NCBI GenBank assembly: GCA_900095095.1
Contig: FMBT01000391.1
Location: 1 to 64,000, forward strand
Direction: 5' to 3'
Origin: Fragilariopsis cylindrus CCMP1102
Lineage: Eukaryota; Bacillariophyta; Bacillariophyceae; Bacillariales; Bacillariaceae
Length of the DNA stretch: 64,000 nucleotides
Shown piece by piece: positions 1-64,000 of this stretch. The notes under the pieces were generated by a model. The model searched no databases. It was given only the letters and a program-made list of their open reading frames with translations, and had not been told where the DNA came from. A program made the translations under genes and the position numbers. Every line of letters begins with the position of its first letter. Position 1 is the first letter of the stretch.

Positions 1-163
1 TCTCCTGCTTTTGCACGTTGTTGTTGTGATTGGATTGGATGATGATGATGATTGCTTCTTTATTACTTTTGAAGGAGCAGTAGTAGTAGTAGTAGTAGTA
101 GTAACTTTTGAAGGATTGGTTGTTGCAGTCGTAGTCATGGTCACAGCAGCAGTCTTTCTTTCA

Positions 164-198
<35 letters not shown>

Positions 199-1070
199 AT
201 CGTTGGGACCTTTAATTTTGGTAATATTAGTAGTATAATAGTAGTACATGATCCTGCTACTACTACTGGAGCTGTTACTAATTTTCTGATACTACTATTG
301 GTATAGATTCTTCTGGCATACCAGTTGTTGTTACTGTCGCAACTACCGCCGCTGCTGCCGCCGGTCGTCGTGCTGCTGCTGCTGCTGATGATGATGATGG
401 TAATGGAGCACCAGTATTATTTGCATCTTCATTGGAAGAAGAATCGAAGGCAGTAGTAGTAGTAGCAGCCAAGCCATAGCCATAGCCATAGTAGCAGTTA
501 CCACTGTTGTCGACTCATCACATCTGCTTCTTTTGTGGTGTTTCCCTGTGATTCTTCGCCTTCGCCAACAACAACAACAACAACAATAGCTTCCGCTAAT
601 GCTATTTTTGATGCAGTTGTAGCAGTTGCAGTTGCAGCAGTTGCAGTTGTAGCAGTAGATTCAGTTCTTCTATCCTATTCCTATTTCTACTCCTGTTTCT
701 ACTTCTTCCTGTTGATTATGTTGATGCTCTTCTTGATGTGGCTGCTCTTCGTGATGCTCTTGTGGATGTTTGCCGGAGTAGAGCCTCATCGTCAACGTAA
801 ACGTCAACGTCAACGTCGATGTGACTACTATTTACTTCAATAAAAATTTCATCGAGATCTTCATCTTCTTCATCATCATTATCATTATCTTGTTCATCTT
901 CTTCATCTCATTATCTTCTTGTTCTTGTTGATCTTGATCTTGATGTTCTGATGTTGTTGGCAGCAGCGGTAGTGGTAGCAGTCCACTACTAGAATCGTAA
1001 AAGGTATTACTATTATCTTCTTCTTCTTCGTCATCGTCATCAGCATCAGCATCGTTGCTGTGGTCCATTA
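1..1070. other. Trinucleotide-rich low-complexity region, possible minus-strand gene 5' end
   Basis: The stretch is built from GTA, CAT/CGT, TTG and TTC triplet runs, so many frames are open on both strands and mean little. The best coding hint is on the minus strand from an ATG at 1068. It begins MDHSND and runs into an acidic Asp/Glu tract, and a second minus-strand frame (about 720-890) continues with similar acidic and Ser/Arg-rich residues. A further minus-strand piece at 278-472 is Ala/Thr/Ser-rich. Such runs are common inside real genes of this window, so this may be a gene broken by repeat-length change or with unseen introns. I recognise no domain and cannot give a reliable model. 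Confidence 0.35.
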
Positions 1071-1815
1071 TCTTTTTGTTGTTGATGTTGTTGTTGTTGT
1101 TGTAGACTGACTACTAGAGAAAAGCAAAGCAAAGGGAGTGATTTGATTTTTTATTTCAATTCATTCAGAGTCACACAATTCGAGAAATGAAGGGATGCTG
1201 TGTTATCGTCGTCGAACGGTGTGCGATGTTGATTTGAATGCAGTACTTGAGATCTTGATTATTAAATTTGATGTGCGTGGTTTTGTTGTCAGATTTGAAA
1301 AATTTGCATCCCCTTCTTCTTCTGCTCATCATAATTTTACTTCAAACCAAGCGCCTGGCTGCGCCGCTTGCCCTTGCACGCTACGTACGAACGTACGTAC
1401 GTACGTACGTACTATACATACTATATTACATACCTACTAGTATGCCAGAAAAAACGCCAACTCTTTTTTTTTTGGTTCTCTTACCGCATCGGTATGCGAT
1501 CGTCTAAGGCACATCCATCATCATCGCTCATTTCAAAATAAATCCTTTGCCTACGATACCGGTAGGTAGTAATGTCCCGAAAAAAAAGAAAAGTGTGTCG
1601 TTGCTTACTGCCCACAGACATAAACAGCTCTAGCAACTAGATAGATAGTCTAAGAAAAACAACGTACGGAGATCAAGTACAACTAAAATGAAAAGATTTT
1701 ATTTTTGATCTTCTATTTGAAAACAGAATGAATAGAGACGGAATACACGTAATAAAGCACATACCGTGATTAAGGTTTGAGAGCGAACTAACATTACTAC
1801 TGTACTACAACTAAG
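1071..1815. other. Intergenic spacer with ACGT microsatellite
   Basis: No gene is visible. An (ACGT)n run lies at about 1383-1411. The stretch just before 1816 is the presumed promoter and 5' UTR of the next gene, but no clear TATA or Inr element stands out. Confidence 0.5.
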
Positions 1816-3537
1816 ATGACAATAATAAATGTGAAATTACTGCCGCATCTGCAGCCATCGTCGACACTGCCATCTGGATCTGATGGTGAAAATAATAATC
1901 AAATAATAATAATAAATCGTACTAAATCCAAAACGAAGAAAGAAAAGAAAAAGAAGAATAAGAAGAAAAGGAAAAGGGATGACAATAACGACAATGATGA
2001 CAATGATGACGAGATCAATAATGAGATGTATGCTGGTGTAGAGACACATAAAAAGAAAAAGAAGAAACGGACAAAAAATCGTTGTCGTTCGTCCGATGCT
2101 ACTGCTGCTGCTGCTGCTACGCATGCCGCTCATGGTGCTACTACTGATAGCACTGCAACAACGTGTACTGGTAGTGATTGCGAACAAAGAGCCAACAAAA
2201 AGAAGAAAAGTAAGGAAAGGAAAAAGAAGAGGAAGGAGCCGAAGAAAAGTAAGAACGATGACAATGATTCTATAAATTCTAATAAATCATCATCATCGAA
2301 CAAAATTAGCAAGACAAAGAAGAAACAGAAAAAACGAAAGAATGATAAAGAAAATGTAGACAAAAAAGACAAAGATATCATCGATGCATCTTCTTCTACT
2401 CGATTTATCAGCAACAACCTCAGTAATCAAACTAATACCAAATGCAGTAGCGATAGAGAGACCACTGATCGTGGCGATAACACATCATCACTATCACGTC
2501 ATATTAGCAGCACGAAAAAAGATGATGGTGGTGTATTTTCATCATCTTCCTCTGCGAATGATGTTGTTGGCCGTCCTTCGATTGCTCCACATGCTACAGC
2601 ACGTCGCTTGAAAGATCTCAGTAGAAATCGTCGTAAACGGAAAAATGGTACAGCAATTATTGTACCCGGTACATCAAGTGGAATGATGAAGTTTAACAAC
2701 AATACATCATCAAATAATAGTAAGAGACAAAAGGTATCTTATGGAACTGGTACTTCTTTTTCTGATACAAGAAATTACTACGGCACTACGAATAATGAGC
2801 AAGCAGTGTTGAATTTCACTAACAACGATGCTAGTAACGAACCACGGGGACGAGTACGAACGATTAGTGTAAGGAATCGTACAGCTAATATCCTGCCCGA
2901 AGGGGGATTGGTAGCATGCCACCGTCGTCGTCCAAAACAAAATGTTCAAGCAACTGAAATTATACCCGAATACAAGGCGGTGGTAGAACAACAACGAGCT
3001 TTAATAGAGAAGAAAGCACTAACGAATACCACAATTGATGACGATATCGCTGTAGAAGATGCACCAAAAAACAAGACGAGGACGTTAGATTCAACTTTTA
3101 CTGAATGGCAAAAACAAGCTTGGGAGAACACGTTTCAATTGCTGATCGAATACAAAAAGGCAAATGATGGATCGACTGTGGTACCGCAAGAATATAATGA
3201 GAATGCTGAGCTTGGACATTGGGTTCATAAACAACGAAGGTCGTACATTACAAAAGAATTATCAAAATATCGTATCGATCGTTTGAATACCATAGGATTT
3301 GTATGGCAGATAAATATTTTTGTACCGTGGATAGAAATGTACGAACGTCTTGTTTCTTATAGACAACAATTTGGGACAACGGCGGTCCCACAAATATATA
3401 ATGAAGATCCGGCACTTGGATCTTGGGTTAACACCCAACGAAAAAATTGCAAGAAAAAAGATCGCATACAACTTTTACAAGATATCAATTTCGTTTGGTG
3501 CGCTATAGGGGGTAGGAAAAGTAGTAGAAATCGCTAG
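1816..3537 (+). CDS. Helicase-associated (HA) domain protein with long basic low-complexity N-terminus
   Basis: This is a single open frame of 573 residues. Residues 1 to about 420 are disordered and very rich in Lys/Arg, Ser, Asn and Asp, with many KKKRKK-like stretches that could act as nuclear localisation signals. The C-terminus holds two helicase-associated repeats (Pfam HA family), at about 434-496 and 502-562. Each has the pattern W...F..L..Y....G....VP..Y......LG.WV..QR, seen here as LGHWVHKQRR and LGSWVNTQRK. No helicase motor is present; stand-alone HA proteins are frequent in diatoms and other stramenopiles. A role in nucleic-acid binding in the nucleus is inferred from the family and the charge. 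The exact target is unknown. The ATG at 1816 is the first in frame and no intron is needed. Confidence 0.8.
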   Translation: MTIINVKLLPHLQPSSTLPSGSDGENNNQIIIINRTKSKTKKEKKKKNKKKRKRDDNNDNDDNDDEINNEMYAGVETHKKKKKKRTKNRCRSSDATAAAAATHAAHGATTDSTATTCTGSDCEQRANKKKKSKERKKKRKEPKKSKNDDNDSINSNKSSSSNKISKTKKKQKKRKNDKENVDKKDKDIIDASSSTRFISNNLSNQTNTKCSSDRETTDRGDNTSSLSRHISSTKKDDGGVFSSSSSANDVVGRPSIAPHATARRLKDLSRNRRKRKNGTAIIVPGTSSGMMKFNNNTSSNNSKRQKVSYGTGTSFSDTRNYYGTTNNEQAVLNFTNNDASNEPRGRVRTISVRNRTANILPEGGLVACHRRRPKQNVQATEIIPEYKAVVEQQRALIEKKALTNTTIDDDIAVEDAPKNKTRTLDSTFTEWQKQAWENTFQLLIEYKKANDGSTVVPQEYNENAELGHWVHKQRRSYITKELSKYRIDRLNTIGFVWQINIFVPWIEMYERLVSYRQQFGTTAVPQIYNEDPALGSWVNTQRKNCKKKDRIQLLQDINFVWCAIGGRKSSRNR

Positions 3538-3645
3538 TAACTTTAAGTTTAGTAGATCAAATTTTATGATTACACTGTTGAATACTTGTGAGACCTCTCC
3601 ATTCGTTGTATTGTCTCATTAAGATGATGGGATAATTTTCTATTT

Positions 3646-3740
3646 CAACTCTTAATAATTTCAAGAATTTTCCTTGTCGCGAGCCTATCGCGCATACAAA
3701 AAAGTCCACGTCTCACGTCCATCCGGAACACGCCCCATGT
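3646..3740 (+). repeat. Dispersed repeat, second copy near 47.7 kb
   Basis: This segment contains CTTAATAATTTCAAGAATTT, then TGTCGCGAG..TATCGCGCAT. It matches 47705-47815 over roughly 90 bases with small indels, in the same orientation. The two copies are about 44 kb apart. Neither copy has an obvious coding frame. Confidence 0.6.
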
Positions 3741-3796
3741 GCTATGCTTGAGCTTACTGTTGGTGTGATGGCTTGATGCACAACAAATGTAGCATT

Positions 3797-4080
3797 TTGA
3801 AGCACTTGTTGCTGCTGCAGCATCAGCTGCTGTTGAATGAAATGTGCAAATTGCTGTACAGTCATGCTGCATTTACTACTGGTGTTGTGGCATAATGTGA
3901 AAATGTGGCACTTTTTGAAGTCACTTGTTGCTGCAGCAGCAGTTTAATGATCTATGCATGCATCTTGCTACACAAGAAGAATGTTGCACTTACTGTTGTT
4001 GTGGCATGCTGTACAAATAAATGTCACAATTCGCAATCTTGAAGCACTGGTTGCTGCAATAGCTGCTGCCAATGAATTGT
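3797..4080 (+). repeat. Degenerate tandem repeat, about 122-base unit
   Basis: Three imperfect units start near 3797, 3917 and 4041. Each begins TTGAAG(T)CACT(T/G)GTTGCTGC, continues through CAG/CTG-rich sequence, and the first two go on to TGTTGTGGCAT. The GCTGCTG cores make them look like minisatellite DNA rather than genes. Confidence 0.6.
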
Positions 4081-5253
4081 GAATCAATTGTCCACTTGCC
4101 GTGCACTCACATATATATGTTATGAAAATCATCAACTCACAACTGGTATATAGTGGTCCCCCTCCTAGCTAAGTAATAGTAGTTAAACATTTCAATTAAT
4201 GAGAATGATTTGCTATTTAAAAGTAAGATATCTGGTTCCACCCTGGTGATAGTGGTTTTGTGTTATGTTTATCATCTCCTGTACCCATAGGCCCCTCCCA
4301 AGGTGAGTTTTTTTGACCATGCACCTCACGTCAACGGAAAAAAACTAAGAAGGAGGTGCACCTCTTGCTTCTCTATCATTTTGGTTGGAATGTCTTTCTT
4401 CCTCTATTATAATACTGAATTAAGAGGAAGCACACTTCCTGCTTCTTCATCATTTTGGATTGTCTTTGTTCTCCCAGTATTTCCTCTTTATTATGCTTGT
4501 TGATACTACTACATATTCTACCAGCATATGTCAGTAGAGGGATGCAGTATATCTAGTATAGTTTGTATGTGAGTGGACTTGTTGGACGAGAAAAGTCTGT
4601 ACAAATAAGTCCTAGAACGTTCCTGATACGGGTGCACTTGTCAATGATGTCTAGAAAGATAATATATTATAGAGAAGTTTCATCGAAAAAATGTCGTGTT
4701 GCTATGGTTTTTGTACCATTCTAGAATATAGTCCTTTATAAATTGAATTATTATTGCTCAGAATCTGGAAGAGGGGTCCATGCTGATTCATGCTGTGCAT
4801 GTGTTTTTTGAAACAATTTTGTAAAATGGGGTGTTCAGTGAATTGGTGAAAACTAATGTTGTTGGAGATTCTGGAGATGTTCTTCTTCTAGAGGTATTCT
4901 AACTTGTTCCGGCATTATTCTTCCATAATTTATTCAGCCTTTTATGAGAGATTCAAACAACCACATTAAGACTATTTGGTGGTACCACTCTGCTGACTAA
5001 AGGAAGCTTACTAAAATATGATGTGTTGCAGCCACAACATATGCACAAAGACCTAGCAAACAATGTCATAATATTAAGAAAATTACTAGGTTGGTTGGTT
5101 GCACTATATACTTTCTGGTTACTGTTACCCCCCCCCTGTCACCCCCCCTGTCCTCCCCCCCGCCCCAGTGCAACACATTCCTCCTATCTATCCACAGCCT
5201 CCTACGCTACCTAGTATAGGCCTGCCTGCCTCAACATCTTGTGAACTGCTTTC

Positions 5254-5530
5254 AGGAGGTACACACAATGTTCTAGTACACTATGTGGATGATTGTGCAC
5301 CCAGCCTATCTGGTGCTGTCCTCTGCAACCCTTTCAAATGAGAAATTTGGTTGTTCTGTGCGCGCATCAACAGCAAAACGAATTTTATTTCTCAACCACA
5401 GGAACAGAAAAGTTGTAGGAGGCACACACAATGTTCTAGTGCACTTTGTGGATGATTGTGCACCCAACCTATCTAATGTGTTATCCTTTGCAACCCTTTC
5501 ATATATTATGAGACATTTTGCTGTTCATTT
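5254..5530 (+). repeat. Two units of an interspersed repeat also found inverted at 44.7 kb
   Basis: Two units spaced 163 bases apart start at 5254 and 5417. They share AGGAGG(T/C)ACACACAATG, then TTCTAGT(A/G)CACT, then GGATGATTGTGCACCC and TGCAACCCTTTCA. Three units of the same family lie in inverse orientation at 44680-45140. Confidence 0.7.
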
Positions 5531-6743
5531 CTGATCAAAATCTTGTGGTTTCCCCCCCTTCTACAACAGTGAAATGAATTTCAAAACATACCCATATCTG
5601 CCGGTAGGAGTCTGCTGCACCAAAAAAAAAAACCCATCTCCATACTACTTTCTCTAAGATAAAATTATACAGCTTGTATTTGTTACTGTCATTTCTATAT
5701 TCTAAAATAAGAAATAAACACACCATCCAACAACACTTTACACAGTAAAACTATTATAGCCCAAAACACAGCCCTTCGTTATCACTATTTACACATACCA
5801 CCAGGAAAATTATTTAGTTTGCAGAATTGATTCACTGTCCTCACTAGGACCTATTACTTGTGAATGGAGAGCATCATCATCCCAAACCCACCATTATTTT
5901 GGATGTGATTGCAGTTTACCCCTGTTTTAGAAAATATATCTCATGATAAAAAGCAATCAAGGACCGTAATTAAAATAGTCACTGTTGGTTGGAAAATACT
6001 CCCACACCAATCTTGACAGGAACATCTGCATAAATACTCATAGCATCAACTAAACCAACTAAAGCCCTTGTTAATAGGGCCTCTGGTTCATATGGTTTAT
6101 ACTGGATTTAAGCTAATTAGCTAATGTAGGGTAAAAATCAGTTTTTGGCCCTTGGCGAAGACCTTGTTTACCAATGTCATGTGGCAGACATAACAATTGA
6201 TTAAACATATGATGGGCTTTGTGTCTTTATATTCTGGAAAATGTTTTTTTAGCAAAAATAATAGCCGCAAGAAATTTACTAGTAACATGGTTCGGTGTGT
6301 TAAAGGCTAGTCATTGCACATGAGCTGAAGGAGTGCCTATCTTTGGACCATTATTTATTACACACATGATAAGCTAGAGGAACTCTCCCTGACAAATAAG
6401 AAGCATTTTCTTGGAAGTTCTCCCTGCTTTGTGTCCTGAACAAGATATCTCATAAAAAGCTGATGTGTGCTGTGTAGTGTGTGAGCCTACATTGTGAGAT
6501 ACCAGTAGGCTTACAGGACTAAGGAATATGATAGTTCTCCATCCAATAGGTCAATTGTAAACTTTATAGTTTGTTTTCCCCAAAAAATGACTGTTCAGGT
6601 GTATATACTTGATGCTAAAATTGTTTTTATATACTAGACTAACAAATAATACAAGTAAAATTTGGGCATGATTTAGTTTTTATATTGAGAATTCATTTGG
6701 GGCTATACCTGATAGTGTAGAGGTAATAAATTCTTTTGTCTGT

Positions 6744-8282
6744 CTACAATAGCCCATTACGGGAGCTTCCGTGAGTACTGTTCTGATCTGAAGACCACAA
6801 CCAACTATCCATTGCAAGGTAGAATGGGTCAATGGCAGGCTGCCATAGGTGTGGTGAGTAGCAGTAGTGTGTGCAGTCTGTGTGACGTGCGCAACAATTT
6901 GTGGCACCTTGATGTGCATCTGGCCGAGCAGCAATGGCTCCACTATTTGCAGGGAGCCATTGTACACCTTCGGTCGACTCTACAGTGGACCGAGCCAATT
7001 GATTGAAGTTGTGCATTCCAACCGACATGCTGTCTCCAAGGGGTTTTAATAGATCGCTCTGAATTCGGGATGAGTTAAGGGGTAGGCAAGTGAACTTTGA
7101 GCGATTCGTTGCCGTTAGCAACCCATCATATGACCCATCCGGCATATCGAAATGTTGGGGCAAAGATTCAAGGAACAAGACCAATGAATTAGGATTCAGG
7201 GCGCTGTAATTTCCGAGTGCCGTGACCATTTCGCGCATTTCCGTCTGAAATCTGGGAACGGCATGCCAGTGTACACCCATTTGCGCAATCACAATATCTG
7301 GTTTCGTTTCATTTAGCTTTGCGGAGATTGCTCCCGTGGCAGAAATAGGAATCCCACGGGGGCAACATTGATTGTACAACGGTTTCTTGTATGGCGGGGG
7401 GCAAATACTGTTCGGATAAATGGCTGATACAATGGTGGGCGCACTCGCCCAAGCAGACGACATGTTTAAGAACTGAAACGGAAAAGCACAGAACCCACGC
7501 TCATCATACTCGAAAAATGATGTTGATTTGTTGTAAAATTCCGACCATGTTGACCTCTCTGTTGGGAAGAGACTCGGTTTGCTGCTGTGTGCGTCGAGGA
7601 GCATTGCATTCAACCAGTGGTGACCGACACTGTCACCAATAAAAAATATATGTTTTCCTTGTAACAGTGACGCGCCCTGTGCACGAAGCTGTTGCTCGTA
7701 AGTCTCGCACCAGCTATTGTTAGATGCGCGAGTGTACGTGACCGAGTCTATTGCTGCGTTGCAACAGCCCACTGCGTTGGAAGGCAGAGGCCATGCCGTG
7801 GGACACTTGTAATCATGATTTGCTCGGGGCTCCCACTTCTTTCCTAGAGAACACTCTTTGGCTCTGACACCGGGATCCGTATTCTTAAAAGCAAATTCGA
7901 TTGACCTCTGATTTTCTTGACCATTGTCTTTTTCTGCTTGTGCGGTGGGGTTATCATGGTCTTGTTCTTGATCAATAGCTATTGCGTCGTGTCTTGTGAG
8001 AGAATCTTCTGTGACATCCTCTGCGGAACTATTTGCTAGTAGCATTTCCGGTTGTATAGGCACTAGTTTCTCTCTCTCTGTGTGTGTGTGTGTGTCGACA
8101 ATCTTCTCTATCGCGGGGATTGTGGCCTTCGAGACACTGCTTACGGTCATAACATTCTTCCGGATACCCACCACACAAATCGTCCCAATGCACACGAACA
8201 AGGTGATGGATCGCCACCGGAAGCCTGGTGTCTTCCAGTCATCTCTCGTCGTGTTGCTCTTTCGCTTTATGATGAGCTTCAT
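6744..8282 (-). CDS. Type II membrane PC-esterase / SGNH-family protein (TBL-like)
   Basis: This 512-residue protein has a basic N-terminus and one membrane segment at residues 25-41 (SITLFVCIGTICVVGI), followed by a linker of about 100 residues. The luminal domain carries the GDS motif FFIGDSVGHH (Ser218) and a C-terminal DCTH (Asp469, His472). Together these form the Ser-Asp-His set of the PC-esterase/SGNH superfamily, which includes plant trichome-birefringence-like polysaccharide O-acetyltransferases. Many Cys and N-glycosylation sequons fit a Golgi or secreted location. A role in acyl or acetyl modification of a glycan is inferred; the substrate is unknown. A single exon covers the whole domain. 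Confidence 0.75.
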   Translation of the reverse strand: MKLIIKRKSNTTRDDWKTPGFRWRSITLFVCIGTICVVGIRKNVMTVSSVSKATIPAIEKIVDTHTHTEREKLVPIQPEMLLANSSAEDVTEDSLTRHDAIAIDQEQDHDNPTAQAEKDNGQENQRSIEFAFKNTDPGVRAKECSLGKKWEPRANHDYKCPTAWPLPSNAVGCCNAAIDSVTYTRASNNSWCETYEQQLRAQGASLLQGKHIFFIGDSVGHHWLNAMLLDAHSSKPSLFPTERSTWSEFYNKSTSFFEYDERGFCAFPFQFLNMSSAWASAPTIVSAIYPNSICPPPYKKPLYNQCCPRGIPISATGAISAKLNETKPDIVIAQMGVHWHAVPRFQTEMREMVTALGNYSALNPNSLVLFLESLPQHFDMPDGSYDGLLTATNRSKFTCLPLNSSRIQSDLLKPLGDSMSVGMHNFNQLARSTVESTEGVQWLPANSGAIAARPDAHQGATNCCARHTDCTHYCYSPHLWQPAIDPFYLAMDSWLWSSDQNSTHGSSRNGLL

Positions 8283-8839
8283 CTAAATGATTATTCATTA
8301 GATTTGTTCGTTTGTTGTTGTTGTTGTTGGTGTTGTTGTCTTCAAGCCGTAATGCTTTCCTTGGTATTGCCGTTACGTCGATAATTCAATTGTCATCGGG
8401 TATTTTGCAAAATACTCGCCAATCTACCGTATTACTAGTAGTAATTTATAAAGAGTGTATTTCTTAAAATGTATTTGTACACGCGAGTAAACTGTATGTT
8501 CTCTTTTGATTTTTCAAAAGACAAAATTCTTCGCAGCACGGCGCACCATAGTCACTCAAGACGAACGTACAGTACAGTCTTACGTAAATGTCCTATACGC
8601 GATTCGCTTGTTTTTAGAGAAAGTATACCAAATAAGCATACTTTTCAAAAGTACCAGTGTGTACTTTCCCATACTAATTACACTGCAATTTATTAGTACT
8701 GGGTTGTACTCAGTGAAATGTATACATATTTGAACAGCCCCTGGTATACTTTTCAGACACTTAGGACTACTGGTTAATCTCCAGTACTATTAATTACTTA
8801 GAGAAAAAATTGTCAATCAGCGCACAAAATTCAAAAATT

Positions 8840-9115
8840 TGATCTAGCTACAGTAGCTGCAAAAATAGAAAAAACTGTAGCTACTGTAGCTGCTGTAGCT
8901 AAATTCCACCAGCTAGACTAAACTAGCTAAACTAAACTAGCTAAAATGTAGCTACTCTAGCTACTCTAGCTACACTCACTCAACTAGCTAGACTACACAA
9001 GCTAAACTCAACTACACTTTGAAGTACTGTAGCTACATTTCACTAGCTACACTTCACTAGCTACATGCACTAGCTACACTACACTAGCTACACTTCACTA
9101 GCTACACTTCAGCTT
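8840..9115 (+). repeat. AGCTAC-based satellite-like array
   Basis: About 275 bases consist of variants of (T)AGCTAC(A/T)(C/G)T, including many ACTAGCTACACTTC units. AGCT is self-complementary, so the array can pair with itself on either strand. No gene is present. Confidence 0.8.
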
Positions 9116-9116
9116 C

Positions 9117-9322
9117 AAAAACATACGGAGAGACGACACTAGATATTTATAGTGGCTGCGTATGCATCCTATCTGGAGAAGAAAAAACACCGCATCCTAG
9201 CGAAGAACTACACAACTGATATTTACACGATATGAATTTATGGGCGCAGACCTAGGCTCAAAAATATACCGAGGGAGAACACTATATATTTGACAGTGCT
9301 AGCGTATGCATCCTATCTGAAA
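9117..9322 (+). repeat. Tandem duplication, 144-base spacing
   Basis: Two related stretches end in GCGTATGCATCCTATCTG, 144 bases apart. Both contain a (T/C)ACGGAGAGACGACACTA-like or diverged segment and an (A)TATTTATAGTG-like segment. They look like an old local duplication. Confidence 0.6.
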
Positions 9323-9766
9323 AATGTCCCCATTAAGATTCAAGATCTTCTACTATAATTTCTTTGTTGGCAAAGGGATGGTCATTATATTTGCTGTTGT
9401 TGCCGGGTTGTTTCAATATATACATAACTTATTCTCCAAAATCTGCGGCGCCTCTCATCCCTGTCTAAGAAATTCTGAGGAGTCAACTGTCAACCCGTCC
9501 TGGGTTGTTCCAATAGACGTGGTTTTACTAAGGTGTGCTTATAATACTGCCTACAGTATAGTAATATACAGTACCAGTACTAGTACTAGTACTAGAACAC
9601 ACAGTTATATTTGATCTTGTACTTGTGGTTGTGGGGCTGCTAAGGTGTGTCAAGCTTACTATGCCTGCATATGTAGATATGTTACTACTAAGGCGTGTAT
9701 TTAGCTTACTAGCTACAGTACTACAGTACTCTGTGGTACTACTACAAGTAGTACTCACAGTTACAT

Positions 9767-12700
9767 ATGGTATCTTCTATCTTACTTGTTATTGTTGTGT
9801 ACTGTATGTGGTTGTGGTTGGCAGACAAAAAACGGTTGAAATTTCTGCGAGAACAGATCAAAAACTTGAAAGACCAAAAAACAACACGAAAAACCCTAAT
9901 CCCATCACAGATCAAATCCCTACTTAAACAACATAGAGCACCGAAAGAATACAGGAAAACACTGATCGACGCACTCGCAAAGGAACAAGAAAAACTAAGA
10001 AAAACCCCCGACAAGGCAAAAATAAGGAAGCAAATAGAAGCAAGGATTAAAAGAGAGCAGAAATCGAGAAACATAGGAAAAGCAGCAAGACACATCCGTC
10101 GAAAAGGTCTGAAAGATCCAGTACTACGAGCTGTCGCCAATGACCAACAAGGGAACCCATACGATTGCAATAGCCAAGAGACAATGGTTCGAGCCATGGC
10201 CAAATCAAACAGTGAGCGCCAACAACAATGCGTACAAACTCCATTTCAAATGGCACCACTACTAGACGTCTTCGGATACCTAATGGACAATGACGAAGCG
10301 GGACAGCAAGTAATGGACGGTACCTTCATACCACCGGCGGGAACAGACTCAGTGGCAGTCGAACTTCTGGAGACTCTAAAAATGGAAGATTCAATTCGAG
10401 CCCTAGGACCTCTAGACATGACAATGACACCGGAAGACAATCGAGCAGGGTGGAAAAAGCAAACAGAACGCACATCCTCTGAACCCATGGGACTAGGTTT
10501 CAACCACTACAAGGCAGCCTGTCTAACTGACGACCTCAATAAGGTCGACACATTCTTCAGAAACTTTCCCCTGCAAATGGGAACTTCCCCAAAACTCTGG
10601 AAACTAATCACAGACTTCCAAATTTTTAAGCGTAGCAATGTCTTCCATGTCGACTCCATGCGTCTCATCCAACTAATGGACGCCGAATATAACATGAACA
10701 ACAAAACCCTAGGAAAACGAGTTCTGGCCCATGCAGAAAAAGCCAAAGCGGTATCACCAGATCAATATGGCTGCCGGAAAAACCATACAGCGATAAACGC
10801 ATGCCTCAACAAAGTCCTCCTCATGGACGGAATGCGACAGAAAAAACAAGCTGGAGCAATAGCAATGAACGACGCAAAAGGATGCTTTGACAGAATCAAT
10901 CACACCTTCGCAATTTTGGTTTTAATGAGCTTCGGAGTTTCATCGCTACTAGCACGATCCGTCTTCGAAACACTTCAAACAGCAGATCATCACATTAAAA
11001 CAGGATACGGTCGATCAGGTAAAGCCTACGGTAACAATGATGAAGAGGAGCCTCATCAAGGAATAGGACAAGGCAATGGCCTCGGACCAACACTTTGGGC
11101 CCTACTCTCTTCAATCCTCATAAAAAACATGAAGCGCCACGGTCACGGAGTCAACCTAAGGAGTGCTCTCTCTCTATCGCTGGTCAGTATAGTTTGCTTC
11201 GCATTTGTGGACGACACCGACCTAGCAATAACGGGAAAAGACCGGCTGACAACAGGAGAAGAAGTAATAGAAGAGTTCCAACCAGCTTTAGACCGATGGG
11301 CCCGCAGCCTTATCGTCTCAGGAGGCGCACTTTGCTCCGAAAAATCATTTTGCTACCTTATTGACTTCCAATGGACGGGTACAGACTGGGAGTACCGATC
11401 AAAGGACGACATGCCAGGTTCTTTCACTCTGATAGACAAACACGGTACAAGAAGAGAGTTAAAACGAATGAACGTGGAAGAAGCCGAAAAAACCCTCGGC
11501 GTATACCTTGCGATGGATGGCAACGACCGACGACAATTTCGCCATTTACACGAAGAGGCAGTCAAATTTGGAGACCAAATACGATCAAGCAAGTGCGATA
11601 ATAACACAGCCTTCTACACCTATACCAACTGTTTCTTGAAAAGTATGGAATATTGCATGCCAACCACGGACTTCACAGAGACACAATGGAACGACATTCT
11701 AAGACCAGCCCTACGAAAAGCTTTGCAAAGATCAGGCATCGCAGCAAATTTCCCTCGCGAAGTTCTATACAGCCCTGATCTATACCAAGGCCTAAACATC
11801 TACAACCCGAGATTCTGTGAAGGCATTAAAAAAATATCCACCCTCATTCAAGAATCAGTTAACCAATCATCAACGGGAGACCTCATCAGGTTAACAGCAG
11901 AAGGACTCCGTCTAGAACTAGGAATCCCTTTAATAGCCGGAAGAATCGACTGGAACATAGTTCAAGCATACACAACAAAAGTCTGGTACCGGGGAGTACT
12001 CAACTTTGCCTCAGAACACAACATAGAATTCATAGAAGACTATCCACAAATCCCACTTCTAAGACAAAATGACCAATATATCATGCAAGGATTCATAAAA
12101 GCTGGCTACAGAAACAAAGAACTCCAAATACTAAACTACATGAGAATGTCCCTAAGAGCCATATCAGTGGCAGACATAACATCGGTGTCAGGCCTTACAA
12201 TCAACCACCTTGCATGGGAACTCCGCGAAGGCAACCTACTACGAGAGCATTACGACTGGCCACGCGACCCACCATCATTCACAAAAAAGCAGAAAGACTT
12301 CTGGAAAAAAGCGTTAGGAAATACCTTCATTCGACCTCAATCTATCCTCGAACATAGGATACTCGCCCAACCTGTCTCGACCTGGCAGTCACTATCAGCA
12401 TTGGATGATTGGCCCTACTTCTACAACCCAGGTGAAGATCGCCTGTTCAAAAAACACGGCAACTCATGGAAAATCTACAGTCATCACAGCGGAAGAGTAA
12501 GAAATAGAAAATACAGGTTCAACAACCAAACCTGCGAATCATTACCCACATCGACCAACCTACTTGCATCAGTCAGCCTACGCCATACCCCAGCCAACAA
12601 TCCAAATCCAGTCGTACTAGCGAAGGAATGCACCTCCGAATGGCATTACGAAGAACCAGATACCGACCTCGCCTCTTACGATCCGACAGAAGGTCCATTC

Positions 12701-14302
12701 GCCTGCATACAAGACGCATTTGACTCTTCCAGGACCTCCGAAAAAATACTTCTCGACAAAGTCGAACTGCCTGCAGACGACTGCCAAGCAATCGCGACAG
12801 GAATCTCACAAGGCACAGCTAGAGCCATCAGCGACGGATCTTACGACCCAAACACTCTCAAAGGCACTTCAGCTCTTATAATTGTGGCAGACAAGGACGA
12901 CAAACAACCACTCGAGGCTGCCAACTGGGTCCCCGGCCTAGCATCCGACCAATCAGCGTACCGAAGCGAACTCGCAGGAGTTGCAGGAATTCTTGCAGCA
13001 GTTGCAATCATAGTCCAACATTATGAGCTAACTACCGGATCAATAACAATCGCCCTAGATGGCGAATCAGCATTAGATGTTTCAGCGGCAGCCACAATCA
13101 TGAAAATAGGCCAAGCAGACTTCGACCTCGTCCAAGAAATCAGAACGCGAATCTCCATCCTTCCAATAACAGTAAACTGGAAATGGGTTGAAGGCCACCA
13201 AGACAGAAAAGGAAAATCAATGGACTGGTGGGCAAGAAAGAATACTATAGTGGACGGCAAGGCAAAAAGCTATCTAAAACAATGCAAAAGGGAGAAACGA
13301 GTACATCGTCCAGTGCGCCTGCTCTACGAAAAATGGGCGGTATACGTAAACGGTATCAAGATATCAAAAATAGACACAGAACCTCTCTACGCCACCCTGT
13401 TTGCCCCTCGATCCTTGGAATACTGGAAAAAACACCACGACATCAAAGTAGATCCACAACACGACACCGATTGGGAAGCAAGCCAACAAGCAATAAAGAA
13501 ACTTCCTCAAGGGCAAAAACGATGGTTATCCAAACAAGCTTCAGGTTGCATAGGAGTAGGCCACGTGTTAAAAATAAGAAAATGGCAAAACCACTCCCGC
13601 TGCCCTCTCTGCAACAAAGACGAGGAAAAAACGTCACACGTTCTTACATGCCAAGATAAAGATTCGAAAGCCAACTTCAAGAAAAACCTCGATACCATTC
13701 TGAAACCAACCCTAGATTCCACCAATACAGCACCGTCACTGTCAAAAGCAATCTTACAACTCCTACCGATATGGAGACAAGATAAGAAAGTCAACCCTTC
13801 CGATTTTACACTAAATTTTGGCATACGAGCAGCCATCAAAGACCAGAACAACGGATTGGGATGGACCAACTTCGCACTAGGCAGATGGAGTCGTAAATGG
13901 CAAGTTTCCCAGCAACAATTCTACGACAGAATAAGATCCAAGAAAAAATCAAAGCGATGGGCCGCAGCTATCATTCACAAATTACTCTTAACAGCATGGG
14001 ACCAATGGGATTTCAGAAACAAAATAGCACATAGCGGCGAGGGACCAGGAGCAATTGCCCTTCGGCAAAGACTAGATGCAGAAATGCTAGAAGAAACGCG
14101 CAGCGATAATCGACAAATTCTACGCCAAGATACATTCCTCTTTACAAAATGGACGTACACCGAACTTCAAGCCCTTCCAAGCCAGCAAAAACAACAATGG
14201 CTAAGATCAGTCTTCCAAGCAAGAAAAGCAATTAACTATAACGCACCTACCGTCCCATATATATCAGCGATGAGCGTGGCAATGCAAAACTATTTAGACT
14301 AG
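9767..14302 (+). CDS. Non-LTR reverse transcriptase with RNase H and CCHC finger
   Basis: This is an intact frame of 1511 residues. Residues 20-110 are basic and predicted coiled coil. The RT domain holds motif A NDAKGCFDRI (about 368-377), motif B GIGQGNGLGPTLW (about 432-444) and the catalytic FVDD box (480-483). An RNase H domain follows, with SDGSYD (Asp1023), SEL (about 1069), LDGES (about 1098) and IVDGKAK (about 1163), giving the D-E-D-D set. Near 1279 a CPLC...H....C finger resembles those near the end of many LINE proteins. The last 200 residues include a W..W..RN..H segment of unknown role. I see no APE-type or restriction-like endonuclease. The first 20 residues are hydrophobic, so the true start may be a later codon. 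Confidence 0.85.
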   Translation: MVSSILLVIVVYCMWLWLADKKRLKFLREQIKNLKDQKTTRKTLIPSQIKSLLKQHRAPKEYRKTLIDALAKEQEKLRKTPDKAKIRKQIEARIKREQKSRNIGKAARHIRRKGLKDPVLRAVANDQQGNPYDCNSQETMVRAMAKSNSERQQQCVQTPFQMAPLLDVFGYLMDNDEAGQQVMDGTFIPPAGTDSVAVELLETLKMEDSIRALGPLDMTMTPEDNRAGWKKQTERTSSEPMGLGFNHYKAACLTDDLNKVDTFFRNFPLQMGTSPKLWKLITDFQIFKRSNVFHVDSMRLIQLMDAEYNMNNKTLGKRVLAHAEKAKAVSPDQYGCRKNHTAINACLNKVLLMDGMRQKKQAGAIAMNDAKGCFDRINHTFAILVLMSFGVSSLLARSVFETLQTADHHIKTGYGRSGKAYGNNDEEEPHQGIGQGNGLGPTLWALLSSILIKNMKRHGHGVNLRSALSLSLVSIVCFAFVDDTDLAITGKDRLTTGEEVIEEFQPALDRWARSLIVSGGALCSEKSFCYLIDFQWTGTDWEYRSKDDMPGSFTLIDKHGTRRELKRMNVEEAEKTLGVYLAMDGNDRRQFRHLHEEAVKFGDQIRSSKCDNNTAFYTYTNCFLKSMEYCMPTTDFTETQWNDILRPALRKALQRSGIAANFPREVLYSPDLYQGLNIYNPRFCEGIKKISTLIQESVNQSSTGDLIRLTAEGLRLELGIPLIAGRIDWNIVQAYTTKVWYRGVLNFASEHNIEFIEDYPQIPLLRQNDQYIMQGFIKAGYRNKELQILNYMRMSLRAISVADITSVSGLTINHLAWELREGNLLREHYDWPRDPPSFTKKQKDFWKKALGNTFIRPQSILEHRILAQPVSTWQSLSALDDWPYFYNPGEDRLFKKHGNSWKIYSHHSGRVRNRKYRFNNQTCESLPTSTNLLASVSLRHTPANNPNPVVLAKECTSEWHYEEPDTDLASYDPTEGPFACIQDAFDSSRTSEKILLDKVELPADDCQAIATGISQGTARAISDGSYDPNTLKGTSALIIVADKDDKQPLEAANWVPGLASDQSAYRSELAGVAGILAAVAIIVQHYELTTGSITIALDGESALDVSAAATIMKIGQADFDLVQEIRTRISILPITVNWKWVEGHQDRKGKSMDWWARKNTIVDGKAKSYLKQCKREKRVHRPVRLLYEKWAVYVNGIKISKIDTEPLYATLFAPRSLEYWKKHHDIKVDPQHDTDWEASQQAIKKLPQGQKRWLSKQASGCIGVGHVLKIRKWQNHSRCPLCNKDEEKTSHVLTCQDKDSKANFKKNLDTILKPTLDSTNTAPSLSKAILQLLPIWRQDKKVNPSDFTLNFGIRAAIKDQNNGLGWTNFALGRWSRKWQVSQQQFYDRIRSKKKSKRWAAAIIHKLLLTAWDQWDFRNKIAHSGEGPGAIALRQRLDAEMLEETRSDNRQILRQDTFLFTKWTYTELQALPSQQKQQWLRSVFQARKAINYNAPTVPYISAMSVAMQNYLD

Positions 14303-14684
14303 CATGACGGCCTCGACCTGCTCGTTACCTGCCGGCTGCCAACAGACGGCCAAATAAGTAACATACGAAGAGCGCGCGCCAACGTTCACCGCACCAAAAA
14401 CTAAGTTACTGCATTAAAAAAAAAAGAGGAGAAACGTCTTTCGAAACTATTTCAAAACTATCACACATTCCGTTTCGAAACCATGGAGTTTACATCAAAA
14501 CCAACACAGGCAAACCAGTACACAGGTCTCCAAACAACCTCCCCAGCAAAATACACAGTCATGGCAACGTCAACTATCCCTAGGGATCTCTCACAATCCT
14601 CAGTTCAGCAATTACAAAAGCAACTTTCACATTCGCCTTACCGATCCTATTTTCGATAACATCATCAATCCCGACATACCAACA
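14303..14684 (+). other. Inter-ORF region of the retroelement with possible N-terminal extension
   Basis: An ATG at 14483 opens a 58-codon frame (MEFTSKPTQ...) ending at 14659. The frame of the downstream protein is itself open from about 14418 without a start codon, and reads Gln/Asn-rich then LTDPIFDNIINPDIPT before the ATG at 14685. The second protein may therefore be longer than annotated, through a frameshift, a non-AUG start or a small intron. These options cannot be separated from sequence alone. Confidence 0.4.
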
Positions 14685-16046
14685 ATGGCGAAAATAACGA
14701 AACCAAATGCATTATGGAACACCATTAAACCCACCAGTGCAGAGCTTCTCAAGAACGACGAAGCAATCAAGCAACTAACAGCCGAGTTAGCCACACTGAA
14801 AAGAACCGATGCCGCCCTAGACGAAGAAATGAGAGATATCTGTAAAACATTTTCGGACGAAACCAATGAAGTAAAGGACCTACACACAAACGCCACCTCC
14901 CACTTCAACAACTTGCAGGGACAAATCACTGAATCAACATCTACCATCATGACCATTTACGAGGCCATCACCGACACTCCCTCAACTCTGAAGGCACTCC
15001 AAGACCAACAAAAGGCAGCCAATACAGCGCACAAGACAGCCGAAGGAGCAACTATCAGTAGACACGAGCATCTCAAAAGAGTAAGAGAAGCAATAGACTC
15101 ATACAGACAAGGAGTCGATGCAGCAGAAGGATTACATGCAGATGCAAAAATCAAAATTAACGAACTTCAGGAAACACTTCAGGCGTCACAGTCTGCCACC
15201 GAGGAAATTAGCAAGTCTATCGAAGGCCATTTGCCATCATTGAAGAATTTAGATACCAAATACACAAAAGTAAAAAATGCGCAAGAGGCAGCCACCTTAG
15301 AAACTTCCAACAAGGATAACGAGCTCACAGATGCAACGGAGACAGCGCTAGATGTGTTAGCGGATGAGATACTTATCAGCGATGGACGCAGAGTTATCAA
15401 AAGAGTCCTGCTCAACTCATTAGGTAAAAAATTTGGATTCAAGAAGTGGACATGCAGCGACCAAAAGTATAACAGACAACTGTGGCCTCAAGTAGAAGGC
15501 ATCCTATGCATCCTCGTCGACCTCCCACTTTTCTTCTCACTAGCCGAACTCCAAACACTCTTAGGATACAGCCCACACAACAACAACGTCAAGTTGGCTT
15601 TGAAGAAAATGACTGAAGAAGAAATGCTCATCGTCGAAGAAGACAAATCGCAGACAAAAAATTACTACCTTGGAGAAACGGCACGGGCCATTCTGGATCG
15701 CAAAATCATCCCAGACATTAATGTAGCTCGACCAGCAGACCTCGCAGCGACCATCCAAGAACATTTCGACGCCGGTCATCTACAAGCCAACAAATATAAA
15801 AAAAGAAAGGCAAAGACAGCCACACCAGAACATACTACCGATACACCATTCGCAACGCCTTCCCCAAAGAAGAAAGTCAAGCTTACTCTCGAAGAAGAAG
15901 CAACAACCGACTCGGAAAAGAAAGGCAGTACCACAGATAACGCCTTGGAAATTTTATCGGAAGAAGACACGTCGGAAGACGACACGTCGGATTCAGACAA
16001 CGATAAGTCAGCCAACGAAGTACCACAAGACAACGTTGAAGTATAA
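14685..16046 (+). CDS. Retroelement second ORF: coiled-coil protein with winged-helix-like core
   Basis: The protein has 453 residues. Residues 20-215 have heptad-like spacing of Leu, Ile and Ala and should form long coiled coils. Residues 230-360 look like a compact winged-helix-type fold (LPLFFSLAELQTLLGY, then a wing-like EEEMLIVEEDKS). That is a visual judgement, not a database hit. The tail has KKRKAK and PKKKVKL, which resemble nuclear localisation signals, and ends in Asp/Glu/Ser-rich acidic sequence. Its position 380 bases after the RT frame and its matching codon style make it part of the same element. A nucleic-acid-binding or RNP role like that of LINE ORF1 proteins is inferred, though ORF1 normally precedes the RT. 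Confidence 0.65.
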   Translation: MAKITKPNALWNTIKPTSAELLKNDEAIKQLTAELATLKRTDAALDEEMRDICKTFSDETNEVKDLHTNATSHFNNLQGQITESTSTIMTIYEAITDTPSTLKALQDQQKAANTAHKTAEGATISRHEHLKRVREAIDSYRQGVDAAEGLHADAKIKINELQETLQASQSATEEISKSIEGHLPSLKNLDTKYTKVKNAQEAATLETSNKDNELTDATETALDVLADEILISDGRRVIKRVLLNSLGKKFGFKKWTCSDQKYNRQLWPQVEGILCILVDLPLFFSLAELQTLLGYSPHNNNVKLALKKMTEEEMLIVEEDKSQTKNYYLGETARAILDRKIIPDINVARPADLAATIQEHFDAGHLQANKYKKRKAKTATPEHTTDTPFATPSPKKKVKLTLEEEATTDSEKKGSTTDNALEILSEEDTSEDDTSDSDNDKSANEVPQDNVEV

Positions 16047-16562
16047 GTTGCTTAATTCCAAAATCACCTTCAGTTGACCACCCCTACTACCCGATAAGGC
16101 AGCCACACCTAATCTACCAAACATCAACATACACATACAATTCTACAAACATATAATTCTATAAACACAAGACATCATCGAACAGGTGTCATACCCTGCT
16201 CTATTTACAACCATATCACCACCAACGAGTTCTATTTTCAAATCAAGTACAAGAGGAACCGGCCTACTACTACAATTGAAGAGGTGTTGATACTATTACA
16301 TATCATTTACAATCACCACCATCGAATCACCATACATATATACATACATACATATACACACCATCACTGTCGTTCTACCGAAGTTGTATTATTCTTCACT
16401 TATCGGAGGCGAGTTTAAAGACGTTATAGTCTGCTATACATATCTACAAAAAGGCAATTAGCTAGATTAATAAAATATACTTATATGCCTTATATATATT
16501 TATGAGTACCTCATCATATATATATACATATATTTATACTACATAGTAAATCAATGAGTTAA
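16047..16562 (+). other. 3' untranslated region of the retroelement
   Basis: This is AT-rich DNA after the second frame. The last 150 bases (16407-16562) match 53603-53715, sharing CTATACATATCTAC, TAGCTAGATTAA and ACATAGTAAATCAATGAG. That identifies it as a reused 3' tail. A TTAA at 16559-16562 is the target of the adjoining MITE. Confidence 0.6.
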
Positions 16563-17146
16563 CAGGATTCAGGTTATAAGGTATTTTGCGCGATTTTTCA
16601 CTAGTAAAAAACACGCGATAATTTTCATGAAAAAAAAGATGAAAAAAGATGAAAAACTTTGGTATAAGCTTAAGAGACGAAGACAAAACCAAAAGTACTT
16701 AAGATTTGACGCATGTAAGGATCGAACTAACGTCCACACATTCATTTGAGGTGGTTAGTGACCAACTGATCCGTATGAAGAGTTACGTTGAGTCACATCT
16801 ATTCCTAAATATTTTGAGTATTTATAATTTAAAAAAATCGCGCAGAAAACAACTTAGAATATTCCACACGCTTTTACTACTGCCCGGTTCGATCCCTGCA
16901 CCTCTTCGCGAATTTTCCCAGGAGGCTCTTCCATAATTAATTTTTACGGGCTTATTACAGCGTAGGTGCGGACCATACAAAGCAAACGGGACTTCTATTG
17001 AGTATATAAAAAGACACGTGCCCTTATTCGGAGACGCGCTGTGTCTCAATAGGGGGGTACAGGTCCATTTTTGGAGGGAAATATGCCCCTACAAAAAAAA
17101 CACCCCAAAAAGTGGCTCGCCGTGGCGAGCCATAACCTGAATCCTG
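16563..17146 (+). mobile_element. TTAA-flanked MITE, copy 1
   Basis: This 584-base element has perfect 15-base terminal inverted repeats, CAGGATTCAGGTTAT at 16563-16577 and its complement at 17132-17146. It is bounded on both sides by TTAA (16559-16562 and 17147-17150), the target duplication typical of piggyBac-type transposases. It has no transposase frame. The right part (about 17030-17100) with CTCAATAGGGGGGTACAGG matches copy 2 in reverse. The unoccupied paralogue is at 53.7 kb. Confidence 0.85.
16719..16772 (-). promoter_or_regulatory. tRNA-like A box / B box pair inside MITE copy 1
   Basis: On the minus strand CGGATCAGTTGGTC (A-box-like) is followed after 31 bases by AGTTCGATCC (B-box-like). 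The spacing matches that in tRNA genes. The surrounding DNA does not fold into a clean cloverleaf, so this is read as a decayed tRNA or Pol III promoter module. Confidence 0.45.
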
Positions 17147-17444
17147 TTAAATTAAATTAATACATACTGTATCATAATAATCTAGAATAACAACAGTTCT
17201 ACAAAGTATACTCTCGAGACCCCCCTGCCGCTCTCTTGTGTATTCCCACACTGCCGCTCTTCTATGTATTCCCACAGCAAGTACCAACTTGTACTTGTAG
17301 ATTGTACAGTCTATACGAATTCAATATATATCATAAAACGATAAAGCACAATACAATCCTCATCAATCACAGCAGGCAATTTCTGTTCTGTTTGCATTAG
17401 ATACCGAGCGAGACTTGGCAACTAAAAAAAAAAGTAGATAAATA

Positions 17445-18522
17445 ATGGTGCACCTCCCCCTACAAAAAGGATCTGATAGCAGCAGGAGTGCATCGAGATT
17501 CACCGCCGCTCCAGGAACAGCATATCGTCAGGGCGGTACAAGTTACAGCAGTAGTAACAAGCAGCAGCAGAACGGTAAAAAGAAGAAGAATATACTACTG
17601 AAATCAACAGCAGTGGGTTTACTGATAGTGGCAATCTTGACGCTGGAAAAGTTTCAGACGTTTCAGATGTTGTGGCATATTTTTGAATCGGATCTCGAAA
17701 CAAGCAGCAGCAGGAGCAACATCAACGTCAACAAGAACAGAAATGAAGACAAGAACATCAAAGATACCATCGCACCTTTACCAGCGCATTCACCAGCACC
17801 TTCCCCAGTACATTCAGCCCCAATAAACAAGCATTTTATGTGGGAGGACCTAGATCTCTCATCTAAAATGAAGTGTGGATATATATAATAAGTGCTTCAT
17901 ACCATCCATTTCTGACAATTAAGTAGGGTATCTAATCGCAAAAGGTATGGAAGAATTGGAAGACATGATCAAGGCAACAGAAGTTGCACTAGAAATCGAA
18001 AGAGAGTACGGAGCCAAACACCTATACATTACAGATGAGCCACCCTTCGTTGTATTCATGCCTGAAGAAACAAGGTCTTGACTGAACACAAGAAAAGGAA
18101 AAAAAATCGTTTTTAGCTCATCAGTTGTTGTGCAACAAATGAAGGCTGCAAACGATCCTTCTTTATTCTTTGAATGCTCCCAATTTAATTTACGTAGAAC
18201 TAAACGTCATTTGCCCAGCTTTGCATCAGCCGTGGTGGAGAAATATGAACTAGTGGGAGAAAAAGATGAGTTCAAAAGGAATATAGTCAAGGAAAGAAAG
18301 ATGTTGAAAATGATGTTACATGACAAACCTGAGTTAGGAACAGACCTTCAAGCATTGATCAGTACAAAGGGTGAATTGTTCTTTATTGATTTGGGTTCAC
18401 ATGCTGGTTGGAGTCAAAATTGGAAGGAACTATGGTTAAAAAACACGAAGATGCCTGACCCCAAAGAGTGTGATGAGACTTTCGACGCTATCGATGAGGC
18501 ATTGAATGAGAGGGTGCTATAA
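17445..18522 (+). pseudogene. Decayed gene for a type II membrane protein of unknown function
   Basis: The first frame (17445-17888) encodes a basic, Ser/Gln-rich N-terminus, a membrane segment near residues 53-66 (STAVGLLIVAILTL) and a Pro/Ser-rich linker ending at MKCGYI. Similar-quality coding sequence continues in a different frame from about 17890 (KCFIPSISDN, VGYLIAKGMEELEDM, GAKHLYITDEPPFV) to the stop at 18522 (LISTKGELFFIDLG). That part is interrupted by two stops, at 17926-17928 and 18078-18080. One frameshift and two nonsense codons in a clearly protein-like stretch argue for a host pseudogene. An intron could remove the first stop but not easily the second. The family is not recognised. 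Confidence 0.55.
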
Positions 18523-19717
18523 TGGTATAGGTTGGTAAGAAGCTAGATGCTGTATAAGAAGCTAGATGGTGGGGTTTAAAGTAGATAAAAGTTGCTTTGA
18601 ATGAATACTGTACGTGGAGCGAAGTGTTAGCACACGACGAAAGTCTTTCTTTTATCAATCGGCATATGAAAAACATAATTTATCAAAATTAGTACTGTTA
18701 ACTATCATACTGTATATCGAGGAAGATAAGCGAAAAAGGCTCGTCGTGTCAACACTCAAAATTGGCTTCTTCTTCATCAACTAATGTTCTATTTTTATTT
18801 TTAGTACTTAACGTGAAGAATCGGATCTAGCTATTGTGATACGAATGCAAAGTAAAACACTTCTTTCGTATTTCCTCCGTGCGACGCTTGTTTCGTACGC
18901 GCTATCGTTTGAAAATTTTGCCCGAAATTTGCAAGGAGGATGAGGGAAACTTGTGACTTTAACCCTCTATTTTGTGAGTAGATAATATTTTAAGGTTTTA
19001 GAAAGCTTTTACAAACGCTAAATTTTCAAACGATAGCGCGTTCGAGTTTAACGTTGCAGAGGAAGTACCGGTGGTAAAAATGTTTTAATCGAATGAATGT
19101 AAGAAAGTATCGAATCTTCGATTTTACTCGAAAGATTCATTACTCAGTACTAGTGTTGTACCTTTGTTTCGTTTTTTCTTTTTAGAAAAAGAGAGGCGAA
19201 CTGCACCAAATGCATTGCATTAATAATTGGTCAGTTGCTTGTTCAACGCGTGTGTCAACCAGTTGTGTTCTTTCTTCAACGTTCAATCTGTTTAAAAAAA
19301 AATTCAAAAAATTTAATAATATTATTAAAATTAGGTCGTGTAACTAATTACCTTATTGCTCTTTACGAGAGTAATCGAACTCTTTTTCAAATTCCTTACT
19401 AATATCTACCGTATTTTCTTCACTGCCTCCGGAACAGTAATCATACTCTGATAGATAACTTCAGGTGACATTAAACAATCAGCATACAGTACAGTATCAC
19501 CCACCCAAATATTCATTTCGAAACGCAGCTAGCGGCCACCCCATCAAAAAAAGTCGAACGAACGAACGATTGAATGAGAAAGCATAGAACTGTACAGAAC
19601 TACAGTTCTCATAAACATTATATATCGAGTGAGTGAGTTCGTACTTCACATTTTATATTTTACACTTCTACCAACTTGAAAGAACCCCCCCCCCCCCCCC
19701 CGACAACAACAACAACG
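18523..19717. other. Intergenic spacer
   Basis: No gene is seen. The stretch contains the inverted repeat at 18898-19040 and a run of 16 C at about 19686-19701 just before the next start codon. Confidence 0.5.
18898..19040. repeat. Inverted repeat with 21-base perfect arms
   Basis: CGCGCTATCGTTTGAAAATTT at the left end and its exact complement at 19020-19040 enclose about 100 bases. It may be a small foldback element or a transcribed hairpin. No target duplication was found. Confidence 0.75.
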
Positions 19718-20428
19718 ATGATAGCTTCGGTCTATGAATTTGCGTCAAGTTTGTTATGTTATCCTTCTATTATGAATGACAATAATGATAATGATAGTTA
19801 TTATTATGATGATGATGTTGATGAGATTGAACAAATCGATTTTTGTAATCCAAAAATTGTGGAATTAACATTACAACGTGATTTTTTACTGACAAAATTA
19901 CAAGAATTTGTGGATTCCACAACACCGAAACAAGCGGAACGTGCCATAAAAGCAATGGAACGTGAAACAACAGCATCAAATAATTCGAATGATTTAACAA
20001 ATGAAAAAAGATTGCTTAAATTTCTAGTTCGAGCTGGTACATATGTAATAATACGTGATGCTGTACAATCTAAAGATCGATTTCAGATAATAAAGGAGGA
20101 GACGGTAGGGACGGTAGATAGCAACAAAGAAGAAGAAGAAGAACGGAATGACGATGTTGGTGATGGCGATAAAACAACGTCTACAACATCTACAACTAAT
20201 ACAACACCACCAACAGCACCACCAACTGTTATTACAGCTGATACTAATGCAACAGCACCAACAACAACTGCAACTACAACTACACGTAGTATTTATTATA
20301 ATACAGGGTTATCACCATTAATAGCAACTCCATTACTAAATAAATTAAAATATTATTATGATGAAAGAGAAAAACGAAAAGAAAATAATAAAAGAAGAAG
20401 AAAATCATTATTAATAAGTTTTTGGTAG
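19718..20428 (+). CDS. Hypothetical acidic/Thr-rich protein
   Basis: The frame runs 236 residues from the first ATG at 19718 (MIASVYEFASSL). A non-ATG upstream extension through the C run is not used. Residues 20-45 are Asp/Asn/Tyr-rich. Residues 46-130 are the only globular-looking part, with FCNPKIVELTLQRDFLL, KQAERAIKAMERE and LLKFLVRAGTYVII. An acidic stretch, a Thr/Ala/Pro-rich linker and a very basic C-terminus (EKRKENNKRRRKS) follow. I do not recognise a family. The ordered amphipathic segment suggests a small helical domain. Confidence 0.55.
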   Translation: MIASVYEFASSLLCYPSIMNDNNDNDSYYYDDDVDEIEQIDFCNPKIVELTLQRDFLLTKLQEFVDSTTPKQAERAIKAMERETTASNNSNDLTNEKRLLKFLVRAGTYVIIRDAVQSKDRFQIIKEETVGTVDSNKEEEEERNDDVGDGDKTTSTTSTTNTTPPTAPPTVITADTNATAPTTTATTTTRSIYYNTGLSPLIATPLLNKLKYYYDEREKRKENNKRRRKSLLISFW

Positions 20429-21611
20429 GTAGGGTAAGGTCATGGTAATAAACGGTCTTAAGTACAACACCATGTAATTGTAGTTGAATAAACTAACTAT
20501 AAATGTTTGAAAGTTAGTACCGTGCAGTATAACAAAAGAGAGACTGCTGACTAACTTACCTGACTTGGTGGTGAAAATGTGATGTGGTGGGTGTGATGGG
20601 GTGTATCTGTACGTATCTGTATCTTGTACGTATATGTAATGTAAGGTAATGTATTGAAATTACATTCTATGATATAAATGCAATAGTAGTAGTAATAATA
20701 ATTATATATTATGTTTATGAATGAACGAATTGAAACCTGCTACTACTACAATACTACTACTACTACTACTAACTAGAATCAATAAATTCTAGGTAGCCAG
20801 AATTATCGATCCGAATCCTCCGTCACCGCCACCGTAAGCCCCTCTACAAAAAGACCTTGTTGCGAGCCAACGGATATAATTACGAACAGCAAACACACAG
20901 ACGACAACATACGCGTTGTTGCTTACTGGGTGGTGTACCGGAAGTGAAATTGTCAGTCGCCGTGTGGAAATTGCTATCATTTTCTTCGTCGACGGACCGG
21001 TCGAGTCAATCGACCGGTGATAGTGATGGTGATTGGTACGTCGGTACTACCCTTAGTATTATTAGTAGTAGATCTGTCGTCTGAATCTTACCTGTTATCA
21101 TCATCACTTACTTTCTTTGTTTGCCAAATCTGAATCGAATCTTCCCATGCATCTCGAATCGTGACTTGATTGACCTGCGATTGATTCATTCGATCACGAG
21201 TGAATCGAATCTTGCTTGAATGAAAGAGTTGAAATTGCAAAACAACAACAATATAATAAAGAAGATGCCAGCCATCATGTATGTATGCATGCCGATACAG
21301 TACATATACGTAATGAAAGTTTCAAGAATACCTAGCCATGCATGGTGTATGTTGGTTATGTGATTGATACTGCACGAACAGACACTGTCATATTAAACAT
21401 CAACCATCAAACTATAGTACACGTATCATATCATAATATCATATTGTACAATACTGTAGGAGACGATATACACAGAGCATATTAAATTCTACGATTTTTA
21501 TTATAAATAGAATAGAATAAAATGAATAAATTTAGTTGTCATTCGTGTGTTTTGCTATTCTTTATATTTTTGTTCAGTCTCTGTTACATATATTGCATTG
21601 TCATTTTATAT
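20429..21611. other. Convergent intergenic spacer
   Basis: This lies between two genes that end toward each other. It has TAC/GTA runs near 20740-20775. Open frames around 20789-21084 exist on both strands but show no composition or motif that supports a gene. Confidence 0.5.
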
Positions 21612-22513
21612 TTATTGGATAGGATTAAATGTACCTAATGTACCAGCCTTATTATCCATATCAGGACGTCTTGCTGTTAATTGTGTTTCTGCATCTGCTG
21701 GATCATATCCAGGTGTTAATACAGTTGGAATACAATGAATAACACCATTTTCACATATAATATTTGTTGGATATGGTGTACCATATGTTTGTCCCACATG
21801 ACCAATTAATGCTATGATGTTTAATATATGTTTTATTATGTATTAAATAGAGTGAAGTGAAGGAGTGCAAAAGAGCGAAGAGAAGAAAATGAGTGTTGAG
21901 TTCTATTGTTGAGAGATGCCGTACGATTTTGAAAACGTCCAATGTTATTGTCGTCCGATATTCAAATTCAAAAACACAATAAAAGTAACAATTTATAGAT
22001 GTAATATTTAAAAAACAAAAACAAAATCTTACCATCATCCACATATGCTTTTCTAAATTCTTGTTTTGCATTTAAATTATAATTTGGATTTAATGTTTCT
22101 AATGAACCAAGTAATTCATCCGAATAAATATCACCTTTAATAATATGATATCGTAATGTTTCTTCATCTAACATACCATTGTAGGCACAGACTGCCGAAT
22201 CAGTGGGTAATAATAATGTATACGGACCGAGGCCACGCAATTCATTGGCTAATCCACATTGATCTAATGCCGAACGGAACATATTAAAATTATCATATTC
22301 TTTAATTTCAATTTCTTCATGACCAATAATAACACCTTCTGGACCCCAACATACAGACGGTCCTTCTAATGAACCCATTGTAGACCATATATTTGGCGCC
22401 GCCATTAATGTTGTCGTCGTCGCCTTTGATGATGATGACAACACAGGTGCAAATGCTGATACGCTTGTTGCCATGGCAACAAGCGCAGTAGTAGTTTGAA
22501 CGAAGAGTTTCAT
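21612..22513 (-). CDS. Plastid-targeted fasciclin (FAS1) domain protein, two exons
   Basis: Exon 1 is 22513-22033, exon 2 is 21811-21612, and the 221-base intron has a GTAAGA donor and a CATAG acceptor. The join gives VDDALIGHV and a 226-residue protein. Residues 1-20 are a signal peptide followed by SA|FAPV, the cleavage motif of diatom plastid preproteins. The FAS1 domain follows, with NFNMFRSALDQCGLANEL, the hallmark GPYTLLLPTDSAV, DEETLRYHIIKGD and the C-terminal ENGVIHCIPTVL. FAS1 domains mediate adhesion or protein contacts. A plastid or periplastid location is inferred from the presequence. The upstream in-frame ATG at 22603 is rejected because it would put 30 residues before the signal peptide. 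Confidence 0.85.
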
Positions 22514-23320
22514 TGTTCTGTTAAAAGGGATTGTTATTGCTTTTTGTATAGTACTGTAGCTAACTAAGTAGTAGATTTTATGTGAAGCAATGCATGATGT
22601 CATTCATGTCATGGTGAAGCAAGCAAAGCACTTTTAAAAAAATTAAAAAAATCTCGCCGCCTTGTTCGTACGTGTGTTCGACTGTTGTACTGTTGTTGCC
22701 GTTACACATAGATTTTTTTTAAATTCACAAGAGCATTAGAAGAGGTCACGTCGTGCAAGAATGACGTTTTAATTTTGTCGATCTTTGATTGCTTCTTGTG
22801 TCTGCGTGATAAAATAATACTTATTTTTTGTTACGCGTGATCATAGTGGTAACGTTACTAGTACGTACGTGATTTTAATTATCTTCCAGTCGTGATACTG
22901 TACTCCAATCGATTCGATTCGATTGATCATTCGATTCGATTCGATTCATTCGATTTGATTAAATCGATTCTTCGATGAAAAATCAGTCATTAATCAATCT
23001 CGATTTTCTTAGTCACGAATGACTACAGAACTGTGTAAGTAAGTATGCGCGATCAATCAACAAAGTAAAGGGCCCTGTGGAATACTGTTAGGAAAAAACT
23101 GACTTAAAATCGAAGAGAATGAATATAATTTATTACTACATGCTTTTCTTGGCAAACGACTCCAGCATCACAAAAATGATAATACTTATTGTAGAAAGAG
23201 AGTAATAGAATGAATGAATGAATGAATGGATGAATGCATGAACGAATGAATAAGTAAATGAATGAATGATTGTTTTAAATTAGTTTATTCCTCGTGATTG
23301 ATTGATTGATTGATCTTCAT
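22514..23320. other. Intergenic spacer with GATTC and GAATG microsatellites
   Basis: ATTCGATTCG-type repeats occupy about 22910-22980. (GAATG/GAAT)n lies at about 23210-23275 and (GATT)n at about 23296-23312. No gene is present. The segment next to 22513 is the fasciclin promoter side. Confidence 0.55.
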
Positions 23321-25171
23321 TTAATATTGTTTTGCATGATACCCAGATGATTCAATTTCTTGAATACTTGCTCGTCTTAAGTTATCTATCGTATTACGTG
23401 CACTATTGGTATTATTCTGTTGAACGCTGGTCCTACTATTGCGACTAGAGCGACGACCACGAAATGATTGATTCGCCTGGTTATTACTATTAATATTATC
23501 ATGCTTACTAAGTCGACGACCATACGATGATTGACGCAATGATTCGTGTATCACTTCTTGTCTCACTAATCGTTTCCAATCTTCACGCCGAATTGTCCAA
23601 TCACCATCTATGTCATGATTTTCATCAAATAAACTTGCTAGTATACCACATAATGACTTGCGATGTTTCTTAATCTTGATGTCATTGGATGCTAATACAT
23701 CCATTAATTGATCCTGATCAACGCGCCCATCACTGCTTGCATCTAGTGTATCAAATATTGCTAATAGTTCGTTTTCTGGTACCATTATCATCATTAATGA
23801 TGATGCATTTCCATCATCATAATTATTAGTACCATCGTTACCTTCGTTATCATTATCGTCATCACTAGTCACACGTTGACGTTGGAGAGTAATTTTCTCG
23901 AATTTTATATTGAATTTACCAATACCAAATAAGGCATCTAATAATGATAATTTATGTGGTCCACACACAAAGTATAAAATGATTGAACAACCCATAGCAA
24001 AGAAGAATGCTGCATTCATAATCAGAGCATGACTACCTTTAAATTTAGACGCCTCATAACCAGTCAATGAACCAATCCAAAAACTTGTTGCTAATCCTGC
24101 TAATATATATAATTTCCATAAATTACTTCTATTGCCTCTTAAAAACTGTCCAATAAATAAACCAATATCTGTTGTTGTTCCAGTTAAATGTGTGGTTCTT
24201 ATCAAATTTGCTGTATACATTGATGATATACCATTCATAATACCATTTCCAATTGCAGTAAAATAAAATTCACGTACAGAATTATGAAGTGCTGCAATTG
24301 CACCCATCGTACTAAAAAGGGAACCAATCAAAAATGTAGGTCCATATCTCGGTGATAACTCGAATGCAACAGGACGTGGATTCATAATGGATGATATACA
24401 TGCTCCAACCATAACACTAAAAAATGTACCAACATGGAACCAATATTCATCAAAATCACCTGTTTTTATCCAATTGAAAGAATGGAGAAGGAATAGGAGA
24501 GATAGAGGGAGACAGAGAATGATTGGATTGGATGGACTTCGTTGAATTGTTACTTGGATGCATTTGAATACAACAATAAAGGCCATAACACACAACGCTC
24601 AAGAATCAAATCAAATCAATAAGAATATGAAATACTTCTATAATTGAATACGGGTAGTAGAGCACTTACCATTACCTAATGAAATAGCACTTAAGGTATA
24701 TAGCCCTGTAACGCCTGCAACAGATTGCTTATTAGTAAGCATTGTTCTGTTGATATGAAGATATCCGCTTAAACATACACCATTTGAATATCCTGCAATA
24801 AAAGCCATCGTCAAACCCAACAAAACAACAAATAAATATTCTCTTGATGAAGTTTCATGAAAGAAATTTGCCTTTGGAAGATTGGCGGTTTCGTTGTCGA
24901 CGTCATCGTCTTCTTTTTTTCCGTTTGTGTCAGCTTTTTCGTTGCCTTCTTCTACGTCGCAGATTGCGACTCTTATCTTAGTCTCCCAACGATCGCCATC
25001 GCCATCGCCATTGTCTTCATTGCCTTTGCCGGTGTCAACTACCACGTTATTCCCTTTTGGCGGATCGCTATCATCCCTATTGTTCTGACTACTAATATTG
25101 TCGTCTCGTCTATCGGGAATCAAAAACATATTCGAATCTTTTTGTTCCTTGTCATGTTCGTGGTCCGCCAT
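23321..25171 (-). CDS. DUF1275 (YoaK-like) membrane protein with C-terminal EF-hand pair, two exons
   Basis: Exon 1 is 25171-24670, exon 2 is 24459-23321, and the 210-base intron has GTAAGT and AACAG ends. The spliced protein has 546 residues. About 100 acidic N-terminal residues precede six or so membrane segments beginning YLFVVLLGLTMAFIAGYSNG. The DUF1275 signature is seen as GIMNGISSMYTANLIRTT followed by HLTGTTTDIGLFIGQ. After the last membrane segment come two EF-hand-like loops, DASSDGRVDQDQ (position 12 is Gln, not Glu) and DENHDIDGDWTIRRED. A basic Ser/Asn-rich tail ends the protein. DUF1275 proteins are poorly characterised; bacterial ones are proposed transporters. Calcium control through the EF-hands is inference. 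Confidence 0.8.
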
Positions 25172-25848
25172 CTTCGTTTTTTCTACTTTTAATAATAATA
25201 GTATCTTATGATACTACCATAAAATACCGTTGAAAATGTGTGATGGTATGATGCATTGTTCAGGACAAAAGCTTTACTCACTCAACTCGATTTAATTCAA
25301 ATCAAGCTGGAAATTACTACCATGTTTCATCTACTGGCCAGTTGCAGCATGCTTTTTGTTTTTTTAAACAAAAGTGAGTGAGGGTCCTAAATAAATAATG
25401 TATTAAGTGCTCGGATTAGTTTAATTCTCCGAAAAGGGCTATAATTACTTATAAGTCACAGCTATTACACATTTTAGTTCACGTACAAAACAAAACGCGA
25501 TTCGATACGTTGCACTTTTTTTGGCAAGCACGCACGCACGCATGATGGAGAGATTGTCGTCGAATTTGATTGATTCTCTTATAACGGTAGTACAGTAAGA
25601 TCTAACTAGACTACAATAGACTAGGTAACTCAATATAGAAATATTATACTGTAGAGCAAGATTAAATCTATACTTTTAGTTATATATGTATTTGGTATTT
25701 TCGTAACTATAAAAAGAACTGAACGGTACCGTAACTACGATTATATCGACTTCGTCTTCGACTTCGACTTATTATTGTATCAAAAACAACATCATAATTA
25801 TTCGATGCAGTATTTTACTGAGGTGGTAGTAGTGGTGGTGGTGACTTA
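25172..25848. other. Intergenic spacer
   Basis: This lies between two minus-strand genes. It is AT-rich with short CTTCGACTTCGA repeats near 25750. No gene or structured element is recognised. Confidence 0.5.
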
Positions 25849-27115
25849 TCACGATGATGGAACAAGTGGAAGTGGTATATTTGATTTGATATGAAATGTT
25901 TGTATCATAATCATACTATTATTTCTATTGTTATTATTACCTTTAACAGCATTCGATTTACTTTGACCAGATATAGTATAAATTTCAGCAGTACCAACAA
26001 TACCTTTTAAATCACCTGTACCACTAAATATTTGTGCTGGGAATGTTGTTGGTTGTATTTGTTGTTGGTTATCATCATTACTACTATGATCTGATGCTGC
26101 TGGTGTTGATGACGATGATGATAATGACGACGATGATGATTGAAACATAAATGCTGTAGTAGCATATAAATGAATACAACCAAAACTTGCGTAATTGCCG
26201 ACACAAAGACTGTCTCAGTTGACAAGGTAAGACAAGAATGGCAAAGAATAATGGAATAATGACGTGAGAAAAGAAAAACAAAGAAATTGAGACGATGATG
26301 ATGTATTATTCCAAAAGGTGTCAATTGTCAATCTTCTCCTTCAATTCAATTCGAAAAAAAGACGTTAGTTGTCAAATCTTCTCCTTCACTTCATTTCACT
26401 TCATATCACTTCACATCGTTTCACTTCATTTCATTTCATGTCACACACACAACACAAGAACACAAACACAAACACAAACACCAGAATTATTATTTGTAAC
26501 TACTGTTACTTACGTATATATACATGAATGTGCTGTTGTTTGTGATTCATCTGTAAAACATTCACCATCTAAAAAGAAATCATTATTCCTTTTTGGTAAT
26601 ACGTTAGCAAGTTGCCGTTGTTGTTTTTCCTTTTGTTGCTGTTGCTTCTTCTTTTGTTCTTTATCATACGTAGTTGTAGTAGCACTACTAAAGATATTCG
26701 AAAAAAAACTTGTTTGTGTTTCATCTTCTTCTACTCCAGTACTATCATTATTGTCATTGTTTTTGACAATTAATTTATTACTATCCACATCGGATGGGTT
26801 GTATATACCACCATTTAATACAATAACATTTTTTATTACTTCACCACCATCATCAGTTGATGTTGCTGCATTTTTAAATGATATATCTTTTTCATATATA
26901 ACAATTGAATAGGTCCGTGAATGTTCATCACCTTTTAACATTCTTAATTCGATTTCTTCTCTAATTCTTTTATTTTTTCTTGTTTCTTTACGTCCTGTTA
27001 TAACACCCTGAACTTGAAGAACAGTAATCATCGGTGTCATAGTAGTTGAAATAATAAGAATCGTTATTGTGACGAGCAATATTTGCAATGCTGCAATGAA
27101 GGAGGACATCATCAT
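25849..27115 (-). CDS. Hypothetical secreted or membrane-anchored protein, two exons
   Basis: Exon 1 is 27115-26514 and exon 2 is 26209-25849. The 304-base intron has a GTAAGT donor and a GAGACAG acceptor. This join keeps the frame and yields HSCIYTLCVGNYASFGCIHL, giving 320 residues. The N-terminus is strongly hydrophobic (LQILLVTITILIISTT), a signal peptide or anchor. A central domain contains GECFTDESQTTAHSCIY and runs across the junction. The C-terminal part has Ser-rich linkers and FPAQIFSGTGDLKGIVGTA. Cys pairs suggest an extracytoplasmic fold. I do not recognise the family. The gene is divergent from DPH2, with starts 697 bases apart. Confidence 0.65.
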
Positions 27116-27811
27116 TATTGTTTCTTTTCTTTTCTATTCTATTCTTTTCTTTTCACAACTGTTCTTTGTTTGGATTGTAGGTTGTAATAATAAGAATGGC
27201 ACACATCTTTTTGCATTTATTTGTTTAGAAATCAAAGAAGCAAAGAAGCAAATAAATAAATCTACTTCGTTCGAAGAATCGGCCCAATGATTTTAATAGG
27301 AGAGTCCGAAAACAGCTAAATTAGTTCCTACTAGTAACTCGTAATTTTCAATAGGCGGACGTCCAGACCCCTACAGTATTTAGCAAGATTCTACCCTCAA
27401 AATTACTCATTTTTTTACACCCCTCTTGTCCGTCCGTCATTCGCTCGTTCTCCTCCGTTTTAACTATTTTTACAACAACAACAACAAAAAGCCCACCATT
27501 CATTCATTCATTCATTCTTCTGTGTGATTGATGCGATGATGATGCGATGCATGTTCTCGCTCCGTCAAATTGCGATTGATTCTCTCGAAAAACACATTCA
27601 CATCAAGATAAAATAATTCAATTTAAATCAACGACAGCTCAACAAACAAGCATCGTTGCTGCTTTCTCTCCTTGCTGCTACAGTAGTCAAGCAGCGTCAG
27701 GGAAAACGAATTAAAAAGAGCCGAGAGAAGAAGACGAATTAGTAATACTGTGCTGTAGTGCAGTAGTAGCGAGCGAGAGTTCAAGAAAGACGCACAATAC
27801 ATACATCAATA
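27116..27811. promoter_or_regulatory. Divergent promoter region
   Basis: This is the shared upstream region of a minus-strand gene (start 27115) and DPH2 (start 27812). It contains CAACAA and CATT runs (near 27470-27515). No specific factor site can be named. Confidence 0.4.
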
Positions 27812-30244
27812 ATGAGTGGACCACCACAGCTAATATTTGATGATGGTTCCCGGATTATGGCAGAAGCAGAAGAAGTAGAAGAAGAACGACAACAGCAACA
27901 AATTACTGATAATCAAACAGCAACAACAACAACTCCAACGTTACGTGGTACAATACCATTAGATACGTATTATGAAATTAATCGTATTAGTTATGAAATT
28001 ATTCAAAAACTTATTGTAAATGTTGATTCTTCATCTGATCCACTGTCATCGTCATCAGGACGTCAAGGAGATGGATATGATAATGTAAAGCAACAAGTAA
28101 CTAAAGAAGAAACCACAACACCCGTAGACGGTACAAATGGTCCAAAAATATTACGTATTGCATTACAATTTCCAGATGAATTATTGATTGATAGTCCAGA
28201 TGTATGTTGGTTATTAGAAGATCAAATAAAATTAGATATATTGAAATTGGATTTAGATACTGCTTATAATAATTCAAATTCTAAATGCATTTTACCATTT
28301 TGTTTTGTATTAGGTGATACGACAGTGAATTCATGTTGTCCAGATGAGGTTGCGGCATATCATTTAAATGCTACTATATTAATCCATTATGGACATGCCT
28401 GTTTAAGTCCAACATCCAATTTACCAATCATCTATTCCTTTGGAAAGCGTCTATTTAATATTGAAAATGCTATACAAGAATTTGAAATTGAAAGACGTCG
28501 TCTTAAAAAAAATCAAATACAACAACAAAATGAAGAAAGTAATGACAATGAGAAGAAAAAGAAAGGTAATAAATTTCTTATATTATATCAAGTTGGATAT
28601 CATCATGCAATGGAAGAACTACAAGATCAATGGATGATGAAAGTCAATGAGGGAGCTAATGTCGATGATTCAGATGATGAGAATTCATTTTTAGTTGTAG
28701 CAGCTGAAATTCCAGTACCATCCCAACAGAAACAGTCACAATTGCAACGAAAACGATTATTAAAGAAGAAAAAGTCGTCGTCTTCGTGCTGTAGTAGTAG
28801 TAGTCGTCAACAATCGGATACTAGTGATACAGAAACAGCTACAACTACCGTCACCGCCGCAACAATAACGTGCTGTCAACAATCGGATGATACTGATACT
28901 GATAATACAGCAACAACAATTACTACTAACGATGATGGTGATGGTGGTGGTGGTCGTGGCTGCTGTGGAAATAATAACAGCACTAACAACAACGCATGTA
29001 ATAGAAGTAGTGATGATGACCCGTTACTGGATGTTTCTGTTCCAGAGAATGATAATGAAAATGAAAGTGAAGATAACAGTGACGACAACAACCTTGACAA
29101 TGAAGGTTCGGCATCATCATCATCATCGGTGCCATCATCATTAGTACTTGGTGGACTTGTATTACCATCAAAACATTTTCAAACATGGAATCAATTACAA
29201 GATTATACAATAATCTTTATTATGGCGAATCCTAAAAAAGATATGGATTATTGTTTAGATGATATAACAACACCACAACAACGTCAATATGCTAATACAA
29301 TGTTATGTTTATTATCATTACCTAATTCAAGTGACAACATAAGTCATTGGATATATTCACCTGAAACTGAAACTACTGCTATTGAAGAAACAGAAGTAGT
29401 AGACAATAAGAAACCACCACCATCATTAATGACAAATATACAACCATCAACATCAATACAAAGACAATTAAATAGAAGATATTATTTAATACAAAAAGCA
29501 AAAGATTCACAAACATTTGGTATATTAGTAAGTAATTTATCACAACAATATTTAGTGGATGTTGTGAAATCAATACAACATCTTTTAAAAAATAATGATA
29601 AATCAAGTTATACATTTGCGGTGGGTAAAATTAATCCAAATAAATTAGCGAACTTTGCGGAAATTGATATGTTTGTATTAGTGGCATGTCAAGAAAATTC
29701 TTTATTAGATAAAGAACGTAATGAATATGGTGCAACACCTGTTATAACACCATATGAATTACAAATTTCATTAGGTATAAAAGAATGGGGTGGTGGTAGT
29801 AATAGCAATACTCATAATATTGAACAACAAGGACAGCAACAAGAAATTTATTCATTAAATTGTCAAGATATAATTGTTGATACTAATACTAATGGTGGTG
29901 GGGGTGGTATTGAACAGCAACACCAAGATGATAATATCAACAACAGCAACGGTGACGACGACAATAATATCAATGATGATAGTGATGCACCATATTTTTC
30001 TATGATAACAGGTAAATACGTATCTAGTAGTAGGAAGAATACTACTACAAATTTAGATTTAATTAATTTACCTGGCAAAGGACAAGTTATGGAATATAAT
30101 AGTACAGCATCTGAATTTTTAAAGAAACGTGAATATCAAGGTTTAAAAAGTAATATTGGTAAAACTAATATTGAAATTGCAACAAAAGGATTAAATGGTA
30201 TTGCAAGTGATTATTCGTCCAATTCCAAGTATAAGTATAAGTAA
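27812..30244 (+). CDS. DPH2: Diphthamide biosynthesis protein 2 with large low-complexity inserts
   Basis: The single exon encodes 810 residues. Family hallmarks are LRIALQFPDELL (about 114-125), FVLGDTTVNSCCPDEVAA (165-182, Cys175/176), IHYGHACLSPT (191-201), and near the C-terminus VGKINPNKLANFAEIDMF with VACQENSLLD (Cys about 626) and TPYELQISLG. These are the segments around the iron-sulphur cysteines of Dph1/Dph2. With Dph1 they transfer the 3-amino-3-carboxypropyl group of SAM to the target histidine of elongation factor 2, the first step of diphthamide synthesis in the cytosol. The protein is far longer than the roughly 500 residues usual for DPH2. The excess is a Ser/Asp/Thr/Asn-rich block at about 285-445 and Gly/Asn-rich blocks near 675-730. 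Confidence 0.9.
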   Translation: MSGPPQLIFDDGSRIMAEAEEVEEERQQQQITDNQTATTTTPTLRGTIPLDTYYEINRISYEIIQKLIVNVDSSSDPLSSSSGRQGDGYDNVKQQVTKEETTTPVDGTNGPKILRIALQFPDELLIDSPDVCWLLEDQIKLDILKLDLDTAYNNSNSKCILPFCFVLGDTTVNSCCPDEVAAYHLNATILIHYGHACLSPTSNLPIIYSFGKRLFNIENAIQEFEIERRRLKKNQIQQQNEESNDNEKKKKGNKFLILYQVGYHHAMEELQDQWMMKVNEGANVDDSDDENSFLVVAAEIPVPSQQKQSQLQRKRLLKKKKSSSSCCSSSSRQQSDTSDTETATTTVTAATITCCQQSDDTDTDNTATTITTNDDGDGGGGRGCCGNNNSTNNNACNRSSDDDPLLDVSVPENDNENESEDNSDDNNLDNEGSASSSSSVPSSLVLGGLVLPSKHFQTWNQLQDYTIIFIMANPKKDMDYCLDDITTPQQRQYANTMLCLLSLPNSSDNISHWIYSPETETTAIEETEVVDNKKPPPSLMTNIQPSTSIQRQLNRRYYLIQKAKDSQTFGILVSNLSQQYLVDVVKSIQHLLKNNDKSSYTFAVGKINPNKLANFAEIDMFVLVACQENSLLDKERNEYGATPVITPYELQISLGIKEWGGGSNSNTHNIEQQGQQQEIYSLNCQDIIVDTNTNGGGGGIEQQHQDDNINNSNGDDDNNINDDSDAPYFSMITGKYVSSSRKNTTTNLDLINLPGKGQVMEYNSTASEFLKKREYQGLKSNIGKTNIEIATKGLNGIASDYSSNSKYKYK

Positions 30245-30765
30245 AGTAGTAGGCTAGTATAGTATGCTGATAGTACTGTACTAGTGCTCGTACTTCCTTT
30301 TCACAAAAAAATACAAGAACAGGAAACAGAAATCCTACTATTCAAAACACACAATTCTAGTACCATACAAATAATTCTTAATTCTAGTACTAATTTTTAA
30401 TTCTAATACAATAAGTCGTATTCGCACTACTGTACTCGAAGTACTGTACTAGAAGTAGCGAACGACTCGTGGTATCAAACCCACGTACAAAGAAGAAATC
30501 TGTTCGGCAACCTTGCCAAACCCACATTAAGAAGCGAGTAATTGGATGAGATTCGTATTCGCATTACTGTACTGTATCAAAGCACAGTTGAAGTACTGTA
30601 CTTGAAGTACAGTACTGACTCCTGGTATCAAACCCGTACAAAGAAGCGAATCGGCAACCTTGCAAAACCCTTCCAGCATTTATTTGCGGACAACGGAGTG
30701 CTGAAGTAAAACGTTTGTTACTTTTAGAGACACAAAAGAAATACCAAAACTAATACTCGCAAACA
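30245..30765 (+). repeat. Spacer with tandem duplication, 137-base spacing
   Basis: Two copies beginning CGTATTCGCA(C/T)TACTGTACT, at 30417 and 30554, share TGGTATCAAACCC, GTACAAAGAAG and CGGCAACCTTGC. AGTACTGTACT motifs add local inverted symmetry. The second copy ends about 90 bases before the next start codon. Confidence 0.7.
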
Positions 30766-31110
30766 ATGATTTTTTCCTCCGTCATTCTACCTTCTGTATT
30801 GGTCGCAACTGCTAACGCCGCAAGTATGAGTGGAAGTAGTGAAACCAACGCTCTAGGTTCATATGAAGATGGTCTTCATTGTGATTTTGAATATCATTTT
30901 GATAATGATCTAAAATGTACACCATTAACCATGTTGTGCTCATTCAACAACGGCATGTGGATGCGTGCAATGTATGGTTTATGGTGCGATCCAGAAATTG
31001 CCCAGGACCATCTTCCGCTCGGCGAATTTAAAAAATTATTTAACATTACGAATATTCCCCTGGTACCCTTACTCGCGCGAATCAAAAAAAATCATATAAG
31101 CAATCATTAA
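30766..31110 (+). CDS. Secretory leader-bearing fragment, possible 5' part of the nitrate-reductase-like gene
   Basis: This is a 114-residue frame starting with a good signal peptide (MIFSSVILPSVLVATANAAS). It continues with Cys-containing sequence (SYEDGLHCDFEYHF, MLCSFNNGMWMRAMYGLWC) that I do not recognise. After its stop the same frame stays open to about 31408 as a Ser/Lys-rich linker (VSDEKGDVDQTSG, then KKEKKKKKKK). In that AAG run the coding frame appears to pass to the frame of the Mo-domain protein. The stop sits in a local duplication (AAGCAATCAT twice). It is either a separate small gene or the broken N-terminus of the neighbour. Confidence 0.4.
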   Translation: MIFSSVILPSVLVATANAASMSGSSETNALGSYEDGLHCDFEYHFDNDLKCTPLTMLCSFNNGMWMRAMYGLWCDPEIAQDHLPLGEFKKLFNITNIPLVPLLARIKKNHISNH

Positions 31111-31249
31111 GCAATCATCGTCTCGGATGAGAAGGGAGATGTTGACCAAACTAGTGGTAGTCGTCAAGGTAATGGGAACAAGTCTTCATTAAGAGTAGAT
31201 GATAGTAGTCGTTACATTAGGAGCAAGTCTTCGCCATCTTTAAAAAGTC

Positions 31250-33073
31250 TTGTGGTTGTGTCAGACGGAGGTAAGGATATCGAGCCGATTAATAACTTTA
31301 CTGTTCATAAAAGTAAGTCTTCAACAAGCATCAGTCATAGTGATAGTAGGAACAGGAGCAAGTCTAAAAGTAACAAAAAGGAAAAGAAGAAGAAGAAGAA
31401 GAAGCAGTAGTCGCACGACCAGGAGGAAGGAATCTGCATTCAAGTCGTCGTCAGTACTGCCATCGGAAGATGCAGTGAGTCTATACGGTCCATACCCGTC
31501 ACAGGTGCCGATTCCATTTGTGAACAAAGAAGGTGATACTCCTGGTGATGAAGCTCTTATGAAAGCGACGACTTACAAGGATCTAGAAGGCTATTCGGAT
31601 TACCGTGATAGGGGGACACCCGACGAATGGGTCCCTCGTGATGGGCGGTTGATCCGACTAACTGGTCGTCATCCATTTAATGTTGAACCTCCAATGGATA
31701 TATTGTATCAGAATCGATTTATAACACCATCATCGCTGCATTATGTACGCAACCATGGTGCTTGTCCCCGATTATTGTGGGACACTCATATATTGGAAGT
31801 TGCCGGTATTAGCGTTAAGAAGAAGTTTAAGGCAATCAGTATGGATGAACTTGCCAACATGGGTCCACCTCGAGAGATTCCGGTGACTGTTGCATGTGCT
31901 GGTAATCGTAGAAAAGAACAGAACATGATACGCCGTACTATTGGTTTCAATTGGGGACCATGTGCAGTAGCAACAAGTGTATGGAAAGGCGTTTTGGTTC
32001 GTGATCTTCTATTAGCAGCAGGGGTATCTGACGACCCTCACACGATGTTTGGCCTGCACGTTGAGTTTTTAGGATTTGAAGATCTTCCAAACAAAGTGGG
32101 ACCGGGACCTTTCCCAGAAGAGCAATGGGGGAGCCGCGTCAAGTTTGGAACAGGAATTCCATTATCGAGAGTAATGAACCCGGCATTTGACATCATGATT
32201 GCATACGGTCAAAACGGAGAGAAGTTAGCACCTGATCATGGGTATCCTATACGCCTTATCGTACCGGGATATACGGCTGCAAGAAACATCAAGTGGTTAA
32301 AGCAGATCAATGCCATCCCGCATGTGACCAGGAACCATTACTATTATCATAATAATCGTGTCCTCCCACCTCATGTCTCGTCGGAAGATGCCGAGGTGGA
32401 AGATTGGTTTTATAAACCTGAATACATCTTCAACGAACACAATATCAATGCTGCCATTGCTATTCCTCGGTACGGCGAGGAAATCTTGATGACTGGTGAA
32501 AGTCTCTCGGATGATTTCAACGTAGGAGGATACGCTTATACTGGTGGTGGTCGCGCTGTTACTCGTGTCGACATTTCCTTAGATGGTGGGGAAACATGGA
32601 AACTTGCGAAGTTGGATAAGAAGGAAAAGACAACTGGATACGGGATGAATTGGTGTTGGGTTTGGTGGGATTACAAATTGACTGTTGCTGATATTATTGG
32701 CGTGCAAGAAATCTATTGTCGAGCATGGGACTCTTCCAACAATCGGCAACCTGATAAACCGATTTGGAACTTGATGGGAATGGGAAATAATCATCATTAT
32801 AAGTTGGTTGTTGACTTTACCAAAAACAAAGATGGTAACAATGTATTCAAATTCCTGCATCCCATCCAAGCTGGTGAAATTAAAGGTGGTTGGATGACGG
32901 AGCGTTCTGGGAAACCGGACACGGCGGGGTACGGAAAGGTAAATAGTGAAGCTGATTATAATTGCCGTGTGGAAGCAGCGGAAGGTAAATCTATTTACAT
33001 GTCAAAAATTCCCGATGCGGTGTTAAAAAAAACTTCTTCAACAGGAGATCGTATGTCTTTAATTTCCTCCTGA
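31250..33073 (+). CDS. Nitrate-reductase-like Mo-MPT domain protein lacking cytochrome b5 and FAD domains
   Basis: The frame is open from 31250; the first ATG in it is 31559, and homology is clear from about 31540. It shows RLTGRHPFNVEPP, SSLHYVRNHGACPR, the Mo-ligand segment VACAGNRRKEQNM (Cys), IGFNWGPCAVATSVWKG, DHGYPIRLIVPGY and IKWLKQI. The dimerisation domain follows, with VDISLDGGETWKLA and IWNLMGMGNNHH. This is the molybdenum half of eukaryotic nitrate reductase, which reduces nitrate to nitrite. The protein ends with about 35 residues after GGWMTERSGK, where assimilatory enzymes continue into cytochrome b5 and FAD/NADH domains. Without them it would need another electron donor. Its start is also unclear, so a decaying paralogue is possible. 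Confidence 0.75.
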   Translation: MWLCQTEVRISSRLITLLFIKVSLQQASVIVIVGTGASLKVTKRKRRRRRRSSSRTTRRKESAFKSSSVLPSEDAVSLYGPYPSQVPIPFVNKEGDTPGDEALMKATTYKDLEGYSDYRDRGTPDEWVPRDGRLIRLTGRHPFNVEPPMDILYQNRFITPSSLHYVRNHGACPRLLWDTHILEVAGISVKKKFKAISMDELANMGPPREIPVTVACAGNRRKEQNMIRRTIGFNWGPCAVATSVWKGVLVRDLLLAAGVSDDPHTMFGLHVEFLGFEDLPNKVGPGPFPEEQWGSRVKFGTGIPLSRVMNPAFDIMIAYGQNGEKLAPDHGYPIRLIVPGYTAARNIKWLKQINAIPHVTRNHYYYHNNRVLPPHVSSEDAEVEDWFYKPEYIFNEHNINAAIAIPRYGEEILMTGESLSDDFNVGGYAYTGGGRAVTRVDISLDGGETWKLAKLDKKEKTTGYGMNWCWVWWDYKLTVADIIGVQEIYCRAWDSSNNRQPDKPIWNLMGMGNNHHYKLVVDFTKNKDGNNVFKFLHPIQAGEIKGGWMTERSGKPDTAGYGKVNSEADYNCRVEAAEGKSIYMSKIPDAVLKKTSSTGDRMSLISS

Positions 33074-34658
33074 AGCCATATCTGCCAATATGCGTGTATG
33101 AAACATATGGATGTAAAAATAATCATGCCATATGAACAATCAAACAAATAAATATAACGATTATAAGAATCTAATTTTAAATGTAATGGCCTACTACTAG
33201 CTATAACACAGAGTCTCATACGTACTTGTAGCCAGCTGCCATGCTCTAAACTAGTATTCTAGAGTAAATGCGTTTCATATATGATAATATAATGATTGAA
33301 GGCTTAGATTAAACTAGGGATATTTCAGTAGGTCAACTTGTTGTGAATCATTCACTAGTGTTTTAGTCTTGCATTAGGCTGTATTATATATACAGACCCG
33401 TACTATATATGTGCAAATAGCACCATCCTTGCTATACAACTATCATTACTGGTTACGGTAAATAAATTGTTAGGGTGGTGTGTCTAAATTGAAGTTTTGG
33501 ATGAAGTGCCTCCAAAAGGAATCATGATTGGGTACAATAGTGAATGGAAAATAGTAAGCCTGCCCTCCCCTAGGGGCCCAGTGCAATGATATAGTGAATG
33601 ATAGATTGTGAGGTGATTTGTATTAAATAAGTTGATCATGCTTTTGCGGTGGTGGTGATGACCCATTACGTCTTGACATAAGAGAATTGATTGGATGCTT
33701 ATTTAGTTATTTAGTATTGCCCTGATTGATCGTGCTTTTGAAGTATGGATGGGTTGTGCATCATACTGTAGAAATTCATAAGTAGAGTCACATACAAGGT
33801 TATGCTGAAGAGGTTAGCAGTTGAGGTGATAGATGAAAACCACATGGCTACCAACCCTATACAAATTCTGTTTTGGAGCTCCTAATAATAACAATTAATA
33901 TGCACTCTATTTTGCTTGTTGTGATAATATTGCAAAGGACCAGCATCAAAGATTTTAAATTAAAAAGAAAAAGATATGCAAAGTCTACTATTACTATACT
34001 ACCATGGATGATGAAAGGAAACAGTTCCTTCTCCTCCTCCAGTAATTGTGTATGTTAAAAGTAAGTGATTTGTCATATGCCATACAGTAGTAGTTCTGTA
34101 GAGTGGAGTGGAGTGCGTGCAGTATTACAAATAGTAGAAACACCTTTTTTTCACGGGATTCGATCATTATCCATTATTTTATTCATTCGTCCGCAATCGT
34201 GTTTTTTGTTTTAACAGCATGCCCGATTGTATCGCACACCAATGCTTTTCGTCACGGGCGCGGGGGTCTACTGGCTGTGATAGTACGGAGATGGCGCGCT
34301 ATCATATAATCGACTATTTTTGTTACGTATGATTGAAATTTTACTTTTGCTTACCCGATAAACGTTCACCGGACAAAAATTGAATTTTTTCTTTTCTTTC
34401 AAGAATCAATCATTTTTCAATTCTCAATTTAGTAGTATCAATGCATCATTCACTCATCACTCATCGTCATTTATGTTGTCGTCGAAGTTAGTCAGTTGAA
34501 AGCAGAAAACGAAAGCAGCATTGTTCGCAAATTAAAGTAAATTTAGCTAGGCAATAAGATCGATTCGTACGTACAACAATCGTTCTCCGTACCACAAACA
34601 AACCACAAACAAACACACACACACACCAACCAACACAAAACCACACACAATAACCACC
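33074..34658. other. Intergenic spacer
   Basis: 1.6 kb of AT-rich DNA lies here with no supported gene. A short plus-strand frame at 34103-34309 has a hydrophobic stretch but no downstream domain. CA-rich sequence (about 34590-34655) directly precedes the next ATG. Confidence 0.5.
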
Positions 34659-37353
34659 ATGGCCGACAATAACACTAACGAAGATCACGACGATTTCGAA
34701 TTCGACGAACCCCTCTCTTTCTGCATCATCTGCAATACCGTCTGCAGCATTTTCTTCTGGTGGTCCACCACCTGCTGGTATTTTTGCTCCTTCCAGTGCT
34801 ACTACAGCTGCTGCTGTAACTCCTCTATCCAATAATGATGATTTCAATTCACGTTGGAAAAGTATACAAGAGGAACAACAACAACAACAACAGACTAGAA
34901 ATAATAATGTTGGTGTAGTAGTATCACCTGATGAAAAGGGCAGTCATACTAATTATAATCTGTATGAAACACCGGAAAAATTAAAACGATCCGCATCCTC
35001 TGCTGCAGCATCGAATCGTCATAATTTATCAGGATCATCACGTCAATTGTATTCTGCTGGAAACCATGCCGACTTATTGGCCGAACCAGTAGAACCACGT
35101 AGAACATATTCTTTTACCAAGAGTAGTTCCTATGATACTAATTCATTGATTCAAAAATATGCTGGTGTTGCTGGTACTCATATGCCACAAATGCCACGAG
35201 GAATGCCACCTCCTCCACCTCCGCCACCATCATCGTCGTCATCTAGTAATACAGATAATGAACGTCGTCGATCATCCCAATCATCATCTCATAATTCCAA
35301 TAATAATGAACAATCACAATATCAATCAGCAACATCTGTTCGTGAAGAAGCAATGAAAGTTTTAGCTATGGCAGATCGTCAAAGTCCTGCTACTACTACT
35401 ACTACTAATGCTAATAATGTAAATGTTGGAGATGTGAATCAACCATTTAATGTTCGAAGGACGGAATCTGGTGGATTTCGTGCTAGTATGGGACTTGCAG
35501 ATATTATGCCAGGAGCTGGAGGAGCTTCTTCTTATAATAGATCCAAGATCCGGACACCATCTGCATTAGCAGGATTAGGATTATCATCAAGAAGCAATGA
35601 ACGTGTTGATTGGAAAAGTGGACGATATAGTTTTTCAGATCCACAATTCCGTGAAGATGATTATTTAGATAATGAAGAAGAAGATGATATTGTTGATGGA
35701 CCAGTATCATCATCCTATCGTGATCATCCTAGTCAATCATTACAACGTAAAGAAGTTTTTGATACTATTGTTAATAATAGTAGTAGTAGTAGTAGTAGTG
35801 GTGATTTTGAAGGTGATTTTCCAAGAGGTACTAATAGTGGACGTGGTGTAGGGCAAGGATCTGGTGGATCATCTTCATGGAGTTCACGATATAGTGATAA
35901 TCCAAGAATGAGTAATTCTAATCTTCTTGATCGTTGGGATACAGGTAATCAACCCCAGTCATCATCATCATCCGAAAAACGTCAAAGTAGTAGTGCACGT
36001 AATATGTTGATGAGTACGGCAAGTAATGTACGTACTGCTGCTGGGAATGTATCTAAGAGTGTATCAAATGGTATATCATCAGCATCTGCCAAAGCAAAGG
36101 CAACAGCAGCAGCTACAACAACAGCAGGACGACGAGGAGGAGAAGGTGATGGAGGAACACGTGCTTTTGGTGCAGGATTTTCATTTCGAAAATCAAAGAA
36201 TAGTAGTAGTAGTAATAGTGCACAACAACATGAACGTCGTCGTGAGGATGAGGCTACTAATTTACGTACAGTATGGAAAGATCGTGATGATAATTTTGAA
36301 GATGAATGTGATTCTAGTATTGCTTCGCATGCAAAGAGTGGTGGAGCTAAGACATGGGAACAAGTTATGGTTGAAAAGAAACGTCGTCGTCGTATCGGTC
36401 TTTCTATATTATGTGTCTTATTAGCAATTATTATTATTGGTGTTTCAGTAGGACAAACATCCTTTAAATGGAAATATAAAAGTTTTAATAAAAGAAATGG
36501 TGGTAAAGGTAATATGGCTGTTACATTTTATGCAACATCTAATACACCATCCTCGAATGGAAGTATTGGTGGTGGTGGTGGAAGTGGTGGTGTTATGGGT
36601 AATCAAAAACAATTATCATTAGATTTACAAAATATACCAAATGATGCAGAATTTATTACACATTTAGGGAACTTACAGGATTCATCGATAACACAATGTT
36701 CAAATAATCGTAATGATGAAATTAAATCAATATTTAAACAATCATCACCTGTACCTATCTTCATAGTTCCTGGTGAACATGATTGGATGAATTGTCCAAA
36801 TCCAAATTATTCATGGTCGAAATGGATAGATACGTTTTCAAAATTTACAGAAAATGCATTTGGTGAATCCAATGGTATGGTCATAACACGTCCAAAAACA
36901 TCACCAGAATTATTTGCAACAGTCCATAATGGTGTATTATTTATTGGATTACATTTAGTAAATGGTAGTTTGAATTCAGTGTTCGGAGGTGATCAAGGAC
37001 AAAAAGAAATGGATATTCGTAATGAACAAATGGTTATCTTTGTACGTGGTACATTAGATAATTTACGTGGTCAATACCGTGCAGTTGTATTGATGGGCAA
37101 TGCTCGGCCATCTCAACAACAACAATCATTCTTTGGTGGTATATCTACTGCCTTGAAGGATAGTAAGTCACCTGTTATTTACTTACATGCTGATTCAAAT
37201 AAAGTAGGGTATGTACAACATCATCCATTCTCGGATGGTGATGATGATTATCTGAAAAAACTACTTGCCGTACAAGTTCCGAATGGTGGGATTGGACAAT
37301 CTCCACTACGCATTGCAGTCGGATTTGGTAAACGACCATTTCAAATTGGATAA
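34659..37353 (+). CDS. Type II membrane calcineurin-like phosphoesterase, one apparent frameshift
   Basis: The ATG at 34659 has the context ACCATGG and reads MADNNTNEDHDDFEFDEP. It then leaves frame at a CCCC run (34710-34713); removing one C would continue into LSASSAIPSAAF and the long frame that ends at 37353. This is either a sequencing error or a recent break. About 590 residues of Ser/Asn/Arg-rich sequence come first. A membrane segment (LSILCVLLAIIIIGVSVG, coded at about 36405-36458) follows a KKRRRR cluster. The C-terminal domain has FIVPGEHDWMNCPNP, which resembles the GDNDW motif of calcineurin-like phosphoesterases, and LFIGLHLVNGS. The usual first D.H metal motif is not evident, so activity is uncertain. 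No intron is needed. Confidence 0.65.
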
Positions 37354-37861
37354 AAAACAACAGACAAACAAAACAAAACAAAAAAAATAATTCAAACACA
37401 CACATACACATTTTAGAATAAGCACGATATACGAGACGATGCGTTATTTTTAGCTTTCCGTGCCCCCTATTTACTAAATCACACATCACGCATTATTACC
37501 ACGGCATGACACACTCCTCACGCACAATCATTGCATACTCCCTGTAGAACCATACATATATATAGTCCTGATTTGGACTATAAAACAAACTAAAAATAGT
37601 AACTATATTTAAAATAAATGAAAGATTTAAGAGTATTCACTGTGAGCTAATTGCGAGCGACAATATAGTAGGGAAGACTATATCAGCTTGATATCTTTAC
37701 ACTGCTTGAGATATGCTCCATACACTTAAAATCTCATTAATATGGTTTCGTAACAGGAATTGTACCACATGCGAAGTACCTACTATAAAAATCAATGCAT
37801 GCCATTATTGATTACAACAGGTACATAACATGTTCTGTCCTATTAAGTTCTTCTCGTATCA

Positions 37862-37916
37862 CTGGTGGTGGTGGTGGTGGTGGGGTGGTGGTGGGGTGGG
37901 GGGGGGGGGGGGGGGC
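37862..37916 (+). repeat. TGG/G-rich tract with G-quadruplex potential
   Basis: (GGT)n passes into GGGG-rich sequence and then a run of about 20 G. Many G runs of four or more lie within 55 bases, which meets the usual G-quadruplex rule. The exact run length is also prone to assembly error. Confidence 0.75.
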
Positions 37917-38190
37917 TTGTCCATTAGAAGAACAGAATGTTCATAAAAAAGTAATCACTCCCAAAGAACACGCTACCTACCCTTCAACTGTCTTGATGAA
38001 GCAACAAATCACGTTTACAAAGCATGTATTTGACTCATCAGTGATTTATGTGCATACATTGTATTATCGTGCTTTACTATGAAAGCTATTCTGATTTGGG
38101 TGCAATTTCTCATCTTTGAACATGCAGTTGCAGCATTGATTCTCTTCCATCTCTAAAAAACACTGGGGTGGTTTGAATTGCTTTATTCTA

Positions 38191-38216
38191 CACCATACTA
38201 GGATCCTAGTATGGTG
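38191..38216. repeat. Perfect 26-base palindrome
   Basis: CACCATACTAGG is followed by AT and the exact complement CCTAGTATGGTG, with no spacer. It could form a cruciform or hairpin. No neighbouring feature explains it. Confidence 0.8.
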
Positions 38217-39099
38217 GAGAAATGAATGTTCAGCCCTCTGACTGACATTACTAGTTCTGAGGGAACACACCTAGAGCTTTCATGAGCTTGGTGTACCTTG
38301 CACCACCACCACAGTACATCATGTCATGTGTCTGCTACAATTGTAATGCAAATCATGGCAGAACCTGTTGAAGCGGATAACAAATAGAAGTGGCAATATG
38401 CTCATACAAAGGCTTGGTAGCCTAATGAATAACTCCCACACCCATAGAATAATAATTCTCATCCTGCAACAACATATAATGTCAATTTAATAGAGTGCTG
38501 AGAGTTGGTTTTTCTTTTTCTATAACTAGCGAATAACATTTTGTCTGGCTGACAATGTTATTACTATTGCTGAGGGAACATGCCACCCTCCCTGCTCTAC
38601 TATCTGATGGCTGGGCTAGAAGTATGCATGCTCATATATTTTGAATCTCATGGATGGAAATATAATATCTTACCTTGATTCTGAGGTATTGGCTTGTCAC
38701 TACCACTTTGGATATATTAGGTCATCTTACATTGACAGTGGCAATTGACAATGGCAAAGACCTTTTCACTTCCTCTTAATTCCTTCCATACTAGTAATAG
38801 TATTCATTTTTCCTGATTTTCGGGTCAGTTTTCAGTCACAGGGTGTTTTTTCACGTGACTAAAAAAATCCAATCGACTGGAAATTCACAATTAATTGACC
38901 AAAGTAAGCTAAGCTAGGTAAAGGTTTCTTGCAGCACCTCATTCAGATCGGTAACGCGTGCAATGCTCGTGGTTGGCGAACCCCCGAATTTCCTTTAAAA
39001 AAAGGCAGAAAAATCCTTTCGAATTTCATCTCTAAAGAAAGCCAAGATCTTTTTTTTCACAACACATCATCATCACATAAAACAAAGAACGAGTGCACG

Positions 39100-42000
39100 A
39101 TGATGATTGGTGCGACAGCAGCAAGAACCAAAAGATTATTTTCTTCTGTCTTTGTATTAGCAAGTACTATCAGTAGACCAAGTATCACCTCTGCCTTTAC
39201 TACCGCCGTTTCATCTCCATTTCGAGTAGCAGCAACAACAACAGCAAGAAGAATGAGTACTAGTACTTCCGCCGCCGAAGTCACCACTTCCAATGATCCA
39301 CACAAATTTTTAGAAGATGTACTTGGTGATAAATCATTAGAATGGGTTAAAACACAAAATGAGAATTGTATTGCAAAGTATGGTGATCCAACAGACACTA
39401 GTGGTGACAAAAATTCTGACTATCAACGTATACTTGATATATTAGATTCGAAAGATAAAATACCTGTACGTAATAACGGATTTGTGTGTGCGTGTGTGCG
39501 TGTTTGTATCGCGTATGTATAGCATTATTGCTATCTATTCTTCCATCACGCTGCCTCTCTCTCTCTCTCTCCTGTCCTCAGACTATACCACCCTTTATAT
39601 ACAATCAAATTTTCTAACGTTTCGTTGTTGTTGTCGTCTATTCTTCTTGCCCTTATTTCTTTCACATTCCCTTCTTCTTCTTCTCGTCAATAGTCTGTAT
39701 CACAAATTGGGAATGCAAATGATGGGATGTATTATAATTTTTGGCAAGATGAAAATCATATACAAGGTATATGGAGAAATTCAACATTAGAATCATATAA
39801 ATTAAAAGAACCAGTATGGGAAACTGTATTAGATTTAGATGCATTAGAACCACCAACAGCAGGAAAGACATGGGTATGGCATGGATCAACTTTGTTGGAT
39901 GAAGGTTCTGTAGATACAAATCAGAAAAATGATCGTGCATTAATTAAATTAAGTCCAGGTGGATCAGATGCTGATATATTTCGTGAATTTGATTTAGTCA
40001 CCAAAACATTTGTAGATCCAAAAGACAAAAATCAACAAGGATTTGAATTAATAGATCCATCGAAATGTTCTGTTAGTTATAGATCAAGAAATGAACTATT
40101 AATTGGTACAGATTTTGAATCAATATCAAATGGCGAAGTTAAAGATTCTATGACTGATTCTGGATGTAAGTTAACTACAGTACAATTCTATATTGTTTTA
40201 AAAAAAACTTTAACAAAGTCTAGTAGGATATTACTGTAAACACATCCTTCACATTACGTCTGCTCACAAATAACCTCCTCCTCTTTTCTCTCTCTCTCTC
40301 TCTCTCTCTCGGATACAATACAAACGCAATACAACCCACCCATCCACCTTCCCACACATACACATATACACGCATTTACATTTGTCGTCTACAACAAAAC
40401 AAAACAAAATATAAAGATCCACGTACGGTATATAGTTGGAAACGTGGTACACCATTAAAGGATGCAACAATTGTTTTTGATAAAGCAATATCCACTGATA
40501 TTGCTGGTTCCCAATATGCATACCATGATCGAGATGGTATATGTCATGAATTCCAAGTACGTCAAATTACATTCTATACATCTAAATATTGGTACCGATC
40601 ATTAACTCTGGATGAATTGTCCACAAAGACCGCTGATGATTGTTCATTATCCGAATTTAAAGATATTCCTATACCAGAAGATGCTGAAATATCAACATTT
40701 GGGAATGATGCAATGATAACATTACGTAGTGATTGGTCACCACCTGGATATGAATATGTAGGTGAAGGTGAAGGTCCTTCGTCGGTATTATTACTACCAG
40801 CTGGATCATTAATTGTTGCACCGATGGTAGATGTTATGAATAATGATTATTCAAAATCAACTGTACTTTTTTTACCAACATCATCAAGATCATTACAATC
40901 AACAACAACCACAAAAGATTATGTTATATTAGATATCTTAGAGGATGTTCGTACTACATTAGTAATCTGGAAAAAAGAAACTAATGATAATGACGGTAAT
41001 GATAAATGGACACTTCAGGAATCACCAGCAAACAATGAGGCTGTTAAGATTGGTGAAAGTTTAGGATTTGGTAGTCCAAATCGTGATTCATCTATTGATA
41101 ATCGCTTATTTTTATGGCGTGATGGATATTTAATACCAGATTCATTAGAATATATTGAAGATGTGTCTGATTTATCAAACTCAATAAAATTAAAATCAAA
41201 ACCATCCATGTTCAATGCAAACGATTTAACAGTGGATCAATATTTTGTATCATCCAAGGATGGTACAAAAATTCCATATTTTATTATCCGTAAACAAGAT
41301 ATAGTATATGATGGATCAAATCCAACATTATTAGATGCATATGGTGGATTTGAAATATCAATGTTACCAGGATATTCTGCAGCTGTTGGTGCAGCATGGT
41401 TAGAATATGGTGGTGTGAAGGTAATTGCTAATATTCGAGGTGGTGGTGAATATGGACCAAAATGGCATCAATCTGCATTAAAAGAAAATCGATATAAATG
41501 TTATGAAGATATGGAAGCTGTTGGACAAGATTTAATTGATCGTCAAATAACATCACCATCTAAATTAGCTTGTATTGGTGGTTCTAATGGTACGTGCAGT
41601 ATTACAGTGCAGTTCCCTGTAGTGCAGTACTGTGTACTTACTACATGTTGATACTAAATCGTGTTCATGGTTGTCGTCGTCGTCGTCGTCGTCGTATGTT
41701 TGTTCTTATTCGTGTTTGTCATCGATGGTGCTGGCGTTGGTTTTTGTGTGATGTCCTTGTTCTTCCTTCGTATCGTATCTCACACATTTGGATCTTGAAT
41801 ATGTTTTATCATTTATCTACATGACAGGAGGTCTTATGGTGGGTAATCTTATAACTCGTCCAATTTCATCAAAATTATTCGGTGCGGCGGTTTGTCAAGT
41901 GCCTTTATTGGATATGAAGGTCTACTCACATTTACTTGCTGGTGCATCATGGATGGCAGAATATGGCAATCCTGATAAACCAGAAGAATGGAAATTCCTT

Positions 42001-42366
42001 CGTCGGCATTCACCATACCATTTACTACGACATGACAATCTTGGTTTACCTGAAGAAGTTGTAGAAGTTGATGATGATGGAAAAGAAACTAAAACTACTA
42101 TTATTGACAGTCCGATCAAGAATCCAGATTGGGTTTGTCCAAAGGTATTATTTACAACATCGACACGGGATGATCGTGTACATCCAGGACATGCGCGTAA
42201 GATGGTCCGTTCATTATTGGAAGAAGCACAAACAGTTGGTAAGGCACCCGAAGTACATTATTGGGAGAACATTGAGGGAGGTCATGGTGGTGCAGCCGAT
42301 AACAAACAACGTGCACATATGTGGTCATTAACATATTCGATGTTAAAACAAACACTTGGACTATAA
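39100..42366 (+). CDS. Prolyl oligopeptidase family (S9A) serine peptidase, four exons
   Basis: Exons are 39100-39465, 39694-40165, 40417-41589 and 41828-42366. Donors are GTACGT, GTAAGT and GTACGT. The joins restore KIP-SVSQIG, DSGYPRTVYSW and GGSNGGLMVG, giving 849 residues. The N-terminal region includes the family's YYNFWQDENHIQGIWR. The catalytic part has Ser669 in GGSNGG, the Asp motif DDRVHPGH (785-792) and His823 in EGGHGG, so the triad is intact. Family members cleave after proline in short peptides. The first 50 residues are Ser/Thr/Arg-rich with ITSAFTTAV, which resembles a plastid or other organelle presequence; an internal start at MSTSTSA would give a cytosolic form. Introns 1 and 2 carry CT microsatellites. 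Confidence 0.9.
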
Positions 42367-42920
42367 AGAAGGAAGAAAGAAAGAAAGAAAGAAAAGTAAT
42401 GATGGATTATTAGAATATATAATTATAAATACTGTAGTGAAGACTTTCATATTCATTCATTTCTTACGAATTTTTCGCGCACGCGGACGACGGGCAGAAT
42501 TCATGTGATAACGCACCCCTCTTTTTATCCCCCTTGTGCATTTTGCAGAAGTAGCCTACTAGTACCGTACAGTACACGCTTACAAGTAGTATCTATGACG
42601 TACTGAACTAACGTTCTTACTTACTTACTGCATTCATACATACATACATTGATCACGAAACGAAACGAATGGTGGTGGTGGGGTGTGGCGGGAAAACAAA
42701 AACAAAAAAATAATACTGTACACACTTCACTTCACTTCACAGTGTGTGTGAATTCGTTTTTTTAGATTAAATATTTATATAGTTAGTTAGTTAGTTTCAC
42801 TTTTTATTTTTCAGGTTTATGTTGTTTTGTAATTATTTATTTCACGTATGTATGTATCACGAATCGTATCACGTATAGTATAGTATAGTATGTTTTTTGT
42901 TTTTATTTTTATTGAAATTG
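42367..42920. other. Convergent intergenic spacer
   Basis: This lies between the peptidase stop and the stop of the next minus-strand gene. It has GAAA repeats after 42367, TAGT repeats near 42785, and ATAGT repeats near 42880. No gene is seen. Confidence 0.55.
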
Positions 42921-44219
42921 TTACTCTTTTTTAGTCTTATTTGTTGATGACGACGACGACGACAACTTCTTCGCCTTCGTCTTGGTCACAGCAGCAGCAG
43001 CCAATGATGCAATATAATAGGGACTTACAAATAGTATAATAATTGGTTCAATGGTCCACATTAAATCACCTACAAAATTACCAGTCCAATCGGCATCATT
43101 ATTCGTGACATTGAATTTCATGTGTTGCATCCATGTGGGTTGTGCGGTATCATCTGGATAGTAAAAACAAATAATTGCCATTAAATAACCATAAAATGCT
43201 GCAAAATTTAATACAAAGTATACGTATTCACGATAACCTTTAAATGATAATTCTTGCACCGATTTTGTCATTTCATTTATGGAGGAATCAATTGCTTCTT
43301 GACGAATTTTTTGTTCTTTTTCATTTTCGTTCTTATCGTCTGATGAACTGGATGATGAAGTAGATGTTGGAAAATATAAACTTAATGTTTGTTCCACTAA
43401 TTTCATTTCCTTTTCAAATAATAAATCACCACCAGATGATGCAATAGGACTTGTTCCTGATTCCCAATATGGTACCCATCCTGATTGTATTAATTCATAT
43501 CTTGTAATGTTCACGTAGGATGTATTAAATGATGCACCAGCATTACTTGATAGTGTTGTAATACAATTGATTGTTTCCGACTTGGTCAAGAAATATTGAT
43601 TTGCATCAATGATCATATAGTACAGAAGAGGAATTAAACATATTTCCATTATAGTTAATGCATCAATTAATGCCGTCAAGCCACCAATCGTGCCCGCTTC
43701 GGTGACGTGTATAGAATTACAGAATAACCAAAAAAATGATATACCAATTGGTGTTATTAATGTACCAATGAAACAATTTTTCATTGCCAATTTAGATTCT
43801 TTTATTAAACTTTCATTTATTAATCTTGTTGCTAATGCTGTTGTACTATTTGAATTGACATTTTTACTTGCAGTGTCTGCACTTGATAACAAACGATGTT
43901 CTAATAAAGATACAATACGTTTTAATTTACCAACGGATGTCCAACATAATATAATACCACCATACGTACAAGATAAACAGGCATATAATTGTGTGATACT
44001 TATAATTAATTCCAGTGGTGTTGTTAAATGAAATGGATGTTGTTCTTCATCTTCCAACAACAATTTAGTAATAACATCAACAGGTAAAAATGATAGTAAT
44101 GATTTTAATAGTGTGGTGGTAACAGTCGAATCATATAATTGAGGTATATTATTACTAAAAATATTCCAATCTTTTATACAACATAAACCATTACGTATTA
44201 ATTGTACAATGGAATCCAT
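42921..44219 (-). CDS. Multi-pass membrane protein of unknown function
   Basis: The single exon encodes 432 residues. I count about five membrane segments: near 70-98 (ELIISITQLYACLSC), 146-168 (IGTLITPIGISFFWLF), 175-203 (LTIMEICLIPLLYYMII), 336-362 (YFVLNFAAFYGYLMAIIC) and 385-412 (IIILFVSPYYIASLAAAAV). Between the third and fourth lies a hydrophilic loop with ELIQSGWVPYWESGTSP and a Ser/Asp/Glu-rich stretch. The C-terminus is Lys/Ser-rich. I do not recognise the family. The Lys-rich tail probably faces the cytosol. The start at 44219 is the first ATG and no intron is evident. Confidence 0.65.
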   Translation of the reverse strand: MDSIVQLIRNGLCCIKDWNIFSNNIPQLYDSTVTTTLLKSLLSFLPVDVITKLLLEDEEQHPFHLTTPLELIISITQLYACLSCTYGGIILCWTSVGKLKRIVSLLEHRLLSSADTASKNVNSNSTTALATRLINESLIKESKLAMKNCFIGTLITPIGISFFWLFCNSIHVTEAGTIGGLTALIDALTIMEICLIPLLYYMIIDANQYFLTKSETINCITTLSSNAGASFNTSYVNITRYELIQSGWVPYWESGTSPIASSGGDLLFEKEMKLVEQTLSLYFPTSTSSSSSSDDKNENEKEQKIRQEAIDSSINEMTKSVQELSFKGYREYVYFVLNFAAFYGYLMAIICFYYPDDTAQPTWMQHMKFNVTNNDADWTGNFVGDLMWTIEPIIILFVSPYYIASLAAAAVTKTKAKKLSSSSSSTNKTKKE

Positions 44220-45897
44220 TATTCTTCGTATAACTTATAACTAATATAACTTATTTATTCAACTTGCTTCTCTCTCTGTTACCGTTCAGTAAGGTATAGT
44301 TAATGAATTGTAATTATGGTAGTTGCAACACACACACACTCTGTCGTTCGTTGTCGTTGTTGACTCCTCGGAGGTAGAGTAAAAAAAGTCTTGGTCAAAA
44401 CAAAACAAGAAAGCAGATGCGATAGACGATAGACGGACAATGCTACTGTAGCTAATACACGCACGTGACGTGATAGTACAGTAGCAAGCAAATAACGTCA
44501 TTGCTTCATCCAGCATTGATTTTCTTGCTTTTTTATCTTTTCTCCACCAACCAAATCTTATTGCTTACGAGTGACGGCAAGAACTCTTAGTCAGTCACGC
44601 GTGACTAAATAAGCTTACTGAGTACAGTATATATCGCAGCAACATTTTAGGGATTTAAAATAATGTATGTGTACACACAACAAAATATCTCATTTGAATG
44701 GGTTCCATAGGGCAGCACAAGCTGGGTCAGGTGCACAAACATTCACATAGTGTACTAGAGTATTGTGTTTACCTCCCACCCCTTTCCTGTTCCTGTGGTT
44801 GAGGAATGAAATCCGTTTTGCTACTAATGTGATAGGCACACAAATAATAAGTTTTTTGATCTACAAAATATCTCATTTGAAAGGGTTGCAGAGGACAACA
44901 CCAGATGAGTCAGGTGCACACATATTCACATAGTGTACTAGAACATTGTGTTTGCCTCCTACACCTTTTTCTCCCTACAGAATGGTTGCGGTATAAAATT
45001 CATTATGCTGTTATGGCAGACACACAAATAATAACAAGATTTTTGATCAAAATGAACTACAAAATATTTCATTTGAAAGGGTTGCAGCTGGCACCACCAG
45101 ATCCATAGTGTACTAGAACATTGTGTTTGCCTCCTACCATTCCTGGTGGTTCATCATCACTTGACTAAAGTAATTCTGATTGGTATCATTATTTTTATCT
45201 CACAAATTCTCCAGTGAAGTTCAGTCATTGGAATATTAAACAACTTTGAATAATAAGATAAATAACTTCTCCTTAGGTTCTAGAACCAGTATTATTCTTG
45301 CCTCCAGAATACAAACATTTCATTCCGGCCAACATGTCATATTTCCATGCCCAAAAGTGCCGTTCAGAAATAGGCTGCCACAACATCAAAAAAATAGATT
45401 GGACCATGGTTTCAACACCCAGATACCTTCCATATATGCATATGGTCAAAACACACCAACAACACTTGAAAAATTTGCCATATTGGGGGTGTGGTGGGGC
45501 GGGGAACAATAGAATAGACATAGAATGGCCCAAAATGCACCACATGTTGCAAAAATATTTGAGATGCTACCGCCCCCATACCAGGTATGCTGAGTCCCAA
45601 ATAAAACAGCTAGGCATCAACCTAATTCATAACAGGTTTTGTATTATGTCATTGTTTTAGGTAACCATATACATATCTTTGGGGTGCCACTGGTCAAAAC
45701 CCACTGCTATTAAAACACACAATTTCTCTAAGTGCCAAGTGGGCGTGTAATCAAGGCAGTGATGCACCATTAATACAGACCTAATAACCCTGAGAAATTA
45801 TATGGAGCTCAACATTATATCTATTGGTACAAGGTCCAACTATTGCTTAGGGCTCTACTAGGGCTCTATAGGGAGGTTAGGAAGGTGTCAGGGTGTG
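44220..45897. other. Intergenic spacer
   Basis: No gene is supported. Short overlapping frames occur at 45246-45660 on both strands without recognisable content. The interspersed repeat at 44680-45140 lies here. CTAGGGCTCTA repeats near 45850 precede the MITE. Confidence 0.5.
44680..45140 (-). repeat. Three tandem units of the interspersed repeat shared with 5.25 kb (inverted)
   Basis: Units carry TGTACTAGA at 44751, 44934 and 45109, spaced 183 and 175 bases. Each has TCATTTGAAAGGGTTGCAG, (C)ATAGTGTACTAGAACATTG and TGTTTGCCTCCTAC, with minor changes. The reverse complement aligns with the two units at 5254-5530. Confidence 0.7.
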
Positions 45898-45901
45898 TTA
45901 A

Positions 45902-46447
45902 CAGGATTCAGGTTATGGCGCCAAGGTTGGCGCCACTTTTTGGGGTCAATTTTTTATGGGGGTATATTTCCCTCAAAAAATGGACCTGTACCCCCCTATT
46001 GAGACACAGCGCGTCTCCGTTCAACGTCGTGTGCTTTCTTATTCAGTGAAAATACGCAAAATTTCTTTGTATTGGACGCACCTACAGCGTTTATAAGAGG
46101 CAATAATAATAATTTGGAAAGAGCCATGTGGAATATTCGCGGTTTGCGCTAAGTATCACGTTCAGTATGCCTGCGCGATTTTTTTGAAAATTTAAATACT
46201 CAAAATATTTGTTTACTACGAATTGTAACTATTGATGTGGAATAGTTGGCAATGCCCAAACGGCCGTAGTAGACAGCCCTGGGTTCTAGTTGCCATAGTG
46301 TCATATCTTATATTATTTTGTCACTCTCTTCACACATATTCGCACCTCCAAAGATTTTCATCTTTTTTTTGGAAATTTCTTCTGCAAATTAACGCGTGTT
46401 ATTAACACGCGCAAAATAGCAAAAAATTCCTTATAACCTGAATCCTG
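45902..46447 (-). mobile_element. TTAA-flanked MITE, copy 2
   Basis: This 546-base element has the same 15-base inverted termini as copy 1 (CAGGATTCAGGTTAT and complement) and TTAA at 45898-45901 and 46448-46451. Its left interior (CCTGTACCCCCCTATTGAG, near 45985) is the reverse complement of copy 1's right interior, so it lies in the opposite orientation. No transposase frame is present. Confidence 0.85.
46239..46290 (+). promoter_or_regulatory. tRNA-like A box / B box pair inside MITE copy 2
   Basis: GGAATAGTTGGCA (A-box-like, preceded by T) is followed after 29 bases by GGGTTCTAGT, a weaker B-box match. The pair lies at the equivalent place and relative orientation to the pair in copy 1. 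Confidence 0.4.
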
Positions 46448-46451
46448 TTAA

Positions 46452-47475
46452 GCCCCCAAAATGGGTCATTTAGGCCCCAAAACAGGTTTCCCCCCTCTAG
46501 CGCTCACATCAGCATGGTCCTGCCCATAGCTTGCCAAGTTTATATTCCCTTTGGTGTATATGGTCAACCCCATTATAGTAGTACAGTAATTGATGCAATG
46601 AACTGATTAGTTGGCAATTATCCACTTTGTCGTTGTCATTGCCGTTGTGACGGCTCGATGGGAGGTTTATTCTATTTGGATGTCACCTGATGAGATAGAA
46701 TCTAAAGTAGAAAAAGTGAATTTTCACAAGCAAGCAAAACGAACAAAATACATGACATGACATGTCATTGATTTTCTTTTGGATCTTTCTTAACCAGCCC
46801 AACCAAAATCTGTTAACGAGCGACGGGAAAGGACCTTCAGTATTCGATGACAAAGAAAAATAAGCAATGCATTACAGTGCAAGCAACCCCAAATTGGCTA
46901 CACGCAAGCATACCCCCTAATTTCTTCTGCTCACACAAATCTCATCATCGTATTAAATCCATCAATCACATGATACTGTACATCACATTCAGGTAATTGG
47001 CAGTTACTGTGGATGGCCCAAGATCAATCTAATGTGAAAAGAGGATGGGCAAGTTTCATCAATCCGCTCGGAAATCAAAGCTATTCAAGCAATCCCTTCT
47101 TGCGGCGGGGGTGATAAGGGTAGAGCTAATCCTATTCTACCCAGAGAAATTCAAGACGTGTTAGAACGTATGGCGTGTTCCGGCTGAACATGGGTTCATT
47201 TTTTGCCCTGTGTGACATTTGCCTGTCGCGCGGGACTCCTACAAGGCGAGGAATGCAGTGAAAGTACTACCAATTGGGGGCATTTTTAGCTTCTACAGAA
47301 GCTCTTCTTTCCTATAATTGACCAATCATAGGCATGCTTCGAATCAAGGCGCATGCCCAGGTGTAGGTGGTGTCAGCAACGCCCTGCTAGTGATCTACGT
47401 AGAATTTCCCCCATATGGTGTACGTCGACAAAGTTGAAAATAGTAAATTCACCGCGCACCAACGCAGTGAAAGTA
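46452..47475. other. Intergenic spacer with segment duplicated from upstream of the CIA30 gene
   Basis: The stretch 46910-46995 contains CATACCCCCTAATTTCTTCT, then ATCTCATCATCGT and AAATCCATCAATCACA. It matches 51575-51695 just upstream of the CIA30 gene. The rest holds no visible gene. Confidence 0.5.
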
Positions 47476-47703
47476 GGAATTTTCCTTATTAACACATTGA
47501 CAATGGGAATGTATTGAATCGAACCTCCATGGATATCGATCTATTTAACATACTCTTTTGAGACGAAATATAGATGTCTGTAATCTTAACAAGCACAAAA
47601 AGTTTGGGTTGAATTGGACCAACATTTAAGTACTAAAACTCTGAACCCATGGAGGTTCGATTCAATACATTCCCATTGTCATGTGTTAATAAGGAATTTT
47701 CCA
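47476..47703. repeat. Foldback element with 56-base arms
   Basis: The left arm 47476-47532 (GGAATTTTCCTTATTAACAC..., ending CGAACCTCCATGG) and the right arm 47648-47703 are near-perfect complements. They enclose about 115 bases. It resembles a small MITE or foldback transposon; terminal duplications are not clear. Confidence 0.8.
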
Positions 47704-47704
47704 T

Positions 47705-47815
47705 TCAATTCTTAATAATTTTCAAAAGAATTTTCCTGTCGCGAGGTATCGCGCATTAAAAAAATCTAGTCGCGAGTGTCCCACAAAATGCCACGTTGAG
47801 CTGGAACGCGCCGTA
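47705..47815 (+). repeat. Dispersed repeat, second copy of 3646-3740
   Basis: It shares CTTAATAATTTTCAAAAGAA, CCTGTCGCGAG, TATCGCGCAT and a diverged CTGGAACGCGCCG end with the copy near 3.7 kb. It runs into the broken FKBP gene and may have replaced its start. Confidence 0.6.
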
Positions 47816-48410
47816 TAGGAATTTTAGAACCATCCGCGCATCATCATTGTCATCATCGTCGCTGTCGTCGTCTAGTGGTACGAGTACGAGTAGTAGACGG
47901 GATGCCATTGCGACAATAACAACAACAGCAGCGACAACATCGTTCCTCGTATGGGACACTACTGTACCGATGGCTTTTGCAGCAGCAGGAACAGGAACAA
48001 CAACAGAGGATTATAAAGATGGTCCTGAGGGACTTACATATATAGTTACCCATGAGGGTAGTGGTCTGAAACCGGCACAAAATTACACTCTGGATTAATT
48101 CATTTCCAGGTGATGGTCCATCAGCAAAGCAAATTGATAGTAGTAGAAAGCCATTGATTGGTGATCAACAATTTAAAGTGAGAGCAGGTGTTAGTCAGGT
48201 GATACATGGATAGGATCTTACTTTACTCGATATGATGGAAGGTGAATCAAGAAAAATAATCGTACCACCTGAACTCCCGGGAAATGAACTCTTTATTTTG
48301 AAATGACATTAACTAAGGTTGAACCGGCCAAAGAATTAGCACCTGATGCAAAAAATGGTTGGAAGAACACCCTCTATAAAAATTGTAACGATTGCATTGG
48401 ACTATACTAA
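47796..48410 (+). pseudogene. FKBP-type peptidyl-prolyl isomerase pseudogene (thylakoid lumen type)
   Basis: The first part encodes a Ser-rich leader with twin Arg (SSRRDAIATIT) and a hydrophobic stretch ending PMAFAAAG, a Tat-like lumenal signal. It continues with EGLTYIVTHEGSG. After a frameshift near 48095 the sequence reads TLWINSFPGDGPSAKQID, KVRAGVSQVIHG, a TAG where FKBPs have Trp (48212-48214), then MMEGESRKIIVPPEL. A second frameshift near 48290 leads to YFEMTLTKVEP and a Cys pair before the TAA at 48408. FKBPs speed proline isomerisation. Two frameshifts, one nonsense codon and no ATG start make this a dead copy. Confidence 0.75.
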
Positions 48411-48863
48411 GTAATTGCTTGTTTGTTTAAAGTCAAGTCATCAAAATATTTTCTCAAGCCAAATTTATTTTAGATCATTTATTTTAGCCAGAAAATTGTA
48501 AGTCATCGAGAATCTTATAGTTAAGATTATCTCTTAACACATCAGTATTCACTAACAAATATCATCCTTTTTTTTTTGCAACTTAATTTCATTTGGAATG
48601 CATTGTTGACAATTGATACGTCAAATAATGTTCAATAATCGAAAGCTAGTAATAATTCGAACTGAATGATCTTCTTGTTCGAGACAGTCAGCTGGTGGAG
48701 GAATACCAAAACATCATACTAGCAAAGCGTGATTTCTATTTAGTTTTTCGGTATCCAGTATCATGGTAGTAAGATGCAATGCAAGCACCCGAAACAATGC
48801 TATCGATGGTCGGTTTGAAAAATCACTTCGGGATTTCTTTCCTTCTCCGGAGCGGTCGTGCAA
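48411..48863. other. Intergenic spacer
   Basis: AT-rich spacer between the FKBP pseudogene and the stop of the sulfatase-like gene. I see no gene or repeat in it. Confidence 0.5.
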
Positions 48864-51112
48864 TTATTGTAGGCTCTTTATTACAGGATCTTGATGCTCC
48901 GCCAGTGTATTCAAAAACACTTCCGTGTGTTTCGATTTTGTTCTCAGAATGGCTTCGTCGCTCGTTCCAGCCATGTTCTTTATGATTCTGTTCCAGTCAT
49001 CTGTGGCAGAAATTGGAATCTTCTTCTCTTCTAGCCCCAACCCCTCGATCTTGGTCCCGTATTCCACCACCGCAAGGAAATTGAATCTGGGCCACCCCCA
49101 CCGGTTATAAAGACTTGATATCCCCGAATGCAGGGCCATGCTCCCCCTATTGCCATCTGTCCCGCTTGAAACGCCGGTGATGCTCCAGGCCACCCGATCG
49201 TCTTGAATCTTTGTGTCGAAGAGGTCTAACCCCCGGATGCAGTGCTCATTTGTGGATGGATAGTCCTTCGGGGTATTCCCTTCGAGGATGTGCAAGAGAG
49301 TTTTATGCAGGTCCAAAGTTGACACAAGCTGCTTTGTATTGTGCCGGAGTGTCGCAGAAATCGAGGGATATTTGTTGGCAATCTTCTTTGGGACGTGCAT
49401 ATACATCAAGGGATGCAGGATCATGGCGTTCCATTTACTGAGCCGGCCGTACAATTTTCCACCATGTGATTCCCCGTGGTCTCCAACACCAATGACCACG
49501 GTATTGTCAAGCACACCGGCTTGTTCAAGACTCACAAAGACACTCTCGATGGATCTGTCGATGGTCGTGTACATGCCGTTGATACGGTTGCTTGTCTTGC
49601 TTATGTTGACATCGTTGTAAAAGGGGTAATGTGCATTGAGATAATAAAACTGTGCGTAGAAGGGCTTTTTGCTTTCTTTCTTTTGGTTTAAATCGAACCC
49701 TGACCATTCCCCCAACCCTCCCTCACCGGCCAACCATTGTCCAAAGTGCTTTGCCATGAAAATATCATTCGTGGACGGCCCATTCACCAACACATCATTT
49801 GTAGTTTCAGGACTAAAGACGTGATCAAACCCTAGGGTGAGTTGGTTGTAAATCATAAACCATTTTGTTTGTTTAATTGCATTCTGATTGGTTTCCCCCG
49901 AGCCCCCCGTGATCATGACAATAAAGAATCAGAACTGTGAGTGTTGGAAAAAGAATGTTATGCAAGTAGAATAGATAATATTATCACAACCAATCATCGG
50001 CAAATAAATCTTACAATTGTTCCGGATGAAAAGGAAACTGTTTCATATCCCTTCCTCTTAAATTCGGCTCCAAGGGTGGTGTTCAGGGCTAGCTCAAGGC
50101 CTTCCTTTTTGTTGAGGGGGATGCATCCCGACTGGATAGCTGTGAGACAATCTTGAGTATCCCCTGAGATAGTCCGGGCGTTTTCGAAGACAAAGAACTC
50201 ATCTTGTGAGTGCATCATTTTCTGGAAAAAAGGAACCTTGTTGTTGCTGTCGGTCATCCCGCCCTCCCCAGAGAGAGAATCGTGCATGATGAGGACAACA
50301 TTGGGTACGTCAGAGCTAGCTACAGTGTTCTTGTTGGCATCCAGTGAGGTTTTGAGCTGGGGCGACCATCCTGGCGGAGAATAGACAAGACTACCACAGA
50401 TACTTGCAACGGTGTGGAATATTGGCATCCACGCTCCCAAAGTGTAGAGACCGAGCATCCCAATAAACAAGGCAAGGAAGTAAGCTCGAAGTCCGTGCCG
50501 ATTCTGTTGTTGCTGTTGTGTTGTACTGAGATGACCAAGATTTAAATTCGCTCTGGACATGGCGACACAAACTAGCAACCCGGCCAAAGCAGCAGCGCTG
50601 AAGGCCCAAAAGAAGGACCAGGCCAGATGACCGGCATTGCTAGAGAATTCCCCCTTTAGGTTAGGCCAAACCTCTTTCAATCCCAAAAGAATGGTCCACA
50701 TATCTGGGAGCTCTCCTTGGGTTTTTGTTTGAAACGTGTAATCAGCCAGCAAACAGGTTGTAGAAGCGATGGCTATGACCAACGCAAGTCCAATCCCCAA
50801 GAGTCGGTTTGTTGACAAAAGCAAGAAGTACAGCAGTGAAAAAATGAGGACGCCTTCAAGCCCTGCTCCGGTCAAGGCCTTTGTTGCAACATTTACACTT
50901 TTCTGATATTCCATCAGGGCACTCAAACCCTGAATGTGCATGAGGAGGGATGCTCCAAATTGGATTGCAAAAATCCACCATTGGCATAACACACATGCCA
51001 CATCGGTAGTGCTACTTCCTTGCTTGTTTGACTGAAGTTTCTGGGTGATGTTGTTTGGAAGCTTGAGGTGAAAATTCTCTCCTGCACGTCTTGTCCGGAG
51101 CCTCAGCCTCAT
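48864..51112 (-). CDS. Membrane-anchored sulfatase-like enzyme (alkaline phosphatase superfamily), two exons
   Basis: Exon 1 is 51112-50015, exon 2 is 49883-48864, and the 131-base intron has GTAAGA and ATCAG ends. The join reads SFSSGTI-NAIKQTKWF and the protein has 705 residues. Residues 40-260 hold about five membrane segments. The catalytic domain starts with NVVLIMHDSLSGE (metal Asp), then ISGDTQDCLTAIQSG, where the nucleophile should lie, and VIGVGDHGESHG (GDHGE at 500-504). LVSTLDLHKTLLHILEG follows. The layout resembles lipoteichoic-acid-synthase or phosphoethanolamine-transferase-like members. A Cys is present but the C.PSR sulfatase motif is not, so the reaction (sulfate or phosphate ester) is open. 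The GC content looks higher than in neighbours. Confidence 0.8.
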
Positions 51113-51878
51113 GATCCTGCTTTTGATGTCTACAAAGGAGCTCGGCTACTAGCTAGCAAGATCCGGAGTGGAAAAGTGGTAACTTTGTTTGGCTTTGATG
51201 GTCCTCTCGTAAATTATTTAAACTGAATATGATTCTTTGCAAAATCGGAATTATGTAAAGAGAACAAAAATACTAGCGCTTTTCGATCGAATGACAATAT
51301 TTTTCATTGGCGTTGAAATTCATGTTGTAGAACGTGCAATTCAGGATTTTTCCTCCATTGCTGCAACGATGTCGGTATGCTCTACTGGGCGTTTTAAAAT
51401 GTCATAATCACTACTGTAGCTACTGTACGTACCTCTTTACATTCACTCAGAACGCCGTTCAATTAGTACTACTTCTATTAATTCAAAGCTGACTTCTACA
51501 CTGTATACAGTATATAATATTATTAGATACTGTATCGGCCGTTATCATATTACGACCCGCAGCCCAAAACACATACCCCTTAATTTCTTCTGCTCTTTAC
51601 GACTGAATACTGACTACGACTGATAAGCAATCGCGCAACACGACTGACACATATCTCATCATCGTCATAAATCCATCAATCACATTGATACAAAAACACA
51701 TTCAAAAGAATTCAAACATACCGTATACATCATCACATCATATCACATTAATAAAATAGATCGATTTCAAAGTTTAAAGATAGGATCATCAGTCCAGACC
51801 AAAGGAGAGACGAGAAAGAAAGAAAGAAATAGATAGAAAGAAAGACGAACGACGAGACGAGACGAGAGCTAATCCACC
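51113..51878. promoter_or_regulatory. Divergent upstream region of the sulfatase-like and CIA30 genes
   Basis: The two genes start away from each other. The part at 51575-51695 is duplicated near 46.9 kb. GAAAGAAAGAAA and GACGAGACGAGACGAG repeats lie at about 51811-51865, just before the CIA30 start. No defined factor site is seen. Confidence 0.45.
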
Positions 51879-52957
51879 ATGATGTATACTAGATCCAATA
51901 ATAAACCAGCAACAAGAAGAGTTCGTATCAACGCTTTATTTTATTGCATATCTTTATTGTACAGTTGTTGCTTCTTTATGACAACGACAACGACGATGGC
52001 GTTTACATCATCGACGACAACGAATACTGGTAGTAGTAGTAGTAATACGATTGTATTATTTGCTGAAAAAAATCAACCATGGGATGTAATACGATTTGTA
52101 CAACAATCATCTAAATTTGTTAGTATATTTCCTCAACAAGGTACAAAAAGTAGTAGTAGTAGTAGTAAAAAAGGAACGATAATACCAGGAACAGTATTAT
52201 GGAAAGCTGGTGCTACTACTACTAAAGAGAATGATTTTGAATTTGCACCATTAGATGATGTTGTTATGGGTGGTGCATCAAAATCAAATTTTAATACCGG
52301 TACAGGAAAATGGAAAGGTGTAGTAACTGATGCAAATAATGGTGGTTTTGTTGGTATTAGATCAACACCTATCATTGATTATGATTTATCAAAATGCAAT
52401 GGTATTGAATGGTCAATTCTAACTACTAATACAAAAGATAGTATGAGACTTAAAGTTGTTTTACGTGATACAACAGACTTTAATGGTATTGGTTGGACGA
52501 CGAGTAAGGATACAAACAAAAAATCATCATTATCATCAAAATCATCCACAATAACAACATTTAAAATACCATTTGATAATAAAACATTGAAACCATCAAA
52601 ATTTGCAAAGATATTAACTGAAACTGATATAAAAGAACCATTTAATACAACAAATATCAAATCATTTCAATTAACATACTCTAAATTTGAATATGATGGT
52701 ACGTACGTTCGTCTCTTTGAAGTTTTCGTCGTCGACTCGACTCGACTCGACTGTGCTTTTTTTCAATCTTCGATGTTTGTTCATCAAGATCCTTGTCTTC
52801 TTTTATTTTACGAATATCACCACAGTTACTTAACTTGCCTTCTCTCTATTTACTTTTCTCGTTTTTTGTTCGCTTCATTTCATTAATAGGTATATTGAAT
52901 CCAAAATTTAATACAGGTGAATTTGAAATACAATTAATTGATATTAAGACATATTGA
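51879..52957 (+). CDS. Plastid-targeted CIA30 (NDUFAF1-like) domain protein, two exons
   Basis: Exon 1 is 51879-52698, exon 2 is 52890-52957, and the 191-base intron has a GTACGT donor and an AATAG acceptor. The protein has 295 residues. A signal-peptide-like segment (ALFYCISLLYSCCFF, 19-33) is followed by MAFTSS, which fits a diatom plastid presequence. The CIA30 fold shows FAPLDDVVMGGASKSNF (121-137), GGFVGIRSTP, GIEWSI and DSMRLKVVLRDT. CIA30/NDUFAF1 assists assembly of mitochondrial complex I, while related plastid proteins in algae and plants act in photosystem or RNA functions. The plastid role is inferred only from the presequence. The last exon adds ILNPKFNTGEFEIQLIDIK, which completes the final strands. 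Confidence 0.85.
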
Positions 52958-53267
52958 ATAATAAACATTAAAATCTAAATATATATATATATATAAAGTA
53001 TGAAAGAAAGTGAATACGATATGATACGACAATCCCCACTATTATACTGCTTGTACTGCTCTAGCTACTACCGGTGAGTCATGTCATGTTGCGACTGATT
53101 AATTCAATTCAATTCGATTCGATTCCATGAAATAAAACTGGTACCTTATACAAATACATAAACATAAAACATAGAACATTAACACTTCATGATCCATCCC
53201 TAAAAAAGTAATACTGTGAAATGGGAAAAAGTTAAACGGAAGATGAGCAACTAAACCAGTCCACAAT

Positions 53268-53555
53268 ATTGACCGGTCCGGTGGATTAAGTACGAAATCT
53301 GTGCGAACATCAAAATCAATCGCAGAGGACCTCATACCGCTGGTACTAAAATTAGAAAAGCATTTAGAAAGAATAAAGAATACAACATTCATGGATTAAG
53401 TAATGAGTCATTATTATCATAAACGACATGAAAGAATTCTTACGTCAAGTTGGTGACAGTAGGTGCTGTAGCTCTATAAGTAACTAGCCTAAGAATCTGA
53501 CATAGCCGTCGCGTATGATTGCGTTAAATCATTTCATTCCTTACGTCACCTTGAA
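53268..53555 (+). repeat. Dispersed direct repeat flanking the methyltransferase-like gene, left copy
   Basis: It shares AATCAATCGCAGAGGA, ACTAAAATTAGAAAA, AATGAGTCATTATTATCATA, TACGTCAAGTTGGTGA, ATCTGACAT(A/T)GCCGTCGCG and ATTGCGTTAAATCATTTCA with 55090-55630. The copies are about 2 kb apart in the same orientation. Confidence 0.7.
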
Positions 53556-53602
53556 AAAAGGGGCGCTTTTTCCTGCCCCATATATTGGGCAATAGCCTGA
53601 AA

Positions 53603-53715
53603 GCTGTTAAAGGCGTAATAGTTTGCTATACATATCTACTTGGACACTAGCTAGATTAAAAAAAATATACATATATTTATATATATATATCACATAGTAA
53701 ATCAATGAGTTAAAT
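53603..53715 (+). mobile_element. 5'-truncated copy of the retroelement 3' tail
   Basis: It aligns with 16407-16562 through TTTGCTATACATATCTAC, TAGCTAGATTAA and CACATAGTAAATCAATGAG, with an AT-rich gap of about 40 bases. It then continues directly into TTAAATTAAA with no MITE. It serves as the unoccupied site for MITE copy 1. Severe 5' truncation is normal for LINE copies. Confidence 0.7.
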
Positions 53716-53780
53716 TAAAATGAATTGAATTCTGTTGTGTTGTTAGTCAGGTATTTTTGCACTTGTTTTTGTAATCATAT

Positions 53781-54848
53781 TTAATCAATATTATCTTGAT
53801 ATTGCATCCACATATCATATATCATTTGATCAGTTGTTGTTGGTTTGCGTTGATATACACATAAAGTATCAGCAGTAGTGTCAACGTGATCTAAAATAGA
53901 GTTTAGAATTTGATAATGACCGCGTTTGGGATCATGTGCTACTTTAAAAGACGATCCTGTTGAATTTTGAACCAAACAATCATGTAATAATACTATTGGA
54001 CCAACATGATGTGTAGTAGTACTTGAACCACTATTACTTAATAATGCACTTGAACGTGACGGCGCACTTGCTGAGCTCGAACTTGACGTCCCACTTGATG
54101 CAGCATGTAGTAGACTAATTAACACACATGGGAATCTATACCGGCCATCGACCATATATACATCAAATGGTTTATTTTTTTCGGATAGTAATGATGATAC
54201 TTGATAATTAAATTTATTTTTTAATAATGTTCTATTTGGATACCCCCAATCTTTTGTTGGACCAATATCAGCAAAATAAAAACGAAAATAATCTGGTGCT
54301 AATGTTCTTGCATAAGACACATATGCTGGATCAGAATCAACACCTGAATATCTTGGTACACCAACATATGCAGCAATTGATGTTGATTCACCTAATCCAT
54401 ATTCAAATATAGAATTTGCTTTACCATAAATTTTACCTAATGCTATACGATCATTATCTGACAATCCACCAGATGTTGTAAGTTTCATTGCTTTCCATTC
54501 ATTAACATCTGTTGGAAATTCTTTTCTTTTACTACTACTACTGAGAGTATTATCAGTATCAGTATTGGTTGTTGACGATGTTGCAATTTCAAATAGATGT
54601 TGCGCTGCCTCATCAAATAATGATGATGATAATGTTGACGTTGGTGATGATACAGCATTGTCATCGATTGCACGAGTAAAGCTCGATGATAATAGTGTAA
54701 AGTTTGAAAGTAATAAAAAAGATATATTACATACCAGTAATAACTTATTGAATGGTGATACACGACAGTTACTTGAAGTATCAATATAATTGCTGTTGCT
54801 TTTGTCGCCACTACGAGAATTTTTCTGCATCATCATGATTGTTTTCAA
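53781..54848 (-). CDS. Type II membrane protein with methyltransferase-like (Rossmann) domain
   Basis: The single exon encodes 355 residues. A membrane anchor lies at about 35-57 (KLLLVCNISFLLLSNF), then a Ser/Thr-rich stem to about 105. The domain starts KEFPTDVNEWKAM. It has a glycine-rich loop FEYGLGESTSIAAYVG (148-163) and an acidic end of strand 2, YSGVDSDPAYVSYAR, which resemble motifs I and II of class I SAM-dependent methyltransferases. Later parts are FDVYMVDGRYRFPCVLISL and IVLLHDCL. A Ser/Ala-rich insert splits the fold. The substrate is unknown; a Golgi or ER lumenal location is inferred from the anchor. No homologue was searched. Confidence 0.7.
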   Translation of the reverse strand: MKTIMMMQKNSRSGDKSNSNYIDTSSNCRVSPFNKLLLVCNISFLLLSNFTLLSSSFTRAIDDNAVSSPTSTLSSSLFDEAAQHLFEIATSSTTNTDTDNTLSSSSKRKEFPTDVNEWKAMKLTTSGGLSDNDRIALGKIYGKANSIFEYGLGESTSIAAYVGVPRYSGVDSDPAYVSYARTLAPDYFRFYFADIGPTKDWGYPNRTLLKNKFNYQVSSLLSEKNKPFDVYMVDGRYRFPCVLISLLHAASSGTSSSSSASAPSRSSALLSNSGSSTTTHHVGPIVLLHDCLVQNSTGSSFKVAHDPKRGHYQILNSILDHVDTTADTLCVYQRKPTTTDQMIYDMWMQYQDNID

Positions 54849-55089
54849 GCCACAAACGTAATTAGCTAACCGTTTTGTCGTTGTCGTTGTCTCTGTTGTT
54901 GTTATTTACTATGTACTCAGCACGTGTTATATAAAGAGATAAGTTTATGTTAAATTGTGTAATTTACAAATTGTTTCAACCTTATTTTGTCCACTACCGT
55001 ACACTCATCAGTACACACAATTTCGCGAATTAATGATGTAAATGCGAGAGCGATTTGAAATCTGAATTCCTGCATACAAACGGAACATT

Positions 55090-55630
55090 GACCGGTAACT
55101 CTTACTGTGAAAATTAAAATCAATCGCAGAGGAAATTTTACCTCATCCCTCGTAGTATTTATACACGTTGACTGGAGGATTGTATGTTTGAACTCGTGTA
55201 AGACACGCGCTTTTCATTTTTTACACTTAACGACTGCTGCCCAGCATGAGTCGTGCGTGATTTATTTTTTATTAGCTACTTATGATTGATTGATTCATTC
55301 GGGGGAGAGTCATGGCATACACTAAAATTAGAAAATCAGACATTATTCGCGATGTAAATGTGGTCGATTTGAAATCTGAATTCCTGCATGGGTTAAGCAA
55401 TGAGTCATTATTATCATAAACGACATGTATGATTTCTTATGATTGCCATTAAATCATTTCAGTTCTTACGTCAAGTTGGTGAAGGTGCTGTAGTTTAGTA
55501 GCTGGCGTAGGAATCTGACATTGCCGTCGCGTTGGCGGTTCGCATTTTCAGTACGAATTACTATCGCCCATTAGAAATCTTGTCTTGGGAAAATTATGAT
55601 TGCGTTAAATCATTTCAGCTATTCAGATGA
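55090..55630 (+). repeat. Dispersed direct repeat flanking the methyltransferase-like gene, right copy
   Basis: This is the longer partner of 53268-53555, with insertions (for example after the CCGTCGCG segment near 55530) relative to the left copy. Confidence 0.65.
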
Positions 55631-55991
55631 TATTGCAACTAGGCAGTTATAAAAGATAGGGTTCGAAGTTCGCGGAATGTATGTTCTTTTTTTGAATGCA
55701 GTCTCTGAAGTTCGCGGAAATGACCTTGCATCGATAATAATATCACTTTCACTCTGTAACATAATATTATTAAGTAAGCATGATATAATAATATGGCACC
55801 TGTAACATATATGTTACGCTTAACAGAAGTCGAACTGATTGAAGCGCGATGAAACATACTAAACATACTACTGCCATGCAGTTTTACTCGATACAAAGAG
55901 CGAGTGACTCGTCGCATACTTCAACCGCTTTCAAAAATGGCATGTTAAAAATGGCATGGCGAAGGATTGTCAGAGCATGCGTTTGGCACAA

Positions 55992-56296
55992 GCCATTGAA
56001 GCGCGATAGAAATATGACATATTTAAGCGAATGTAAGCAAAAATGCAGCGGGCACAAGCCATTGAAGCGCGATGAAATATGACATATAAAGCGAATGAAA
56101 GCAAAAATGCAGTGGGCACACGCCATTGAAGCGCGATGAAATATGAGATATGAAGCGAATGATAGCAACAATGCATCGGGCACGCGCCATTCCATTGAAG
56201 CGCGATAAAATACGAGATACGAAGCGAATGAAAGCAAAAATGCAGCCATTAAAGCGCGATAAAATACGAGATATGAAACGAATGAAAGCAAAAACA
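55992..56296 (+). repeat. Minisatellite, about 64-base unit, five copies
   Basis: Units start with GCCATTGAAGCGCGAT at 55992, 56058, 56122, 56186 (with an extra CCATT) and 56245. Each continues AAATA(T/C)GA(C/G)ATA, AAGCGAATGAAAGCAAAAATG and GGGCAC. A partial unit sits near 55836. Because unit lengths vary, several minus-strand frames stay open through the array; these are not treated as genes. Confidence 0.85.
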
Positions 56297-56469
56297 TGCC
56301 TAAAGAAAACAGTCCTCGTGAAACAACTGAGCTCTACCAAAATTACAACGTAATATAGACTAAGAAAGTTTATCACATTATATTCATAGTTAAGTTTACA
56401 ATACAATTACAATTGTATCAAAATAAGGTTACAATATCTTTAAGGTTTCCAGTGCAACTATCCTCAACA

Positions 56470-57532
56470 ATGAATACATCCACCATTTTTGTCTTGGGTT
56501 TGTTATTAGTGGCGTTTCATCCAGGCGTCCAGGCAAAAACCGTACGTGAATTATCAGCCTCTTGTGCTTTACATGATGCATACGTGATGCAGTGTTCCCA
56601 TTAAACTAACTTAATTGCGTTCTTATTTATTTTGTCTCTCTCTTCTTTCTGTCTCTCCTCATACGATATGATATGATACATATACGATGCAATGAACTAC
56701 GATACGAAACAATCTATACCAACATTATGAACGAAAGCCCGATCAACCTCGTGGTAAATGTGAAAATTCGGATGCATTCCGATTTAAAGGCGATGCAAAG
56801 CGAACATGCGATTCATTTGTTGCAAAAAAACCGAACAAGAGATGTAGAAAGAAACAACTTGGTACCAACATCAAACTTAAGTTCTTTTGTCCAGCAACAT
56901 GCAAGAGGAAGTGTAAAAAAACTGATTCACCAACATCTTCACCAACAGTTGAACGTAAAGCTTGTGAAAATCAGGATTCATTCCAATTTAAAGGTGATGA
57001 AACCAAAACATGTGACTTTGTTGCAGGGAAAAAAAAGATATGTAAAAAGAAACAACCTGGTACTGGTAAAAAGGTAAAATTCTTTTGTCCATCAGCATGC
57101 AAGAAGAAGTGTAAAAAGACATCTTCACCAACATCTTCACCAACAGTTACACGTGGCGATTGTGAAAATTTGGATTCATTTCGATTTGAAGGCAATGCAC
57201 ACCGAACATGTGATTCATATGTTGCAGCAAAACCAAACAAGAGATGTAAAAAGGAACAACCTGGTTCTGGCACAAAGAAGAAACTTAAGAAAGTTAAGTT
57301 CTTTTGTCCAGCAACATGCAAGAGGAAATGTAAAAATACTAATTCACCAACAACAACTCCAACAGCATCACCTACAGCATCACCAACAGCAACACCAACA
57401 GTGTCTGATAGTGAAGTTCCTACATCTAATCCAACTACCAGTCCAAGTGAATCATCATATCCATCTTTGACACCGTCTGAATCACCATCTGAATCATCCT
57501 ATCCGTCGTCTATGCCTGTACCCAGAAAATAG
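56470..57532 (+). CDS. Secreted protein with three six-cysteine repeats and a Ser/Pro/Thr tail, two exons
   Basis: Exon 1 is 56470-56541, a signal peptide MNTSTIFVLGLLLVAF to QAKT. Exon 2 is 56738-57532, after a 196-base intron with a GTACGT donor and a GAAAG acceptor. The product has 288 residues. Three repeats of about 60 residues each hold six Cys in the order CEN, TCD, (R/I/K)C, FFCP, (T/A)CK and KC. All are rich in Lys/Arg, with near-identical FFCPATCKRKC ends. The spacing is reminiscent of ShK-type or other small disulphide domains, but I cannot assign one. The C-terminal 70 residues are SPT/TPT and PSESSYPS repeats of the kind seen in diatom cell-wall and extracellular proteins. An extracellular structural or binding role is inferred. 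Confidence 0.75.
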
Positions 57533-57638
57533 AGAAGTGTCCGCATGAGTAGAACACGAATAAGAGAAGTGTTATACATATAGAGTCGAAGCAGAATGTC
57601 TATGTCCTTTGAACCGCTAATAATACCAATATATATGT

Positions 57639-57914
57639 ATTAGGCGAAGTGAGTTACGAACAGAAAGTTGTATACAAGGTTACCGTGTAACGCAAGTGTA
57701 ACGCAAGTGTAACGCAATACTAAAATGCCAAGAAAAGAGCAGAATACTTCGATCACAAGAAATGAACTATCTATTTCTTTTATTGTTGAGAAATTGTAAT
57801 AACCATAGACTAAATAAACAAGTGTGTTAATAACAACTTTTGCGTTTGAATATCATCGTTTGTATTGCATTTCAATACCGACAAAAGTACAAAAGGAGAT
57901 CTAATTATATTTAT
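57639..57914 (+). repeat. Shared 3'-flank repeat, copy A
   Basis: It begins TATTAGGCGAAGTGAG and runs through TAACGCAATACTAAAATGCC, AAATAAACAAGTGTGTTAAT and GGAGATCTAATTATATT. It directly follows the Cys-repeat gene and probably includes its 3' UTR. Copies B and C lie at 59335-59527 and 60277-60513. Confidence 0.75.
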
Positions 57915-57929
57915 CAATTATTGAATTAA

Positions 57930-59201
57930 TGATCTACTGATTCACCAAGAGCAACTCCCACTGCTACACCAACAGTGAGTCCAACTTCAAGTCCAACCAC
58001 ACCACCATCTATCTCAGCAAGTTCTGCACCAAGTCTAATCCCCAGTGTAATTTCAAGCACTTCTTCTAGTTTAGATCCAAGTGCGACTCCAAGTCTTACA
58101 CCTAGTAGTGTACCCAGCTCTTCTCCTACTTTTGATCCACTTGGGGTACCAAGCTCTTCTCCGAGCGGTTTGCCCAGCAATGTTACCAGCTTAAATGATG
58201 CACCCACTATCAGTGCTTACCCTAGTTCTGATCCCACAGCTACTGCAGAACCAAGCAATAGCCTTGCACCCAGTTCTCTTCCAAGTCTCTCATCCAGTGC
58301 TGTTCCAAGTTTAATTCTGAGTACTGTCCCAAGTTTTGAACCATGCCTTGCACTAAGTTCTGCTCCAAGTCTTGAACCAAGTACAATGCCCTCAAATGTT
58401 CCAACTGAAACACCTTCCACTACTTTTGCACTTCTATTCTCAGTAGATCCAGATGTTACTCGGGCCGAAATTGTAGAAGGTAAGCCAAACAACCCTCTCT
58501 TTTTCCCACAGAACATTGTCTTTTTTAGCATCAACAATTTTTAACAAATTGTTTACTTGTTTTGTCTTTTTATAGGTGCTCTTGCGACATCAAAATCATT
58601 GGCTGGTTTAACAGCCGCAAGTGGACGCCAACTTCTATCAACCTGTCCAGAACCTGAGGCCGAATGTGATGCAGTAGAAGTTACGTGCGATTTTGAGGGA
58701 GTAGATACAAGTGGTTCTAAATGTTGAAATGTACCATGTACTATCACTGCTCCAGCTTGTTCAGGCTTTGATACTGCAGAAGCAGCAGAAAAAAATGAAG
58801 CTGTAGTAGCTACAGGAGATTATGCTGCAAAGTTAGCAGAAGTAGCAGATATAGTTGCCAAAGTAATTTTGCCTCCCAGTGAGCAGCCAAGTTCTGTACC
58901 AAGTTCAGGTCCAAGTATATCAAGTGCGCCAAGTTCCATCCCCACTGAGATTCCTAGTAGTGTACCAACCCCAATACCTAGTAGCACACCAACTTGTGTA
59001 CCAAGTCAAATTCCAAGTGATGCACCAGCTGTAGCAACTGCAGCTCCATCAACTTCGTCATTCCCTACTGCATCGCCAACTGCACCTCCAACTGAGACTT
59101 CCACCCCTACAAAGTCACCTACTGTTGCACCGGTTTCATCTACTCTTGCACCAACTGAGAGTTCCTACCCTAGTTTTAATCCAACAAGTGATCCAATCTA
59201 G
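57930..59201 (+). pseudogene. Ser/Pro-rich extracellular-type protein gene, 5' end missing and one in-frame TGA
   Basis: The frame opens as STDSPRATPTATPTVSPTSS without an ATG or signal peptide, and runs through PSS/PSL repeats to 58479. A 96-base intron (GTAAGC to TATAG) leads to the second exon at 58576. That exon encodes LATSKSLAGLTAASG and a Cys-containing segment (STCPEPEAECDAVEV, VTCDFEGVD), then TGA at 58725-58727 in the phrase SKC-stop-NVPC, where Trp (TGG) is likely ancestral. After an Ala/Glu-rich helix (TGDYAAKLAEVADIVAK) the PSS/PTE repeats resume to the stop at 59199. The opening resembles the tail of the neighbouring Cys-repeat gene, so it may have arisen by tandem duplication. 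Confidence 0.6.
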
Positions 59202-59334
59202 TATTAAACCAACAAGTGATTTATTGATGTTAGTAGAAGTAAATGTTGTCATATAGTATTGAACTTACTGATAACCAGTTGATGAAGTCGTTACACAAAT
59301 AAGAGAAGTGTCGGCCAAACCGCCTATATATATG

Positions 59335-59527
59335 TATTAGGCGAAGTGATGTTATGAATATCGTTGTGTACAAAGTTACTGTTTACCGCAATACCAAAAT
59401 ACAAGAAAAGACCTGAGTACTAGAAATATTGTAGAAGAATTGTAATAAACATAAACTAAATAATCAAGTGTGTTAATAACAATCTTTTGTGTTTGAACAT
59501 CCGTTACATTGCAATAGTAATAGTAAT
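59335..59527 (+). repeat. Shared 3'-flank repeat, copy B
   Basis: This is a diverged copy following the Ser/Pro-rich pseudogene. It has TATTAGGCGAAGTGA, ACTAAATAATCAAGTGTGTT and TTTTGTGTTTGAACATC. Confidence 0.7.
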
Positions 59528-60276
59528 AGAGCTATCCAAGATATCTACAAAATGGAAACCATCTTTTGGAAGAAATATCTTGTGTTCAAGAAAGGTGAGT
59601 GACCTGGTAGAACAACCACAGTAGTCTTTCGATTGTACGTTTCACAAACAATCTATAATTGTTGAAACAGGATTGTAATAGTCTTACTCTTCTGATCTCA
59701 TTTTGGTCGCACAACAATTACTTCTACGCAAACGCTGCATAAAGCCAGTTTTAGTATTGCGCTCGTTTTCCTACTACATGGAGCTTATGTAGGACATATG
59801 GTTCAGTGAGTAACAACTCTTCCAGCTTTAAGTTGCACGTTTTATCCTATAAACGAGCTGAACAACTTTTTTTTTAGTTCATCTGAACGACAAATGGACT
59901 AGAGATCCAATTATATTTAATTAATATTATTGAATTTACGATCTCGAAAGAAGTCTAATTGCAACAATCTCAAGTCCTAACAAATAAGAACTAGAGAAGC
60001 CATTCAACTGTGAATGAGCCAGCAAGAAGAAGAAGACAAGTCTACAGAAACACGAAGAAGACAAGTCTACAGAAACACTTTCGCTGACAAGAAGAGTGAG
60101 TAACCTGGCAGAACAACCACGAGGAGTCTTTATAGGGTCAGTGAGCAACAACCCTTTCAGCTTTAATAGAAACTTGCAAGTTAGAAGAGTAAGACTATTA
60201 TAATCCTGTTCCAACAATCATCAATTGTTTGTGAAACGTAACGGATTAACAGCCACACCGTTTTTCCTGTAAACGT
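59528..60276. repeat. Spacer of scrambled repeats with a 55-base inverted pair
   Basis: The arm 59639-59693 (GTTTCACAAACAATC...) pairs with 60183-60237, its near-complement. Direct repeats also occur: GAGTGA(C/A)CCTGG(T/C)AGAACAA near 59595 and 60095, and CAGTGAG(T/C)AACAAC near 59801 and 60140. A segment near 59905-59935 matches the end of copy A (GAGATC(C)AATTATATTTAA). No gene is seen. Confidence 0.65.
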
Positions 60277-60513
60277 TATTAGGCGAAGTGAGATAAGGTT
60301 ATCATGTAACGCAATACTAAAATGCCAAGAAAAGAGCAGAATACTTTGATCACAAGAAATGAACTTACTATTTCTTTTATTGTTGAGAAATTATAATAAC
60401 CATAGACTAAATAAACAAGTGTGTTAATAACAACTTTTGCGTTTGAATATCATCGTTTGTATTGCGTTTGCAATACCGACAAAAGAACAAAAGAACCGGA
60501 GATCTAATTATAT
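60277..60513 (+). repeat. Shared 3'-flank repeat, copy C, interrupted by the MITE
   Basis: It is very close to copy A (AAAGAGCAGAATACTTTGAT, AACAAGTGTGTTAATAACAA) and ends at GGAGATCTAATTATAT, where the TTAA and MITE terminus begin. No gene lies directly upstream, so the unit has spread without its gene. Confidence 0.75.
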
Positions 60514-60781
60514 TTAACAGGATTCAGGTTATAAGGAATTTTTTGCCGATTTCTTATTTTTTTACTATTAAATTCATGCGCTAATTTTCCAAAAAAATAA
60601 TTGACTTAGAAAATATAGCCAATTTTCAACAATGTAATATAAGGAATTTTTTGCCGATTTCTAATTTTTTTTACGTGTTATTTTTCCCAAAAAAAAAATT
60701 AACTTGGAAAATATACCCAATTTTCACTGGTTGATTGCTAGATAAAGACAAAATCATTCAGCCTATTAGTTTGCGCTAGAT

Positions 60782-60836
60782 GGACTCGAACAATTGACCT
60801 CAGTTATTAATATTATCTTTTTAACCAGTTCAACCA
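60782..60836 (-). promoter_or_regulatory. tRNA-like A box / B box pair inside MITE copy 3
   Basis: On the minus strand TGGTTGAACTGG (A-box-like) is followed after 33 bases by GTTCGAGTCC, the best B-box match of the three copies. The surrounding DNA again lacks a clean cloverleaf. Confidence 0.45.
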
Positions 60837-60966
60837 AGAACTGTGGAAGATTTTATTACGCTGAAGTTAGAAGAGCGGATTGAGTATATATACCATGAAG
60901 CGCCTAAATTAACACGCGCTAAATACAGTGATTTTCGATCGAAAACAAGATTGATAATGGAAAACC

Positions 60967-61232
60967 GAGTATACACACACATGCTAGGCGGGCGACTTGG
61001 GTGATTCGGGAATTTCGTCGAGCGAAACGAGAATTTTGCGTTTTCCAAAACGCAATTTTCTTAGGGAAGGGCGTGTGTTAAATTTGAAAAAATTTGCGTT
61101 TTGGAAAACCCAATTTAAGACGCGCACTTCCCTATAAAAATTGCGTTTTGGAAAACGCAAAATTCTCGTTTCGCTTGACGAAATCCCCAAATTACCTGAG
61201 TTGCCCTCCTAACAGTATGTGTGTGTATACTC
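60967..61232. repeat. Foldback element of 266 bases with long imperfect arms
   Basis: GAGTATACACACACATGC at the left and its near-complement at the right end frame two arms of about 95 bases. The arms include CGAAACGAGAATTTTGCGTT and its complement. A TTTGCGTTTTGGAAAAC motif recurs in the loop. It has no coding capacity. Confidence 0.8.
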
Positions 61233-61300
61233 AACTAAAGTAGAAAAGAAGATAACGGACATGATCTCCATTAAATAGAGATTATATATTACCTGGTTAA

Positions 61301-64000
61301 GTATCTACTACTCTGTTAGCTCAGAAACAATACTACTTTCAGCAGTACTCACTGGTGATGGTGCTGTATATCATACTTGGCTTCAGCACCATTCCCTTGA
61401 TCAATCAAATGATATGTTTGACAATACACCCATTGTTGCTCAGGGCAATCAACATCAGTGAAGTCCTTGTTCCTCCTGTGTGTTACTGGATCCCTCAGCT
61501 TTCTCTGAATTCCTCCTCTTAGAAGATTAAGCCCATGAAAGTTAGAAAGCGTCGTAAATTGGTCAACTGTGGTATCAACACAGTTGAACTACTTGAATCC
61601 GCACTGAAACAGCATCAATTGAATAATGTACTCCATCGTCATGGACTACCAAAATTCCATCAAATGACTGTCTCCGGATTCCATTTGATTCTGAATACAT
61701 CGGATTTTCGCGAGGGCCGTTCTTAAAGGAAGAACGAATGCCCTATCATCCGTATGATACTGGATGGATCAAAACAATCTACTCATCCACCTGTTTAGGT
61801 TGGTTCCTACTCTCTACAGGTCTGCTACCCAGGTTTACATGCTACTCACTCTACAACAATGTTTGGATAACATATTGCAAAACCCTTGCATTCATATGTG
61901 ATGCGATTGGGAATGCTATTATGACCTCTGGTGAAACGATTATGGAGATTGAATCCATTGTATTCAATAAACTCAACTACACCACACCTTTCTACAATGT
62001 GTTTCAAAAGTTTGAACACATGCTGTCTGGACTTAATATTTTCACTCATCCAGTCATTGGCATGCGCCCAAAACATATTTCCAGAAAACACAACTCCAAG
62101 AACAACAAGACCTCCTCCGGAAGCCATCTACATGTCTTCTTTGCACGCAAGCGCAGTAGGAAGAGGCGCTCTGTTATCTTAGGACCAATTCCAAACTTGG
62201 TGAATGATAACAGTTGTACTGATAGCAATCGAACCAAGGATCGAACCAATACTAATACCCAGTCTCGATCCAAGAACCAAACCAAGATCCCTATTACCCC
62301 TCCGAATACGTCGGTCATCTATCCTATAGATGATCCATCATGTCAAGATATCACATGGTATGATGCCATCTCTCCTTACTGGACTGGTGGTATGATTTGG
62401 GACGGCGCCTATGTCCTTAATCATCAGGTTGTTTCTGTTACAACTGATCCTATCTTTGTTTCTGATTTACTTCCAGCATTTGAATTGTCTGCTACAATTC
62501 AAACACCGAAAGCAAGGAGTGGGGGTAAGCATGTCGGCCCACGGACCACCATTGCTATTGATAGCGGATCTACTATTCACATCTTCAAGGATGCCTTCCT
62601 TCTGGCTGACATCCAAGCTGATGAAAACAGTTCTATTTCTGTACGCACTACAGATTCGAAGTTCCAAATCAAGGATATCGGACGTCTATGTGATGACCTT
62701 GACACTTTGCCTCTCCCATCTGATGGTTACTATTTCTACCCTAATGGAGTGGCTAACTTGCTATCACTGGCCATGCTAACTGATACCAAGCGAGTTGTTA
62801 TGGATGAGGATCAGCATATTGTCATGGCACATCAAACCGTAAAAGGGGAGAGTGCACACTTTTCTGCAATTGATTGTAGAAGAGCAGCAAAAGTCAGAGA
62901 TCTCCAAGAAGTGCTAGCATGTCCTAGTGACTTTGACCTGGCTAATGCAATTGAACATAATGTCATTGGCAACAGCCCTTTTACTAGAAGGGATGTGCGT
63001 ATCGCCAAGAAGATATTCGGACCTGATGTACCAGCAATGAAAGGAAAGACTGTCAAGAACAAGAGCATTATGCCAAGAGAAGATGACGTAACAGACGTCC
63101 CACCTTTCATCATGAAAGAATACTCCAACGTCCACCTAGCAATTGATATCATGCATATCAATGGAATCAAGTTTCTTATATCGTACTCCAAGCATATTGG
63201 TCTGATACAAACGTACTGCGTTCGAAAGAACAATCGCGATGCCATACTGGCATGCATCCTAAAGATAATACAAACATACAAAAGTAGGAGTGTATTTAAG
63301 GTTGTAACGATTGAAGCAGATGGTGCATTTGAATGCATCAAGCATGAGCTACAAGACAAGCCATACAACATCACACTATCAACGTGTGATGCAGGTAGGC
63401 ACGTTGAGACCGTCGAATGACAAATTAGATTCCTCAAAGAAAGAATCAGAGCAGTAAGACTAATGATGCCTTATAAGAAACTTCCAAAGCGTTTCACTGT
63501 TGAAATGGTCCTCCGAGTTACAATGTTAATCAACTCATTACCGAAACAGAATGGCATCCATTCCGTATTATCTCCAAGAGAAATAGTAACAGGAAAGAAG
63601 TTTAGATGCCCCACTATCAAGGTAGGGCAGTATGTTCAAGGACATACTGGGGGAACAAACAGCACTGATGAAGAGAGATCTATCGATGCCCTGTACATCG
63701 GTCGCGCTGACAATGGTAGTGGTCATGTTGTATTCAAGTTGAACACCAAGCAACCTGTATCCGTTAATCGTGTTACAATCATCCCAACGACTGATGCACT
63801 AGTCAATACTGTCACTAACATTGGAGAGCAAGAACAACAACCGGAAGGAATTGAATTTGCCGACATCAATGGAAGAGTCACGTTAGATGACTTTGCTGCT
63901 AATGTAATCAATGACGATGACAGTAATGCCTCTGATACTGATTTCAAAATGGATGAGGAATATCGAGAGGAACTTCAAAAGGAGTTGAAGCTCGAGGCGA
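61301..64000 (+). mobile_element. Ty1/copia-type LTR retrotransposon fossil, cut by the window end
   Basis: This is an old copy of a copia-superfamily element, possibly of the diatom CoDi type, lying on the plus strand and running past 64000. The visible parts are a short upstream coding piece (from about 61535), a region that includes an aspartic protease core (DSGST) near 62565, and an integrase region from about 63130 onward. The reverse transcriptase and RNase H would lie beyond the window. No LTR is recognised at the left, so the 5' boundary is approximate. The copy looks broken, with about one clear break in the part shown. Age is moderate: most of the coding sequence is still readable. 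Confidence 0.7.

Follow-up and report, generated by a model that had tools for sequence, protein, structure and literature searches.

In tRNA-derived SINEs, an A box and a B box stand at tRNA spacing within a cloverleaf that has decayed. Elements of the piggyBac superfamily excise seamlessly, and Fischer and colleagues are said to have reported in 2003 that copies of the DNA transposon Tc1 exchange sequence in C. elegans. The closest precedent for the family considered here is Pokey, a piggyBac element of Daphnia with MITEs called mPok. In the portions of two published accounts drawn on here, Pokey carries host rDNA spacer repeats upstream of its transposase, and recombination is reported mostly among copies within 28S rRNA genes (PMC3849761, PMC3575242). 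In the diatom Phaeodactylum tricornutum, one table of a published account gives 65 piggyBac and 235 MITE annotations (PMC5859163).

The stretch analysed here (“the window”) comprises 64,000 nucleotides of Fragilariopsis cylindrus CCMP1102 (contig FMBT01000391.1, positions 1 to 64,000). A first-pass annotation had described three MITE copies in it that share one end beside TTAA. The shared end holds: CAGGATTCAGGTTAT occurs exactly at 16563, 17132 (minus strand), 45902, 46433 (minus strand) and 60518, and TTAA adjoins each occurrence. The features of the three copies are as follows.

16559..17150, minus strand: MITE copy 1, both TTAA included, left end (family frame) at 17150 (exact ends, sequence, genome family)
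16702..16785, minus strand: tRNA-like A/B-box module of copy 1, the copy's top box pair (alignment A2, row L001:1640-1723)
17114..17131, no strand assigned: subterminal hairpin of copy 1, GGCTCGCCGTGGCGAGCC on the plus strand (sequence, hairpin alleles)
45898..46451, plus strand: MITE copy 2, both TTAA included (exact ends, sequence, genome family)
45917..45934, no strand assigned: subterminal hairpin of copy 2, GGCGCCAAGGTTGGCGCC (hairpin alleles)
46226..46308, plus strand: tRNA-like module of copy 2 (alignment A2, row L039:1825-1907)
60514..61553, minus strand: copy 3, a rearranged full-length piggyBac relic with right end and transposase pieces (blastn of the full-length element L056 against the window)
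60756..60863, minus strand: tRNA-like module of copy 3, full-length type (94% to the full-length module query)
60987..61209, no strand assigned: nested TA-flanked fold-back MITE of 223 bp inside the full-length element's hairpin (self-inverted match, gap in the L056 alignment; limits by eye)

Copies 1 and 2 are complete MITEs, as had been claimed. Copy 3 is not: blastn with L056 gives segments at 60514-60628, 60638-60986, 61209-61337 and 61370-61553, so that 60514-60986 corresponds to the right end, 61209-61337 to right-end sequence plus the end of the gene and 61370-61553 to transposase sequence. These transposase pieces and the right end exclude a third MITE. The boundary near 61296 proposed for a 780-bp element is no element end. 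No left end of copy 3 was matched within the window by the same blastn. The A-box-like and B-box-like motifs noted in all three copies in a common orientation are present, and all read toward the same element end.

Together with TTAA, CAGGATTCAGGTTAT has 80 matches in the genome (67.9 Mb), and the backwards control has none. Target duplications other than TTAA had been named beforehand as one observation that would speak against the proposal; TTAA was found at both ends of 52 of 53 elements. The 39 MITEs analysed are part of a larger total, with further full and partial copies listed by genome searches. They remain from 47 candidates found by their ends after removal of one that could not be oriented, six overlapping or partial copies and one duplicate (L071, which repeats L063 on a contig that is itself duplicated); L087 has the same sequence as L035 and was left uncounted. 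MITE copies are 512-599 bp long; with full-length elements they share their ends, hairpin alleles and, at the left end, a stretch of about 150 bp. The subterminal hairpin pattern fits 50 of the 53 elements and fails in three. GGCGCCAAGGTTGGCGCC is the most frequent allele (12 of 50 parsed elements), and it also occurs in five full-length elements.

The full-length set comprises 14 elements of 3.51-3.55 kb, drawn from 20 genome regions of a family that has other members besides. Their ends are the same as those of the MITEs in seven and variant in seven, and a transposase frame of more than 800 amino acids is open in nine. The protein of L056, the sole full-length element scanned, matches the piggyBac domain PF13843 at 47.1 bits against a cut-off of 22.4. 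Genome-wide, 53 matches to PF13843 exceed the cut-off, a part of which belong to the TTAA family. Examined for the catalytic aspartates and the C-terminal cysteine-rich domain of the superfamily, the alignment of the nine frames shows TTDESR, VMDSAY, a third motif of DNN or DNNF type and a Cys/His-rich C-terminal end, plausible invariant motifs that were assigned by eye. A PDB sequence search with the transposase returned no relevant match.

Additional evidence on the target came from paralogous sites that contain no element. Among 40 scored of 58 candidates, at least 19 matches for the C767 site and at least 17 for the C225 site run across the insertion point, with lengths of 150-152 bases for a query of 151 bases containing a single TTAA; a third site returned its own flanks only. 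These empty sites support TTAA as the target. The TTAA family is real and belongs to the piggyBac superfamily, and the proposal of a non-autonomous piggyBac-type transposon inserting at TTAA stands, since there are full-length partners whose ends are the same or variant, a PF13843 transposase and empty sites.

The tRNA-like module was assessed with A-box and B-box profiles built from 18 tRNAs of the same genome (20 taken from the 63 listed, minus two long-arm serine tRNAs), some of which are possibly organellar. With these profiles, the MITE B box ranks first of 1160 offsets (11.26 bits, the next reaching 3.16) and the A box second of 1158. The best box pair lies at the module in 33 of 39 MITEs (32 by the script, with L088 one base beyond its cut-off), and elsewhere in the other six. 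Window copy 2, whose B box has decayed to GTTCTA, is among these six, while the pair in the copy 1 module scores 15.8 bits, a value reached by none of 30 shuffles. Spacing in the 33 MITEs is 44-45 bases in 21, 49-53 in ten, 39 in one and 47 in one, against 43 in the tRNA profile; the 49-53 class arises where the aligned A box is outscored by a site upstream of it. In a shuffle control, 128 of 1170 shuffled copies matched or beat their originals. At the level of the family, A and B boxes at tRNA-like spacing exceed chance. In all 14 full-length elements the B box takes one of the top two ranks among about 7000 offsets, and the spacing is 44 in 12 of them; their A box is a weak one, at ranks 40-128 of about 7000. 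TTTT is absent from the predicted unit in all 38 MITEs, where dinucleotide shuffles lead one to expect 8.9, and in all 14 full-length elements, the limits of the unit (A minus 15 to B plus 25) being the analyst's choice. The first TTTT comes at least 32 bases past the start of the B box, soon beyond the tested unit.

Whether the boxes are more conserved than random interior positions had been named in advance as the test, and the answer is divided. Among 444 interior 7-base windows in 40 MITE copies, the one over the A box comes 116th and the one over the B box 45th, so that element-wide the boxes are not exceptional; within columns 345-475 (125 windows), 13 windows reach the level of A and one reaches that of B, the box itself included. 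Within the module, the positions invariant in tRNAs do stand out. Across 38 MITEs (L094, which lacks the A half, was excluded), mean conservation is 0.964 at 13 tRNA-invariant positions versus 0.679 at the other 38 of the span, and 12 of the 13 versus 3 of the 38 are at least 90% conserved. The conserved bases correspond to tRNA positions 8, 10, 14, 15, 18, 19 and 53-58. These column tests and the TTTT count overstate independence because the copies are related. Nevertheless, tRNA-invariant bases are preferentially retained.

The module is tRNA-derived, in full-length and short forms alike. The profiles and the conservation uphold the suggestion that a tRNA or SINE head was captured by a non-autonomous element in so far as the derivation is concerned; the module is also carried by full-length elements and so is not confined to the MITEs. 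It is no longer a tRNA gene, its cloverleaf pairing having been lost. ARAGORN found no tRNA in the window or in the 14 full-length elements, and with the Rfam tRNA model neither eight loci nor the copy 3 module gave a match at E<=10. A tRNA model built from this genome scored the best module at 14.3 bits, which can be compared only roughly with the 51.7-72.3 bits of the 63 listed genomic tRNA matches, obtained with the different Rfam model. When ten pieces, nine of them modules and the tenth a block from the opposite strand, were aligned pairwise with 20 tRNAs, the copy 1 module proved clearly tRNA-Lys-like (33 versus a mean of 19.8 for shuffles; equalled by none of 300). By the same method the copy 2 module is not (score 19; 198 of 300 shuffles as high), and the remaining pieces are intermediate (0 to 77 of 300). 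RNAalifold on the whole MITE gave -57.8 versus a column-shuffle mean of -2.7, which is taken only as a short left hairpin because column shuffling also destroys the inverted ends. Processing of the 3' end of the transposase mRNA in the manner of a tRNA was rejected because the stems are lost. All 21 matches to a strict pattern and all 40 scored of 48 candidates from a DNA search for the module lie in or beside family copies. These searches speak against a free SINE as surviving genomic source, although diverged free copies are possible.

The favoured explanation, to which a probability of about 0.6 is attached, is that a piggyBac transposon and the MITEs derived from it have retained, a short way in from the right end, an internal Pol III promoter of tRNA origin. 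From its sequence, the module likely retains such a promoter, with a predicted layout of an A box, a B box about 44-45 bases on, no TTTT until 25 bases past the B box start, and T-runs before the right terminal repeat. The boxes would still be recognised by TFIIIC and Pol III; the outcome would most likely be a short RNA or, more simply, a TFIIIC-bound patch of open chromatin, which would hold the right end accessible to the transposase at silenced sites.

The module could instead be a functionless fossil, left by a single insertion of a tRNA gene or SINE head into an ancestral full-length element and passed on to the MITEs. Recent common origin could conserve the boxes without present function, since on this account the insertion was young when the copies split and gene conversion homogenises them. 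The decayed cloverleaf and common ancestry of the copies fit such a history, as do other islands of the element that match the boxes in conservation. This account seems rather unlikely: homogenisation leaves unexplained why, of 15 positions strongly conserved over the 51-base span, 12 are invariant in tRNAs, and full-length and MITE modules can hardly be aligned between the boxes (by eye), yet both keep a B box some 44-45 bases beyond an A-box-like motif. Resemblance to A and B boxes might also be incidental, the motifs being internal sites for the transposase or a host factor. piggyBac elements have subterminal internal repeats, and this module is subterminal; the pattern and DNA searches found it in this family only. 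That the left end has no comparable B-box site (next offsets <=3.16 bits), and that conserved tRNA positions at near-tRNA spacing exceed what one protein site predicts, makes this improbable.

Linkage among the 39 MITEs falls from an r2 of 0.49 at less than 10 bp to 0.06 within 200 bp, a decay that none of 200 permutations equalled. Reassortment extends to the two halves of the module, and the two terminal repeats remain matched across the unlinked interior. Segments reassort between copies, and the MITEs are, unexpectedly, mosaics of one another. An artefact of alignment, homoplasy or mixed assembly might be suspected, given gapped stretches in the alignment and a genome that may be diploid. 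Such an origin is very improbable, as strong short-range linkage decays with distance, matched ends persist, and full-length elements aligned by the same program (the sole linkage control, with 2 near-identical copies of the 14 excluded) keep long-range linkage. Reassortment would most likely reflect ectopic gene conversion or template switching among dispersed copies, and the terminal repeats may stay matched because the transposase pairs like ends. More tentatively than for the promoter itself, it is proposed that the family, dependent on the Pol III promoter as a functional cis component, evolves as an intragenomic pool with free recombination, in which segments and even promoter halves reassort, and paired terminal repeats and boxes are held by selection; this is a possible reading, though short of an even chance.

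Should the boxes be functional, then a cut-and-paste DNA transposon has adopted a class of promoter that is otherwise characteristic of SINEs, and this would point to a part for Pol III factors in keeping transposon ends open. The mosaic makes it testable whether dispersed DNA transposon copies exchange fast enough to act as a recombining population, and the paired ends offer a natural experiment on the combinations of ends that a transposase will accept.

There are clear parallels with tRNA-derived SINEs, which have the box layout and decayed cloverleaf in common with this family; the TTAA family differs in moving as DNA with inverted repeats, and pattern and DNA searches found no free copy of the module. 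Like Tc1, it consists of dispersed DNA transposon copies that trade sequence, but Tc1 belongs to another superfamily and leaves excision gaps that invite templated repair. The diatom P. tricornutum likewise has piggyBac and MITE sets, while the ends, a tRNA-like module and mosaic analysis are absent from the part of its account used here (PMC5859163). CMITE elements of Acropora corals are piggyBac-like MITEs that occur in tandem arrays and have an internal region that is conserved; that region is of unknown origin, and the main text of the source makes no mention of a tRNA (PMC2872659). The resemblance to Pokey, as described in the portions cited above, extends to piggyBac membership, the TTAA target, host-derived sequence, MITEs, recombinant copies and insertion in tandem at the TTAA of a neighbour. 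The important differences are that the host sequence is an rDNA spacer in Pokey and a tRNA head here, and that here the copies are dispersed, with MITE segments near linkage equilibrium.

The copies studied here share a 15-base end adjoining TTAA, which was borne out at all five places where the first-pass annotation had named it. A pattern search of the 67.9 Mb genome recovered 80 occurrences of this end together with TTAA, and a reversed-pattern control recovered 0. Genome DNA searches with copy 1 and copy 2, the two short forms (MITEs) in the window, gave 49 and 45 matches, respectively, each query itself counted, and many of these matches are complete relatives, 500-600 bp long. Copy 3 as query instead recovered sequences related to its right end, many of them on contigs with a nearby transposase domain. 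When aligned to the full-length element L056, copy 3 matched at the right end and in two further pieces, one from the end of the gene and one from its middle, together spanning 60514-61553, and this alignment found no match within the window for the left end. Copy 3 is the relic of a full-length element. Thus, of the three MITE copies originally claimed, copies 1 and 2 stand but copy 3 does not, and the window holds two MITEs together with a single full-length element that is damaged. These copies and their neighbors are as follows.

9767-14302, plus strand: frame of 1511 aa whose motifs resemble, by eye, those of reverse transcriptase and RNase H, near copy 1
14685-16046, plus strand: 453-aa coiled-coil-like frame, after the 1511-aa frame and next to copy 1
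16559-17150, minus strand: copy 1, MITE
45898-46451, plus strand: copy 2, MITE
60514-61553, minus strand: copy 3
60987-61209: fold-back MITE of 223 bp with long inverted arms, bordered by TA on either side and nested within the hairpin of copy 3
61738-63420, plus strand: copia-type gag-pol frame, beside copy 3

The two frames preceding copy 1 have the look of a retroelement, one lacking LTRs or one of some other type. The gag-pol frame resembles the diatom CoDi elements. Frames in the window also carry what we take to be a plastid-targeting SAFAP motif and PSS repeats, and together these features suggest a diatom host. Matches of the fold-back MITE arms to microRNA families fell below the curated Rfam cut-offs.

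TTAA is present at both ends of 52 of 53 elements (39 MITEs and 14 full-length elements). In addition, the flanks of three MITE insertions were joined around one TTAA and searched in the genome, with 40 of 58 candidates scored and judged from match span and identity. The C767 insertion site lies within repeated sequence, and 19 other copies among the matches listed span the junction without the element, over 150-152 bases at 91-97% identity. At the C225 site, 17 copies among the matches listed do the same, and these are more diverged than those of C767. The third joined site matched only its own flanks among the candidates scored. Since element-free paralogous sites exist, TTAA targeting is tested here rather than assumed, and the earlier claim holds. 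At loci L008, L063 and L071, family copies form tandem pairs at a TTAA shared with the neighboring copy.

An element of 3512-3545 bp was present in 14 of 20 regions fetched. Its ends are CAGGATTCAGG in seven cases, as in the window copies, CAGGATTCCTG in three, CAGGATTCAAGC in one and CAGCATTCAAGC in three, and a frame of more than 800 aa is kept by nine of the 14. The L056 protein scores 47.1 bits against the piggyBac domain PF13843 (cut-off 22.4), and its C end is Cys- and His-rich in the piggyBac manner, as judged by eye. An in-frame intron with GTATGT and TACTAAC signals, also recognized by eye, likely lies within the transposase open frame. Full-length relatives of the kind that the first-pass annotation suggested seeking, with the same or variant ends and a piggyBac transposase, were found.

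In the aligned copies, the tRNA-like module sits in the right part of the element and is oriented toward the right end. A- and B-box profiles based on 18 of the genome's own tRNA genes were slid over both strands of the 39 MITEs. With the B-box profile, the module ranked first of 1160 offsets (mean 11.26 bits); the runner-up, at 3.16 bits, is a second block that resembles a B box, on the opposite strand. With the A-box profile, the module ranked second of 1158 offsets (1.96 bits), behind a minus-strand site near column 109 (3.5 bits). The best A-B pair falls at the module in 33 of 39 MITEs, counting L088, which lies one base past the script cut-off, although copy 2 of the window is among the six misses. 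Spacing is 44-45 in 21 of these 33, 47 in one, 39 in one and 49-53 in 10, the last because the aligned A box is outscored by a site upstream of it; the tRNA profile has 43. Nor is the module confined to MITEs: in all 14 full-length elements, the B box ranks first or second of about 7000 offsets, and 12 have, 44 bases upstream of it, the A-box-like TGGTTGAACTGG or a similar motif, with a weak profile score (rank 40-128). On these results, the module is derived from a tRNA gene and is common to both forms. The second B-box-like block, a T-arm block at MITE alignment columns 245-300 (near 16880-16900 in copy 1), is carried by about half of the MITEs (by eye) as alternative segment alleles.

Neither ARAGORN nor Rfam found an intact tRNA gene in the loci scanned. 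An unfiltered scan of 37 loci with a covariance model of this genome's tRNAs gave 41 matches at E<=10. Ten of these, including four of the best five (top 14.3 bits), lie at the sense module of MITEs, and eight others are T-arm matches to the opposite-strand block. The module has lost the tRNA fold and retained the promoter bases, the same pattern as in SINE heads. No free copies of either module type were found in the genome by strict pattern or DNA search: all 21 strict-pattern matches, and all 40 DNA matches scored of 48 candidates, lie in or beside listed family places or in the truncated copy L115. Separately, contig C419 has seven tRNA matches within 16 kb on one strand, among 63 matches listed, and is probably an organelle contig.

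In the conservation test that the first-pass annotation proposed, the outcome for the boxes depends on the frame of comparison. Across the whole MITE interior, they are unexceptional (A box 116th and B box 45th of 444 windows), because other islands are also conserved. Within the 51-base span from T8 to A58, however, the 13 tRNA-invariant positions average 0.964 versus 0.679 for the other 38, and 12 of 13 versus 3 of 38 reach at least 90% conservation (hypergeometric 3.5e-8, columns taken as independent). TTTT is the Pol III stop. From 15 bases before the A box to 25 after the B box start, it occurs in 0 of 38 MITEs, where dinucleotide shuffles predict 8.9; of stretches of equal length taken across the elements, 61% contain it. 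Past the B box start, the median distance to the first TTTT is 34 bases (range 32-81), and that to the first TTTTT is 71.5 bases. Since the limits were the analyst's choice and the copies are related, the TTTT and conservation figures are not independent draws. With this caveat, the module has the anatomy of a Pol III unit.

The MITEs combine segment alleles in different ways. Across the 39 MITEs, mean r2 for pairs of informative sites is 0.49 when they lie less than 10 bp apart, 0.14 for separations of 40-60 bp, 0.06 for 160-200 bp and 0.05 for 200-300 bp, and it drops to 0.03 once the distance exceeds 500 bp, with 1/(N-1) at 0.026. No permutation of 200 equalled this decay, and all four combinations occur in more than 95% of site pairs separated by over 80 bp. 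When the alleles of eight blocks are compared, adjusted mutual information is 0.20-0.39 among the three blocks on the right and reaches 0.20 among the five on the left, versus -0.07 to 0.09 between the two groups. Even the A and B halves of the module reassort (mean r2 0.40 over 7 sites and 0.33 over 17 within halves, 0.06 between). Seventeen versions of the hairpin that follows the left terminal repeat occur in 50 parsed elements of 53, several common to short and full-length forms; 16 have at least six paired arm positions, and two occur in both orientations. Full-length elements have recombined less than MITEs, with r2 falling from 0.79 below 10 bp to 0.17 beyond 2 kb in 12 copies, and the L069 transposase has, by eye, the C end of the other lineage. 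A segment of ~8-10 kb recurs on contigs C809, C449 and C567, and the family copies nested in it keep the same distances; it probably represents alleles or a segmental duplication.

The terminal repeats behave differently from the interior. Left and right repeats agree in 43 of 53 elements versus 21.4 expected (0 of 2000 shuffles), and in 29 of 39 MITEs versus 17.2 expected (1 of 5000 shuffles). In MITEs, r2 between left and right end class is 0.48, compared with 50-column bin means of 0.01-0.05 over columns 51-550 and single sites up to 0.31. Either selection for like ends or end-to-end copying would suffice to match them. Reassortment of segments would most simply proceed by ectopic gene conversion or template switching. 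Excision repair, one explanation used for other DNA transposons, is a weaker candidate, because piggyBac excision leaves no gap. We propose that the element has retained the module as a Pol III promoter and that factors bound there, or a short RNA, would favor the element; both binding and benefit are inferred.

In the open-access full-text literature searched, we recognized no description of a piggyBac element with a tRNA-like module. For Phaeodactylum, sets of piggyBac elements and of MITEs have been annotated (PMC5859163). The interior of the coral CMITEs is conserved and of unknown origin, and the main text of that report does not mention tRNA (PMC2872659). Pokey, a Daphnia piggyBac element, carries rDNA spacer repeats and has MITEs, tandem insertions at TTAA and recombinant copies (PMC3849761, PMC3575242).
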